A stretch of 64,000 nucleotides of DNA from Siphonodentalium dalli. Taxonomy: Eukaryota > Mollusca > Scaphopoda > Gadilida > Siphonodentaliidae. Below are positions 1 to 64,000 of the stretch, piece by piece. The stretch covers positions 167,534,664-167,598,663 of the forward strand of contig CP136066.1 in the NCBI GenBank assembly GCA_032622095.1. Direction: 5' to 3'. A program made the position numbers and the translations under genes. How positions within the stretch are numbered: the stretch's first letter is position 1; each line of letters starts with the position of its first letter. The notes beneath the pieces were generated by a model that was not told the DNA's origin, did no database searches, and worked only from the letters and a program-made list of their open reading frames with translations.

Positions 1-488
1 CTGATCATCATGAAATTTGTCATGGTTGTTAATATTGGATTTTACTCTTTGTATGACTAAATTCTTTAGCATGGGCTACAGGTCGTACCTTTAGTCTGAT
101 CGTCATAAAATTTGTCATAGATGTTAATAATGACATGTAGATGGGAACGAGTCATTCGGCCAAAAAACATGGCCGCCAGCAGCCATCTTGGATTTTACTC
201 TTTGTATGACTAAATTCTTTAGTATAGGCTACAGGTCGTACCTTTATTCTGATCGTCATAAAATTTGTCATGGATGTTAACGATGACATGTAGATGGGAT
301 ACAATCATTTTGGGGTCATTCGGCCGAAAACATGGCCGCCAGCAGCCATCTTGGATTTTACTTTTCTCTTCATGTCTATAAACTAGTATTAGACATTCAA
401 CTTTCCACATTCCTAATCGCTCCATTGACTGTAATACATTAAATTATTCCCTTTCCAAGTTGAGCTACAGTGTCATTGACACTTTCAT
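1..488. mobile_element. 3' part of a pearl-like element (window edge)
   Basis: It matches 42826-43323 closely (same ~165-bp core units, then the unique end ..CCAAGTTGAGCTACAGTGTC and the small palindrome AGTGTCATTGACACT). A 10-bp deletion at about 153 distinguishes it. The 5' part is outside the window. Confidence 0.8.
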
Positions 489-491
489 ATT

Positions 492-1248
492 ACATGCATA
501 GGCAATAAGGTATATACACACATTCACTATACTGGCAATTCACCATATAAATAGTTCACAAACGTGTTTTCGTTGCGAAAACACACCAAATGTTTGTTAT
601 TGCCGGCAGATATCCGTATCACCCCAATGTGTGCTGCCGGTACACATCTGCATCACCTGCCGGTACAGATCCGTACCCGTTCATTTCATGGGTATCTATG
701 TTCAAAACGTCCCAGATGGCCACAAATCGAACATACAAACGTGTACATTAGGCGAATGACTTAGTAAATGGTCTATCTTTTCGTACCACGAGAATACCGC
801 ATAAAGAAATAAAACATGAACCATCCATATCAGCTACTGCTCGAAATAATGAAACACAATGGTAAACATGCGTTACAAATATAAGAATAAGTGAACATAT
901 ATTGTATACTTATCAGATTTATCGGCGTCCTCCGCTAGCCCAGTTACTCCTATACACGAAGGGAGAAAAAAATTCACACCTTCCACAGAATGTAGGGCGA
1001 AAATGATCCAACTACAATGATGCCACGTGGCACGCTTTTGTCAAAACAGCCGGTAGTGATCCGCATCGTGACCGGTGGTAATCCGGTGTGGTGATGTTCC
1101 CGTTATATTTTTTCCACTGGAAAATTGCAATAACGTCAACAGCCCAGCACACGACGTCATAACGTCATTTTGCAGCGAAGAGGTTAATGCCAGAAGCTGG
1201 TTTCCAAAGTTTCTGCTATTTTGGCAGTAAAACAGCAAATATATGAAC
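492..1248. other. Unassigned stretch
   Basis: Only local GCCGGTAC-AGATCCGTA-type repeats (about 600-690 and 1050-1095). No gene seen on either strand. Confidence 0.5.
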
Positions 1249-1472
1249 TTAACTCTTTCATGACGGGAGCTGCGCTAGTGCAGCATTAAAGAACCTGTGC
1301 CAGTGCATTCTCTTATATATGCGAGTCTCCCATATATAAGAGAATTCTCTGGCTTACACAGTCAAGATCAATATTATTGGGCCAATGTATTCTCTTAATA
1401 GACTCTATAAGAGAATGCATTGGCACAGGTTTTTCACATTTTTTTAGGAAGCTCCAGTCATGGGAGGGTTAA
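1249..1472. mobile_element. GGAGCT-family TTAA MITE, full copy
   Basis: TTAACTCTTTCATGACGGGAGC ... GCTCCAGTCATGGGAGGGTTAA with TTAA at 1249-1252 and 1469-1472. It contains GTGCCAGTGCATTCTCTTAT-type palindromic arms related to those of the CCCTTTACCCAACA family. Confidence 0.7.
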
Positions 1473-1526
1473 AGTGTGTTGTCTGAATCCAGTTATTTAG
1501 AAGAGTTCCAAAATAGCTCGTACATG

Positions 1527-2274
1527 GACTAGTACCTAACCCAACCTCTAGTACATACTGGTACTACATGAACCCAACCTCTAGTACATACTGGTACAAC
1601 ATGAATTGACAAGGTTCACTAGTACCTAACCCAACCTCTAGTACATACTGGTACTACATGAGACTAGTACCTAACCCAACCTCTAGTACATACTGGTACT
1701 ACTTAATAAATAGAGCATGGCTTGGAGTGAAATACGCTGATATAGTGCATAGTGAGGTTGTGTAGTTCACGACGCGAAGCGGAGTGAACTACACAACCGC
1801 ACTATGCACTATATCGGCGTATTTCACGACAAGTCATGCTCTAATTATTATATTGTATCGAACAAATGCAGAAATTTTCAACTTTTACTAAGTTCAGACA
1901 ATTGATGTTCGCCTTACTGAAGCTTTAATTTGGATCAGCGGCGAAATAACAAGTAGTTTCAGAACAAAGTTTGATGTAGTGTTCATTACTATTTTTAGTA
2001 GTCAAAACTACATATGCATAGTGCACGATGGGAGAGACTTGAAGGCGTAGTATACAACTACGACTAATAGAGTCGAGTAGCCAACCAATCGGAAAGCTTG
2101 ATTTCAATAACAAAGTCACGTGAGATACAATATATGAGACTAGTACCTAACCCAACCTCTAGTACATACTGGTACTACATGAGACTAGTACCTAACCCAA
2201 CCTCTAGTACATACTGGTACTACATGAGACTAGTACCTAACCCAACCTCTAGTACATACTGGTACTACATGAAT
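1527..2274. repeat. ~45-bp minisatellite (CTAGTACATACTGGTACTAC) split by an insertion
   Basis: About four units at 1527-1702 and three at 2134-2274, interrupted by 1703-2133. The insert contains a 131-bp inverted repeat (1712-1842, AGAGCATGGCTTG / CAAGTCATGCTCT) and ends GATACAATAT, opposite ATATTGTATC at about 1850. Confidence 0.75.
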
Positions 2275-2464
2275 TGACATGGTTGACTAAATGGTTAGGA
2301 ATACTATGAAGAGCAACTACATGTTATTTGATCCAGAGTGGTAGCAACATGATATAGGAAGGATTGTATAGGATTTTCCAATATTTGATTAGCAAAATGC
2401 TACACTGTACCAGTTACCATACATGTATTTACTTCCTGTTACTCTCTGGCTTCAAATAATTATA

Positions 2465-2890
2465 TTTGAGGCTCCCTATGTATAAGAGAATGCATTGGCA
2501 CAGATTTTTCAAAAAATTTCAGGAAGCTCCAGTCATGGAAGCCTTAAAGCGTTGTCTGAATCCAGTTACATCTCTAGCTCCAAATAACATTCTTTTTGAA
2601 ACATGGTTCAGGGTGGCAACTCATGCTATACCTAACATTCCAATTAGTACCAATGCCCCATCAAAAGTGTATGGTATGTTACCTCAAACTTGAAGGATAT
2701 TCAAGAAAATATTGCCCAGGCTTATACATTGTGTACATATTAAAATTCAGAATCTTTTGTCAGTCCTACCACAAAATTAAAAAAAATATTGTTAGACTAA
2801 TGTATTCTCTTATATATGAGAAGCTCCCTATGGGAGACTCGCATATATATGTCTAAGAGCATACATTGGAACAGGGTTTTTGCAAAAAAT
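2465..2890. mobile_element. Fragments of GGAGCT-family MITEs
   Basis: 2470-2549 retains the right end (GCATTGGCACAGATTTTTC.. to GCTCCAGTCATGG..). 2796-2882 retains a palindromic middle (TATTCTCTTATATATGAG / CTCGCATATATATG). A further scrap is at 10798-10850. Frames across here are not coding. Confidence 0.55.
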
Positions 2891-3261
2891 AATGTCCACT
2901 GAAGTAACCAATTACATACATGTATATGTTAAGCAAACACATATAAAAACTAGAATGCACTCACTGGAGCTGCCTATACTTGCGCCCATCACACATTTGG
3001 CATGTTGTGTGGTGTCTTGCCAACAACAGTTTGAACCACGGGTGCTGGCCCCTCGTTTGAGAGATCGATAACAAAAATCTAGATATCAAATCTCTGTTCA
3101 TCCATCGCTGAAATAGTTGTGTGTACGGACATAATATCCCTGTTATGATGATATGGACCCCAGTTGGCTGCATATTAGGAACGATAACTCTATCCGATCT
3201 AATTACAGGTGAGACATATTGGTAGTGTTTTTTACCTGTTAACCAACTATCAGATTTAGGC

Positions 3262-3740
3262 CACTCCGATGCATGGTGTATTATCTACATGTATATTACG
3301 TGAGGACCTTGATGGGGATAGCTTCAGTCTTGAATGTTAAAGTGACACACTGAGCTCGCTGAACGAAGTCTCTCCATGTGAACGATGTATTATCTACATG
3401 TATATCACGTGATGACCTCGATGAACGATGGGCAGCTTCCGCCCTGAATATTAAAGGGACAAAATGCACTCAGTATTTGAATATTAAAGGGACATGAATA
3501 AACACTAGTGTTTATATTAAAACATGTCATAGCGTTTTATAATAAACACACAAAGTGTTGATTTTCCAGACACACTTTATAAACACTATTTATTATTATG
3601 AAAAATAATCACGGGGGATGATTGTTAAAGTGACAAGGCACTCACTATGGATGAATGTTAAAGTGACACTAGGCACTCACTGTGGGATAATGTTAAAGTG
3701 ACATTTGCATTGAAAACTTCAAAAACTTCAAACGCGTTGA
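3262..3740. repeat. Local duplications with GTTAAAGTGACA motifs
   Basis: GTATTATCTACATGTATAT..ACGTGA occurs twice (about 3279 and 3389), and GAATGTTAAAGTGACA-type words recur six or more times. AAACACTATTTATT/AACACTAGTGTTTAT form a small inverted repeat. Confidence 0.6.
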
Positions 3741-3959
3741 CGTGCGCGTTACTAGGACTGACCCGCAGTTTATAAGGGTATACGTCTTGGATGGTAATTT
3801 GGCGCCTATAAAAATTACTAAGTTTTTTGAAGTTTTTGAATTTTTTGAAATTTGTGAATTTTTTTTAATTTTTTTAATTTTTGAAATTTTTGAACTTTTT
3901 GAACTTTTTGAATTTTTTTCAATATTGTTCATTTATGAACAATTTATTACCAAAATAAA

Positions 3960-5140
3960 ACCAGATAACAATGCAAGTTAAGTATATATGTGGATTTAAA
4001 TTACAATTGATGCAACCATTTCATATTAGCGCGTGTTCATTTTTTTACAATATGTACTTCCGGTATGACGTAACATATTCACGGAAGGACAGACATCCGA
4101 GCCGAAAACATTACTTGCGTCCAGCATGGACTGGCGCAAGTAATAACAATTTGTGCTGTTGATTTGTCTTGTTCTATTATTTAGTTCTCGAAAAGCCCCA
4201 CCATGTACAGGTTGTATTGTTCTGCCATACACATGTATATTATTAGGCACTTGAGTAACAATTAATTGGAAACAGGACCATTCGACCCAATCCAATTGAC
4301 CTGGGACAACCTGATCCAGGGACAACCGGACCCAAATAAGTTCCGTACTTGATTTCTCTAATCAATCCAAAAAATATTTGAAACGTCTGATAATATACCA
4401 GTATACCGTAGATGTACATATTTGTGATCATAGGTACACATACATGTATTCTCAAAATAAGTATCTCCCTCAATCGTGTTAGAACTGCTGTGAGAATGTG
4501 TTCAAAAATGACCATCAACGCAGTTGTAGTGTTACTTCAACGTGGTTGCAATTTTCCTCAACATGGTGGAAATAACTCGACAATGCAACATAACACGGTG
4601 GATGTGACCGTTAACGAAACGGAATGATGTCTTAGGTTCCACCAGCTATAAGTTGTGATGTCTTTGTACCAGCCTGATATTCCTGTTTTGGCCGACGATG
4701 TGCCTATCAACCAATATGACGGCCAGATATATTATCGTATAACGGCGATTTTCGACCTGTTTTGTTAACTTATAAAATAAATAATTAAGAAATTGGCCAT
4801 CCATTCGTTCCTCATGTTAAAATTTATTTTTGAGTACGAACGTCTTCATTTGTTGAGGTCCTCGACTTCTTGTGTAGTTGGTCAAGTCACTTACAGGTAC
4901 TAAACAATTTCTTGGAAAAGCGACCACAGACATGTACTAGTACTTTGAGATTTTGGAGCTACGAATTCGCAAATACGTCAATATTTATTAACACATTTGC
5001 CTTGATTTGTTCACAGACAAATGTCTTGATTATACCAACTTATTATCTGAACATTTGCCACCAATGATTATGAATCATTCTGATCTTGTTACAGTTGTAT
5101 TTTCTGTTTTTCTGTCTGTTGACTAATTTTTTTACATGAA
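3960..5140. other. Unassigned stretch
   Basis: Preceded by a T/A-rich low-complexity tract (3820-3930). Frames here lack homology or splice signals. Nothing recognised. Confidence 0.5.
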
Positions 5141-5144
5141 CACC

Positions 5145-5237
5145 AGTCCAAATGAATAATAGACTGTTCCAATGTACATCGTATACATGTACTTTTATAA
5201 CTAAATGGGTGAATCCATTTAGTATAGGAAGGGTTAA
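5145..5237. mobile_element. CCCTTTCTATACT-family MITE, right end
   Basis: AATAATAGACTGTTCCAATGT .. CATTTAGTATAGGAAGGGTTAA, ending in TTAA at 5234-5237. The left limit is unclear. It is about 620 bp before ZE1. Confidence 0.55.
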
Positions 5238-5856
5238 GGGGGCTCACTGTCGGATCTGTTCATATTTCAGACACCAATCCAGTTTCTAACAATGGGGGGT
5301 CATGATCCTGTCATCGTACATGTACATGTACATGTATGTTTTTTCAAATGATACAGGATATAATCTGTTGCTGTCTGAAGCTAGAACCTCACTGGGTTTC
5401 ATTCATTTTATGGGCCCAATCTGGTGCTGCCAGTGTTAATTAAGGAGCCCAATGTGGTGTTTATACATCCGTTTGAAAAAAATGGGACCTATTATGTTAT
5501 TGGTTCGTCCGTTGAGCTGTCAGTCCGTCAAATTCAATTTAGTGTTCCGCCCCCAATTTTCACTATTGCTACAGTTCTTTTTTGTTGGATTTGCGCTAAT
5601 TTTTTTTTCATTTCCGGATGATAACTCTAATAAGTCCGAACTGGATGAAATGAAATTTGATATGTGAGTTTACTAGCCAAAATACAGGTCATGTTCAAAT
5701 TTGCCTATTTTCACCAGAGTTATAGCCCTTTGTTGAAATTACCACAAGCATATTTTGCCACGCCCTAGCGATGCTCTTGTTGTAAATTTTTCAGGGTAAC
5801 GCTAATTATGCTAGTGTCAAACAAGGGCCTCACTTTGGGTTTTGTTAATTTTTCAG

Positions 5857-6063
5857 GGTCCAATCCAGTGCCGTCAGTGTTTGCGGACATACAGAACACT
5901 GGGCAGCTATAAACATCATTTCTACTTTCACCATTCAGATAAGATTTACCCGTGTATCATTTGTGGCAGGGAATTTCGTAAGAACAGTTCAATGCAAAGA
6001 CACCAAAGTGTTCACAGTAAACTTCTAAATGTCACTGACTATCAGCCTGGATTATTCGGATGA
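5857..6063 (+). CDS. ZE1: two-finger C2H2 terminal exon (68 aa)
   Basis: The exon follows the acceptor ..TTAATTTTTCAG ending at 5856 and opens in phase 0 as GPIQC. Finger 1 (residues 5-26) is C-x2-C-x12-H-x3-H with helix TLGSYKH and the family signature YFHHS. Finger 2 (about 33-53) is C-x2-C-x12-H-x3-H with helix KNSSMQR. A 15-residue non-finger tail ends at TGA 6061-6063. A candidate AATAAA polyadenylation signal lies at 6081-6086, about 20 nt after the stop, supporting a terminal exon. There is no usable in-exon start Met, so the protein must be completed by upstream exons outside the window. It is the first recognisable member of the array. A nuclear DNA-binding role is inferred from the fold. 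Confidence 0.9.
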   Translation, partial: GPIQCRQCLRTYRTLGSYKHHFYFHHSDKIYPCIICGREFRKNSSMQRHQSVHSKLLNVTDYQPGLFG

Positions 6064-6228
6064 CACGGAGCGCATGCTAGAATAAAGATAAAATCTCCAA
6101 TCTTCAATTAGAATCTGATGAATACCAGCCCTGGGAATTGAGAAAAATATGCCTTGGCAATATGTACTAGTAGGTGGATGAATTCGATCTAGGCAAAACA
6201 ATATTTTCTCAATGCAATTTCAATCTCA

Positions 6229-6377
6229 AAGGAAATATGGCTTGTTGCCATTCATCGGAAAGCTCTCGCTGAGAGCTTTCCGATGAATGGCAACAAGCCA
6301 TATTTCCGATTAAATCCTGAAAAGTTACCCATAATTCTGCTGTGGTTAAGGAGTCCATTATTTAGGGCATTACTGTA
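6229..6377. mobile_element. TA-flanked CAGTAATGCCC palindromic MITE, left-truncated
   Basis: Family consensus: TA-CAGTAATGCCCTAA ... palindrome centred on GAAAGCTCTC ... TTAGGGCATTACTG-TA, about 205-220 bp when complete. Tc1/mariner-type TA duplication is inferred. This copy keeps the centre and right half only. Confidence 0.75.
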
Positions 6378-6728
6378 CCTACATGTGTATAAAGTGGTGT
6401 CACCGCAGTAAAGTTACCGCTTCAAAACCACAATGCATGCAGGATTTAAAGAAATTAAAAGCAAGATTTCAAACAGAAATGTCAAAATTGCAATTGTAAA
6501 ATGTTATTAACAAATGACTTGCAATTTTGGTGAATGCGACATGATTGTGCTTTATTGTAATCTTTCAGCTGAGTGCCCCACAATGTAGCACGCAGTGAAC
6601 TTTACGTGACTTTGTAGTTGCCGACATTGTTTTGGCTGTCAAACTATGAACTCCGTGCATCGCCTTGTGTCATGCCGCTTTGATTGACATTACAAATGCA
6701 GCCATGAACATGAACAAGATTCTCCTTA

Positions 6729-6935
6729 TACAGTAATGCCCTAATTAATCGACTTCTTAACCACAGCAGAATTATGGGTAATTTTTCAGGATTTAGTCGG
6801 AAATATGGCTTGTTGCCATTCATCTGAAAGCTCTCGGCGAGAGTTTTCTGATGAATGGCAACAAGCCATATTTCCGACTAAATTACCCATAATTATGCTG
6901 TGGTTAAGAAGTCGATTAATTAGGGCATTACTGTA
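6729..6935. mobile_element. CAGTAATGCCC MITE
   Basis: Complete copy with TA at 6729-6730 and 6934-6935. The centre reads CTCTCGGCGAGAG. Confidence 0.8.
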
Positions 6936-7088
6936 TCTGTGTAACTTAACGAGATCCTTGTGGACATATTCTTTTTTTTTAAACTTTTGGTGTGACGACC
7001 CGCTAATAGACCGCAGTATCACAACTGCACGGAACCGTAACTTCACCACAGTGACCACTGTGGATATCGTATAATACAGGTAATACAG

Positions 7089-8261
7089 TAGTCCAAGTCT
7101 TCTCGTACTAAAACCGGCTAAGATATTGGGATGGAGGTGCCGGTCTTTAGTCCAAGACCGCTTGTATACCAATCCTATGACACGACTTACGCCCACGATC
7201 TGTGGCGGGAATTTGTGGTGTATTTTACTCGATTTACCTAGCAAATCAATACATGACGCTATATACATCGGAAAGGCTTACATCTTATGGTCATAATGGT
7301 GTATAATAATCTAACTTTAATGTTAAATTACACATAGAATATTCCGGTTGATTGACACAAACATCGATTTGTTTCTCTGTTTGTTTACGTTTTAACCGAA
7401 AGCCGAAGTGGTCCGAATAAGTTCGGCATAATCCGCTGTTTGTTCTGGGAATTCTACTTTCCGTTTCTATATATAGTGCGGGTTTTCCGAACAAAAATGG
7501 CGAAAACCGATCGCCCGAAAGTCCAGTTTTCTATGTGCTTCAGAACAATTCCCGCACTAAAAACTTAATGACATAATGGAGGATCAGAACGGTAGTTTTG
7601 TTGACAATTTTCGCAAGCAACTTGTCAAAATTGGAGCAAATTAGAACTCTTGTGTCTGACTTGCCAAGTTTCCATGCGTGTGTTGTGCATTTTGACATCT
7701 GTGTTGATAAAATAATCGGAGAACCGAATCACACAGTTTCGAAATATAGTTCTTCCGTTTTAGTGGGACTTTTCAAACTTAAGGTTCATTTATTTAGTGT
7801 ATTACATTTATATCTCCAATGTTTAATTAATCTATTTATTATTTTATTTATTGACACACATAATTACGATTACAATGGAGAATTCATCGTAATTTGCGTT
7901 GTTGTCCAAAATCTACGGAATATTTTCAACGGAAAATGCCGAACACAGTTCGCGAGGTCAACCGAGTTCGCATACTTTTAAAAAATTGTAAACATTGAGG
8001 TAAATGTCTCTTTTCGCATTAAATTACCGTTTTAAATTCACAACTGATGTGGGTTTCAGATAAAATAGCATGTCTTCTGCGGAAAATATCCGTTTATTGT
8101 CGCAATTGTGATATTTTATTTCATATAATTGTGGTTTTATTTGAGCGGGTCACAAACGCTTAAGTCGTGTCATAAGAATGCATGGGCCTGGAACTCGGAC
8201 TAAAGACCGGCACCTCCATCCCAATATCTTAGCCGGTTTTAGTACGAGAAGACTTGGACTA
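7089..8261. mobile_element. 1.17-kb DNA transposon-like element with 65-bp inverted ends and 9-bp target duplication
   Basis: The left end TAGTCCAAGTCTTCTCG.. (7089 to about 7153) is matched in reverse complement at 8197-8261 for about 65 bp, with weaker inverted similarity further in. It is flanked on both sides by GTAATACAG (7080-7088 and 8262-8270). Long inverted ends plus a 9-bp duplication resemble Mutator-like elements, a class inference. Internal frames such as 7598-7981 show no recognisable transposase, so it is likely non-autonomous. Confidence 0.8.
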
Positions 8262-8639
8262 GTAATACAGCAGTCATTACCGGGGTATCACCCCGTTTTT
8301 CAAGTCAATTACTTTGAGACTGGTGTCTCCAATTTCACCCTCTGTGGACTTCATTCTGTTTAGGCCTCAACTGCTATGGGAGACCTGGCATCAGATTGAA
8401 GTTCCCCAGTCGCCTCAATTATGTAATTTATCATCTGCAAATTAAGGGTTATAGAAACTGAACAGAAGGGAAATAGTAACTAAAAAACCATGTTAATTTG
8501 AGACTCGACTTTCTGACCAGAAGATGAGGTCTAAGCAGAATGAGGTCCCCTGGGGGTGAATTTAGTGATGCTAGCCCGCTGTGCAGGATAGCATCACTAC
8601 ATTCACCCTCTGGGGACCTCAGAATACCACAAACTGGCT

Positions 8640-9339
8640 ACATTGTATATCAAGGCTTGTACACTATTTCTTCTGAAATTTGACATTCCTTTGATCCTAC
8701 AGTCTGCTGCCAATGAGATCCAGTCCTTAGAATTTGTATTGAACACTTCCAAACACAGTTCCTAGGAATCACTGTTTGTTTAAAGGTGCTCAATCCGATT
8801 CAATGGTCCCCATATCATCAGATTCCAACAACAACATTTCTTGAAATGCTGCTTCAGTTGACAGAATTGATTAATTGCCCAACAACTAACAACTATAGTA
8901 TAAAATTGCCCAAAACCTGTTATTTATCAACATTTTGTTCAACGAAATTTTGCCAGTTTGTCAAATATCTGACACAAAAAAAGCAACTTGATTTTAGAGT
9001 TATCCATCTTCATGCGCAATTTGGTCAGAGACTGTCTTGTCGACTCTTTACTGTGCCACTAAAAATTATCGGTGTTGAAAAATAATAGATTTAAAAAATT
9101 AATATCTGATCACTCTGAGCTTTGATGGGTGGGTTCCTCGACCCATATCAAATATTTTTTACCCCCGAAGCCAAGGAAATAGTCATTCGGATTATGCATC
9201 TTTAATAAAATTTATTTTTAAAAAAAATGGGTCCGTCCGGAAAGGGGAAACAAATAATCTTGTAATTATGGACTAATAATGAGTTATTGTTATTGTTTTG
9301 GTCACCGAGGCTATACCGAGTCTGAAGGTTAAGGACAGT
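8640..9339. other. Unassigned stretch
   Basis: An open frame at 8786-9085 (+) has no recognisable domain. Nothing else seen. Confidence 0.4.
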
Positions 9340-9655
9340 ACCAATGTGATGTTATTGAGCTTTATAAAGACATATTATGTACTTGTTCGGGTGCGTGAAA
9401 CTGATAAGTTACGGTAGTTTTCAGGCGCTATGACAACTGGTGAAATGTAACATTCTACTAACATCGCCGAAAATTTGATGCAATTCGACCATACCACTCC
9501 ATAGAAAACATCATTAGAGCTACGCTCAATTGTAAATATTTACTACTTTATATCGGATGCATCTATCGGCGATAAACTAACAAAAACGATTTTGCCATCG
9601 AGAGTATCTGCGTTTAATTCATATATAAGAATGACGGTGTGTGTTGTCATTTTTA
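9340..9655 (+). repeat. Dispersed repeat (TAAAGACATATTATG family)
   Basis: Also at 24185-24600 (+), 13375-13985 (-, split by the TTAA palindrome at 13449-13652) and as fragments at 11025-11100 and 17935-18020 (-). Landmarks are CATACCACTCCAT and CAATTGTAAATATTT. No coding capacity is conserved. Confidence 0.6.
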
Positions 9656-9659
9656 TGTT

Positions 9660-10070
9660 TACCCATACCATAGTATGGTAAACACAGTGTCGTTGCCCGG
9701 ATTGACCACTCGTCGTTGGTCCGTCTGTCTGTCCGTCTGTCTGTCTGTCCGTCTGTCTGTCCGTAGACACTTTACGAGTAATGCGATAACTCTTAACATT
9801 TTCTATCCGATCGGAACCAAATTTTGTATATGGGTTTCTCAGCCCAAAATACGGATCGAGTTCGAATTTGGGTTTGATCCGAGTTTTTGTTACAGAGTTA
9901 TGGCCCTTTTTCGACTTAGAATTGACGCATTCTGCCATAACTCGAACATTTTTCATCTGATTTGGAACCAAATTTGGTATGTTAGTTTCACAGCCCAAAA
10001 TACAGATCGAGTTCGAATATGGGTTTGATCCGATTTATTTTAAAGGAGTTATGACCCTTTTTCGAAGAAA
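9660..10070 (+). repeat. GTCTGTCCGT simple repeat plus two ~150-bp tandem units
   Basis: A pyrimidine-rich GTCTGTCC run (about 9718-9765) is followed by two units with CAGCCCAAAATACGGATCG and GAGTTATGGCCCTTTTT landmarks. Related single units occur at about 5620-5790 and 60130-60275. Confidence 0.65.
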
Positions 10071-10189
10071 AAAATTGGAAGAAAAAAATCGATTTAAATT
10101 TTTTTTTACTTTTAACTTTTATAATAATAATAAAAAAAATGTCATTTGTTTTCATTTAGATATTGATGATTATGATAAAAGTTGATAAA

Positions 10190-11170
10190 AAGATTTCCAA
10201 TGTGGACCTTTAATTTTTTTAAATAATTAAAAAGTTTTTAAGTTAAACAAATTTGAAAAACTAACACCATTATAACTCTGCCAAGGGTACCCCGAATCAC
10301 CACACCAAATTTGATTAAATCGGTCCAAAATCTTGTGTTATGTACTGGTAAATCTGTTTGGAGCCACATTAAATCCAATTCACCAATTGCCTTTGGACAA
10401 CTTAGCTATTGATAAGGCTATATTATTTTCTGATGTCTCTTATGCCAATGTGCAAATAATCTGATAAAGAAGGCTATGGTATCTAATTTAAAATAAAGAT
10501 TCAACAATAAACATCACATGATATTAACAGTAGACATCTCTGCTGCAGAGTTATATCTTCAGATGGTCTGATATCATTATAATTGTTATTGGTTTAATAG
10601 AGGTCAGTGTTCAACATAAACAATTCCTGTGATATTTTGACAGCTCTGCTATATAATTGATATTAATGGGTCAGTGGTGAGGTTGCTTATCTGTATACTA
10701 GGACACATTATTATTGTAAACTTAAATTGGACTCTCTTAACCCAAGTATTCCATGTCCAGGTCACACCTACACATTTAACCCATGGGCTGTGGTGGTTTA
10801 GCATTACAGATCCTGTACCAGTGCATTCTCTTATATAAATGCCAGTGACCCATAAATTCCAATAATTTGTGTTATGTTCATTTGTCTATAATAGTACATA
10901 ACAGTATACTCTATAATTCAACACCAAAACTCTCATTTATCCGATCATATTAAATTTTTATCGCCAAGGTATGGGTTAACATCTGCCGATCGTGATCGGC
11001 CTCTCGTTGGATATTCTATTTGTAAAAATTACTACTTTGAACAAGATTATTCTCCATTTCTATTTGATCACCCTATCGGAGTGTTTCACATCACTTTAAG
11101 TGAATTATGCTATGACTAGGATATCAGTTTCATGTTCCCAGTCTTAATTGGCATTCATTGAGATGTGACA
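10190..11170. other. Unassigned stretch
   Basis: AT-rich sequence with MITE scraps (10798-10850, 11025-11100). No gene seen. Confidence 0.5.
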
Positions 11171-11385
11171 TAAAGTAATGCCCTAAATAATCGACTCCTT
11201 AACCACAGCAGAATTATGTGTAACTTTTCAGGATTTAGTCGGAAATATGGCTTGTTGCATTCATCGGAAAGGTCTCAGTGAGAGCTTTCCGGTGAATGGC
11301 AACAATCCATATTTCCGACTAAATCCGGAAAAATACCCATAATTCTGCTGTGGTTAAGGAGTCGATTATTTAGAGCATTACTGTA
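11171..11385. mobile_element. CAGTAATGCCC MITE
   Basis: Complete copy; the left terminus has drifted to AAGTAATGCCC. Confidence 0.8.
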
Positions 11386-11619
11386 GCTGTCTGCCAGTTG
11401 AAGTCTGCCTATTATCAGATGTCACACTCATCCCGATTATGTTGATTTCTTGTTCAATCGATAGAAAATGAGTTCGTAAAGATTGAAGAAGATATTTGTA
11501 GATATTTTGCAGCGATAGTCGAATCAAATACGAATTTAATATTGAAGTCAAATTGAATATCATTTCGAATTCCAAATATTTGCAAGGCCTTAATAGTTTC
11601 TTTAGGAAATGACAGATAT

Positions 11620-11838
11620 GTTCAACAAATTACCATATGGTTGATTGTTGAACATATTATCTGAACATTTCCAATCAATTAGTAAAAAATTTAAAAATCC
11701 TTCTGTGCTTGTTCCTGTCATCTCTTCCTCTGTTAACTGTATGTGGTCCAGAACACCCCTGTAGATGAATAATAAGACTATTCCAATGTATACTTTCATA
11801 ACTGAATGGGAGAATCCATTTAGTAAAGAAAGGGCTAA
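11620..11838. mobile_element. CCCTTTCTATACT-family MITE ending in the ZE2 splice region
   Basis: The right end CATTTAGTAAAGAAAGGGCTAA is the family terminus with TTAA mutated to CTAA (11835-11838). It lies 24 nt before the ZE2 exon, exactly where a branchpoint is expected. Confidence 0.6.
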
Positions 11839-11862
11839 TGCCTGGTTTTGTTTTCTCCGCAG

Positions 11863-12081
11863 GCCCCATTTCAATGTTCGTTGTGTCACAGACGTTACAA
11901 GACAAAAGGAAGTTACGACCATCATTTCTACTTCCATCACAACGACAGGGTCTTTCCCTGTCCGACCTGCGGAAAAACATTTCCTAGGGCTACTGATATG
12001 CGGAAACACCATGTTGTTCACGAGCGACAGAAGTATAGAGTTCTAGCTTTACAGCTGTCACAAGATAATACTGACCAATAG
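11863..12081 (+). CDS. ZE2: two-finger C2H2 terminal exon (72 aa)
   Basis: The acceptor is TTTTGTTTTCTCCGCAG, ending at 11862; the exon opens APFQC in phase 0. Finger 1 has helix TKGSYDH and motif YFHHND; finger 2 (VFPCPTCGKTF) has helix RATDMRK, with Asp at +3 and Lys rather than Arg at +6. A 20-residue polar tail (..LQLSQDNTDQ) ends at TAG 12079-12081. The likely branchpoint GGGCTAATG, about 25 nt upstream, coincides with the right end of a TTAA-type MITE. The 3' flank resembles that of ZE11 and is interrupted by a TA-flanked MITE at 12143-12362. Confidence 0.9.
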   Translation, partial: APFQCSLCHRRYKTKGSYDHHFYFHHNDRVFPCPTCGKTFPRATDMRKHHVVHERQKYRVLALQLSQDNTDQ

Positions 12082-12142
12082 TTTGTAGATGGTCTACATG
12101 TATCTCTTCCCAGAACGTTTTATATATATTCCAGGATATAAC

Positions 12143-12362
12143 TACAGTAATGCCCTAAATAATCTTCTCCTTAACCACAGCAGAATATGGGTAACTTTTC
12201 AGGATTTATTCGGAAATATGGCTTGTTGCCATTCATCGGAAAGCTCTCACTGAGAGCTTTCTGATGAATGGCAACAAGCCATATTTCCGACTAAATCCTG
12301 AAAAGTTAACCATAATTGTGTCTGCTGTGGTTAAGGAGTCGATTATTTAGGGCATTACTATA
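12143..12362. mobile_element. CAGTAATGCCC MITE in the ZE2 3' flank
   Basis: Complete copy. Removing it rejoins sequence that matches the ZE11 3' flank (AATAATAGAT..TGAAT), which gives a clear pre-insertion site. Confidence 0.8.
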
Positions 12363-12904
12363 ATAGATTTGAATTGAGGACACATGTCTGGAAAAGCTTC
12401 ATCAATTGATATCAATTTTATTTAGAATTTCTTATGACATTTGTGGGACAGTTTTAGGGGCTATTTTTAGAACAGAAATATGTGAGAAAACTAACAAGAG
12501 TTTTCACCCTCAACAAAGGCACATAGCAGATCAGCCAAGAGATTTACTGTGAATTATGATCAAAATAAACCACTTTATTATGCCTTTATAGACAATAATA
12601 TACCCCATCTTCAGTTTTATCTGTATTTTATTCACAAAATAGCTTTTTAGTTAAGTTTTGAAATTGGTATTTATAAAAATTATGTTGCTGTTGTAATTGT
12701 GGCCCAGAAGAGACATACTATCTTTAAGTGATTGTAGCAGTCATAATTGAAATTTAAAAAAAATATATGGCCAAAATTTCTATCTACTCAAGTGGAAACG
12801 AGGGAGACAGTGTTTCAAAACGATAGGAATATGACAAAGAGTTGACGTATATCGTATCGTTTCGCCCTGTGAGTTCTCAATACAAATTTAATCAGGATTA
12901 CCCT
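12363..12904. other. Unassigned stretch
   Basis: The first ~90 bp continue the ZE2/ZE11-like 3' flank (CATGTCTGGAAAAGC..). The remainder is not recognised. Confidence 0.5.
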
Positions 12905-13304
12905 ATAACCCTTTACCCAACAGAAGGGCCCTGTGCCAATGCATTCTCTTATATATGCGAGTCGACCATAGGTCGCCTCGCATATATAAGAGAATGCATT
13001 GGCTTAACACATTAAAAATTATAAAATTGTTAAAGAATGTAAGAAAAAATGGTAAAAAGTGTTAAAAAAAGATTTTTTTTAGGCCAATGCATTCTCTTAT
13101 ATATGCGAGGCAACCTATGGTCGACTCGCATATATAAGAGAATGCATTGGCACAGGGCATAACTGTAACTATCACAATGTGGTCAAGGAGCCGGTTCCAA
13201 TGATATCCATATTTGTATGGTTCTATTGAGACAGACCGAAGATATTTGAGGCTGTTGAAGCTTTATTTGGCCGGTTTTGGCCGTTTTGTTGGGTAAAGGG
13301 ATAA
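12905..13304. mobile_element. CCCTTTACCCAACA-family MITE, copy 1
   Basis: Ends ATAA-CCCTTTACCCAACA and TGTTGGGTAAAGGG-ATAA; inside are two ~70-bp palindromes (GCCAATGCATTCTC.. arms around GTCGACCATAGGTCG). The flank is ATAA on both sides here, against TTAA in the other copies. Confidence 0.75.
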
Positions 13305-13448
13305 AGCGGATATCTGGAAAAATCCAAATCCAATAAGTGCTATGCAATACAAAAAGCCCATTTATAAAATGATTATAATGAGAAAACATAGAGTTTAAAG
13401 TGAAACACTCTGGTGTGGTGGTCAAATTGAAATCAAGAATAATCTTGC

Positions 13449-13652
13449 TTAACCCTTTCAGTTTCAAGTCCGATTTTTGTATCAACCCATATTTCCTTGA
13501 TCATTTTTCAAATTTATTGATTATAATAATGTGATACATTATCTTAGAGCTCTTTCCATCAATGTATACCATTATTATAATCAATAAATTTGAAAAATGA
13601 TCAAGGAAATATGGGTTGATACAAAAATCGGACTTGGCACTGAAAGGGTTAA
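13449..13652. mobile_element. TTAA palindromic MITE
   Basis: TTAACCCTTTCAGT ... ACTGAAAGGGTTAA with arms of about 85 bp. It is inserted into a copy of the dispersed repeat seen at 24185-24600 (compare 13375-13448 and 13655-13985). Its inner end motif (ATGGGTTGATACAAAA) is shared with the element at 15540-16007. Confidence 0.8.
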
Positions 13653-14070
13653 AGTAGTTATTTTTACAAATATTAATCCAATTTGACAACACAAACACCG
13701 TCATTCTGATATATCAATTAAAGGTGATGACTCTCGTTGGCGAAATCATTTGTGTTAGTTTATCACTGATAGTTGCATCCCAAATCCAGATGTAAATATT
13801 TACAATTGAGTGTAGTTCAGACGATGTTTTCTATGGAGTGGTATGCTCGATTTCTATGATTTTTTCAATGATGTTAGTAGAATGCTACATTCCACAGGTT
13901 GGCATAATGCCTGAGTGCTAACTTACCAGTTTCACGCACCCGTACAAGTCCATAATATGTCTTTAAATAAACTGTAATGATGATGCATTCTGGTATATGA
14001 GAGAGAGGTCATTTCTCCCTGGGACAAAACTTGGAAGGAGTGACACGCTGTGGGGAGATTTCTCCCTTCA

Positions 14071-14484
14071 AGCCTGAAAATAGTGTCTGACATTTGCCGA
14101 ATGAGGTCCCCAGAGTGTGAATTTAGTGATGCTATCCCGCACGGCAGGCTAGCATCGCCAAATTCACCCTATGGGAACCTCATTCTGCTTAGGCTGCAAC
14201 TGCTATGTTGAAATTGGTGATGTTCACCCATTAGTCACCTCGATTATGCATTGTATATTCTGCAAATTAGAGTATATAGAAACTGAAGAGAAGGGAAAAA
14301 TTGCATCTAAATACAATGTTAATTTGAGACTATAGAAGCTTCCCAGAAGATGAGGCTTATTAAAGCAGTATGAGGTCCCCAGAGGATGAGTTTGCAAACT
14401 CCAGCCTGATGTGTGTGGTAGCTTCACTAAATTCACCCTCTGGGGACTTCATTCTGCAAATGTCAGACACACTATTTCAAGGCT
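14071..14484. mobile_element. GAGGTCCCC palindromic MITE
   Basis: Inverted ends AAGCCTGAAAATAGTGTCTG and GTCAGACACACTATTTC..; each end carries its own ~100-bp sub-palindrome (GAATGAGGTCCCC..AATTTAGTGATGCTA). Further copies: 8330-8632 (partial), 23102-23407 (diverged), 23408-23871, 28813-29190, 33358-33750, 39475-39597. Confidence 0.7.
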
Positions 14485-14564
14485 TTTCTCCCATGTTGCC
14501 CTCTAGGCTGGTCCTCTCCCAAGTCACCCTCTAGACTGGTCCCTGGTGTTTTTTATTTGTTTGC

Positions 14565-14660
14565 ATGGTACTGACTGGTGTGTTTGTTTTCTCTGCCCGG
14601 AACTGACTGGTGTGTTTGTTTTCTCTGCTCGGAACTGACTGGTGTGTTTGTTTTCTTCGC
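14565..14660 (+). repeat. Branchpoint/polypyrimidine minisatellite before ZE3
   Basis: Three units of about 32 bp: (GGTA/GGAA)CTGACTGGTGTGTTTG then TTTTCTCTGC or TTTTCTTCGCAG. Only the last carries the AG of the ZE3 acceptor. It is the same unit as before ZE4 but at low copy number, so it is probably the ancestral state of that array. Confidence 0.85.
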
Positions 14661-14662
14661 AG

Positions 14663-14884
14663 TATCCATTCCAGTGCGAGCTGTGTATGCGAGTGTACAG
14701 AACGAAAGCCAGCTACCAGGATCACTTCCAGTACCACCATTCTGGGAGAGTCTATCCCTGCCTCATTTGTGGCAAGGAATTCAGAAAAGTCAACAATCTT
14801 AATCGACACATGACAATTCACACTCGCCAGAGTCTGAAAAAAGGGATTAACATACATGTAGAACATCCTTCAAATAGGTTCTAA
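14663..14884 (+). CDS. ZE3: two-finger C2H2 terminal exon (73 aa)
   Basis: The acceptor GTTTTCTTCGCAG ends at 14662; the exon opens YPFQCELC in phase 0. Finger 1 has helix TKASYQD and motif QYHHSG; finger 2 (YPCLICGKEFRK) has helix KVNNLNR with Asn at +3. The tail of about 21 residues is basic then polar, ending in TAA 14882-14884. It is the closest relative of ZE4: same FRKVN core and the same repeated sequence before the acceptor, where three copies of a GGAACTGACTGG-plus-pyrimidine unit precede the real splice site. A TA-flanked MITE begins 46 bp after the stop, so the 3' UTR either includes it or is very short. Confidence 0.9.
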   Translation, partial: YPFQCELCMRVYRTKASYQDHFQYHHSGRVYPCLICGKEFRKVNNLNRHMTIHTRQSLKKGINIHVEHPSNRF

Positions 14885-14929
14885 ATCAGACATACATGTA
14901 TCATGGGTTAAGGTACAACATCTCTCAAA

Positions 14930-15134
14930 TACAGTATTGCCCTAAATAATCGACTCCTTAACCACAGCAGAATTATGGTTAATGTTTCAGGATTTCGTCG
15001 AAAATATGGCTTGTTGCCATTCATCGGAAAGCTCTCGCTGAGATCTTTCCAATGAATGGCAACAAGCCATATTTCCAACTAAATTATCAAAAACCCCTAA
15101 TTTTGCTATGGTTGATTATTTAGGTCGTTAATGT
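14930..15134. mobile_element. CAGTAATGCCC MITE after ZE3
   Basis: Complete but diverged copy starting 46 bp after the ZE3 stop. The right terminus has decayed (TCGTTAATGTA). Confidence 0.75.
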
Positions 15135-15539
15135 ATGTTCTAAGTCAGACAAATCAGGGGTTAAAGTAGAACATCCCTCAAATACCAGTACGTTCTAAAT
15201 CAGACATATCAGGGTTAAATGTAGAACATCCCTCAAATATGTTCTAAATCAGACAAACTAAATTGAATATACCACCAGAATGTAGACTACTAATCCTAGT
15301 TGGAACTAAATGTCAAACTCTGTTCTGTGTACTAAGAGCAGGAACCAGGCTGAATGTTTGAAATTTGGAGAAGTCTTTGTTATCCCTGTTTGGTTATTAA
15401 GGAGAAGTGGACTGTAATCGGGGAGAAGTAACAATGGCTGAAGTTCAATTCATCACACTTCTTTTATCCAATAAGTTTCATGCAACACAAGAGCCCATAT
15501 ATAGTGAGTAAGAACACCATTATAATCAGTAAATATACT

Positions 15540-16007
15540 TTAACCCTTTTAGTGCCAGGGGCCGATCTCATCGGCCCTAATTTACATGGTCTGTAGAGTG
15601 CCCTTTTTTTTTTTTTTTTTATTCTTTTTTTTTTAGATTTGTTTCTTTGTTGGGTTGAATGTTTTTTTTGGATATGCTTAAGCATGCTATTACGAATTTA
15701 AAAACAAACTGGATAAAACCTTAGGGGCATGTTATAACTCAACACTATCACCAAGTATTCATAGTAATAATTTTGATACCCATGAAAAACATAAGATTCC
15801 CTGACAATAAACCTACAAAATAAGTCTGTTAAAGAATATAAGAACAAATTATTAAAATTGTAAAAAATAATAACAAATGATGAAAAATTGTTAGGCCAAT
15901 GCATTCTCTTATATATGCGAGGCGACCTATGGTCGACTCGCATATATAAGAGAATGCATTGGTATATGGGTTGATACAAAACTCGGACCTGGCACTCAAA
16001 GGGTTAA
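15540..16007. mobile_element. TTAA MITE with internal palindrome
   Basis: TTAACCCTTTTAGTGCCAGG ... CCTGGCACTCAAAGGGTTAA, flanked by TTAA at 15540-15543 and 16004-16007. It contains a T-run (about 15605-15633) and a ~68-bp palindrome (about 15895-15962, GCCAATGCATTCTCTTATAT type). It interrupts a dispersed repeat whose halves are about 15348-15539 and 16008-16131. Confidence 0.75.
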
Positions 16008-16149
16008 ATACGATGTTGGGACATGCATATATGCATACTGATATATGAGAGAGGTCAATTCTCCCTGGGACAAACAAGGAGAAGTGGCACATTTTAGGGA
16101 GAAGATGTCGCCCTCTTTAGGCTGGTCCCTGTTTTGAAGCTTGAATAAT

Positions 16150-16510
16150 TTACCTGGAACTGACTGGATGCATTTGTATTATTTTCCGCCCGGAACTGAC
16201 TGGAAACATTTGTGTTTTCTGCCCAGAACTGACTGGTTTGTTTTTGTGTTTTCTGCCCAGAACTGACTGGTTGTGTTTGTATTTTCTGCCCGGAACTGAC
16301 TGGTTGTGTTTGTATTTTCTGCCCGGAACTGACTGGTTGTGTTTTATGCCCGGAACTGACTGGTTGTATTTTCTGCCCGGAACTGACTGGGGTTGTGTTT
16401 GTATTTTCTGCCCGAAACTGACAGGTTGTGTTTGTATTTTCTGCCCGGAACTGACTGGTTGTGTTTGTATTTTCTGCCTGGAACTGACTGGTTTGTGTTT
16501 GTTTTTTCTG
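16150..16510 (+). repeat. Branchpoint/polypyrimidine minisatellite before ZE4
   Basis: About 11 tandem units of about 20-40 bp, each with GGAACTGACTGG followed by a T/G-rich tract and TTTTCTGCC. The last unit ends in the real acceptor TTTTTTCTGCAG. CTGAC fits the metazoan branchpoint consensus. Most units end CTGCCCGG and so lack a 3' AG, but two early ones read CTGCCCAG. Confidence 0.85.
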
Positions 16511-16513
16511 CAG

Positions 16514-16699
16514 CCTCCATTCCAGTGTTTGCTGTGTATGAGAATTTACAGTACGAAAGGCAGCTACAAGGATCATTTCAACTATCATCATTCTGGGAAA
16601 GTCTATCCCTGCCCTATCTGTGGCAAGGAGTTCAGAAAAGTCAACGATCGTAACAGGCACACCGCAATTCACAATCGAATGAGAGGCATGCAACATTAG
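16514..16699 (+). CDS. ZE4: two-finger C2H2 terminal exon (61 aa)
   Basis: The acceptor GTTTTTTCTGCAG ends at 16513; the exon opens PPFQCLLC in phase 0. Finger 1 helix is TKGSYKD with NYHHSG; finger 2 (YPCPICGKEFRK) helix is KVNDRNR, with Asp at +3 and an unusual Arg at +4, where Leu is normal. The tail is only 9 residues. Two candidate AATAAA signals follow at 16735-16740 and 16758-16763. About 11 tandem copies of a 20-40 bp branchpoint/pyrimidine unit precede it. Long open frames on the opposite strand and in the other + frames are by-products of that minisatellite. ZE5 starts only 244 nt later, the tightest spacing in the array. Confidence 0.9.
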   Translation, partial: PPFQCLLCMRIYSTKGSYKDHFNYHHSGKVYPCPICGKEFRKVNDRNRHTAIHNRMRGMQH

Positions 16700-16943
16700 A
16701 CATTGAAAGTTCTAGTCCTATTGACCAAGTTAAAAATAAACATTATCTGGTCTCAACAATAAAATAGAAAAAATAATCACTGAGCACTGCTAATTTCTAC
16801 CTTTAATAGTTATTTTTGTTTCTTCTGTATTTTTCCTCTCTTTTTTGTTTTTTTTTACGAACTTTTTTTTTTTCCGTAGCATTACCTGCCACTTTTGATA
16901 ATTTCTGGCCCAATCCTAACTGGTATTTTTCTTTCCTCTACAG

Positions 16944-17123
16944 AGACCATTCAGGTGTCCATTGTGTCAGCGTACATACAGAACCAAGGGCAGTTACTCT
17001 GATCATTTCACTTTCCATCATTCCGACAAAGTCTATCCATGTCCTATCTGTGGTCGACAATTTCGAAAAAGTGGTGATTTAAAACGACATAAAGAGGTTC
17101 ACAACAGATGGAATTTGTATTAA
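16944..17123 (+). CDS. ZE5: two-finger C2H2 terminal exon (59 aa)
   Basis: The acceptor TTTCTTTCCTCTACAG ends at 16943, preceded by a good branchpoint (ATCCTAACTGG) 25-30 nt upstream. I translated this exon by hand: it opens RPFRCPLCQRTY in phase 0, finger 1 helix TKGSYSD with TFHHSD, finger 2 (YPCPICGRQFRK) helix KSGDLKR, then a 6-residue tail ending TAA 17121-17123. The tail is among the shortest of the array, so almost the whole exon is finger. The short gap from ZE4 leaves room for only a very short 3' UTR for ZE4. Confidence 0.88.
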   Translation, partial: RPFRCPLCQRTYRTKGSYSDHFTFHHSDKVYPCPICGRQFRKSGDLKRHKEVHNRWNLY

Positions 17124-17322
17124 TCCAACAATTTACTATTTTAGTGTGTAGTGTGTAAGCATATAGTGTGTAAAACAGTTGATATGTGAGGAAAGACCAG
17201 GGATGTAAATTTTCATGATTTTTTTCTTAATTTTTAACTGAAAGTTTCAGGATTTTTGTAACTTTCTGATGGGCTTTCTGTTTTCGTTTATGTGACAGAT
17301 TAATGAGGTGAAACACTTCCAA

Positions 17323-17771
17323 TTAAAGGCCCACTTAATTTTCAAATGCCCAGATCACATACACAACATATTCCTTATTATATACCATTTGGAAGAGGAT
17401 CCAAAAATATATATATTCCACCAGAACATGGAACAGCTGTGGCCTAGGAGTGTCCACCAAGTGATAGAGATTCTCAGATTCACCACAAGACTTCCCCCGT
17501 TATTTACCCCAGAATGCATCATAATTCACAACTAAGAGATTGAGTTATTCCCCTTCCATTGAGAATAATAAACTGGCAGTACAGACCTGATCAAAATTAA
17601 GAAAAGAACACACGTCGGTACTTAGACAAAAACATCATGTTCACAGATTATTCAACTGGATAAATTGATAATACAATGTTTTGGAGCTTCCTTTTTCAAA
17701 TGGTACATGATATGGAATAATATGTTGTATATAATGTGATCTGGTGATTCAATTATTAAGGTGGCCCTTAA
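17323..17771. mobile_element. AGGCCCACTTAAT inverted-end repeat after ZE5
   Basis: TTAAAGGCCCACTTAATTTTC at the left and AATTATTAAGGTGGCCCTTAA at the right; inverted ends of about 80 bp share GATCACAT..CAACATATT and CCATTTGG/CCATTTG. An inverted-orientation copy lies before ZE14 (61912-62362). Confidence 0.65.
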
Positions 17772-18063
17772 AAGCATGAATTCCAAGATGTGTGAAATAT
17801 AGCAAACAGTACATCTTGGATGCCACACCAAACACTCAGAGTATATAAATTGAAAAATTTTCCTCTATAGACTGCCTACCCCAGCAAAAATTATTTTACC
17901 TCACCTGTCCGGAATTTGGGTTTCGTGATTTTTTCGAATTGAGAGCAGTTCAGATGATGTTTTCCATGGAGTGTTATGGTCGATTTGCTTGAGATTTTCG
18001 GTGATGATAGTAGAAAGTTAATTCGACCCAACAACTGACTTGTGTCTCTTGTTTTCTTCACAG

Positions 18064-18234
18064 ACGGGGTACCAGTGTGAATTATGCAGTAGAATATACA
18101 GAACACGGGACAGTTATCGCGGACACTTCCAATATCATCACTCAGGCAAAATTTATCCGTGTACCATATGTGGCAAAGAGTTTAGAAAGAGGCAGAATAT
18201 GTTACAACACACAGCAGCTAAACATCGGAATTAG
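18064..18234 (+). CDS. ZE6: two-finger C2H2 terminal exon (56 aa)
   Basis: The acceptor CTCTTGTTTTCTTCACAG ends at 18063, with branchpoint-like AACTGACTT just upstream. It opens TGYQCELC in phase 0. Finger 1 helix is TRDSYRG with QYHHSG; finger 2 (YPCTICGKEFRK) has helix KRQNMLQ and H-x4-H spacing (HTAAKH). It is the only two-finger member with Gln instead of Arg/Lys at helix +6. The tail is two residues (RN), the shortest in the array. About 90 bp directly before the branchpoint (17935-18020) is a fragment of a dispersed repeat also found near 9340, 13660 and 24185. Confidence 0.88.
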   Translation, partial: TGYQCELCSRIYRTRDSYRGHFQYHHSGKIYPCTICGKEFRKRQNMLQHTAAKHRN

Positions 18235-18443
18235 CACCCAAAATTAGTGCATCCTGGCCTCAAAATATGGTGCTGGAGATTTGCAGAATGGGGTTTCCTA
18301 TGGATTGTCTTTGGAAATATTCAATGCAATGCTGAGTACTACATGTACATGTACTAGTAGATCTCTGTTGAAGCTCTATTTTGGTTCTAAGGAATGTCAA
18401 ACATCAAAAGAAATACGGGGCACATTTAGTCCTTCCTGTCAGA

Positions 18444-18675
18444 TTAACCCTTCTATGACTGGAGCTTCCTGAAATTGTGCGAAAACCCTGTGCCAATGAA
18501 TTCTCTTATATATTCATATATAAGAGAATACATTGGCCTAACAATATTTACCTTAACCTTCTAAGACAGTGCAATTTTTCTCTTATACACATGTATATGC
18601 GAGGCTCCCCATGAGAATGCACTGGCACATGATATTTACTGCTGCCCCAGCGCAGATTCCATTGATAAAGGGTTA
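18444..18675. mobile_element. GGAGCT-family TTAA MITE downstream of ZE6
   Basis: TTAACCCTTCTATGACTGGAGC at the left (TTAA 18444-18447); the right end GATAAAGGGTTA has lost its last A. It contains two imperfect GCCAATG..CTCTTATAT palindromes. Confidence 0.7.
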
Positions 18676-18893
18676 CATGTAAGTATGGGAAAGAAAATCC
18701 AAAAATGAAATCTAGTTTTAAAATACACTGCTACTAATAAAAGAGTAAAGTCATTGAATTCTTAATATTTACCCATTATAAAATATGGGTCGTAGGAGGG
18801 GAAATACAAATTCATTTAAGGATGAAACCCAAAAGGAGATATCTGTCAATCGTAAAACTATTTGTGCGCTGTGATGGCATTTCGTGCATAAGC

Positions 18894-19016
18894 TACAGTA
18901 ATGCCCTAAGTAATCGACTCCATAACCACAGCATAATTATGGGTAACTTTTCAGGATTTAAAGTTACCCATAATTCTGCTGTGGTTATGGAGTCGATTAC
19001 TTAGGGCAGTACTGTA
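18894..19016. mobile_element. CAGTAATGCCC MITE, centre-deleted
   Basis: 123 bp: both termini are intact, but the GGAAATATGGCTTG..centre is missing and the two halves join at GGATTTAAAGTTACCC. Confidence 0.8.
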
Positions 19017-19148
19017 TTTATAATGAAATTCTTTAGACTGTAATGCGTAGATTGTTAGAGAGTCTAATTTTAATTAGATCTGAAACGATGCTAAACCCCA
19101 ATCAACCAACCCAACTGACCTCTGTCTTTGTTTCTTTTCTTCCCGCAG

Positions 19149-19436
19149 AAAGTGTACCAGTGTGGTGAATGCCAGCGGACGTATGGGACCAAGGGCAGTT
19201 ACCAGCATCATTTCTATTATCACCACAATTACAAAATACATGCATGTCATATATGTGGAAGGGAGTTCCGAAAATCTAATCATTTGAAACGGCATTTAAT
19301 TTCACACGATCGCAAGACCTTGCCTGGCGATATAAGTGTGCCAGCCACAGTATCTCAAAGTCAGCAATGGCTGTTTGATCATAATCCATCGATTTCTCAA
19401 GATCCTCGTCTAAACTGTGAAAAATATCAAAATTGA
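19149..19436 (+). CDS. ZE7: two-finger C2H2 terminal exon with long polar tail (95 aa)
   Basis: The acceptor TTTCTTTTCTTCCCGCAG ends at 19148, with AACTGACCT branchpoint-like sequence upstream. It opens KVYQCGEC in phase 0. Finger 1 helix is TKGSYQH with YYHHNY; finger 2 (IHACHICGREFRK) helix is KSNHLKR with His at +3. A tail of about 40 residues (Ser/Gln/Asp-rich, starting DRKTLPGD) has no recognisable domain and ends at TGA 19434-19436. The tail may act as an isoform-specific protein-interaction segment, but nothing in the sequence proves this. A TTAA-type MITE with an internal tandem array starts about 30 bp downstream. Confidence 0.88.
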   Translation, partial: KVYQCGECQRTYGTKGSYQHHFYYHHNYKIHACHICGREFRKSNHLKRHLISHDRKTLPGDISVPATVSQSQQWLFDHNPSISQDPRLNCEKYQN

Positions 19437-19464
19437 GGTCGCATCTTGTTGATTTATGAATGGT

Positions 19465-20108
19465 TTAACCCTTTCTATACTAAAGCATCATTAATGAGTT
19501 GTTATCCCATGATAGGAAATGTTCAGATGATAAGTTTCACCATTTCTATACTGAAGCATCATTTGAGTTGTTATCCCATAGGAAATGTTCAAATGATAAG
19601 TTTAACCCTTTCTATACTAAAGCATCATTAATGATAGTTATCCAATAGGAAAAGTTCAGATAATAAATGTTGACCCGTTCTATACTAAAGCATCATTAAT
19701 GAGTAGTTATCCAATAGGAAAAGTTCAGATAATAAATGTTTACCCTTTCTATACAGAAGCATCATTAATGAGTAGTTATCCCATAGGAAATGTTCAGATA
19801 ATAAATTCAACAAACGGCATTGAACTTATTCTCTGAACATAAGCTTCCAATGAATGTGAATCTTCTGAACTTAATTTGGTTTGTCTATCAGTCGCCCTAA
19901 CAACCATTCCAATGTATAGGTAATACATGTAGGTCGTTTGTTGAACTTATAATCTTAATATTTCCCTCAGTAAATAGGACTCCTTATGCCATTTTATTTA
20001 TCTGAATATCTGCATTTATCACCTTAATATCCCTCCAAATCAATAATAGACCATTCCTATGTTCACTTTTAATTACTGGGAATATCCATTTTGTATAGAA
20101 AGGGTTAT
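19465..20108. mobile_element. CCCTTTCTATACT-family TTAA MITE with internal tandem array
   Basis: The left end TTAACCCTTTCTATACTAAA is repeated with ~65-70 bp spacing five times (19465-19806), so the terminal region itself became a tandem repeat. The right end is TTTGTATAGAAAGGGTTA(T). Right-end copies also sit upstream of ZE1, ZE2 and ZE11. Confidence 0.65.
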
Positions 20109-20403
20109 AATGGGAACAATTTCATGATTGAGGTAGAATATAGCTCTCATGCTAAAACCAGGGACATGGCTAGGAACAGGGACTATCCTAGTTGGTGACT
20201 TGGGAGACATCTTCTCACTAAAATGTGCCACTTCTTTCTAATTTTGTCCTTGGGGACAAGTGACTTCTGTCTCATATACATGTACAAGTATGCATATGTC
20301 CCCACAGCATGTTTAAAGTAAATTTACTGATTATAACGGTGTTTTTACTCATTGTAATTTATATATATAAAAGAGTAATTTTGGACAAGCTTAGGATAAG
20401 TTT

Positions 20404-20840
20404 AGGAGAAGGTATGTCTGTCTGTCTGGATTTTTCTCCCAGACTGCTGGTTCGATTACAACCAATTTGGTGTGGAGGTTATAACGGCGTTCAGTTTTTC
20501 AAAAATTGATTAAAACAATTTAATTAATTAAATAAGAAAAAAACAAATAAGCTCACTATGGGCCTATTTCAGCACCAGGTGTACATGTATGCTCTTTATA
20601 TATGTGCTTTCACTGTGTCCCCGTGCTATTCAATGGAATAACGGGTGTAAGTCCACTAACAGGCTCATTCCATAATCAAATTATTAGGTCCAATATGAAC
20701 CCAGTGAATAGTAGGTACATGTGTATATCTATATACAAGAGTATAGGAATTGTTTGTCATGTGCGCGAAGTGCATACAGAGGCCGCAGGCCCCTCTGACA
20801 CTGAATAAAGGCTCCCGAAGGGAACCTGTTTCAGCTAGTG
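20404..20840. repeat. Dispersed repeat ending CAGCTAGT
   Basis: It shares TCTCCCAGAC../TTCTCCCAAAC.., CAACCAATTTGGTGTG and the end TCAGCTAGT with 37610-37842. It lies inside a GGGACCAGCC-family copy (about 20158-20953). Confidence 0.5.
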
Positions 20841-20959
20841 GTTTTATAAATGGGCTCTTGTGTTGCGTAATACTTTTTGGATCATAAGAAGGGTAAAATG
20901 AACTTCAGCCATTGTTACTTCTCCCTGATTACAGTGAAACCTCTCGGCTGGTTCCTGAT

Positions 20960-22150
20960 AAGAGTGTTTCCATTGTGTGGGTGTCCAGCTTTCCAATTCC
21001 ACCCCCCACCTTGAACTAGACCAAATGCCCTACTTGGGGAAATTCCATTTGCACCCTATTGTGCTGGTTAGAAAAACAAACTATGCAAACAATTTCAGCC
21101 TACATGTATGTTTGGCGTGAAATTTCCAACTGATGCTGACTGATGGGTGAGTCCAGCATGAAATTTCCTACTGATAAACTTTTTTTGTTATGTTTGGGGG
21201 AGGGGCTATGAATCCCTGGTATAAAATATGAATAATTTTCAAGATAGCAGTCAAATATTGTTGATATGATAAAACCATGCTCTGAAAGGTGCACATTTTC
21301 AAGACAGATGTAGAATGTTGCTGAGATGACACTTTATTGTGTTATTCACAAGTATTTGTATGCTCACAATCCCTGACATGTATTATTTTGTTAGATAATC
21401 GTCATTTAGTTCCAAAGTTTTCCAAAGCAGCAGACATCTTCAGGATTTTTTTTAAGCTACATGTATGTTAAAGAAAAAAGTGTTCCATACAATTCAATCA
21501 TTCTATTCTATTCATGTGTTTATCATCCAGATTGAGGCAGGGAAGCCAGTAAAATATAGGGATGTTGTTTTAGGGTAGGTAGGGTCACAAAACTTTAATT
21601 TTGGTCTCAGGAATTAAAATTTAATAATGAACTGATCACAGGTATGATAAAGCCATCATATTTGGGGACAAGTGACCTACCAGTAGTGTCGACTAGTCAA
21701 ATCCCACAAAGTCGAGTTAAAAGACGACGACTAGTCAGTACATGCAGCTGAGAATTATATACTAGTAGCTATACCCATATCCTTATTCCTCCCTCTCCTT
21801 GTCGCAATTTTCACCCATTACTAGCGCTGTTTAATGGACAATAATTCAGTGGAAATATAGCGGTTCATCAAATCATGTGATAAAAGTCTTCATAATTGAT
21901 TCAATTGATGAAAGAACTCAAGTAATATTTATGTCACAGATGTTGAAACCAAGAGATCAACACAACAGGTATAAAAAAATCGTAAAACATCAGCTTAATA
22001 ATGCGATATCGTGCACGCTATTAAACCGGAAGTATTTATTGAACATGCTATTTTGATAAACCGGTGTTCTTCAACCAATCGTATTGATTAAAACGTCCTG
22101 AATCTTTTATCAAGATTTCTCATTTTCTATATGCATTTATTATTTACCTA
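20960..22150. other. Unassigned stretch
   Basis: No repeats or coding frames I can support. Confidence 0.5.
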
Positions 22151-22154
22151 GGTG

Positions 22155-22266
22155 TACGTACATCAGCATCTCCATGGTGATTGTAGACTCGTTACATCAG
22201 CATCTCCATGGTGACCATATATACTAATTTTATCAGCATCTCCATTGTGATTGTAGATACACTCAT
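22155..22266. repeat. Three-unit tandem repeat CATCAGCATCTCCATGG
   Basis: The word occurs three times at spacing of 40-50 bp, each followed by TGATTGTAGA or TGACCATATA. Confidence 0.7.
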
Positions 22267-22444
22267 CATTGTCATAATTCTCATTTTGGGATATTTTCTT
22301 TCAATTTCTGTTTAAAGAGTTTTCATGGAGAAGTGATCCTACATATCTTTGATTGTTGATAAATCTTTTTATTGTAATTTTCAGATGTTTCTCAGACAAT
22401 GATTTATTGTGCCACCAATATTCGGTGTATATAATTGTGTGTAC

Positions 22445-22831
22445 TTAACCCTTTACCCAACAAAACGGCCAAAACCGGCCAAATAAAGCTTCAACAGCCT
22501 AAAATATCTTCGGTCTGTCTCAATAGAACCATACAAATATGGATATCATTGGAACCGGCTCCTTGACCACATTTTGATAGTTACAGTTATGCCCTGTGCC
22601 AATGCATTCTCTTATATATGTGAGTCGACCATAGGTCGCCTCGCATATATAAGAGAATGCATTGGCCTAAAAAACACTTTTTACCATTTTTTCTTACATT
22701 CTTTAACAATTTTATAATTTTTAATGTGTTAAGCCAATGCATTCTCTTATATATGCGAGGCGACCTATGGTCGACTCGCATATATAAGAGAATGCATTGG
22801 CACAGGGCCGTTCTGTTGGGTAAAGGGTTAA
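22445..22831. mobile_element. CCCTTTACCCAACA-family MITE, copy 2
   Basis: TTAA at both ends, terminal inverted repeat CCCTTTACCCAACA, and two ~70-bp palindromes. It is in the opposite orientation to copy 1. TTAA targets with CCC ends suggest piggyBac-type mobilisation (inference). Confidence 0.8.
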
Positions 22832-23407
22832 TATATCAAGGTTACACATGGCTTAATTATTTATTGTTTGGCCAGTTGAATTACATGTAGCTGATCATGC
22901 TTTTGATCTGTTGTTTCTTGTTTGTATAATACACTGTTAAATAAACAGTTATTGGTAATCCGTGTTCCTATCTCTCAGGAATCACACACCCCGGTGGTAA
23001 AATAGTTAATAATAATAAACATTTATTTGTAATCAGTGTTCTTTCCCATATTCATGTACCGCTCAGGGATAACACACCCTGGTGGTATAATAGATCACAT
23101 AATTTCTGTGACATTTGCGGAATAAGGTTCCCAGACAGTGAATTTAGTGACCCTTCCCTGTTTACAGTGGACTGCAATCTCTGCATGGCCTCATCTGTTA
23201 TGCGAGACCTAGACGCAGGTTTAAGTTCCCAGATGGTGATGTGCACCCATTGGGCACCTCGATTATGCATGTTGTTTTCTTCCAGTTTGGGGATAAAGAG
23301 AAACTAAACTAAAAAAGAAAAGAAACTTGATAAAGAAGTTTCTATACAAACTAAACAACTTGTTAATTTTAATAAAGATACTATCCAGAGCAGAATGAGG
23401 TCCCATC

Positions 23408-23871
23408 AAGCCTGAGTTTAGTGAGCCTGTCATTTGCAGAATGAGGTCTCCAGAGGGTGAATTTAGTGATGCTATCCCGCATAGCGGGCTAGCATCACTA
23501 AATTCACCCTCTGTAGACCTCATTCTGCTTAGGACTCATCTTCTCTGGAAAGTTACTTTACTATCAAATTTCTATAGAAGCTTCTTCAAATAGATCGTAT
23601 TTCTATTTTAGTTCAGTTTCTCTATATCCCCAAATTGGCAAACGACACATTGCATAATCGACACATTGCATAATCGAGGTTCCCATTGGGTGTATATCAC
23701 AATATTCATAATTAGGGAACTTCAATCTGAGTCTGTCTGCCAGCCATGCAGAATGAGGTCCCCAGAGGGTGAATTTGGTGATGCTAACCCGCTATGCGGG
23801 ATAGTGTCACTAAATTCACCCTCTGGGGACCTCATTCTACAAAATGACAGGCACACTAAACTCAGACTTGG
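23408..23871. mobile_element. GAGGTCCCC palindromic MITE
   Basis: AAGCCTGAGTTTAGTGAGCC at the left and GGCACACTAAACTCAGACTT at the right. The two sub-palindromes are the best preserved (CCCGCATAGCGGG at one centre). It abuts a diverged second copy at 23102-23407. Confidence 0.7.
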
Positions 23872-24711
23872 TCCCAAGAGGGTGATTGTCCAACACCATA
23901 TTTTGAAGCCTGGTAATAGTTTATTTATAGGATAGAAATATCTTGTTTTACTAGAAAAGAAAAAAATTGTTTCAAGTATATTGCCAATAACACTCCATAT
24001 TTCAAACTCAATTTCTTATGACATGGCTACAAATTCTGCAAACTATTTAAGAATGGTCTATCTCTTCCCAGAAAGTTTTATACAGATTCCAGCGTATAAA
24101 ATAATAGATATGAATCAACAATCAAACCCAGGGACAACCCAACCCAAATAAAGAATAAAATATATCTTTCTCACAGACAGTGTTTCTCAACTTTGTTTAA
24201 AGACATATTATGTTCTTGTTCGGATGCGTAGAACTGATAAGTTAGTATTCAGGCACTATGCCAACTGGAGGAATGTAACATTCTACTACCGTAACATCGC
24301 CAAAAATCTAAAGCAAAACGACCATACCACTCCATGGAAAACATCGTCTGAACTACACTCAATTGTAAATATTTCCTTACTCGATTCGGGACACATCTAT
24401 CTGCGATAAAACTGACGAAAACGATTTCTTCATTGAGAGTCATTGCATTAAATTGATATATAAGAATGGCTGTGTGTGTTGTCAAATTTGATAGAAATTT
24501 GTAAAAATTACTACTTTGAACAAGATTATTCTCTATTTCTATTCGATCACCCAGCTGGAGTGTTTCACATCACTTTAAACCTTTCATGACGAGATTTCGG
24601 GCATTAAAATCCATGTAATTTTGCGAGAATTATAACATAGTGTTTCCAAGGGAATCAAGACTCTTTTACGAGAATTAAAATGAGAATAATGATTCTTATT
24701 CATGTCGGATT

Positions 24712-25102
24712 TTAACCCTTTACCCAACAGAACGGCCCTGTGCCAATGCATTCTCTTATATATGTGAGTCAACCATAGGTCGCCTCGCATATATAAGAGA
24801 ATGCATTGGCTTAACACATTAAAAATTATAAAATTGTTAAAGAATGTAAGAAAAAAATGGTAAAAAGTGTTAAAAAAAGATTTTTTTTATGCCAATGCAT
24901 TCTCTTATAAATGCGAGGCGACCTATGGTCGACTCGCATATATAAGAGAATGCATTGGCACAGGGCATAACTGTAACTATCACAATGTGGTCAATGAGCC
25001 GGTTCCAATGATATCCATATTTGTATGGTTCTATTGAGACAGACCAAAGATATTTTAGGCTGTTGAAGCTTTATTTGGCCGGTTTGTTGGGTAAAGGGTT
25101 AA
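24712..25102. mobile_element. CCCTTTACCCAACA-family MITE, copy 3
   Basis: TTAA at 24712-24715 and 25099-25102; same layout as copy 1. Its right TTAA is shared with the left end of the adjoining GGAGCT-family element. Confidence 0.8.
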
Positions 25103-25287
25103 GGCCTGGGAGCTGCGTTGGTTCAGCATTAAAGATCCTGTGCCAGTGCATTCTCTTAAATATGCGAGTCTCCCATAGGGAGCATCGCATATATAAGAGA
25201 ATGCACTGGCTTACAAGGTCAAGCTAAATATTGTTAGGCCAATGTATTCTCTTATGTAAGAGAATGCATTGGCACAGGGTTTTCGCA
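25099..25287. mobile_element. GGAGCT-family MITE, truncated, abutting copy 3
   Basis: TTAAGGCCTGGGAGCTGCGT.. and a CAGCATTAAAGATCCTGTGC body match 1249-1330. The right end is lost. The left TTAA is shared with the preceding element. Confidence 0.7.
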
Positions 25288-25325
25288 AAATAAGAATAAG
25301 ATACATGGGGAAAACATGAGGATAG

Positions 25326-25376
25326 ATACATAATTCTGCTGTGGTTAAAGAGTCGATTACTTAGGGCATTACTGTA
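25326..25376. mobile_element. CAGTAATGCCC MITE, right end only
   Basis: Only the CATAATTCTGCTGTGG..TTACTGTA right end remains. Confidence 0.7.
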
Positions 25377-25793
25377 TATGCTTTAGTGATGTTGTCAACA
25401 TGAATAACAGTAGGCCAAATATAGATATAAAATATATGGTAGTTTTACATACAATTTGTACATGTAATATACGGAATATAGTATAGGCTACCTATGATCG
25501 GGCACTTGTGAGATCATTATTTTTTTTTTTATAATAAGTCAACTGATATATCCATGTTGGAGCAAGTAACATACACAGTATAATTTCAGATTGGCCATGA
25601 AATGAGTTTGTTACTATAAATAGAGAAAGAATACTAGTAGTAGGCCAGTAGGAATCCTACTGGGGTACTATCAGCAAATTGTGTAGCAGTGTGCAGCTAA
25701 TTAGAATGAAGTCACATGAAGTATAATATATACATGTACATGTAGGTCTACATGGCTTAGTAGATATCAAACGAGCACATTTTTATTTCACAG

Positions 25794-26090
25794 ACTCTGT
25801 TCCACTGTTCGTTATGTGAGCGAGGTTACAAGACTAAAGGAAGTTTCCGAGACCATTTCTCTTTCCATCATTCCAACAAAGTATATCCCTGTTCAACCTG
25901 TGGGAAGACGTTCAAGAAAACAGGTCACTTGAAGAGGCACCAAAATGTTCATTCTACTACAGGACGTGTCCGTGGCCAACAAAGTGTTCGTGCTGCAGTG
26001 ACTATTCCTGACCAACAAAATGATTATGGACCAGTTGACTCCAACCAAACTCAACAATTTGAATTCACCCGGTTCCAGTCATATATGTAG
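25794..26090 (+). CDS. ZE8: two-finger C2H2 terminal exon with long polar tail (98 aa)
   Basis: Found by manual translation. The acceptor is ACATTTTTATTTCACAG, ending at 25793. The exon opens TLFHCSLCERGY in phase 0. Finger 1 helix is TKGSFRD with SFHHSN; finger 2 (YPCSTCGKTFKK) helix is KTGHLKR with His at +3. A tail of about 45 residues rich in Gln, Asp, Thr and Val (..SVRAAVTIPDQQN..) ends in TAG 26088-26090. The opening TLF(H/R)C and Phe in place of Tyr in helix 1 link it to ZE9. The nearest ZE neighbours are over 4.5 kb away on both sides. The acceptor is weaker in pyrimidine content than most others. Confidence 0.87.
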   Translation, partial: TLFHCSLCERGYKTKGSFRDHFSFHHSNKVYPCSTCGKTFKKTGHLKRHQNVHSTTGRVRGQQSVRAAVTIPDQQNDYGPVDSNQTQQFEFTRFQSYM

Positions 26091-26715
26091 CACAGCAATG
26101 TGTCAATTCCAAAAATAGTCCTGGGCGGGAGGGTCACAAATGTGACTGATTTTATTCAGTTGGTAATGCAAAATTTTATTACCGGTACTTTCAGTTGGCT
26201 GAAATAGATTCAAGTTAACCTTTGATATGAATAATTCGTGTAGAAATGTGAAAAATACTGTAATTTGCCACAATATCCCCCTGAAATACCATTCAATTTG
26301 TCGGGAAAATTGCCCTAATTTGACCGAAAATATCTCCAATTTGCCCGAATTTTGAGCTTTCATAACATTTGGGGGGGGGGGGGAGGGGGGACTACAGCCC
26401 CCAGCCCCTGGCTCGTACGGCTATGATATACATGTAGTAGAAAATGGCATAGAAGTCAATATAGAATTTCATGCAGTTCTAAAGAAATGCCATAGAAGAA
26501 CAATGCCAGTTGGGTTGGCCAGATACATGTATATCATGCAGAGTATCAATTTCATGAACAACTTGCATTATTTTGCTAAGTTGGTACCATTGTGAACAGT
26601 ATATGTGCTGGATATTTCTGTGTGAAAATGGAGTGAGTCCTGGGTGATAATTTAGAGTGGTGGGTTCTCCTGCCAGGAGTGAGCAAATCCCTGGTAGCAA
26701 TTCTTGGAAAGAATC
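26091..26715. other. 3' flank of ZE8, unassigned
   Basis: Contains a G-run at 26371-26390. No AATAAA close to the ZE8 stop was noticed. Confidence 0.4.
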
Positions 26716-27057
26716 TTAACCCTTTACCCAACAGAAGGGCCCTGTGCCAATGCATTCTCTTATATATGCGAGTCGACCATAGGTCACCTCGCATATATAA
26801 GAGAATGCATTGGCTTAACACATTAAAAATTATAGGCCATTGCATTCTCTTATATATGCGAGGCGACCTATGGTCGACTCGCATATATAAGAGAATGCAT
26901 TGGCACAGGGCATAACTGTAACCATCACAATGTGGTCAATGAACCGGTTCCAATGATATCCGTATTTGTATGGTTTTATTGAGACAGACCCAAGATATTT
27001 TAGGCTGTTGAAGCTTTATTTGGCCGGTTTTGGGCGGTTTGTTGGGTAAAGGGTTAA
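26716..27057. mobile_element. CCCTTTACCCAACA-family MITE, copy 4 (internally shortened)
   Basis: TTAA at 26716-26719 and 27054-27057. The A/T spacer between the two palindromes is shortened. The right TTAA is shared with the next element. Confidence 0.8.
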
Positions 27058-27309
27058 CCCTTCCATGACTGGAGCTTCCTGAAATTTTGCGAAAATCCTG
27101 TGCCAGTAGATTCTCTTATATATTTGAGTCTCCCAATGCCTTGCATACATGTATATGAGAATTGGTCTAACAATATTCACCGTAACCGTGTAAGCCATTG
27201 TATTCTCTTAAGCGAGTCTAGGGAGCATCACATACATGTATATAAGAGAATGCACTGGCACAAGATCATTAATGCTGTACCAGCGCAGCTCTCATCATGA
27301 AAGGGTTAA
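27054..27309. mobile_element. GGAGCT-family TTAA MITE abutting copy 4
   Basis: TTAACCCTTCCATGACTGGAGC ... CATCATGAAAGGGTTAA. Its left TTAA (27054-27057) is also the right TTAA of the preceding element. Confidence 0.75.
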
Positions 27310-27722
27310 TAATAATTAACCTTGAGGCTTGACAATAATATGTGATATTATTTATGAAACGTTTCTGAGCATTTTAACTCATAACTAAATACTCATGAGT
27401 AATACTTGATTCTTATTGACTAAATTGAAATGAAACATTCTGCTGGGACACACAGCAAATAAAATTGCTCAAAGCAGGGTATTTTAATTTATTTTTTATC
27501 AAAATTGCCTGCACATGTCATTCTATGACTCATTTAATGTCCAAAGAAAGAGTGTAATGTATTCCACCGGTGCCTTGTACATGTGCCTTTGAATATAAAT
27601 AAAATATGGTGACTCTTGTAAAGAAATGAAATCTTTGTTTATCGTTGATTTGATCGGGACGAATGGCCGTCTGTTTGTTTATATTTTTGTGTAGTTTAGA
27701 TGCTGTGCTTTATGAAATGGTA

Positions 27723-27907
27723 TAAAGTAATGCCCTAAGTAATCGACTCCTTAACCAAAGCATAATTATGGGTAACTTTTCAGGATTTAGTCGGAAATAT
27801 GAGAGCTTTCCGATGAATAGCAACAAGCCATATTTCCGACTAAATTCTGAAAAGTTACCCATAATTCTGCTGTGGTTAAGGAGTCGATTTCTTAGGGCAT
27901 TACTGTA
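27723..27907. mobile_element. CAGTAATGCCC MITE
   Basis: Termini present; the centre is shortened (GGAAATATGAGAGCTTTCC). Confidence 0.8.
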
Positions 27908-27909
27908 TC

Positions 27910-28812
27910 ATTTGTTGCTGAATTTTTTGACAATAATAGTTTAATGATACATATATACATGTACTTCAAATGGTGTAGTGGCTGAGTCGTAAATTATCAG
28001 TTTGAAGCACTTAATATGTTTTTAAGCCAGTATAGGTCTACAATTTTAGACTCAAATGGCATTCAGGAAAATGTCTAGCCATAGTGTGGCTGTAGGGATT
28101 TTCCAAGTGTTTGAAATGTTTGATCCATTTTATGTTTGGGCTTGGTGTTCGGTTACAGTTGGAAATTCAAAAGTCTGACAAACCAAACCTCACCTTCTAT
28201 TCACGTCATTGACTCTTTTCAGATTATACGATCTGAATACAGATATTTTGGGTAAAAAAGATAGGCCCCATTCTCTTGGTTTTCTGAACAAAATTTTAGG
28301 ATTTTCACTTGATCTTATAAAGATATTTATCTTATGTTCCATTGGTATAAAAAATAAATAAATAAATGATTAATTATATAAAGAAATGTGTTCAACTGTT
28401 TGATTACAAGTTTTCGTTTTCACAATGATACTGCCTATTACTGTATACACCCATCAGTAAGCCCAAAGTTGACATCAGTTGACACAAAAACTTGGGGAAA
28501 AAATACAGGATACCATCAACCAATGGTTGCTCTATCAGCTATTTTGACTAAAGGGAATACCAACGAAAGAATACAAGCTACTCCTTGTTTATTGGTAGCA
28601 TACAACATTAGCCTCGTGTACCGGTACAAGAATACCCGGACTGACCTATTACTACTAGTATATTTTCAGTCACTCACAGAAATTCCCAATTATGAGCCTC
28701 TTGCTGTGTAGATTTTCCCAATGCAAAGGGACCAGGACCCAAAACATGTTGGAACATCCCTAAAAAATTAAGAATAGATCATTCCATTGTCTAATATGGC
28801 ATCAAGTATGGA
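27910..28812. other. Unassigned stretch
   Basis: The 28388-28711 open frame has no domain or splice context. Nothing else seen. Confidence 0.4.
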
Positions 28813-29190
28813 TAGAGTGTGTCTGACATTTGCAGAATGAGGTCCCAGGGTGTGAATTTAGTGATGCTAGCCCACACAGCAGGGAGCTATGGGAGACCTA
28901 TGATCAGATTAAAGTTCTGCAGTCAAATTTGGTTATGTTCACCCATTTTAGTCACCTCGATTATGCTTTTTATCTGCTGCAAATTAGGAGATAAAGAAAC
29001 TGAACATGAGGTAAAAAGTAACTAACCAAATTTAATTAGAGACTATAGATACTATAGATGAGGCCTAAGCAGAATGAGTTCCTCAGAGGGTGAATTTACT
29101 GATGCTAGCCCGCTGTGCGGGGTGTAGCATCACTAAATTCACCCTCTTGGGACCTCATTCTGCAAATGTCAGACACACTATTTCAAGGCT
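28813..29190. mobile_element. GAGGTCCCC palindromic MITE
   Basis: GAGTGTGTCTGACATTTGC at the left and GCAAATGTCAGACACACTAT at the right. Confidence 0.7.
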
Positions 29191-29271
29191 TGCAATTTGG
29201 GGTTGGATCTGCTGTACTACTCTAAGTAACTGGGCTTATAATGCATTTATAGCTGTAGTTAAACCATAACT

Positions 29272-29505
29272 GTACTGCAGTTAACGATTCCATGTCTGGT
29301 GTGGGACCATGTACTGCAGTTAACGATTCCATGTCTGGTGTGGGACCATGTACTGCAGTTAACGATTCCATGTCTGGTGTGGGACCATGTACTGCAGTTA
29401 ACGATTCCATGTCTGGTGTGGGACCATGTACTGCAGTTAACGATTCCATGTCTGGTGTGGGACCATGTACTGCAGTTAACTATTCCATGTCTGGTGTGGG
29501 ACCAC
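29272..29505. repeat. 39-bp minisatellite, six units
   Basis: The unit GTACTGCAGTTAACGATTCC.. (39 bp = 13 codons) is repeated six times with only one or two base changes (GATT to TATT in the last). Since 39 is divisible by 3, several frames stay open on both strands; none has a splice or start context. Confidence 0.9.
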
Positions 29506-29759
29506 GATTAAATCCAGTAAAGAAACATCGCTTATATTCCTTGACTGCGGAAACTCTGTAGCTAACTGCTGACTGTCGGCAAATTTTATTTCTATTACAT
29601 ATACATGTATAACTTTCTAGAGTCGCTATTGTACTGGAAGTTGCTGATTCATACAAGTTGCTGATTACATGCCTTTTAACCACACAATCCTCTCGTTGTC
29701 TTGTGGCTATATTGCGGTTTATAACCATAACCACGTTTAAAGTTTAACCGAAATGCGGT

Positions 29760-30664
29760 TTAAGGACTTTGCTAACCCAATTTTCCCCAAATTTGATGGA
29801 GTCAAAATAAAGGTTTATGTTCACTTTTGTTAGTAATCACAGTAACCAAACACATGAATGCAACATGTTAAGAGCATTATTAATGGTGGAATATGTTAGA
29901 AATACTAAATGTGAAATTTATAGAGGTTTTTAAAATCAATTTTTTTGAACCCAAAATCAATAAACACAAAGTCCATATCAAAGAACAAAATATGGCAATG
30001 TCTACTGAACACTGTGAAGAATAATAAAATAATATTCATATTTATCAAGCATTCTTTGATAAAATTACTAAGAACCAATTGTTTACAAATCATTGAGTAA
30101 GTTACCTGACATCTCTTATAGTGAGGTGGAAGTTAAATGTTAATATCTGTGGACAGTGGTGTGTTGTGAATCTCTTGACAAAAGAATTGTCTAATCCCCT
30201 AAGGATAAAGTACAGCACTGGCTGGTCATAATCCCCATGAATCCCAACAGACTTGAGTGAACATTATCTTGACCCATCAAATTCAGTTCCCAAATAGCTT
30301 TGCTGAGCAATGAAAGCTACCATTTGTAGACAACTGCTTCCAAGCCAAAAATCTTAATAAAACTGAAGAAATGTGAGTATATCTTTATTGTTCATCATTC
30401 TTCACAGTGTTCAGTACACATACCCATATTTTTTTCTTAGATATGACCTTTAATTGTGTTTGTTGATTTTGGGTTCGAAAAAATAAATTTTAAAAACTTC
30501 TATCAATTTCACATTTTGAATTTCTAACATAATCTACCATGAATTATACTCTTAAAATGTAGCATCCATGGGTATGGTTACTGTGATTAGTAATAAAAGT
30601 GAACATAAACCTTTATTTTGGACTCCATTAAATTTGGGGAAAATTGGGTTAGCAAAGTCCTTAA
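29760..30664. mobile_element. TTAA-flanked long inverted-repeat element before ZE9
   Basis: Arms 29760 to about 30040 and 30367-30664 are inverted repeats of nearly 290 bp at visibly high identity (ends TTAAGGACTTTGCTAACC), around a ~330-bp loop. TTAA is at 29760-29763 and 30661-30664. No coding frame is seen. The element ends 97 bp before the ZE9 exon. Confidence 0.8.
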
Positions 30665-30761
30665 TGGTGGAGCCACCCCTTTCGTCAGTCATTTACTTCT
30701 GCAGAAATCAATTCTGGGGTATATGTATGAAGCCTCACACTTTGTTTTGTTTCCTCTGCAG

Positions 30762-31022
30762 ACCCTATTCAGATGTGATGATTGCAACCGTGTGTACAGA
30801 TCAAAAGGCAGCTTCGTTAACCATTTTAGCTTCCATCATTCTGGCAGAATTTACCCATGTCAAGTTTGTGGGCGAGAGTTTCGCAAAGCTAGCAGTCTCA
30901 AGCGACACACCGCCATACACGATAGGACATTCCGCTGTGACTTGTGTGAATTCGTCTGTGATGCTAAGGAAAAACAGATGTACCATATCATGAAAAACCA
31001 TCCATGGGTTGGCGCAAAATAA
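30762..31022 (+). CDS. ZE9: three-finger C2H2 terminal exon (86 aa)
   Basis: The acceptor TTTTGTTTCCTCTGCAG ends at 30761. It opens TLFRCDDCNRVY in phase 0. Finger 1 helix is SKGSFVN with SFHHSG; finger 2 (YPCQVCGREFRK) helix is KASSLKR; a third finger (FRCDLCEFVC.., C-x2-C-x12-H-x4-H) follows after a short HDRT linker. The tail is WVGAK-like and TAA is at 31020-31022. The stop overlaps a candidate AATAAA at 31018-31023. The two-finger core is like ZE1-ZE8, but the third finger is unlike that of ZE11-ZE14, so it may have been gained independently. A ~900-bp inverted-repeat element ends 97 bp before the acceptor. Confidence 0.9.
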   Translation, partial: TLFRCDDCNRVYRSKGSFVNHFSFHHSGRIYPCQVCGREFRKASSLKRHTAIHDRTFRCDLCEFVCDAKEKQMYHIMKNHPWVGAK

Positions 31023-31329
31023 ACAATAGAGTTATCCCACCTAATTTGTATTTATCAATCCTCGTGGTTGGTCCATAGGGAAATTACCCTCATAAGTCAC
31101 AATTTCGATGTTTATTTCAGTCTTACCCCTAAATAGATACCATATCTGCCAGACTATTTCAATCACGTGATTGATCGTGTGCATACTACAAGGATATACA
31201 TGTAGGTATGTTGACAGAGAGGCTCAGCTGTTAAACTTGAATTATTTCTTGCTATTTATCACTATCACAATTTAATGCATGATCAAGTTTGGTACAGCCA
31301 TACAGTGAACAAATTCTGCTCCATTTACA

Positions 31330-31547
31330 TACAGTAATGCCCTAAGCAATTGACTCCTTAACCACAGCAGAATTATGGGTAGCTTTTCAGGATTTAGTCG
31401 GAAATATGGCTTGTTGCCATTCATTGGAAAGCTCTCCCCGAGAGCTTTCCGATGAATGGCAACAAGCCATATTTCCGACTAAATCCTGAAAAGTTACCCA
31501 TAATTATGCTGTGGGGTGTTGATTAATGTAATTAGCGCATTACTGTA
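31330..31547. mobile_element. CAGTAATGCCC MITE
   Basis: Complete copy about 310 bp after ZE9; the centre reads CTCTCCCCGAGAG. Confidence 0.8.
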
Positions 31548-31897
31548 CATATAATGCGTCAACGAGGTCATTGCCTTATTACCAGGGCAGTGTATTGTAG
31601 CATTGCGTGAATAAGGTTTCTATAAATGGAAGAAGTTAGTTCAGAGCGAAGCGGAAATGGCCGCATCGTAGAGAATGTGGTATCAGTATAATCCTGTTAT
31701 GACTAACTAGTATATGGAACTTGGTTAACTTTGTATACACTGTATGTGTTCTTCCCACAAGTTACTTCAATGCACATTGGGCCTCTAATAACTCAGTTGC
31801 TACTGGTATGTATGGTGCATGGCACTTCAGCAAATACACATGTATAAGCCTTAGTCTTCTACTGATGGCGAAGCTGGTTTGATTTCTGATAACCACA

Positions 31898-32002
31898 TAC
31901 AGTAATGCCCTAAATAATCGACTCCTTAACCACAACAGAATTGTGGGTAACTTTTCAGGATTTAGTCGGAAATATGGCTTGTTGCCATTCATCGGAAAGC
32001 TA
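31898..32002. mobile_element. CAGTAATGCCC MITE, left half only
   Basis: TA-CAGTAATGCCC to GGAAAGCT; the right half is absent. Confidence 0.75.
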
Positions 32003-32257
32003 CATGACTCCCGGTTGACGATGGTCCAATTTTAACTTTGGATTTTGGTACTAAAATTAACACATTCCACAGACTCATGCTATCAGACAGGAAGACATTA
32101 AATTAACCCTTCAACTTTGAGTCAGGTTCCGTAATGAATTCTGTAACCACCCACTGAATATTCTTATATCATTTTGGAAATGTCTTATTTTGAAACTCCC
32201 TCAATTGCATTGGGGCTGCTGGATAATAAGAACAGCTGGTATTCATTGAGACTGACT

Positions 32258-32450
32258 TACAGTAATGCCCTAAATAATCGACTCCTTAATCACAGCAGAA
32301 TTATGGGTAACTTTTCAGGATTTAGTCGGAAATATGGCTTGTCGCCATTCATCGGACATTCATCAACAAGCCATATTTCCGACTAAATCCTGAAAAGTTA
32401 CCCATAATTCTGCTGTTGTTAAGGATTCGATTATTTAGGGCATTACTGTA
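32258..32450. mobile_element. CAGTAATGCCC MITE
   Basis: Both termini; the centre is partly deleted (GGACATTCATCAACAAGCC). Confidence 0.8.
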
Positions 32451-32821
32451 CTTGTTATCCACGTAGAGAAGACCAAGTATTCTCGGTCCACAACAGCTTG
32501 GGATATCGGTTGGGTTGATACTGTTTTTTACCAAGTCCCCTCTTCTATAACAGAGACTTTCATTCAAAAGACGTACATGTACATGTGGAGACCAGTCATT
32601 CATATGAACCCATGAATGTGATTAATCATATGACATGTCTGCGATTAATCTTTGTCTTCAAAATGATATTTCACTTACCTTGATAGAAAAAAGTAAAGTG
32701 ATGATACAATCTTTGCATTGTTTACATGCATTTTCTGATTGCACGATAAATAAAAATTCTGGATGTTTTCCTTTGTTTACTTATAAATCTTGTTGCTTTG
32801 CCATTTATCAGACCTGATATG

Positions 32822-33036
32822 TACAGTAATGCCCTAAGTAATCGACTCCTTAACCACAGCAGAATTATGGGTAACTTTTCAGGATTTAGTCGGAAACATG
32901 ACTTGTTGCCATTCATCAGAAAGCTCTGTGAGAGCTTTCCGATGAATGGCAATAAGCCATATTTCCGACTAAATCCTGAAAAGTTACCCATAATTCTGCT
33001 GTGGTTAAGGAGTTGATTACTTTTGGCATTACTGTA
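32822..33036. mobile_element. CAGTAATGCCC MITE
   Basis: Complete copy with TA at both ends; the centre reads CTCTGTGAGAG. Confidence 0.8.
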
Positions 33037-33357
33037 CACCTGTTTGATATCATCATGCTTGGGAATGGCTGTCCTCTGTTCATATATGCAAAGCATCCAT
33101 TTGACATAATCCGAAGACAAACAAGCAAGATGACTCCCACGTTTCTCTGCATTAAGTCCGTTACTGAAGAGTAACAGGAGGTTTGTGTATCTGGGACCAT
33201 CTGGGTAATTAATATTAAATTAAGTTTGTTAGTTGCTGCAGGTAGGGGGGGGGGGGGTTCCTTCACCCATTAAAACTGACAGCATGATATATACATGTAA
33301 TATGGCCTTATGGTTGAAACAGCGATTAACACCCAATAAACAAGCCTGAAAATATTG

Positions 33358-33750
33358 TGAAAGACATTTGCAGAATGAGGTCCCCTGAAGGTGAATTTAG
33401 TGAAGCTACCCCTCATTCTGTTTAGGCTTCAAATTCTCTGGAAAGTATCTTTTATTATCAAATTAACAAGTTCTTTAGTTTCGTTAGAAAGTTTATTTTT
33501 CGTTTTTAGTTTAGTTTCTCTGGATCCCCAAATTGGCAGACGACACAATGCATAATCAATGTGCCCAATGCACATCATCATCTTCATCATCATCTGGGAA
33601 CTTAAATCTGTGTCATATTCGCTTAGCATAGATGAGGCCATGCAGAATAAGGTCCCCATAGAACAAATTTGGTGACACTAGTCCTCTGTGTGGGGTAGCA
33701 TCACTAAATATACCCTCTGGGAACCTCGTTCTGCACCATAATGTCAGGCC
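33358..33750. mobile_element. GAGGTCCCC palindromic MITE before ZE10
   Basis: AAAGACATTTGCAGAATGAGG at the left and CCTCGTTCTGC..ATGTCAGGC at the right. It ends about 60 bp before the ZE10 exon. The ATG at 33741 lies in this element and upstream of the acceptor, so it is not taken as the start. Confidence 0.65.
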
Positions 33751-33809
33751 CGTCTACAAACCTTCCAATCATGCAATCATGTAATCTGGGTTTATTTGTC
33801 CATTTTCAG

Positions 33810-34499
33810 GTGGTCGAAATAAACCCGGATTACAGTTATGACCAAAGCTCTTTTACCATATTAGGAAATGATTTGAACATTGTCACTCCAGTGGGCAGCA
33901 TCGAAGTGGAAGATTTTATTTGTCAAAAAGAAAAAGGTCTTGATAAGAGTGATAAATCACAACAAGATCAGAAGTCAGATAATAAAAATCAGAAAGGTAG
34001 CACAAAACAGAAACGTCGTGCCTCGAGACAGAAATGCTTTGTTTGCGAAACTTGTGGTAAAATGCTGACGTCGAAAAGTGGTTTGGTTGTTCATCGCCGT
34101 TTACATGATGATGGTGATGGTTACACTTGTGAGTTCTGTGGAAAGAAGTTCGCTCAAAAGATTTCACTGGAGGGCCATGTGAATAAACACAAGGAAAGCA
34201 AACCGCACTTATGTTCGCAATGTGGCAAATGTTTTTATCACAAAACAAGCCTACTCCGACATCAGAAGACCTGCAAAACAGATGTTAAACCTAAACCTTC
34301 AGTTCGAAGATCGATTCCAGGATTTTATGGTTGTACTTTTTGTCATAAAAAGTTTTCAAGGAAAGATAGCTTGCAGGATCACATTGATACGGAACATGAG
34401 GGGAAGACTCGTACATGTCGGGACTGTGGTAAAGAGTACTTTAGAAGGAGCAGTCTTTCCAAGCATAGGAAAGCAACAGGACACATGGGTCCATCATAG
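33810..34499 (+). CDS. ZE10: five-finger divergent terminal exon (229 aa)
   Basis: The acceptor TTTGTCCATTTTCAG ends at 33809, phase 0, so it is splice-compatible with the others, but the content differs. Residues 1-75 are finger-free: an acidic/hydrophobic start (VVEINPDYSYD) then a Lys/Gln/Ser-rich stretch (about 40-75). Fingers: F1 C79-C82-H95-H99; F2 C107-C110-H123-H127; F3 C135-C138-H151-C155 (a C2HC variant); F4 C175-C178-H191-H196; F5 C203-C206-H219-H225 (x5 spacing). Linkers F2-F3 (ESKPHLC) are near canonical. It lacks the YHHS signature of its neighbours. It may be an older founder exon or a captured unrelated exon. A palindromic MITE ends roughly 60 bp upstream. Confidence 0.85.
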   Translation: MVEINPDYSYDQSSFTILGNDLNIVTPVGSIEVEDFICQKEKGLDKSDKSQQDQKSDNKNQKGSTKQKRRASRQKCFVCETCGKMLTSKSGLVVHRRLHDDGDGYTCEFCGKKFAQKISLEGHVNKHKESKPHLCSQCGKCFYHKTSLLRHQKTCKTDVKPKPSVRRSIPGFYGCTFCHKKFSRKDSLQDHIDTEHEGKTRTCRDCGKEYFRRSSLSKHRKATGHMGPS

Positions 34500-34603
34500 G
34501 ACTAGGACAAGGCTCAGAACACTCTCTAAGATAATCAACAACAAAATCTTGACATATCAGCTGACATCCTAATATCCTCACCCCTAAAACCACAAAAACC
34601 AGA

Positions 34604-34715
34604 TACAGTAATGCTCTAAGTAATCGACCTCTTAACGACAGCAGAATTATGGGTAACTTTTCAGGATTTGGTCGGAAATATGGCTTGTTGCCATTCATCG
34701 GAAAGCTCTCCCCGA
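34604..34715. mobile_element. CAGTAATGCCC MITE, left half only, after ZE10
   Basis: The left half ends at CTCTCCCCGA, about the palindrome centre. It starts 105 bp after the ZE10 stop. Confidence 0.75.
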
Positions 34716-36284
34716 ATCCAAAATCACATCCGACAGTTTGCAGTCCCTTTTAGCGAGATTCAAACGTCATAAACTACTCAGTTCTAACGTGTCAACATCG
34801 TAAATAGTTTTATTGATTTTTGTCTTCTACAAAAACAACTACAAAATTTCTAATGGCACATCAAATTGATCATGTACGCCTCACTAACATCCTCAGCCAA
34901 ACCATCTCAGATTACACCTAACATCAATTGAGTCATACATTTAGGCCTTTCTTGTCATCAAGGCTCAAAATAAGTGGCCGGTCACGGTCATTGTCCGTCG
35001 AAAAATAGCTTATGTCCAGTGCACTTCTCTGTCTGTTGGACATTTTGTCAATGCAAATTTTAAACAATCTGTATGTTTGGGTATGTCCAAGGAGCCACTA
35101 CTGGCTAAAATCAGACATTGAAAGTAAAAAAATAGCTCTTTTTAATTTCAGATCAATTCAGGGTGAATAAAATTATGTTGTTTGTGAATTGCATACTGTG
35201 TATTTATTAATCGACGAAAAGTTGACAAACTTTTGAAAACAAAAATAACATGGGTTTTTCCTGGGTGGTGATTGGACACTCACTAAAATGTGTGCATCAT
35301 TTATGAGTAATAAGTCGATTGGAATTAGTTAAATACTGTCTCATGCAGTACATCTGAAAATTTGACAGGCACCATTTTTGTCATACTATTTTTCAAACAA
35401 ACTGATACAGAGTACTTCATTTGTGTCCAAACTCAGTTGATTGCTCCAACATTGTGACCAAAGTTGTCAGTCGAAGGATTCTCCTAGATGTACTGAGATG
35501 TATGGACTTGTGTATTCCACAAACCTATGACAGGCAATTTTGGTCAGAATGTTATGGAAAACTACTGACTATTTCCGAACAAATAAGGTATCAACTTGTT
35601 TTAAAAATAAACTAGCATATGCTCGTAACAGTCAAAATGTTATGTTTTGTGTCAGTTCCTCATATATTATGTTTTTGTGTGTTTGAGCATTTTGAATGCG
35701 TGGTACTCACAAACGTCGAAACCACTTGATTCCCCACCGTAGTATATTGAGGACAAATTTAACTCGCCGGAAATTTACATCGAGTAGGACATCACTGCAT
35801 CCTCGTTTTGGTTTGAAGATGGGTGTATATGCTCCAAGTGATTATTCTGTTATTTAAAGAACTATGGACGTTATTGAAATGAACTCGAAAGAAGTATAAC
35901 CACAACTACATATAGACTTCTGACTTCAGGAAAAATCAACAATTGGCAGCGTGAATTTTAAAGTTGAGTAGTTGGGTGACATATAATTAACTTAGACTAT
36001 ATGACATTGATAGCAGTCCAGGGTTTTATGGGACGTGCCTTCTTTCGTGTACCTTCAGAAAGTACATTTTACAAGCAATGCAACATCGAATATTTTAGCA
36101 TGACTAAGTGCTTTACATGCACATGTGAATAATGGTGTTGGGGTTTGTTGACAGTGTGCATGTGAATATAATTGACACCAAAGAGTGCGCGAAAAATAGT
36201 ACTGCATGAATCTAAATACGAGTATGGTAGGATCCTTCTGTACGTGTATTATCTATTGTCTGATTATTTTTCCTGAAAACCCCT
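34716..36284. other. Longest repeat-poor stretch between exons
   Basis: About 1.5 kb between ZE10 and ZE11 without a recognisable MITE, satellite or coding frame. The 35421-35615 frame has no zinc-finger pattern. Confidence 0.45.
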
Positions 36285-36361
36285 CCAGGCGAATAATATG
36301 CCATTCCAGTGTATGCTTTTATAACTGAGTGGGAGATTCCATTTAGTATAGAAAGGGTTAA
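36285..36361. mobile_element. CCCTTTCTATACT-family MITE, right end near ZE11
   Basis: AATAATATGCCATTCCAGTGT .. CATTTAGTATAGAAAGGGTTAA with TTAA at 36358-36361, about 30 bp before a TA-flanked MITE. Confidence 0.55.
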
Positions 36362-36391
36362 TACTGGTTAATAGCTAACTTATTATGCACC

Positions 36392-36587
36392 TACAGTAAT
36401 GACCTAAATAATCGACTTCTAACCACAGCAGAATTATGGGTAATTTCTCAAGATTTAGTCGGAAATATGGCTTGTTGCCATTCATCGGAAAGCTGAATGG
36501 CAACAAGCCATATTTCCGACTAAATCCTGAAAAGTTACCCATAATTCTGCTGTGGTTAAGGAGTCAATTATTTAGGGCATTACTGTA
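36392..36587. mobile_element. CAGTAATGCCC MITE before ZE11
   Basis: Both termini; the centre is shortened. It ends 76 bp before the ZE11 exon. Confidence 0.8.
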
Positions 36588-36663
36588 CATGTTTCAAAAT
36601 TGAAGGACTGATTTCTCAGACTTGAACTTTGACCTGAAGTGTCCGTTTTTGTTTCCTCTGCAG

Positions 36664-36936
36664 GGAATGTTAAAATGCACTGATTGTGGCAGATCATACT
36701 CAACAAGAGCTAGCTTCCTCATGCACTTCAAGTATCACCATAGCAACGAAGTATACTCATGTGACGTCTGCGGCCGAACATTCAAGGGGAAGAACACCCT
36801 AACGAGACATGAATACACTCATTCGCAGCAGAAACCATACCAGTGTCTTGTCTGCGAGTGTTCGTTTATCCAGAGATTTCAGCTTGATGTTCATATGAAG
36901 CAAAAACATCCGGAGTACCCATGGATGAACAATTGA
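36664..36936 (+). CDS. ZE11: three-finger C2H2 terminal exon (90 aa)
   Basis: The acceptor TTTTTGTTTCCTCTGCAG ends at 36663. It opens GMLKCTDCGRSY in phase 0. Finger 1 C5-C8-H21-H25, helix TRASFLM, still with KYHHSN. Finger 2 C33-C36-H49-H53, helix GKNTLTR. A near-canonical linker (SQQKPYQ) leads to finger 3 C61-C64-H77-H82, helix IQRFQLDV. The tail PEYPWMNN ends at TGA. The HPE motif after finger 3 recurs in ZE13 and ZE14, and HPG in ZE12. A candidate AATAAA is at 36991-36996. A TA-flanked MITE ends 76 bp before the exon. After this exon the array is interrupted for 21 kb by repeats. Confidence 0.9.
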   Translation, partial: GMLKCTDCGRSYSTRASFLMHFKYHHSNEVYSCDVCGRTFKGKNTLTRHEYTHSQQKPYQCLVCECSFIQRFQLDVHMKQKHPEYPWMNN

Positions 36937-37906
36937 ATTTTCCCAAGCATTAAAGATGGTCTATCTCTTACAACAAGTTTCATATAAAATAATAAATATG
37001 AATCGAAGACCCCTGTCTGGAAATTCTTGGATCAATTAATTTTGATTTGTTTGAAATTTTCTGATATAATACATACAATCAAATTGGGAGATTTACGGCT
37101 CGTCGATCGTAGCAAGCGGGATAACTCTATCTTCATCTGAAATCGCGTGAATGCTTCATGATTGTCTGTTCTAAAAAATAGTATATAAAGAAAAATTTCG
37201 ATATAAAATCAATATTAATTGATAGAAGCATTTCCTGATATATGTAGTTGTCTTTGACTCATGTTTATTATTTTATGCCTCAGAAACTAAGAGGAGATAG
37301 GAAGAGATAGACCAGCTTTAATGATGGATAGTTGTCTCTTAGGTGAACTTTCTGTATTGACTACCATTGTGAAAAATAGCAATTTTGAGTCAGAGATGCC
37401 TACAAGCGTTTGTTTTCCAATTTTCTTTTCACAAACTCGGTCAGGAAATGTTACTATTTTTAGACATTATAAATTCACCTTTTAAAACACTTTTAAGTGA
37501 AATTGTGTAACACATGTTTTCCATGTGTTTTTGAGGAATAATAATGGATAGGTGGCTGGAAATGTTACCGGGAAGAGATAGATCATATACAAATATAAAA
37601 GAGTAGGATCTGTTTATTAGTGATTTTCTCCCAAACCCCTCGACCGATTTCAACCAAATTTGGTGTGTTCACTCGGGGGCAACCTGGCATTTAAAAAAAA
37701 AAAAAATTTTAAATTTATTTTGTAAATTGAGCAATGAGTTAAATATAAAAAATAATTGAATTTAAAAAAAAATTGTTTAAAAGATCAAAATGTGTGCAAA
37801 GCTCACAAAGGGGTCACAGACCCCTACTCAGCTAGTCTTTTTAATAACAGGTTAAAATCTCATGAAAAATCACCATTTGTTTGACTATTAAAAATCCAAA
37901 TTTACC

Positions 37907-38114
37907 TACAGTAATGTCCTAAGTAATCGACTCCTTAAACATAGCAGAATTATGGGTAACTTTTCAGGATTTAGTCGGAAATATGGATTGTTGCCATTGT
38001 CTCCCCGAGAGCTTTCCGATGAATGGCAACAAGCCATATTTCCGACTAAATCCTGAAAAGTTTATAATTCTGGTGTGTTTATTAAGGAGTCGATTACTTT
38101 AGGGCATTACTGTA
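37907..38114. mobile_element. CAGTAATGCCC MITE
   Basis: Both termini; diverged copy. Confidence 0.75.
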
Positions 38115-38927
38115 TTTTTGTAAGTATCTATTTCATCTGTTGTATATTTGCCATAATTAGATGCAGGCATATTGTGTGTGGGGATATATATTGTTTGTGG
38201 GGATATATATTGGTCAGTCGTAAACATAATGGTCCTGTCAAGGTGGTTCAGTCCGGTCCAGTTCTCGGCAGTCCGATTCTCTTGCCTGGACCAGTCCAAA
38301 GCGGTCCAGTCCACCTTTATATGAATAAATTACTTAGTTTAACAAATCTCGCAACATAGCACTTGAAAATCAAGTCCACAACATTGAAATTAGTCGAAAC
38401 TAGTTTAGTTAATAATGTCTGTCGCCCACACTCTCCCCCTACAATCTACATATAATTGTCACACTGCAATAATTCCCTGTCTATACTGGTCTATATGAAT
38501 TTAAATAGACTATAATTGGAACAGTTGTACCCCTCATTTCACATATATGTGCTATGTTGTTAAAAAGTTAATTATCCTTCAAATGCAGTCAAAATAGCCA
38601 CATGCTCCAGACCATATGTAATGTAGATAGGGTAACTGGGTATATGTGTCGTTTTCCACTGGTTTGAAGATATCCAAACAACAACATAAAACTGTTATCA
38701 ACATCAACAACATGTGTATAATGTATTATGTATCTTAATACTGGTACTACCATACCAGACTGACAGTCTGATCTGGCAAGGTATATTTCTCATTACCAAA
38801 TGCCTTAGCGATTTAATACCTTGATATTGATGTTGACAATTTTTGAATGATAGGGCCTTGTCCTACACATGTCTTGTGCCAATTAAAAGTCCAATCATGT
38901 GACGGGGACATTTTAATCATCACATCT
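38115..38927. other. Unassigned stretch
   Basis: Short local GGTCCAGT repeats near 38255-38310 only. Confidence 0.4.
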
Positions 38928-39160
38928 ACATTAATACCCTAAATAATCGACTCCTTATCCACAGCAGAATTATGGGTAATTTTTCAGGATTTAATTGGAA
39001 ATATGGCTTGTTGCCATTCTTTCCGATGAATGGCAACAAGCCATATTTCCGACTAAATCCTAATGAGAGCTTTCCGATGAATGGCAACAAGTAATATTTC
39101 CGACTATTTCCTGAAAAATAACCAATAATTCTGCTGTGGTTAAGGAGTTGATTAATTAGG
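38928..39160. mobile_element. CAGTAATGCCC MITE with repeated centre
   Basis: The right arm segment GATGAATGGCAACAAG.. occurs twice in a row, so this copy has an internal duplication; the right terminus has degenerated. Confidence 0.7.
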
Positions 39161-40242
39161 GAGTGGTAGCTGTCAATTTGTTAACTACAATAACAGAACT
39201 TCAACAATACTGATATCAACAATGTCCTCAAATAAGATATAGTCACAATGTTTCGTTTCTGATTTAGTTCGATTCCAATGACCCAAAGGCGAAAGTGGAC
39301 TGGTCAACCAGTCTGCATCCCTAGTGGATATTTAAAATTGAATTTTCTAAGACATGAATTGACAGGCTGTAATTGTGTTGTTTGTATGATGTCAGACTGT
39401 ATATGTACTGTTCAGCCAGACAGCCACTATTTGTCTGTTTGATGAATGTATTAGTGACATTCAAGTATTCAAATAGTGTGTCTGTCATTTGCAGAATGAG
39501 GCCCTCAGAGGGTGAATTTAGTGATGCTATCCTGCACAGTGGGCTTGCATCATCAAATTCACCCTCTGGTGGCCTCATTCTGCATAGGCCTGATCTTCTG
39601 GGAAGTATATGTAGTCTCAAATTAACATTGTTTTAGTTAATTTTTCCCCTTCTGTGAAGTTTCTATATTTTGCAGAAGATAATATGTAAATATTTAGTTT
39701 TTCAATCGTCCCAAATTAATAAATGATTAACGTTAACAACTTCCAACAAGTCACTACACATATTTTATATATAAAATATTTGCGTTAATTCTATCAGTGA
39801 ATTTTGATGGAAATTTGATGAAAATACTTGTGACGATCAAGTTTATTCACTACATTTATCTGTTTAAACACTTCAGTGGGTGAGGCTTTCAAATTATCAT
39901 ATTTTTATGACATTCTAAAGTTTTAATGACAGATGCCCAGTAGACAGTAGTGTTTATTTCATTTTATTTTATCCCCACTTTTCAAAGAAAATGGGGGTAT
40001 ACTGTAATGAGTGTGTCCATTGTCCTTGTATCCGTTTGTCTGTCCGTCGGGGCATATATCTCAGCCTTGGGTTATCATATCTGAATGAAATTAGGAATGG
40101 AGGTTTGCTTTCAAAGTTTATCTGGAAATACTGGTTTTTGTCCATCTGCGCAGACATCTCAGCCATGGGTTATCAAATCTGATTGAAATTTAGTATGTAC
40201 AGCTATGCTCTAATTAATCGACCCTCCTTAATGATGTTGAAC

Positions 40243-43200
40243 TGACTGGGACCAGCCGAGAGGGCGACGTGGGCGAAGAAGTCTCCCTATTCTTGCTCAC
40301 TTCGCCCTAATTTTGCAGCCGGGCGAAGTTTAAGTCGCCCTGAAATTTCCGAAGTTGACCGACGAAAATCGGCAAAATATTCATCCTAATTTAGTGCCAA
40401 CATTGATTGAACCCAGTTATCCATTGAAAGTTAGACAGTGTCTTATAACACACCATAATTCTTATTAACATCTGTTTTAATCCGATTTGGGAGCATATTC
40501 ACACCTGAGAGTTGATTGCAGACAGCCGTGAAGACATCGTAAGGTGTCTACATTGACTTGTGATTTTTAGATTATCACACCTAAAGATTACAACTCATAC
40601 ACCTTGGCATGTGTCAGTTTATGACCCCCTTTGTTCAAGTTTGTAAAGGCCAGACAACTTTGAAATCAAATTCATTTGTGTAACATGTTAATTAATAACT
40701 GTACCCAACTTATGCACTTTTAATGAGTGAGAATATTTAAGATTTCGTTTCGTTTAGTATTTTTTTCGTATTCATAAGCATTTTTAGCTCAACTTTACTT
40801 TGTAAAGTTTGAGCTATTGCCATGGCTTTGTCGTCCGTCGTCCGTGTGTATGTGTGTGCGTGTGTACGTAAGGCGTCAACAATGCAGTCTACAGGTCGTA
40901 CCTTTGGTCGGATCATTATGAAATTTGTCATAGCTGTTGACATCAACATTTAGACCAGAATGATTAATTTTGGGGTCATTCGGTAAAAAAACATGGCCGC
41001 CAGTGGCCATCTTGCATTTCAAAATTCAATCCATTAGCACGGGCTACAGGGCGTACTGTTTGTCTGATCGTCATGAAATTTGTCATGGATGTTAATATTG
41101 ACATGTAGATGGGAACGAGTAATTTTGGGGTCATTCGGCCCAAAAACATGGCCGCCTGCAGCCATCTTGGATTTTACTCTTTGTATGACTAAATTCTTTA
41201 GCACGGGCTACAGGTCGTACTTTTAGTCTGATCATCATAAAATTTGTCAAGAATGTTAATAATGACATGTAGATGGGAACGAGTCATTTTGGGGTCATTC
41301 GGCCAAAAAACATGGCCGCCAGCAGGCATCTTTGATTTCACTCTTTGTATGACTAAATCCTTTAGCACGGGCTACAGGTCGTACCTTTAGTCCGATCATC
41401 ATAAAATTTGTCATGGCTGTTGAAATTGGAATGTAGATGGGAACGAGTCATTTTGGGGTCATTCGGACAAAAAACATGGCCGCCAACGGCCATCTTGGAT
41501 TTCAAAATTCAATCCATTAGCACGGGCCACAGGTCGTACTGTTCGTCTGATCATCATGAAATTTGTCATGTAGATGGGAACGAGTAATTTTGGGGTCATT
41601 CGGCCAAAAAACATGGCGGCCAGCAGCCTTCTTGGATTTTACTCTTTGTATGACTAAATTCTTTAGCACGGGCTACAGGTCGTACCTTTAGTCTGATCAT
41701 CATCAAATTTGTCATGGATGTTAATATTGACATGTAGATGGGAACGAGTAATTTTGGGGTCATTCGGCCAAAAAACATGGCCGCCAGCAGCCATCTTGGA
41801 TTTTACTCTTTGTATGACTAAATCCTTTAGCACGGGCTACAGGTCGTACTTTTAGTCTGATCATCATAAAATTTGTCAAGAATGTTAATAATGACATGTA
41901 GATGGGAACGAGTCATTTTGGGGTCAATTGGCCAAAAAACATGGCCGCCAGCAGCCATCTTGGATTTTACTCTTTGTATGACTAAATCCTTTAGCACGGG
42001 CTACAGGCCGTACCTTTAGTCTGATCATCATAAAATTTGTCATGGCTGTTGAAATTGGAATGTAGATGGGAACGAGTAATTTTGGGGTCATTCGGCCAAT
42101 AAACATGGCCGCCAGTGGCCATCTTGGATTTCAAAATTTAATCCATTAGCACGGGCCACAGGTCGTACTGTTCGTCTGATCATCATAAAATTTGTCATGG
42201 ATGTTAACAATGACATGTAGATGGGAACGAGTAATTTTGGGGTCATTCGGCCAAAAAACATGGTCGCCAGCAGCCATCTTGGATTTTACTCTTTGTATGA
42301 CTAAATCCTTTAGCACGGGCTACAGGTTGTACCTTTAGTCTGATCATCATAAAATTTGTCGTGAATGTTAATAATGATATGTAGATGGGAACGAGTCATT
42401 TTGGGGTCATTCGGCAGAAAAACATGGCCGCCAGCAGCCGTCTTTGATTTTACTCTTTGTATGACTAAATCCTTTAGCACGGGCTACAGGTCGTACCTTT
42501 AGTCTGATCATCATAAAATTTGTCATGGCTGTTGAAATTGGAATGTAAATGGGAACGAGTAATTTTGGGGTCATTCGGCAGAAAAACATGGCCGCCAGCA
42601 GCCATCTTTGATTTTACTCTTTGTATGACTAAATCCTTTAGCACGGGCTACAGGTCGTACATTTAGTCTGATCATCATAAAATTTGTATCATGGCTGTTG
42701 AAATTGGAATGTAAATGGGAACGAGTCATTTTGGGGTCATTCGGACAAAAAACATGGCCGCCAGTGGCCATCTTGGATTTCAAAATTTAATCCATTAGCA
42801 TGGGCCACAGGTCGTACTGTTCATCTGATCATCATGAAATTTGTCATGGTTGTTAATATTGGATTTTACTCTTTGTATGACTAAATTCTTTAGCATGGGC
42901 TACAGGTCGTACCTTTAGTCTGATCGTCATAAAATTTGTCATAGATGTTAATAATGACATGTAGATGGGAACGAGTCATTTTGGTGTCATTCGGCCAAAA
43001 AACATGGCCGCCAGCAGCCATCTTGGATTTTACTCTTTGTATGACTAAATCCTTTAGCATAGGCTACAGGTCGTACCTTTAGTCTGATCGTCATAAAATT
43101 TGTCATGGATGTTAACGATGACATGTAGATGGGATACAATCATTTTGGGGTCATTCGGCCGAAAACATGGCCGCCAGCAGCCATCTTGGATTTTACTTTT

Positions 43201-43665
43201 CTCTTCATGTCTATAAACTAGTATTAGACATTCAACTTTCCACATTCCTAATCGCTCCATTGACTGCAATACATTAAATTATTCCCTTTCCAAGTTGAGC
43301 TACAGTGTCATTGACACTTTCATTTAATTTATTTTGTTTTTTGTATTCATAAGCGGTTGTAAAAATGCCGTTTTCCAAAAAAAATTATTATATAAAATGC
43401 TACCATTCTCTCAGAATTATATTTGGATATTATTCATTGTTATTAGAGTGATGATTTGAACATAATTATTCCATATTTGAACCATTGTTTCATCATTTTA
43501 ATTGAGATATTACATATCTCCTATTTTCGTTATATAGACGACTACTGCACTGGTCGATTACAATTTTGTAAAGCCGACTTCGCCCTATCGCATTCACACT
43601 TCGCCTTATTTTTGTGACAGGGAGAAGTCACTTCACCGTGAAAATCAGGTCTAGGCTGGTCCCTG
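40243..43665. mobile_element. GGGACCAGCC-family repeat split by element b
   Basis: Inverted ends: CTGGGACCAGCCGAGAGGGC at the left and CTAGGCTGGTCCCTGG at the right, with TTGAAC directly outside each end (possible 6-bp target duplication). Other copies with GGCGAC..GAGAAGT..CTCCC character: about 15348-16131, 20158-20953 and 53930-57396, each split by another element. Confidence 0.55.
40785..43323 (+). mobile_element. Pearl-like element b with ~165-bp tandem core
   Basis: It opens TAGCTCAACTTTACTTTG (itself a small hairpin with CAAAGTTTGAGCT), continues through a TG-rich segment and about 14 units of a ~165-bp repeat (GGTCATTCGGCCAAAAAACA type), and closes CCAAGTTGAGCTACAGTGTC..ACTTTCAT. The ends AGCTCAACTT / AAGTTGAGCT are inverted repeats. 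Unit length near 165 is a multiple of 3, which makes spurious open frames on the minus strand. No transposase is seen, so it is non-autonomous. Pearl elements of bivalves have this layout and some are now assigned to Helitron-like families; that assignment is inference. Confidence 0.75.
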
Positions 43666-46502
43666 GTTGAACACCAATATTACTGTGTTGCTCGACTGTT
43701 CTGATGCGATCAGCATTATCACCACCACAGAGAGAGTATATTTCTGGTATTGTATGATGCTGCATTGATGATGTAATTGTGAATGTCAGTCATTGACCAA
43801 CTTCGAATGTTGATTAAACCGTAAAAAGTTTATTAATTGAAATATTGTTTTGTATATAGTTAATGCAGTGCATGGCGCTCACGAAAAACTTGACTCTGTG
43901 TAAGGCAGCCATGTGAAAATTAATGCGGAGTACGGCGGTCGTAAACAATTATTACTAGTACCGCAGTAAGTTTTAATACCTGCGGATGCCTCATATCAAC
44001 CACTTGACCATGGTTGAATGGCAGTATAACCGATGTCATTATTGTTCAAGGGGTTGATTAATTGGAGCATAGCTTTAGGTTCACCACCATCATGACTGCT
44101 TTCAAAAGACAGGCAAATAACTTTATTCATGTTTTCCATTATAGAGTTATCCTTCTTTGTTTAAATGGAAATATGGATTTTTTTTGTCTGTCTGCGCAGA
44201 TCTCTCAGCCATGGGCTATATTATCTGATTGAAATTTGGTATGGGGTTTCATGATCATGACTGCTTTCAAACGAGGGGCAAAGTGATGTTCATGTTTTCC
44301 ATTATAGAGTTATTTTTATATTTTTTGTTGGTACTCATAGATATCTCAGCCAGATCATTGCAGTGGTCTTCAGTAGTTTGGGTCTATACCTGCCCATGTT
44401 TGAATTTGCAATCGTGGGGTAATGCCAGCACCGCCCATGCAACTTCTTGTTTGTGTTGCGAGTACATTTAAAAAATGTTATTGTGTAACTGGTACATGTA
44501 TCTGTGAAGATAGATGCAATCTTTTAACCATCCAATTTGAAGTTATACCCCATGTTTATTATTTCACCCCAATTTTCCCCCCTGAAAGACTATATCGAAA
44601 TGACGTTCAGCCCTCGAAATTAGGAAAAATGTCCCATGGCAAATTCAATGTTGTGGCATTATACATGTAGATTCCACATGTTGTCACAGTGTTTCCCCAT
44701 GGCATTGCTTATTGTCGTGGCCAAATTCGAGGACTGGATGTACCATTTTCCTTTTGTTCATGTCTGTTTGTGTGTCTGAATTTCTGTAAATCACAATACA
44801 GTCTCTACTGTAAATATTTGAAACTTCTGGATATTTGTTACTGAGATATTGAAGAAGAGCAACTTGTAATATTGTATATACTTGTAGATTATGGAAAAAT
44901 TAAATTGATTAAAGTGAGATTTTGACCGTTATTGCGTCTTATCAATCCTTGGATCCAAACTCCCAATGGGACCAAATTCAGTCTTGAGTGAACCAAGACC
45001 TTGAACCCTTTACCCAACAAAACGGCCAAAACCGGCCAAATAAAGCTTCAACAGCCTAAAATATCTTCGGTCTGTCTCAATAAAACCATACAAATATGGA
45101 TATCATTGGAACCGGCTCCTTGACCACATTGTGATAGTTACAGTTATGCCCTGTGCCAATGCATTCTCTTATATATGCGAGTCGACCATAGGTCACCTCG
45201 CATATATAAGAGAATGCATTCTTACATTCTTTAACAATTTTATAATTTTTAATGTGTTAAGCCAATGCATTCTCTTATATATGCGAGTCGACCATAGGTC
45301 GCCTCGCATATATAAGAGAATGCATTGGCTTAACACATTAAAAATTATAAAATTGTTAAAGAATGGGCCCTTCTGTTGGGTAAAGGGTTAACAGCTATTT
45401 ATCACATACATTAGCCCCCAAACCCGGCCTCATATTTTGAGTAAGACGTGCGTTTATTATCGGCACGCGCAGTGAAATAAGAGCTTAACTCAATGGTATC
45501 GATGTCAATGCTGGAACTTTATTATAATGTTATTATTATAATATAATTATAATATTTGATTTGTGTTGGGTTATTAGCTCAACTTTACTTTGTAAAGTTT
45601 GAGCTATTGCCATGGCTTTGTCGTCCGTGTGTATGTGTGTGCGTGTGTACGTGTGTATGTAAGGCGTCAACAATGCAGGCTACAGGTCGTACCTTTCGTC
45701 GGATCATTATGAAATTTGTCATAGCTGTTGACATCAACATTCGGAAAAAAAACATGGCCGCCAGTGGCCATATTGGATTTCAAAATTCAATCCATTAGCA
45801 CGGGCTACAGGCCGTACTGTTTGTCTGATCTTCATGAAATTTGTCATGGATGTTAATATTGACATGTAGATGGGAACGAGTAATTTTGGGGTCATTCGGC
45901 CCAAAAACATGGCCGCCAGCAGTATCTTGGATTTTACTCTTTGTATGACTAAATTCTTTAGCACGGGCTACAGGTCGTACTTTTAGTCTGATCATCATAA
46001 ATTTTGTCAAGAATGTTAATAATGACATGTAGATGGGAACGAGTCATTTTGGGGTCATTCGGCCAAAAAAACATGGCCGCCAGCAGCCATCCTGTATTTT
46101 CAAAATTCAATCCATTAGCACGGGCTATAGGTCGTACCTTTAGTCTGATCATCATAAAGTTTGTCATGGCTGTTGAAATTGGAATGTAGATGGGAACGAG
46201 TCATTTTGGGGTCATTCGGACAAAAAACATGGCCGCCAACAGCCATCTTGGATTTCAAAATTTAATCCATTAGCACGGGCCACAGGTCGTACTGTTCGTC
46301 TGATCACCATGAAATTTGTCATGGATGATAATATTGACATGTAGATGGGAACGAGTAATTTTGGGGTCATTCGGCCAATAAACATGGCCGCCAGCAGCCA
46401 TCTTCGATTTTACTCTTTGTATGACTAAATTCTTTAGCACGGGCTGCAGGTCGTACCTTTAGTCTGATCATCATAAAATTTGTCATGGATATTAACAATG
46501 AC
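42060..46502. repeat. 4443-bp tandem duplication, copy 1
   Basis: Bases from about 42060 to 46502 recur at +4443 with almost no differences. The one I can see is an A-run of 7 at 46063 against 6 in copy 2. It holds the 3' half of element b, a 2.25-kb spacer with a TTAA element, and the 5' part of element c. Confidence 0.9.
45002..45391. mobile_element. CCCTTTACCCAACA-family MITE, copy 5
   Basis: Right TTAA at 45388-45391; the left flank has decayed to TGAA. One palindrome end is truncated. It lies in the 4443-bp duplication, so an identical copy is at 49445-49834. Confidence 0.75.
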
Positions 46503-47766
46503 ATGTAGATGGGAACGAGTAATTTTGGGGTCATTCGGCCAATAAACATGGCCGCCAGTGGCCATCTTGGATTTCAAAATTTAATCCATTAGCACGGGCC
46601 ACAGGTCGTACTGTTCGTCTGATCATCATAAAATTTGTCATGGATGTTAACAATGACATGTAGATGGGAACGAGTAATTTTGGGGTCATTCGGCCAAAAA
46701 ACATGGTCGCCAGCAGCCATCTTGGATTTTACTCTTTGTATGACTAAATCCTTTAGCACGGGCTACAGGTTGTACCTTTAGTCTGATCATCATAAAATTT
46801 GTCGTGAATGTTAATAATGATATGTAGATGGGAACGAGTCATTTTGGGGTCATTCGGCAGAAAAACATGGCCGCCAGCAGCCGTCTTTGATTTTACTCTT
46901 TGTATGACTAAATCCTTTAGCACGGGCTACAGGTCGTACCTTTAGTCTGATCATCATAAAATTTGTCATGGCTGTTGAAATTGGAATGTAAATGGGAACG
47001 AGTAATTTTGGGGTCATTCGGCAGAAAAACATGGCCGCCAGCAGCCATCTTTGATTTTACTCTTTGTATGACTAAATCCTTTAGCACGGGCTACAGGTCG
47101 TACATTTAGTCTGATCATCATAAAATTTGTATCATGGCTGTTGAAATTGGAATGTAAATGGGAACGAGTCATTTTGGGGTCATTCGGACAAAAAACATGG
47201 CCGCCAGTGGCCATCTTGGATTTCAAAATTTAATCCATTAGCATGGGCCACAGGTCGTACTGTTCATCTGATCATCATGAAATTTGTCATGGTTGTTAAT
47301 ATTGGATTTTACTCTTTGTATGACTAAATTCTTTAGCATGGGCTACAGGTCGTACCTTTAGTCTGATCGTCATAAAATTTGTCATAGATGTTAATAATGA
47401 CATGTAGATGGGAACGAGTCATTTTGGTGTCATTCGGCCAAAAAACATGGCCGCCAGCAGCCATCTTGGATTTTACTCTTTGTATGACTAAATCCTTTAG
47501 CATAGGCTACAGGTCGTACCTTTAGTCTGATCGTCATAAAATTTGTCATGGATGTTAACGATGACATGTAGATGGGATACAATCATTTTGGGGTCATTCG
47601 GCCGAAAACATGGCCGCCAGCAGCCATCTTGGATTTTACTTTTCTCTTCATGTCTATAAACTAGTATTAGACATTCAACTTTCCACATTCCTAATCGCTC
47701 CATTGACTGCAATACATTAAATTATTCCCTTTCCAAGTTGAGCTACAGTGTCATTGACACTTTCAT
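45575..47766 (+). mobile_element. Pearl-like element c (hybrid copy)
   Basis: It starts TAGCTCAACTTTAC at 45575 and ends ACTTTCAT at 47766. Its left part equals the left part of element d and its right part equals the right part of element b, as expected for the hybrid made by unequal crossing-over at about 46503. Confidence 0.75.
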
Positions 47767-50700
47767 TTAATTTATTTTGTTTTTTGTATTCATAAGCGGT
47801 TGTAAAAATGCCGTTTTCCAAAAAAAATTATTATATAAAATGCTACCATTCTCTCAGAATTATATTTGGATATTATTCATTGTTATTAGAGTGATGATTT
47901 GAACATAATTATTCCATATTTGAACCATTGTTTCATCATTTTAATTGAGATATTACATATCTCCTATTTTCGTTATATAGACGACTACTGCACTGGTCGA
48001 TTACAATTTTGTAAAGCCGACTTCGCCCTATCGCATTCACACTTCGCCTTATTTTTGTGACAGGGAGAAGTCACTTCACCGTGAAAATCAGGTCTAGGCT
48101 GGTCCCTGGTTGAACACCAATATTACTGTGTTGCTCGACTGTTCTGATGCGATCAGCATTATCACCACCACAGAGAGAGTATATTTCTGGTATTGTATGA
48201 TGCTGCATTGATGATGTAATTGTGAATGTCAGTCATTGACCAACTTCGAATGTTGATTAAACCGTAAAAAGTTTATTAATTGAAATATTGTTTTGTATAT
48301 AGTTAATGCAGTGCATGGCGCTCACGAAAAACTTGACTCTGTGTAAGGCAGCCATGTGAAAATTAATGCGGAGTACGGCGGTCGTAAACAATTATTACTA
48401 GTACCGCAGTAAGTTTTAATACCTGCGGATGCCTCATATCAACCACTTGACCATGGTTGAATGGCAGTATAACCGATGTCATTATTGTTCAAGGGGTTGA
48501 TTAATTGGAGCATAGCTTTAGGTTCACCACCATCATGACTGCTTTCAAAAGACAGGCAAATAACTTTATTCATGTTTTCCATTATAGAGTTATCCTTCTT
48601 TGTTTAAATGGAAATATGGATTTTTTTTGTCTGTCTGCGCAGATCTCTCAGCCATGGGCTATATTATCTGATTGAAATTTGGTATGGGGTTTCATGATCA
48701 TGACTGCTTTCAAACGAGGGGCAAAGTGATGTTCATGTTTTCCATTATAGAGTTATTTTTATATTTTTTGTTGGTACTCATAGATATCTCAGCCAGATCA
48801 TTGCAGTGGTCTTCAGTAGTTTGGGTCTATACCTGCCCATGTTTGAATTTGCAATCGTGGGGTAATGCCAGCACCGCCCATGCAACTTCTTGTTTGTGTT
48901 GCGAGTACATTTAAAAAATGTTATTGTGTAACTGGTACATGTATCTGTGAAGATAGATGCAATCTTTTAACCATCCAATTTGAAGTTATACCCCATGTTT
49001 ATTATTTCACCCCAATTTTCCCCCCTGAAAGACTATATCGAAATGACGTTCAGCCCTCGAAATTAGGAAAAATGTCCCATGGCAAATTCAATGTTGTGGC
49101 ATTATACATGTAGATTCCACATGTTGTCACAGTGTTTCCCCATGGCATTGCTTATTGTCGTGGCCAAATTCGAGGACTGGATGTACCATTTTCCTTTTGT
49201 TCATGTCTGTTTGTGTGTCTGAATTTCTGTAAATCACAATACAGTCTCTACTGTAAATATTTGAAACTTCTGGATATTTGTTACTGAGATATTGAAGAAG
49301 AGCAACTTGTAATATTGTATATACTTGTAGATTATGGAAAAATTAAATTGATTAAAGTGAGATTTTGACCGTTATTGCGTCTTATCAATCCTTGGATCCA
49401 AACTCCCAATGGGACCAAATTCAGTCTTGAGTGAACCAAGACCTTGAACCCTTTACCCAACAAAACGGCCAAAACCGGCCAAATAAAGCTTCAACAGCCT
49501 AAAATATCTTCGGTCTGTCTCAATAAAACCATACAAATATGGATATCATTGGAACCGGCTCCTTGACCACATTGTGATAGTTACAGTTATGCCCTGTGCC
49601 AATGCATTCTCTTATATATGCGAGTCGACCATAGGTCACCTCGCATATATAAGAGAATGCATTCTTACATTCTTTAACAATTTTATAATTTTTAATGTGT
49701 TAAGCCAATGCATTCTCTTATATATGCGAGTCGACCATAGGTCGCCTCGCATATATAAGAGAATGCATTGGCTTAACACATTAAAAATTATAAAATTGTT
49801 AAAGAATGGGCCCTTCTGTTGGGTAAAGGGTTAACAGCTATTTATCACATACATTAGCCCCCAAACCCGGCCTCATATTTTGAGTAAGACGTGCGTTTAT
49901 TATCGGCACGCGCAGTGAAATAAGAGCTTAACTCAATGGTATCGATGTCAATGCTGGAACTTTATTATAATGTTATTATTATAATATAATTATAATATTT
50001 GATTTGTGTTGGGTTATTAGCTCAACTTTACTTTGTAAAGTTTGAGCTATTGCCATGGCTTTGTCGTCCGTGTGTATGTGTGTGCGTGTGTACGTGTGTA
50101 TGTAAGGCGTCAACAATGCAGGCTACAGGTCGTACCTTTCGTCGGATCATTATGAAATTTGTCATAGCTGTTGACATCAACATTCGGAAAAAAAACATGG
50201 CCGCCAGTGGCCATATTGGATTTCAAAATTCAATCCATTAGCACGGGCTACAGGCCGTACTGTTTGTCTGATCTTCATGAAATTTGTCATGGATGTTAAT
50301 ATTGACATGTAGATGGGAACGAGTAATTTTGGGGTCATTCGGCCCAAAAACATGGCCGCCAGCAGTATCTTGGATTTTACTCTTTGTATGACTAAATTCT
50401 TTAGCACGGGCTACAGGTCGTACTTTTAGTCTGATCATCATAAATTTTGTCAAGAATGTTAATAATGACATGTAGATGGGAACGAGTCATTTTGGGGTCA
50501 TTCGGCCAAAAAACATGGCCGCCAGCAGCCATCCTGTATTTTCAAAATTCAATCCATTAGCACGGGCTATAGGTCGTACCTTTAGTCTGATCATCATAAA
50601 GTTTGTCATGGCTGTTGAAATTGGAATGTAGATGGGAACGAGTCATTTTGGGGTCATTCGGACAAAAAACATGGCCGCCAACAGCCATCTTGGATTTCAA

Positions 50701-50945
50701 AATTTAATCCATTAGCACGGGCCACAGGTCGTACTGTTCGTCTGATCACCATGAAATTTGTCATGGATGATAATATTGACATGTAGATGGGAACGAGTAA
50801 TTTTGGGGTCATTCGGCCAATAAACATGGCCGCCAGCAGCCATCTTCGATTTTACTCTTTGTATGACTAAATTCTTTAGCACGGGCTGCAGGTCGTACCT
50901 TTAGTCTGATCATCATAAAATTTGTCATGGATATTAACAATGACA
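46503..50945. repeat. 4443-bp tandem duplication, copy 2
   Basis: Second copy of 42060-46502. Identity ends near 50985, where this copy reads CGGCTAAAAAACATGG while copy 1 continues CGGCCAATAAACATGG. Both junctions lie in the ~165-bp cores. Confidence 0.9.
49445..49834. mobile_element. CCCTTTACCCAACA-family MITE, copy 6 (duplicate of copy 5)
   Basis: Same as 45002-45391, carried by the tandem duplication, and therefore not an independent insertion. Confidence 0.75.
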
Positions 50946-53066
50946 TGTAGATGGGAACGAGTAATTTTGGGGTCATTCGGCTAAAAAACATGGTCGCCAG
51001 CAGCCATCTTGGATTTTACTCTTTGTATGACTAAATCCTTTAGCACGGGCTACAGGTCCTACTTTTAGTCTGATCATCATAAAATTTGTCATGGTTGAAA
51101 TTGGAATGTAGATGGGAACGAGTCATTTTGGGGTCATTCGGACAAAAAACATGGCCACCAGCGGCCATATTGGGTTTAAAAATTTAATCCATTAGCACGG
51201 GCCACAGGTCGTACTGTTCTTCTGATCATCATGAAATTTGTCATGGATGATAATATTGACATGTAGATGGGAACGAGTAATTTTGGGGTCATTCGGCCCA
51301 AAAACATGGCCGCCAGCAGCCATCTTGGATTTTACTCTTTGTATGACTAAATTCTTTAGCACGGGCTGCAGGTCGTACCTTTAGTCTGATCATCATAAAA
51401 TGTGTCATGGATGTTAACAATGACATGTAGATGGGAACGAGTAATTTTGGGGTCATTCGGCCAAAAAACCTGGACGCCAGCAGCCATCTTGGATTTTACT
51501 CTTTGTATGACTAAATCTTTTAGCACGGGCTACAGGTTGTACCTTTAGTCTGATCATCATGAAATTTGTCATGAATGTTAATAATGACATGTAGATGGGA
51601 ACGAGTCATTTTGAGGTCATTCGGCCGAAAAACATGGCCGCCAGCAGCCATCTTGGATTTTACTCTTTGTATGACTAAATCCTTTAGCACGGGCTACAGG
51701 TCGTACCTTTAGTCTGATCATCATAAAATTTGTCATGGTTGTTGAAATTGGAATGTAGATGGGAACGAGTCATTTTGGGGTCATTCGGACAAAAAACATA
51801 TTGGATTTAAAAATTTAATCCATTAGCACGGGCCACAGGTCGTACTGTTCTTCTGATCATCATGAAATTTGTCGTGGATGATAATATTGACATGTAGATG
51901 GGAATGAGTAATTTTGGGGTCATTCGGCAAAAAAACATGGCCGCCAGCAGCCATCTTGGATTTTACTCTTTGTATGACTAAATTCTTTAGCACGGGCTGC
52001 AGGTCGTACCTTTAGTCTGATCATCATAAAATGTGTCATGGATGTTAGCAATGACATGTAGATGGGAACGAGTAATTTTGGGGTCATTCGGCCAAAAAAC
52101 CTGGTCACCAGCAGCCATCTTGGATTTTACTCTTTGTATGACTAAATCCTTTAGCACGGGCTACAGGTTGTACCTTTAGTCTGATCATCATGAAATTTGT
52201 CATGAATGTTAATAATGAAATGTAGATGGGAACGAGTCATTTTGAGGTCATTCGGCCGAAAAACATGGCCGCCAGCAGCCATCTTGGATTTTACTCTTTG
52301 TATGACTAAATCCTTTAGCATGGGCTACAGGTCGTACCTTTAGTCTGATCATCATAAAATTTGTCATGGTTGTTGAAATTGGAATGTAGATGGGAACAAG
52401 TCATTTTGGGGTCATTCGGACAAAAAACATGGCCGCCAGTGGCCATCTTGGATTTAAAAATTTAATCCATTAGCACGGGCCACAGGTCGTACTGTTCGTC
52501 TGATGATCATGAAATTTGTTATGGATGATAATATTGACATGTAGATGGGAACGAGTAATTTTGGGGTCATTCGGCCCAAAAAATGGCCGCCAGCAGCCAT
52601 CTTGGATTTTACTCTTTGTATGACTAAATTCTTTAGCGCGGGCTACATGTCATACCTTTAGTCTGATCATCATAAAATTTGTCATGAATGTTAATAATGA
52701 CATGTAGATGGGAACGAGTCATTTTGGGATCATTCGGCCAAAAAACATGGCCGCCAGCAGCCATCTTGGATTTTACTCTTTGTATGACTAAATTCTTTAG
52801 CATGGGCTACAGGTCGTACCTTTAGTCTGATCGTCATAAAATTTGTCATGGATGTTAACGATGACATGTAGATGGGAACGACTCATTTTGGGGTCATTCG
52901 GCCGAAATCATGGCCGCCAGCAGCCATCTTGGATTTTACTTTTCTTTTCATGTCTATAAACATGTATTAGATATTCAACTTTCCACATTCCTAATGGCTC
53001 CATTGACTGTAATACATTAAATTATTCCCTTTCCAAGTTGAGCTACAGTGTCATTGACACTTTCAT
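50018..53066 (+). mobile_element. Pearl-like element d
   Basis: Same ends as element b. The core is longer (about 17 units of ~165 bp). Some units are missing segments, for example 51795 where the GGCCGCCAGCGG part is deleted. The first ~930 bp duplicate 45575-46502. Confidence 0.75.
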
Positions 53067-54215
53067 TATTTAGTATTGAGAGATAAACATGGTTTTGTAA
53101 CTTTTCATTTGAGTACTACGGGTACTAGTACTTCCACTCAAATTATGCTAATGCTGTCAAAGGCCAATTGGCCAATGGCCATTTTTTTGGGTGAAAATGG
53201 CCAAACAATATTTAATTTGGTAATTTTGTTTTTTTTTTACCTCAAAATCGAAAATCTAATTCAAAAACCCAAATTGATTTTGTAACAAGAGCGACATGAG
53301 AATCAAATTTATAGTATGATCATCTGCCAATTGATTAGGTGATGCAGCTTAATGGGTAACAAATGCATTCATGGCAGTGCATAATCAAACAGTGGGCCAC
53401 CAAATGCAATAAAACAGCAATGAGGGTTAACACTAATGAATTCTTTGTATGTTATAGGGCTGAATGGTAGATGGTGGGTAGTGGTATATTGTCAAGTAAC
53501 AATGGTGGGGTTAAAAAAAAGTCTAGACATGTTATTTGAAGGTATCAAAATAATTATATAGAATATTAGATGTTAAATAAAGCAAAATTATTCATTTATA
53601 TATTAATAATTGTGAGACCAGAACTTGAGGATTTAATCTGGACACAGTTTTTTTCATTTGGCCAAAAAAAAAATCAGAATTGGCCAAAAAATTGGCCGAA
53701 AGATTTTTCGGCCCAGCGTGAACACTGTTCAAGCATGCAACAACTCAACGCTTCAATGTTATCTCACTTCATCAGTCTTATGACACTGATAAGTAAAACT
53801 TTTCGGTGATTGGCCTTGGAAGGGAGGACCTTACTTTTAGACTGTCTTTGGACAACATGCTAGCAATATCTTGTTGGGGCAAATGTCAGAAAATTTCATG
53901 ATGACATTATTGACTTAGTCTGTTTCAAGGACCAGCCTAGATGGCGACTTGTGATACATCTCCCTAAATTTCACCACTTCTCCCTTTTATTGCTCCCTTT
54001 TATGGTCCTTGTCCTTGGCAGAAGTTAATTTTCTCTTTAATATACTCTATATTCTCAGTATGCATATTTCCGAACAGCATTTGGACGTCTATTTACAGAT
54101 TATAATGGTGTGCATTCTGATTATAATGGTAATACAAATGCACTCTTGTATTTCATAATACTTATTGGATCACAAAAAGATGAAGGTGAAGAGTAAATTG
54201 AACTTCAGCCTTTAT

Positions 54216-57200
54216 TAGCTCAACTTTACTTTGTAAAGTTTGAGCTATTGCCATGGCTTTGTTGTCCGTCGTCCGTGTGTACGTGTGTACGTGTGTGCGT
54301 GTGCGCGTGTGTGCGTGTGTACGTAAGGCGTCAACAATAGAGGCTACAGGTCGTACCTTTGATCGGATCATTATGAAATTTGTCATAGCTGTTGACATCA
54401 ACATTTGTACCAGAATGATTCATTTTGGGGTCATTCGGAAAAAAAACATGGCCACCAGCGGCCATCTTAGATTTCAAAATTCAATTCATTAGCACGGGCT
54501 ACAGGCCGTACTGTTCGTCTTATCGTCATGAAATTTGTCATGGATGTTAATATTGACATGTAGATGGGAACGAGTAATTTTGGGGTCATTCGGCCAAAAA
54601 ACATGGCCGCCAGCAGCCATCTTCGATTTTACTCTTTGCATGACTAAATCCTTTAGCACGGGCTACAGGTCGTACCTTTAGTCAGATCGTCATAAAATTT
54701 GTCATGGATGTTAACAATGACATGTAGATGGGAACGAGTCATTTTTGGGTTATTCGGGCAAAAAACATGGCCGCCAGCAGCCATCTTGGATTTTACTCTT
54801 TGTATGACTAAATCCTTTAGCACGGGCTACAGGTCGTACCTTTAGTCTGATAATCATGAAATTTATCATGGCTGTTGAAATTGGAATGTAGATGGGAACG
54901 AGTCATTTTGGGGTCATTCGGACAAAAAAAAATGGCCGCCAGTGGCCATCTTTGTTTTCAAAATTCAATCCATTAGCACGGGCCACAGGTCGCACTGTTC
55001 GTCTGATCATCATGAAATTTGTCATGGATGTTAACAATGACATGTAGATTGGAAAGAGTCATTTTGGAGTCAATCGGCCAAAAAACATGGCCGCCAGCAG
55101 CCGTCTTGGATTTTACTCTTTGCATGACTAAATCCTTTAGCACGGGCTACAGGTCCTACTTTTAGTCTGATCATCATAAAATTTGTCAAGAATGTTAATA
55201 ATCACATGTAGATGGGAACGAGTCATTTTGGGGTCATTCGGCCAAAAAACATGGCCGTCAGCAGACATCTTGGATTTTACTCTTTGTATGACTAAATCCT
55301 TTAGCACGGGCTACAGGTCGTACCTTTAGTCTGATCATTATAAAATTTGTCATGGCTGTTGATATTGGAATGTAGATGGGAACGAGTCATTTTGGGGTCA
55401 TTCGGACAAAAAACATGGCCGCCAGCGGCCATCTTGGATTTCAAAATTTAATCCATTAGCACGGGCTACAGGTCGTACTGATTGTCTGATCATCATGAAA
55501 TTTGTCATGGATGATAATATTTACATGTAGATGGGAACGAGTAATTTTGGGGTCATTCGGCCAAAAAACATGGCCACCAGCAGCCATCTTAGATTTTACT
55601 CTTTGTATGACTAAATTCTTTATCACGGGCTGCAGGTCGTACCTTTAGTCTGATCATCATAAAATTTGTCATGGATGTTAACAATGACATCTAGATGGGA
55701 ACGAGTAATTTTGGGGTCAATCGGCCAAAAAACATGGTCGCCAGCAGCCATCTTGGATTTTACTCTTTGTATGACTAAATCCTTTAGCACGGGCTACAGG
55801 TTGTATCTTTAGTCTGATCATCATAAAATTTTTCATGAATGTTAATAATGACATGTAGATGGGAACGAGTCATTTTGGGGTCATTCGGCCAAAAAAGATG
55901 GCCGCCAGCAGCCATCTTGGATTTTACTCTTTGTATGACTAAATCCTTTAGCACGGGCTACAGGTCGTACCTTTAGTCTGATCATCATAAAAATTTTCAT
56001 GGCTGTTGAAATTGGAATGTAAATGGGAACAAGTCATTTTGGGGTCATTCGGACAAAAAACATGGCCGCCAGCGGCCATCTTGGATTTCAAAATTTAATC
56101 CATTAGCACGGGCTACAGGTCGTACTGATTGTCTGATCATCATGAAATTTGTCATGGATGATAATATTTACATGTAGATGGGAACGAGTAATTTTGGGGT
56201 CATTCGGCCAAAAAACATGGCCACCAGCAGCCATCTTAGATTTTACTCTTTGTATGACTAAATTCTTTATCACGGGCTGCAGGTCGTACCTTTAGTCTGA
56301 TCATCATAAATTTGTCATGGATGTTAACAATGACATGTAGATGGGAACGAGTAATTTTGGGGTCAATCGGCCAAAAAACATGGTCGCCAGCAGCCATCTT
56401 GGATTTTACTCTTTGTATGACTAAATCTTTTAGCACGGGCTACAGGTTGTATCTTTAGTCTGATCATCATAAAATTTTTCATGAATGTTAATAATGACAT
56501 GTAGATGGGAACGAGTCATTTTGGGGTCATTCGGCCAAAAAAGATGGCCGCCAGCAGCCATCTTGGATTTTACTCTTTGTATGACTAAATCCTTTAGCAC
56601 GGGCTACAGGTCGTACCTTTAGTCTGATCATCATAAAAATTTTCATGGCTGTTGAAATTGGAATGTAAATGGGAACAAGTCATTTTGGGGTCATTCGGAC
56701 AAAAAACATGGCCGCCAGCGGCCATCTTGGATTTCAAAATTTAATCCATTAGCACGGGCTACAGGTCGTACTGATTGTCTGATCATCATGAAATTTGTCA
56801 TGGATGATAATATTTACATGTAGATGGGAACGAGTAATTTTGGGGTCATTCGGCCAAAAAACATGGCCACCAGCAGCCATCTTAGATTTTACTCTTTGTA
56901 TGACTAAATTCTTTAGCACGGGCTACAGGTCGTACCTTTAGTCTGATCATCATAAAATTTGTCATGGATGTTAACAATGACATGTAGATTGGAACTAGTC
57001 ATTTTGGGGTCATTCGGCCAAAAAACATGGCCACCAGCAGCCATCTTAGATTTTACTCTTGTATGACTAAATTCTTTAGCACGGGCTACAGGTCGTACCT
57101 TTAGTCTGATCATCATAAAATTTGTCATGGATGTTAACAATGACATGTAGATGGGAACGACTCATTTTGGGGTCATTCGGCCGAAAACATGGCCGCCAGC

Positions 57201-57345
57201 AGCCATCTTGGATTTAACTTTTCTCTTCATGTCTATAAACTAGTATTAGACATTCAACTTTCCACATTCCTAATCGCTCCATTGACTGTAATATATTAAA
57301 TTATTCCCTTTCCAAGTTGAGCTACAGTGTCATTGACACTTTCAT
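54216..57345 (+). mobile_element. Pearl-like element e
   Basis: Same ends; begins TAGCTCAACTTTACTTTG after TTTAT and ends ACTTTCAT before ATAACAG. It sits inside another dispersed repeat: the left flank (GAACTTCAGCCTTTA) and right flank (AAGTGACTTCTCCC) are contiguous in a copy near 20925. The core contains a ~647-bp higher-order repeat. Confidence 0.75.
55481..56773. repeat. ~647-bp higher-order repeat inside element e
   Basis: The landmark GTACTGATTGTCTGATC occurs near 55481, 56128 and 56774. Each ~647-bp block is about four ~162-bp units, and the two full blocks are nearly identical, including shared variants such as AAAATTTTTCATG. Confidence 0.7.
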
Positions 57346-57424
57346 ATAACAGTAAGAAGTGACTTCTCCCAATTTTAATTCCCTGGTCTGTGCACGAAGT
57401 CATTTTGTGAAGATGAGGAGGGAG

Positions 57425-57603
57425 GGAGAGGTTTGAGAGCGACACCCACCCCTTCAAATCAATATCTATGTCCACATATAATATGCAGTTGATTTACTCG
57501 AGGCTATTGTAAGGAAGGGGGAGGAGAGAGCTACACCCTCCTCTACAAACCAACCTCTATTTCCGCATATAATATAATATGCAGTCGATTCACTGAAAGC
57601 TAT
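57425..57603. repeat. ~95-bp tandem duplication
   Basis: Two units sharing GGGAGGGAGAG../GGGGGAGGAGAG, CATATAATATGCAGT and CGATTCACT/TGATTTACT. A further direct repeat pairs 57606-57650 with 58092-58134 (GCTGTCCAAAGTCATCAC). Confidence 0.6.
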
Positions 57604-58189
57604 GCTAAGCTGTCCAAAGTCATCACTTGTTGGATATACATGTACTGGTAGGGCCAAAAAAAAAACTTCTGTTTCTGATAACATTGGGATAATTTTCCAG
57701 ACAGGCAGGCAGGGATTTTTTTTGTTTACATTTTTTTCCCCCTAATATAAAACATTTCAGCCGTAAGTGATATAACAGTGTAGTCATTGTCCCATGGAAT
57801 ATGGTAGATCCATGTATTGAAAATGAGCCAAGCATTGAATAAAAACATGCTGTCCCTTTAATTGATTCACTCTGCAGTAAGATCTCTACCAACGTTGAGC
57901 TTAATAACCAACTTATTTTTGCTTTTGGGATTGTGAAAAAATGATAAATATTCACATTGACACTCTAACAGGTACACTGTAGCTATATATAGACTAGCCT
58001 TCTGGAGAACATTGAAAAACAAATTTGAGGCAGTCAAGAAAATCTCAGCCAGGCAGGGTATCTGAAAAGAAGAGGTATTTTCTTTTTGGCCTAAGCTGTC
58101 CAACGTCATCACATGTTGGATATACCGGTAGTACATGTAATTGGACTTTTGTGGTTAGACTGAAATTGGGCCTTTTGTTTTCTCTTCAG

Positions 58190-58453
58190 ATAAGTTTCCA
58201 ATATCCCGACTACAAGAGACTTAACATGTCGGATCCCGGATATCTCAGCAATAAGGAGAAAGGTCTTATGGGTTTCATGTGTGAAGAATGCGGAAAAGAG
58301 TTCAGGAGAAAGGAGGATTGTAAAAGACACTCGTACACTCATAAGCTACAGAAACCATTCCAGTGTTCTTGTTGTTATAAATCGTTCACAATGAAATACC
58401 GTCTTCTCAAACATATGAGACGCTATCACCCTGGAATTGTAGAACTTGTATAA
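58190..58453 (+). CDS. ZE12: terminal exon with a decayed first finger and two intact fingers (87 aa)
   Basis: The acceptor TTTTGTTTTCTCTTCAG ends at 58189; it opens ISFQYPDYKRLN in phase 0. It aligns without gaps to the first finger of ZE13, but both cysteines are Tyr (Y5, Y8) and the first His is Asn (N21), so finger 1 cannot bind zinc in the normal way. Finger 2 starts at C31 (MCEECGKEF, helix RKEDCKR); finger 3 (FQCSCCYKSF) follows the linker KLQKPFQ and ends HMRRYHPGIVELV. The frame is fully open, so this is loss of one finger, not a dead exon. Two damaged copies of its 3' end lie just downstream. A TA-flanked MITE begins 20 bp after the stop. Confidence 0.85.
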   Translation: MSFQYPDYKRLNMSDPGYLSNKEKGLMGFMCEECGKEFRRKEDCKRHSYTHKLQKPFQCSCCYKSFTMKYRLLKHMRRYHPGIVELV

Positions 58454-58472
58454 AATCTACAAGCTTCAGAAC

Positions 58473-58648
58473 TACAGTAATGCCCTAAATAATCGACTCC
58501 TTAACCACAGCATAATTATAGGTAATTTTTCAGGATTTAGTGAGAGCTTTCCGATGAATGTCAACAAACCATATTTCCGACTAAATCCTGAAAAGTTACC
58601 CATAATTCTGCTGTGGTTAAGGAGTCGATTATTTAGGGAATTATTGTA
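58473..58648. mobile_element. CAGTAATGCCC MITE after ZE12
   Basis: Both termini; left-centre deleted. It lies between ZE12 and the broken ZE12 duplicates. Confidence 0.8.
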
Positions 58649-58675
58649 TTCCAGTCTGCATGTTATAAATTAATT

Positions 58676-58720
58676 ATGAGATGTTGTCATCCTGGAATCT
58701 TAGAACATGTATAAATTCTA
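58676..58720 (+). pseudogene. Decayed copy of the ZE12 3' end, fragment 1
   Basis: The stretch encodes RCCHPGILEHV then a stop, closely matching the ZE12 C-terminus (RRYHPGIVELV), and the bases just after the stop also match (ATAAATTCTA against ATAAAATCTA). Nothing of the fingers upstream of this point is retained, so it is a fragment of a partial duplication. It begins immediately after the TA-flanked MITE. Confidence 0.6.
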
Positions 58721-58727
58721 ACGTAGT

Positions 58728-58840
58728 GACAGAAACCGTTAGTGTTCATTGTGTTATAAATCCTTCACAATAATATACCGTCTTCACAAAGACATGAGAA
58801 GCTATCACCCTGGAATCGTACAACTTGTATAGAATCTACA
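58728..58840 (+). pseudogene. Decayed copy of the ZE12 third finger, fragment 2
   Basis: The nucleotides starting CAGAAACCG match the ZE12 region encoding QKPFQCSCCYKSF to the stop. A 2-base deletion in the Phe-Gln codons breaks the frame. After it, CSLCYKSFT..., HPGIVQLV and TAG can still be read. The first His of the finger is also altered (HKD..). There is no acceptor before it. Best read as a broken tandem duplicate of the ZE12 3' end. Confidence 0.7.
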
Positions 58841-58953
58841 GTCAGAAAAACAAATTCAGACACGCATGATACTTATTGACCTTTGGCCATTTTTGGGACC
58901 CAAAGTGTTTTCCATTTTAGCAAGTTTTTTCCAACCATTTTTTGACACCCACA

Positions 58954-58968
58954 CCCCCCCCCCCCCCC

Positions 58969-59024
<56 letters not shown>
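58954..59024. repeat. Poly-C tract
   Basis: About 70 nt of almost pure C. It could form i-motif or G-quadruplex on the other strand. A short G run at 26371-26390 and another at 33246-33256 are similar but smaller. Confidence 0.9.
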
Positions 59025-59025
<1 letters not shown>

Positions 59026-59377
59026 CAGAAACACAAAATCAAAATTTTAAAGAAGAATATAATTTTCACCACTTACTGTCTTGTTTCCTGACAGCTACCA
59101 TAACTACCTATCACAGGTTGATGTATGTGATTAGCTCAGTTTGACATTTCAGTGATTGATTATGCAACATGTCCATGCATTTTATGTTCGGAGTGACATA
59201 AACTGACAAATACCGGATATTTAGTAATTTTACGACAAGAAACAATCTATACTGACTGTCTAAATGTAGTTTTGATGTTAAAATTACATTAATATCTCTA
59301 ACTTTTAAGGCCAAAAATAGTTGAAAGTGTGGAGGAAATTGCTTTTGGGTCCTCTTGACCACCCACTCACCACCTTA

Positions 59378-59581
59378 TACAGCAATGCCCAAAATAATCG
59401 ACTCCTTAACCACAGCAGAATTATGGGTAATTTTTCAGGATTTAGTCGGAAACATCGCTTGTTGCCATTCATCGGAAAGCTCTCCAATGAATGGCAACAA
59501 GCCATATTTCTGACTAAATCCTTAAAAATTACCCATAATTCTGCTGTGGTTAAGGAGTCGATTATTTAGAGCATTATTGTA
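59378..59581. mobile_element. CAGTAATGCCC MITE before ZE13
   Basis: Both termini; ends 99 bp before the ZE13 exon. Confidence 0.8.
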
Positions 59582-59680
59582 CATGCTTGGAAAAAAATTG
59601 TTTGGCACCCCCTGCAGGGAATGGAAAAAGCAATGACTGAAAACATTTGTCTGAAATCCGCCGTTTTGTTTTCTCTTCAG

Positions 59681-59947
59681 GTAATGATCAAATGTCCAAA
59701 CTGCGAGAGATGTTACATGTCGGAGGCGGGATTCCTCAGGCACAAGGATTACTGTCATCTGCCCAATTTATTCCCATGCGAAGAATGTGGGCGGCATTTT
59801 GTTAGAAAGAAAGACTATATAAGGCACATGTATACTCACAGAGAGCAGAAACCCTTCCAGTGTCCCGGCTGTTCAAGCTCGTTCATACAGAAATTTCAAC
59901 TCAATACACACTTGAGACGCTATCACCCAGAAATTCTGACTCTCTGA
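59681..59947 (+). CDS. ZE13: three-finger C2H2 terminal exon (88 aa)
   Basis: The acceptor TTTTGTTTTCTCTTCAG is nearly identical to that of ZE12 and ends at 59680. It opens VMIKCPNCERCY in phase 0. Finger 1 C5-C8-H21-x4-H26, helix SEAGFLR, without the YHHS signature. Finger 2 (FPCEECGRHF) helix RKKDYIR. Linker HREQKPFQ. Finger 3 (CPGCSSSF) ends HLRRYHPEILTL, then TGA. It is the intact sister of ZE12: same fingers 2-3 layout, same RRYHP ending and same splice site, so the two arose by duplication. A TA-flanked MITE ends 99 bp before the exon. Confidence 0.9.
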   Translation, partial: VMIKCPNCERCYMSEAGFLRHKDYCHLPNLFPCEECGRHFVRKKDYIRHMYTHREQKPFQCPGCSSSFIQKFQLNTHLRRYHPEILTL

Positions 59948-60275
59948 CATTTTCAGGGTTAACACATTCACTGCCGAATACAAGTTATCTCGTACTTTTT
60001 GCATGTAATTGGATGGGTGTAGGCAGTGAATATGTTATAGGGACCCAAGGCACTTGCAGTGGGTAATTGTGTAAAAAATATCAGTCTGTAAAACATCACC
60101 AATAATAGAAGAACACTTGGAGGAATAGATAAAACATTGTTCGTCCGTTTACTAGCCCAAATTAGAGGTAAAATTCGAATTTGGGTTCTGCTTGCCAATT
60201 TTCACCAGAGTTGTGGCTCTTTGTTGGAATTAGAACTGGCCTTCTTTGACACACCTAGCAATGCTCTTGTTGGTA

Positions 60276-61607
60276 TATGAACCCCCGCTGATGGCTAGTT
60301 GTCTGGTTCTAATTAATTTAATCCTAGTCACCATGATCCAATGGTCCGATGGTTTCGACCATTAACATATATCATGATATGAAGATGTCATGCGTTCAAA
60401 TCCTGCTTGCTGCCGTTTAGCAGTACCAGAGCTGTTAAGTTTCACATATTGTATGTGAGACTCCCGGATAATTCGGCAAATACGGATAACTTCCAATTTC
60501 TCCCGGATTCAGCAAAACCCGGCAGTCAAAATCCCCAAAAATGATGTTATTGCCACTGTACAGTTTGTAATGCATACGTTTACTTATGTCTGTGACCAAT
60601 CTTTATCAGAGTCAGAGTTGTCTATCTTATCAACATTCACATTCACATAATTTTACGGAGTTAATGCACAAAACATATAACTTGTATCTATAAAACAATT
60701 GAATTCACTGTTAATACGGTACATCAATTGTTTCCATGAAATGTGTCTTCACATGTCATGCAATATGAGATATAAATTTTAATACTGTGCCATATGTAGA
60801 CAAAAATTGCCACAAAATAGTCCCATGCAAATCTGACAAATATTTGGGAAACTCATCATTGATGGACCGGTTTGAACACTATTCTGGTATTACAGTATGT
60901 GATCAGGCAATTTTTTAGTTCTCAAAATCCTTGTTGCACCTCCATTTCTCTGATTTTACAAGAATCTTATTAAAATCGGTGTGTGACAGAGGTGATTATT
61001 GGTAAGATAGACCACTCTTGTTGAGATTGTTCTGAGACATCTGAATCATCTTGGGTATCTAGTCCATTATTGGTGGCTTTTTTTGAATTTATATTACCAT
61101 AATCTGTAGATTAATTAGCTTTTTAAATATTCAGCTCTTTGATGACTGAATTATTTTATAATTAAAAATATGTTGCTAACCATGTCTGTTTATTTTAATA
61201 CCATTGGCTATATTATATAGTTACTTCTTTATGATGTTGCTGCATGTAACTTACTTATTTTGTAGTCTGAAATCTATAGGAGGGTGTCACCACATTCCTC
61301 CATCCAACCCCCACCCCTCCCCACTTTTGGTATGCAGGATACAGGCCATTTTCATGTGTTACGCAGGTACTCGAGATTCATATGCCCAATTCATGTATTT
61401 GGAAGATATGTGGTCGAAAAATTACACGTGCACACATTTATAGTACAAAATTTGGATTATTATCCAGCCCAAATGATATATTTTGATGTTATTCAGTCCA
61501 ACACATCTTGATATGTTGAAGTTATGGAGATTAATTTAGTAAATGTGTGAATCTATGATATTAGCATATAATAACTACGGTAAGTATGTATTCCATATTC
61601 TCTTAAA
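60276..61607. other. Unassigned stretch
   Basis: Between ZE13 and ZE14. No zinc-finger pattern, MITE or tandem array seen before the 31-bp minisatellite. Confidence 0.5.
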
Positions 61608-61845
61608 TGGTATACAGGATTCACCCCTCTCTGTTAACTGGTATACAGGATTCACCCCTCTCTGTTAACTGGTATACAGGATTCACCTCTCTCTGTTAAC
61701 TGCATGGTATACAGGATTCACCCCTCTCTGTTTACTGGTATACAGGATTCACCCCTCTCTGTTAACTGGTATACAGGATTCACCCCTCTCTGTTAACTGG
61801 TATACAGGATTCCCCCCTCTCTGTTAACTGGTATTCAGGATTTAG
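61608..61845. repeat. 31-bp minisatellite, seven to eight units
   Basis: The unit TGGTATACAGGATTCACCCC..TCTGTTAAC is repeated from 61608. One unit has a 4-bp insertion (CTGCATGG). It is about 630 bp before ZE14. Confidence 0.85.
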
Positions 61846-61911
61846 GGGGGGTAATAGTAGGGAAGGCATGACCCCCTCCAATATAAAAAGATGGGATAAG
61901 AGACCCACATT

Positions 61912-62362
61912 TAAATGTCCTCAAATGAGTTAAATTTTTGAATCACCCGATCACATTATTTTCAACATATTCCATATTATATACCATTGGAAATAGGAAG
62001 TTCCAAAACATTGTATAACGATTTATCTGGTCGAATAAACTGTTTTTTTGTCAAGGTACTGGTGTGTGTTCTGTGCTTAATTTCGGTATGCTCTGTACTG
62101 GCAGATTATTATTCTCAATGGAAGAGGGGTAACTCTATCTTTTAGTTGTGAATTATGATGCATTCTGGGGGTAAATAATGGCAGAAATCTTGGGGTGAAT
62201 CTGAGAATCTGTTATTACTTGGTAAACACAATTAGGCCCACAGCTGTTCTTTATTCTGGTGGAATATATATATATTTTTGTTCCTTTTCCAAATGGTATA
62301 TAATATGAAATATGTTGTGTATAATATGATCTGGGCATTTGAAAATTAAGTCGGGCTTTAAA
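61912..62362. mobile_element. AGGCCCACTTAAT-type repeat before ZE14
   Basis: Reverse-orientation relative of 17323-17771 (shared GAATTATGATGCATTCTGGG and CACAGCTGTTC). It ends about 115 bp before ZE14. Confidence 0.6.
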
Positions 62363-62475
62363 AAAAATTTAACTTAAAATTTTTGAATGTGTGCTGTATC
62401 ATGATATGAATTTTATGAAAATAAAAGTGTTGTGAAATCTGATAATCTTGATTTAATTTTTTATTTCCTCTACAG

Positions 62476-62781
62476 GGTTTGATAACATGCTCGGAGTGCG
62501 GGCGATCTTATTCCACAAAGGGAAGTTTTCTTATGCACAGAAAGTATCACCATTACCCAGACTCTCACCCATGCGATATATGTGGCCGCGTGTTCAAGAA
62601 ACGGAGTGACGTAAGAAGACATCTCTACACGCATTCGGATCAGAAACCTTATCCCTGTTCATACTGCGCCAGGTCCTTCTGTCAGAGAAATCAACTCAAA
62701 TCTCATCTGCTCCATAAGCACCCAGAAGTCACTGATATCGAAAGCCTACTAAACCCAGTCGCATCAAAAGAAACTCCCTAA
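62476..62781 (+). CDS. ZE14: three-finger C2H2 terminal exon (101 aa)
   Basis: The acceptor TTTTTTATTTCCTCTACAG ends at 62475. It opens GLITCSECGRSY in phase 0. Finger 1 helix TKGSFLM with KYHHYP, closest to ZE11; finger 2 (HPCDICGRVF) helix KRSDVRR; linker SDQKPYP; finger 3 (CSYCARSF) helix QRNQLKS ending HLLHKHPE. A tail of about 18 residues (TDIESLLNPVASKETP) ends at TAA 62779-62781. It is the last recognisable member before the window ends; whether further ZE exons lie beyond 64000 cannot be seen. Confidence 0.9.
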   Translation, partial: GLITCSECGRSYSTKGSFLMHRKYHHYPDSHPCDICGRVFKKRSDVRRHLYTHSDQKPYPCSYCARSFCQRNQLKSHLLHKHPEVTDIESLLNPVASKETP

Positions 62782-64000
62782 TTTCAGGAAGAGTGTTCCA
62801 ATCCTCGAAATTGGCCATGGGGAAATGCCGTGCTAACATGCCATGGCATTAAATTTGCCGTGGGACATTTTTCGTAATTTCCTGGTGTCTCACTCGATCA
62901 GACAATCGATGGGCCATTTAAAAATATTTTGGGCCATTTATATTTTAGGAATTCAAAACTAAGTAACACTAAAACTATTGGTTGTATTATTGTATGTTAA
63001 CAGAATATACATGTAACATGAATTTATAGATATAAGATATTTATAGAGGTTAGTTAATTGGTTATCACTAACATCAGTTGTGTGAATAGATGTGTAGTCT
63101 CCAGGATTTAATCTGGATCGTCATATGGGAAGAGACTTTTGGTCTTTCGGCGAATTCTCACCTTGTCGTATATTGCTCAATTATTTAAATCGTAGACACA
63201 TGCATCGTGAAAATGACCAAGATGTGGGAGTTCTTTGTTCTTACAGTTAATCTGGTTACTGTGTATTAATTCACCTTTCCGCCAGCGCCTGATAACCTCG
63301 CCCACGGCTAATTATTTCATAGAGCTAGCTGCGGTAAGACAATTAAACAAGTGGTAAATATGAGTTAAACTGTGAAGCCTCGTATAGGAGCTCTGTTGGA
63401 TTTGCCGGATTATTTCGATAAATTCTTTTTTACTTCGGTGGATACATCTTTAAAATCCCGTCAGTAAAGTTTCAGATAATATAGCGAAGGTCATATATAT
63501 ATGATCACAACATGTCAATAAATAAATTGCAACATAAACTGGTTGTTGGAGCGAAATGTCCCCGAAGCCAGAGGGAAAATTAAAGTTCAGACCAGGTCGA
63601 TTTCGAGGTTGATTCAACGACTATTTTCGATGGTCACTTCTCTTGTCAAGTGCAATAATAATCATATCTTTCTATACTAATGCTGCGTTAGTTTGTGAAT
63701 ATACTGCTGGACTGTATGTAATCCACCGCATATTTGCCGAAACTACGAACTGTTTGTGGAAAATATTATATGTATATCCGATCCGCAAATTCCTCTGATT
63801 ATTATTAACGAGTGATCTTGGTGTTTATCTAAATTTAAACGTCATGCCCACAACGTTTAGAACGTTTGTCTCGCACCACCCCCCCCCCCATTCGGAGATT
63901 ATGCGTGACGTCAAGTCTGCTCATGGCGTTTCCCTAATTGTAAAGTATTAAAATAGAGTGTTCATAACGGGATTTTGGAGTTAAAATGACGATTTAAACT
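62782..64000. other. 3' flank of ZE14 to window end
   Basis: 62806-62888 shares CCATGGGGAAA/CCATGGCATT words with 44635-44735, a small dispersed repeat. A C-run lies near 63880. No further zinc-finger exon or other gene seen. Confidence 0.5.

Follow-up and report, generated by a model that had tools for sequence, protein, structure and literature searches.

A putative lola-like family of genes with alternative zinc-finger terminal exons on a non-Tramtrack BTB stem in a molluscan-looking genome

Introduction

Tandem zinc-finger clusters ordinarily represent separate genes. A cluster in Siphonodentalium dalli (GCA_032622095.1, CP136066.1:167,534,664-167,598,663, forward strand; this entire stretch of 64,000 nt is termed the window) raises the question whether its finger exons follow this pattern or act as interchangeable terminal exons ("heads") of one gene with a common 5' part ("stem"). 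In the literature found, as far as its accessible parts go, terminal-exon choice as a source of many BTB zinc-finger factors per gene is described only for arthropods with a Tramtrack-type BTB domain; if true, another instance, built on a BTB domain of another type and present at several loci, would point to repeated evolution of the design. The stem would be old and conserved and the heads locally duplicated, and the loci would offer natural replicates for asking how one donor picks among ~20 acceptors within 160 kb and whether this requires trans-splicing.

Finger exons of the window

The finger-pattern scan revealed 14 C2H2-finger open frames in the window, all on the plus strand, with the acceptor of ZE1 (5857) and the stop of ZE14 (62781) as outer limits:

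5857..6063, plus strand: ZE1, two-finger terminal exon with phase-0 acceptor
11863..12081, plus strand: ZE2, two-finger terminal exon
14663..14884, plus strand: ZE3, two-finger terminal exon
16514..16699, plus strand: ZE4, two-finger terminal exon, its stop 245 bp 5' of the ZE5 acceptor
16944..17123, plus strand: ZE5, two-finger terminal exon
18064..18234, plus strand: ZE6, two-finger terminal exon
19149..19436, plus strand: ZE7, two-finger terminal exon
25794..26090, plus strand: ZE8, two-finger terminal exon
30762..31022, plus strand: ZE9, two fingers and an atypical third
33810..34499, plus strand: ZE10, 75-codon non-finger lead followed by five fingers
36664..36936, plus strand: ZE11, three-finger terminal exon, second codon an in-frame ATG
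58190..58453, plus strand: ZE12, degenerate first finger and two intact ones, in-frame ATGs 5' of the intact ones
59681..59947, plus strand: ZE13, three-finger terminal exon, second codon an in-frame ATG
62476..62781, plus strand: ZE14, three-finger terminal exon

A minus-strand pattern match at 22587-22835 was rejected as not being a finger. As the preliminary description had stated, all 14 heads are same-strand open exons with a CAG acceptor, located in frame and in phase 0 between frame start and first finger, and with a stop codon of their own (frame scan and acceptor check). Its further statements, that the exons contain no start codon and that the fingers begin a few codons after the splice site with ZE10 as sole exception, hold in part: according to the translations, the stretch from acceptor to first intact finger is free of in-frame ATGs in 11 of the 14 but not in ZE11, ZE12 and ZE13, and the distance from the splice site to the first finger cysteine is exactly four codons in 12 of the 14, with ZE12 (30 codons, first finger degenerate) deviating besides ZE10 (75 codons). 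Among the AGs listed, the in-frame AG has the best or equal-best pyrimidine tract in 13 of the 14 heads; in ZE4, an off-frame AG inside a minisatellite has a better tract than the in-frame one.

BTB stem and extent of locus 1

A common upstream part, possibly encoding a BTB domain and ending in a phase-0 donor, had been predicted, and the upstream search proposed in advance for these two elements recovered both in three exons at C6:167495602-167504775, on the strand of the heads and 30-39 kb 5' of the window:

Exon A, C6 upstream of the window, plus strand: ATG and first half of the BTB domain, phase 0 at its end
Exon B, C6 upstream of the window, plus strand: second half of the BTB domain and basic linker, phase 0 to 2
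Exon C, C6 upstream of the window, plus strand: conserved linker, phase 2 to 0, with the phase-0 donor GAG|GTGGGT

The phases are compatible end to end (A(0)-B(0/2)-C(2/0)-head(0)), and an intron splits the BTB domain before AHK. In the Pfam scan, exon B alone scored 34.5 bits against PF00651 (BTB) and a fused paralogue on C4 50.1 bits (gathering cut-off 20.5); exon C matched no Pfam family. Genome-wide, exon C was found at four places only, each adjoining a BTB stem, and the GAG|GTGGGT donor in phase 0 is present at all four. Stem paralogues exhibit pS values of 0.58-0.86 versus pN values of 0.03-0.45. The donor reads GTGGGT rather than GTAAGT, a feature that counts against the shared-stem model.

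The window comprises only the middle of the array, and the earlier figure of at least 14 heads can be extended: heads run on for 104 kb beyond it (ZE15-ZE22), where seven of ten finger frames are in phase, one is off phase and two are broken (in-phase heads among the unbroken frames of locus 1: 21 of 22). In the 214 kb around the window, frames with at least two finger matches number 25 on the plus and none on the minus strand; one of the 25 (C6:167523653, +), which has its own ATG, was excluded from the head count, as were a one-finger frame at 167525173 (+), a one-match frame at 167532058 (-) and a chance match at 167713085 (-). ZE19, which is followed by its own donor, is probably an internal exon; this donor, the three of ten downstream frames that are broken or off phase and the early in-frame ATGs of ZE11-ZE13 were counted against the gene model proposed below, as was the distance of 36-197 kb between exon C and the heads.

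Proposed gene model

The features that mark a lola/mod(mdg4)-like gene occur together at locus 1: multiple 3' exons with a finger domain and a stop (14 in the window and seven in phase downstream), upstream BTB-encoding exons in common (A and B), and a donor phase equal to the acceptor phase (0). Locus 1 is thus read as what is very probably one gene with a predicted span of ~207 kb, in which a common BTB stem with a single phase-0 donor serves about 20 alternative terminal exons (distance from exon C to the heads: 36-197 kb). Exon A would supply the ATG, exon B would complete the BTB domain and exon C would add the linker; the single donor of exon C would be joined to one of about 20 terminal exons, each of which would bring its own stop and a distinct combination of two to seven C2H2 fingers. 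The products would have the protein-pairing BTB domain and the linker in common and would differ in their putatively DNA-reading heads, an arrangement known from insect lola. The A-B-C stem and its matching phases support the earlier proposal that a common upstream part may be joined to one of many heads. The exons with their phases and orientation, the constraint and the recurrence at paralogous loci are read directly from sequence; we infer that the locus is transcribed and that each transcript receives one head, most likely through cis-splicing with alternative choice of terminal exon and poly(A) site.

Paralogous loci and genome-wide pattern

The organisation recurs at a second locus on the same contig (C6:59.66 Mb, 108 Mb from locus 1), which possesses exons A, B and C with the phases of locus 1; the 90 kb read there contain 16 finger exons, each on the plus strand and with an in-frame CAG (16/16; one-motif chance matches at 59647766 (+) and 59671620 (-) were dropped); the first finger is degenerate in some of them. 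Besides these two loci, same-strand finger exons lie downstream of six more BTB stems: at least eight of about 27 BTB stems in the genome carry downstream arrays of terminal finger exons, with at least about 77 heads (short frames and directly read ones), and the head counts are lower bounds because 150 of 13701-16134 candidates were scored in the finger-query searches. With a finger exon of a fifth stem as query, and with limits of 165 codons and 250 kb that were chosen after the list was seen, 43 of the 59 short finger frames among the candidates scored lay downstream of one of the 27 stems on its strand (distributed over eight stems) and none of the 59 downstream on the opposite strand; the 250-kb downstream windows cover 0.15% of both strands. 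Only 4 of the 74 long finger frames scored were placed downstream on the stem strand. Eleven of the 59 short frames are, in addition, situated within 250 kb upstream of a stem on the same strand.

Contig C2 (15.63-15.69 Mb) contains a partial copy of the locus-2 head array, 95.3% identical over 2.3 kb and possibly an assembly duplicate, with no stem detected; one fetched piece (L037) was left unused, since its start was too near the head to reveal an acceptor. In a tree of 27 of the 37 heads (ten were omitted for unlike layout or missing fingers), the heads grouped by locus (5 changes versus shuffled means of 9.2 and 9.1, values as low as 5 being reached in 0 and 1 of 500 shuffles), with strong support on only 2 of 24 branches and the three-finger types of both loci intermixed.

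Cis- or trans-splicing of the heads

Trans-splicing of heads has been demonstrated for mod(mdg4) and in part for lola. A corresponding reading of the present loci, in which the stem architecture is unchanged and separately transcribed heads are joined to it by trans-splicing, is unlikely, even if it would suit the heads as far as 197 kb from exon C, the partial array on C2 without a detected stem, and the single phase of the four exon C donors and of nearly all head acceptors that were read, by which any stem-head pairing would keep the frame. In contrast, the multi-finger heads of both loci read are all on the stem strand; cis-splicing would therefore be enough and trans-splicing unnecessary, different from insect mod(mdg4), where, according to the accessible part of the source, some heads are on the other strand (PMC4667647). 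Still more doubtful is a genome-wide system in which heads, including those of the stemless C2 array, would be swapped between stems by trans-splicing and would form a combinatorial transcription factor repertoire independent of arthropod lola; such swapping could take place because the exon C donors and nearly all acceptors are in phase 0.

Sequence signals and constraint

Tracts with at least 73% pyrimidines precede the acceptors of 30 of the 37 heads of the two loci read, compared with 10% of 2000 random CAG sites, a comparison biased by the choice of head acceptors among AGs with at least 60% pyrimidines; 13 of the 37 heads have a CTRAY motif, versus 9% of random CAG sites. AATAAA/ATTAAA signals within 200 bp after the heads (5/20 and 5/16) showed no excess over background (26% and 33%), which speaks against the shared-stem model.

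For the ZE1-9 pairs, simple Nei-Gojobori proportions indicated saturation of silent sites in 33 of 36 pairs (pN 0.21-0.39), the remaining three having dS values of 2.68, 2.23 and 0.62 versus dN values of 0.37, 0.32 and 0.14; as some pS values exceeded 1, only the direction of the head-pair pS was used. It seems quite improbable that few heads are in use and that the array consists largely of decaying leftovers of earlier tandem duplication: the two broken frames and the off-phase one downstream of the window and the degenerate first finger of ZE12 and some locus-2 heads would agree with decay, whereas the 14 heads of the window and the 16 read at locus 2 have, without exception, an open frame and an in-frame acceptor, and replacement changes are fewer than silent changes throughout the ZE1-9 and b1-b5 pairs. 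A pseudogene array is not supported for the window heads by this comparison of pairs.

The contact-residue signature is distinct in each of the 37 heads. In ZE1-9, the DNA-contact positions of finger 1 were not more variable (mean entropy 0.81 versus 1.35 elsewhere) and those of finger 2 slightly more so (1.42 versus 1.14); diversification of contact residues was set aside as a weak signal, and this pattern was counted against the gene model.

A model in which every finger exon would terminate a small gene of its own, with unrecognised 5' exons, is very improbable; spacing, phase and the association with stems led to its rejection as the main reading. Such separate genes are the usual arrangement in tandem zinc-finger clusters, an in-frame ATG occurs just 5' of the fingers in three window heads, and extra exons are conceivable (repeats swamped the comparisons of loci 1 and 2 for conserved non-head exons), whereas gaps as small as that between ZE4 and ZE5 leave little room for a 5' part, the heads have one phase in common, and a correctly oriented BTB stem is located upstream of the finger exons in eight cases.

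Comparison with known BTB systems

Drosophila Broad and fruitless are BTB proteins of the Tramtrack group with a few alternative finger-pair exons. The single gene with alternative terminal exons favoured here resembles Drosophila lola in its common BTB 5' exons and one of many C-terminal exons; in lola, BTB-containing 5' exons are common to 20 isoforms, 17 of them with different C2H2 fingers (accessible parts of PMC11426971 and PMC1947980). The Tramtrack (TTK) group of BTB domains, including lola and mod(mdg4), is marked by an N-terminal FxLRWN motif and is stated not to have been found outside Arthropoda (PMC11426971). Unlike lola, the predicted BTB N terminus of the present stem (MEPKIYMNYIHPSSLLKQLSEL) is devoid of FxLRWN, so the motif by which the TTK group is recognised is missing; furthermore, the BTB domain is split by an intron before AHK, exon C is without Pfam match and the design is repeated at eight stems. 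With FxLRWN absent from the predicted BTB domain, common descent with lola, one sense of the "ancient equivalent" considered in the preliminary description, is unsupported; a putative functional analogy stands. On balance, the loci are best read as a gene family of lola-like type, with alternative terminal exons joined to a BTB domain outside the Tramtrack group, in a molluscan-looking genome.

Among the 29 PDB sequences matched with the BTB stem as query, the TTK-type CG6765 was the weakest (E 0.0045). The closest solved BTB domains by sequence are those of vertebrate ZBTB and BACH proteins, i.e. ZBTB17 fusions with NAC1 or BCL6 (4.5e-11 and 1.2e-9, summed over two BTBs) and BACH1 (6.7e-9). 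To our knowledge, vertebrate ZBTB/BACH genes have one fixed finger or bZIP region each and no alternative-head array.

Common BTB 5' exons and many variable 3' exons are likewise present in insect mod(mdg4), the heads of which are, in the accessible part of the source, mostly FLYWCH, in some cases on the opposite strand and trans-spliced (PMC4667647), whereas the present heads are of C2H2 type and on a single strand at the two loci read. The window and locus-2 heads were detected by C2H2 pattern; in 5 of the 14 window heads, C2H2 families were the top Pfam matches, and no FLYWCH was among the matches listed for these five (one list comprising the best 25 of 37).

Host type

Arthropod cuticle (PF00379) and insect odorant receptor (PF02949) families gave no match, which is weak evidence with the controls likewise silent; hemocyanin (PF14830) gave none, and with no control matched either this is uninformative. 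An FMRFamide precursor in which FMRFG occurs 12 times, and which we take to be of the molluscan type, supports the designation of the host as a probable mollusc; the absent PF00379 and PF02949 matches favour it weakly.

A BTB stem upstream of the finger array

A predicted common upstream part of the kind envisaged in the preliminary description, with a BTB domain and a phase-0 donor, was located upstream of the window on contig C6 as a stem of three exons.

Exons of the stem
C6:167495602-167495727, +, exon A, first half of the BTB domain (begins with ATG, 42 codons, phase-0 donor AAG|GTAAGG)
C6:167497753-167498366, +, exon B, second half of the BTB domain (phase 0 in, phase 2 out)
C6:167504331-167504775, +, exon C, linker (phase 2 in, phase 0 out)

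The BTB match 37 kb upstream of the window corresponds to exon B, which opens with AHKVVL after the acceptor TAG and ends in the donor GTAAGT; exon C follows 6 kb beyond it, and exon A, 2 kb upstream of exon B, was identified from the N-terminal part of a paralogue having both BTB halves fused (PF00651: 34.5 bits for exon B alone, 50.1 for the fused paralogue; cut-off 20.5). No Pfam family matched exon C. Given these exon phases and the phase-0 acceptors of the zinc-finger terminal exons ("heads", ZE), the predicted stem and heads are phase-compatible throughout. A frame of 336 codons that has an ATG and seven matches to the finger motif lies between stem and array (C6:167523653-167524663, +); it may be a separate gene, a mobile element or a further head.

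Heads within and downstream of the window

A six-frame scan for C2H2 motifs recovered the 14 finger-bearing frames previously described, all on the + strand and each with an in-frame CAG and a terminal stop. The supposed lack of a start codon held for 11 of them (no ATG from acceptor to first intact finger), but not for ZE11, ZE12 and ZE13; the fingers, described as beginning a few codons past the splice site except in ZE10, have their first Cys exactly four codons in in 12 of the 14. ZE1-ZE9 carry finger pairs of a single type (C..C.R.Y.TKGSY..HF.YHH ... CGREFRK...RH), to which ZE9 adds an atypical finger; ZE10 has five fingers, ZE11, ZE13 and ZE14 three each, and the first finger of ZE12 is degenerate.

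Minisatellites with units of 32-33 bp directly precede ZE3 (window 14543-14656, about 3.6 copies) and ZE4 (16156-16511, about 10.9 copies); their unit, GGAACTGACTGGTTGTGTTTGTATTTTCTGCCC, looks like a copied acceptor branch point with pyrimidine tract, and a run of decoy or booster elements is possible. A 164-bp satellite in blocks about 4.4 kb apart occupies much of the ZE11-ZE12 gap (window 40889-57219), and translations suggest its presence in the exon B-C intron as well (around C6:167499000-167503700). The ZE12-ZE13 interval holds a run of 71 C (97% matches; window 58954-59024).

Ten further finger frames follow downstream: seven have acceptors in phase, one is off phase and two frames are damaged.

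Finger frames downstream of the window
C6:167604007-167604270, +, ZE15
C6:167609507-167610028, +, frame starting immediately after a repeat and probably dead
C6:167615490-167616401, +, ZE16 frame, best acceptor off phase
C6:167623641-167624453, +, ZE17, 75-codon lead, then seven fingers
C6:167627163-167627711, +, probably dead frame, apparently frameshifted at its start
C6:167635594-167636145, +, ZE18
from C6:167649948, +, ZE19 frame, own phase-0 donor ACC|GTAAGT, probably internal
C6:167656571-167656831, +, ZE20, acceptor AAG
C6:167673449-167673760, +, ZE21
C6:167702204-167702476, +, ZE22

ZE19 may serve ZE20 or another gene as an internal exon. The earlier estimate of at least 14 heads thus rises to 21 in phase at this locus (locus 1; 14 in the window and seven downstream). 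No + strand finger frame was found in the 16 kb after ZE22, and a genome search with this last head returned none further along among the matches listed; the predicted gene spans C6:167495602-167702476.

Proposed splicing of stem and heads

The stem would be transcribed together with the head array, the exon C donor would be joined to one head acceptor, and the message would end by cleavage and polyadenylation after the chosen head, so that BTB domain, basic linker and exon C would be constant in every product and the fingers would differ. Acceptor tracts with at least 73% pyrimidine were present in 30 of 37 heads, compared with 10% of random CAG sites, a comparison biased by leaving out candidates below 60%. 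The common exon C donor departs from GTAAGT, and no enrichment of poly(A) hexamers was seen after the heads. Trans-splicing, by which lola joins some of its exons, is a less likely route here: because every head read lies on the strand of the stem, cis-splicing would be sufficient.

Paralogous stems and arrays

The genome was searched as 2.23 Gb in 9 contigs; with 150 candidates scored in each search, the head counts obtained are lower bounds. The exon C protein (E up to 1) gave four matches, each adjoining a BTB stem.

Copies of exon C
locus 1
C6:59667112, 79% identity (locus 2)
C6:198874393, -
C6:59496739

All four share the phase-0 donor GAG|GTGGGT and the core T(M/L)TPSLxQxRAQQSIKRSIQSSxSAARxAxN; the phase-2 exon C acceptor and exon B donor were seen in the three of the four loci where they were read. 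In 90 kb of locus 2 (C6:59.66 Mb), 16 finger exons were counted, leaving out two one-motif chance matches, all on the + strand and with in-frame CAG. Thirteen more lie past this stretch (C6:59738821-59879955, +), and the locus-2 array may therefore reach at least 59.88 Mb.

When a finger exon of another stem (C6:207.1 Mb) served as query, 59 of the 133 matches listed sit in frames of less than 165 codons; 43 of these 59 lie on the same strand and at most 250 kb downstream of one of 27 BTB stems (8 stems involved), and none downstream of a stem on the opposite strand. Among the longer frames listed, only 4 of 74 were so placed; the downstream windows make up 0.15% of both strands, both limits having been chosen after the list was seen. 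An in-frame CAG was present in 8/8 finger frames read (four other stems and the locus-2 extension). Heads amount to at least about 77 (21 in phase at locus 1, a further 16 seen directly at locus 2, and 40 from the genome search).

Of the 16 other short matches listed, contig C2 accounts for 12, at 15.63-15.69 Mb. This segment (C2:15625369-15692919, -; 95.3% identity over 2.3 kb compared) appears to repeat part of the locus-2 head array in inverted orientation, with no BTB stem beside it among the exon A and exon B matches listed, and may be a real duplication, a translocation or an assembly duplicate. At C7:48606858-48682105 (-), two exons resemble heads but have no stem among the matches listed.

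Exon A gave 28 matches (E up to 1.3e-4), 26 followed by exon B in order and strand (positions compared by eye), one fused and one, C7:29845690-29845809 (-), without a listed exon B partner. The BTB profile matched the genome 144 times.

Divergence of stem and heads

Exon A of locus 1 and that of locus 2 agree at 39/42 residues (pS 0.81, pN 0.03), and exons B and C at 124/198 and 111/145 residues, respectively. Silent sites were saturated (dS not computable) in 33 of the 36 ZE1-ZE9 pairs, with pN of 0.21-0.39; the remaining dS/dN values were 2.68/0.37 (ZE2-ZE5), 2.23/0.32 (ZE2-ZE8) and 0.62/0.14 (ZE3-ZE4). Ten pairs of locus-2 heads (b1-b5) gave dN/dS of 0.13-0.44. By these values, both the stem and the heads appear old and maintained. 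Similarity tends to be greater among heads of one locus than across loci, a pattern to be expected from local duplication and turnover of heads under a conserved stem; the head tree was weakly supported, and the three-finger types of both loci mix. Canonical contact residues differ among all heads tested (37/37), contact positions being not clearly more variable than other finger positions.

Comparison with lola, mod(mdg4) and other BTB proteins

Splicing in cis and in trans attaches the common BTB part of lola to unique C-terminal exons, of which most encode fingers (PMC1947980, PMC11426971); in mod(mdg4), the heads are mostly FLYWCH and some are encoded on the other strand (PMC4667647). In architecture, locus 1 would work like lola; its predicted BTB domain lacks FxLRWN and fell outside the Tramtrack group containing lola. 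The searches described in PMC11426971 report no TTK motif from Mollusca, Annelida or other phyla. The best PDB matches were BACH1 and fusions with ZBTB17, the latter scored as a sum over two BTB domains, and Tramtrack-type CG6765 was the weakest of 29. Common descent with lola looks unlikely. Outside arthropods, no title or abstract among the best-ranked literature matches describes such a locus; since most subscription papers and all gene-annotation records lay outside this scope, isoform models may already exist unremarked in mollusc annotations.

The genome is likely molluscan. Neither PF00379 (arthropod cuticle) nor PF02949 (insect odorant receptor) matched the genome, where no positive control matched for either. 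A pattern search for FMRFGKR codons reached an FMRFamide precursor exon (C7:147978100-147979700, -) carrying FMRFG 12 times, FLRFG once and the peptide ALSDDFFLRFG, presumably a precursor of molluscan type.
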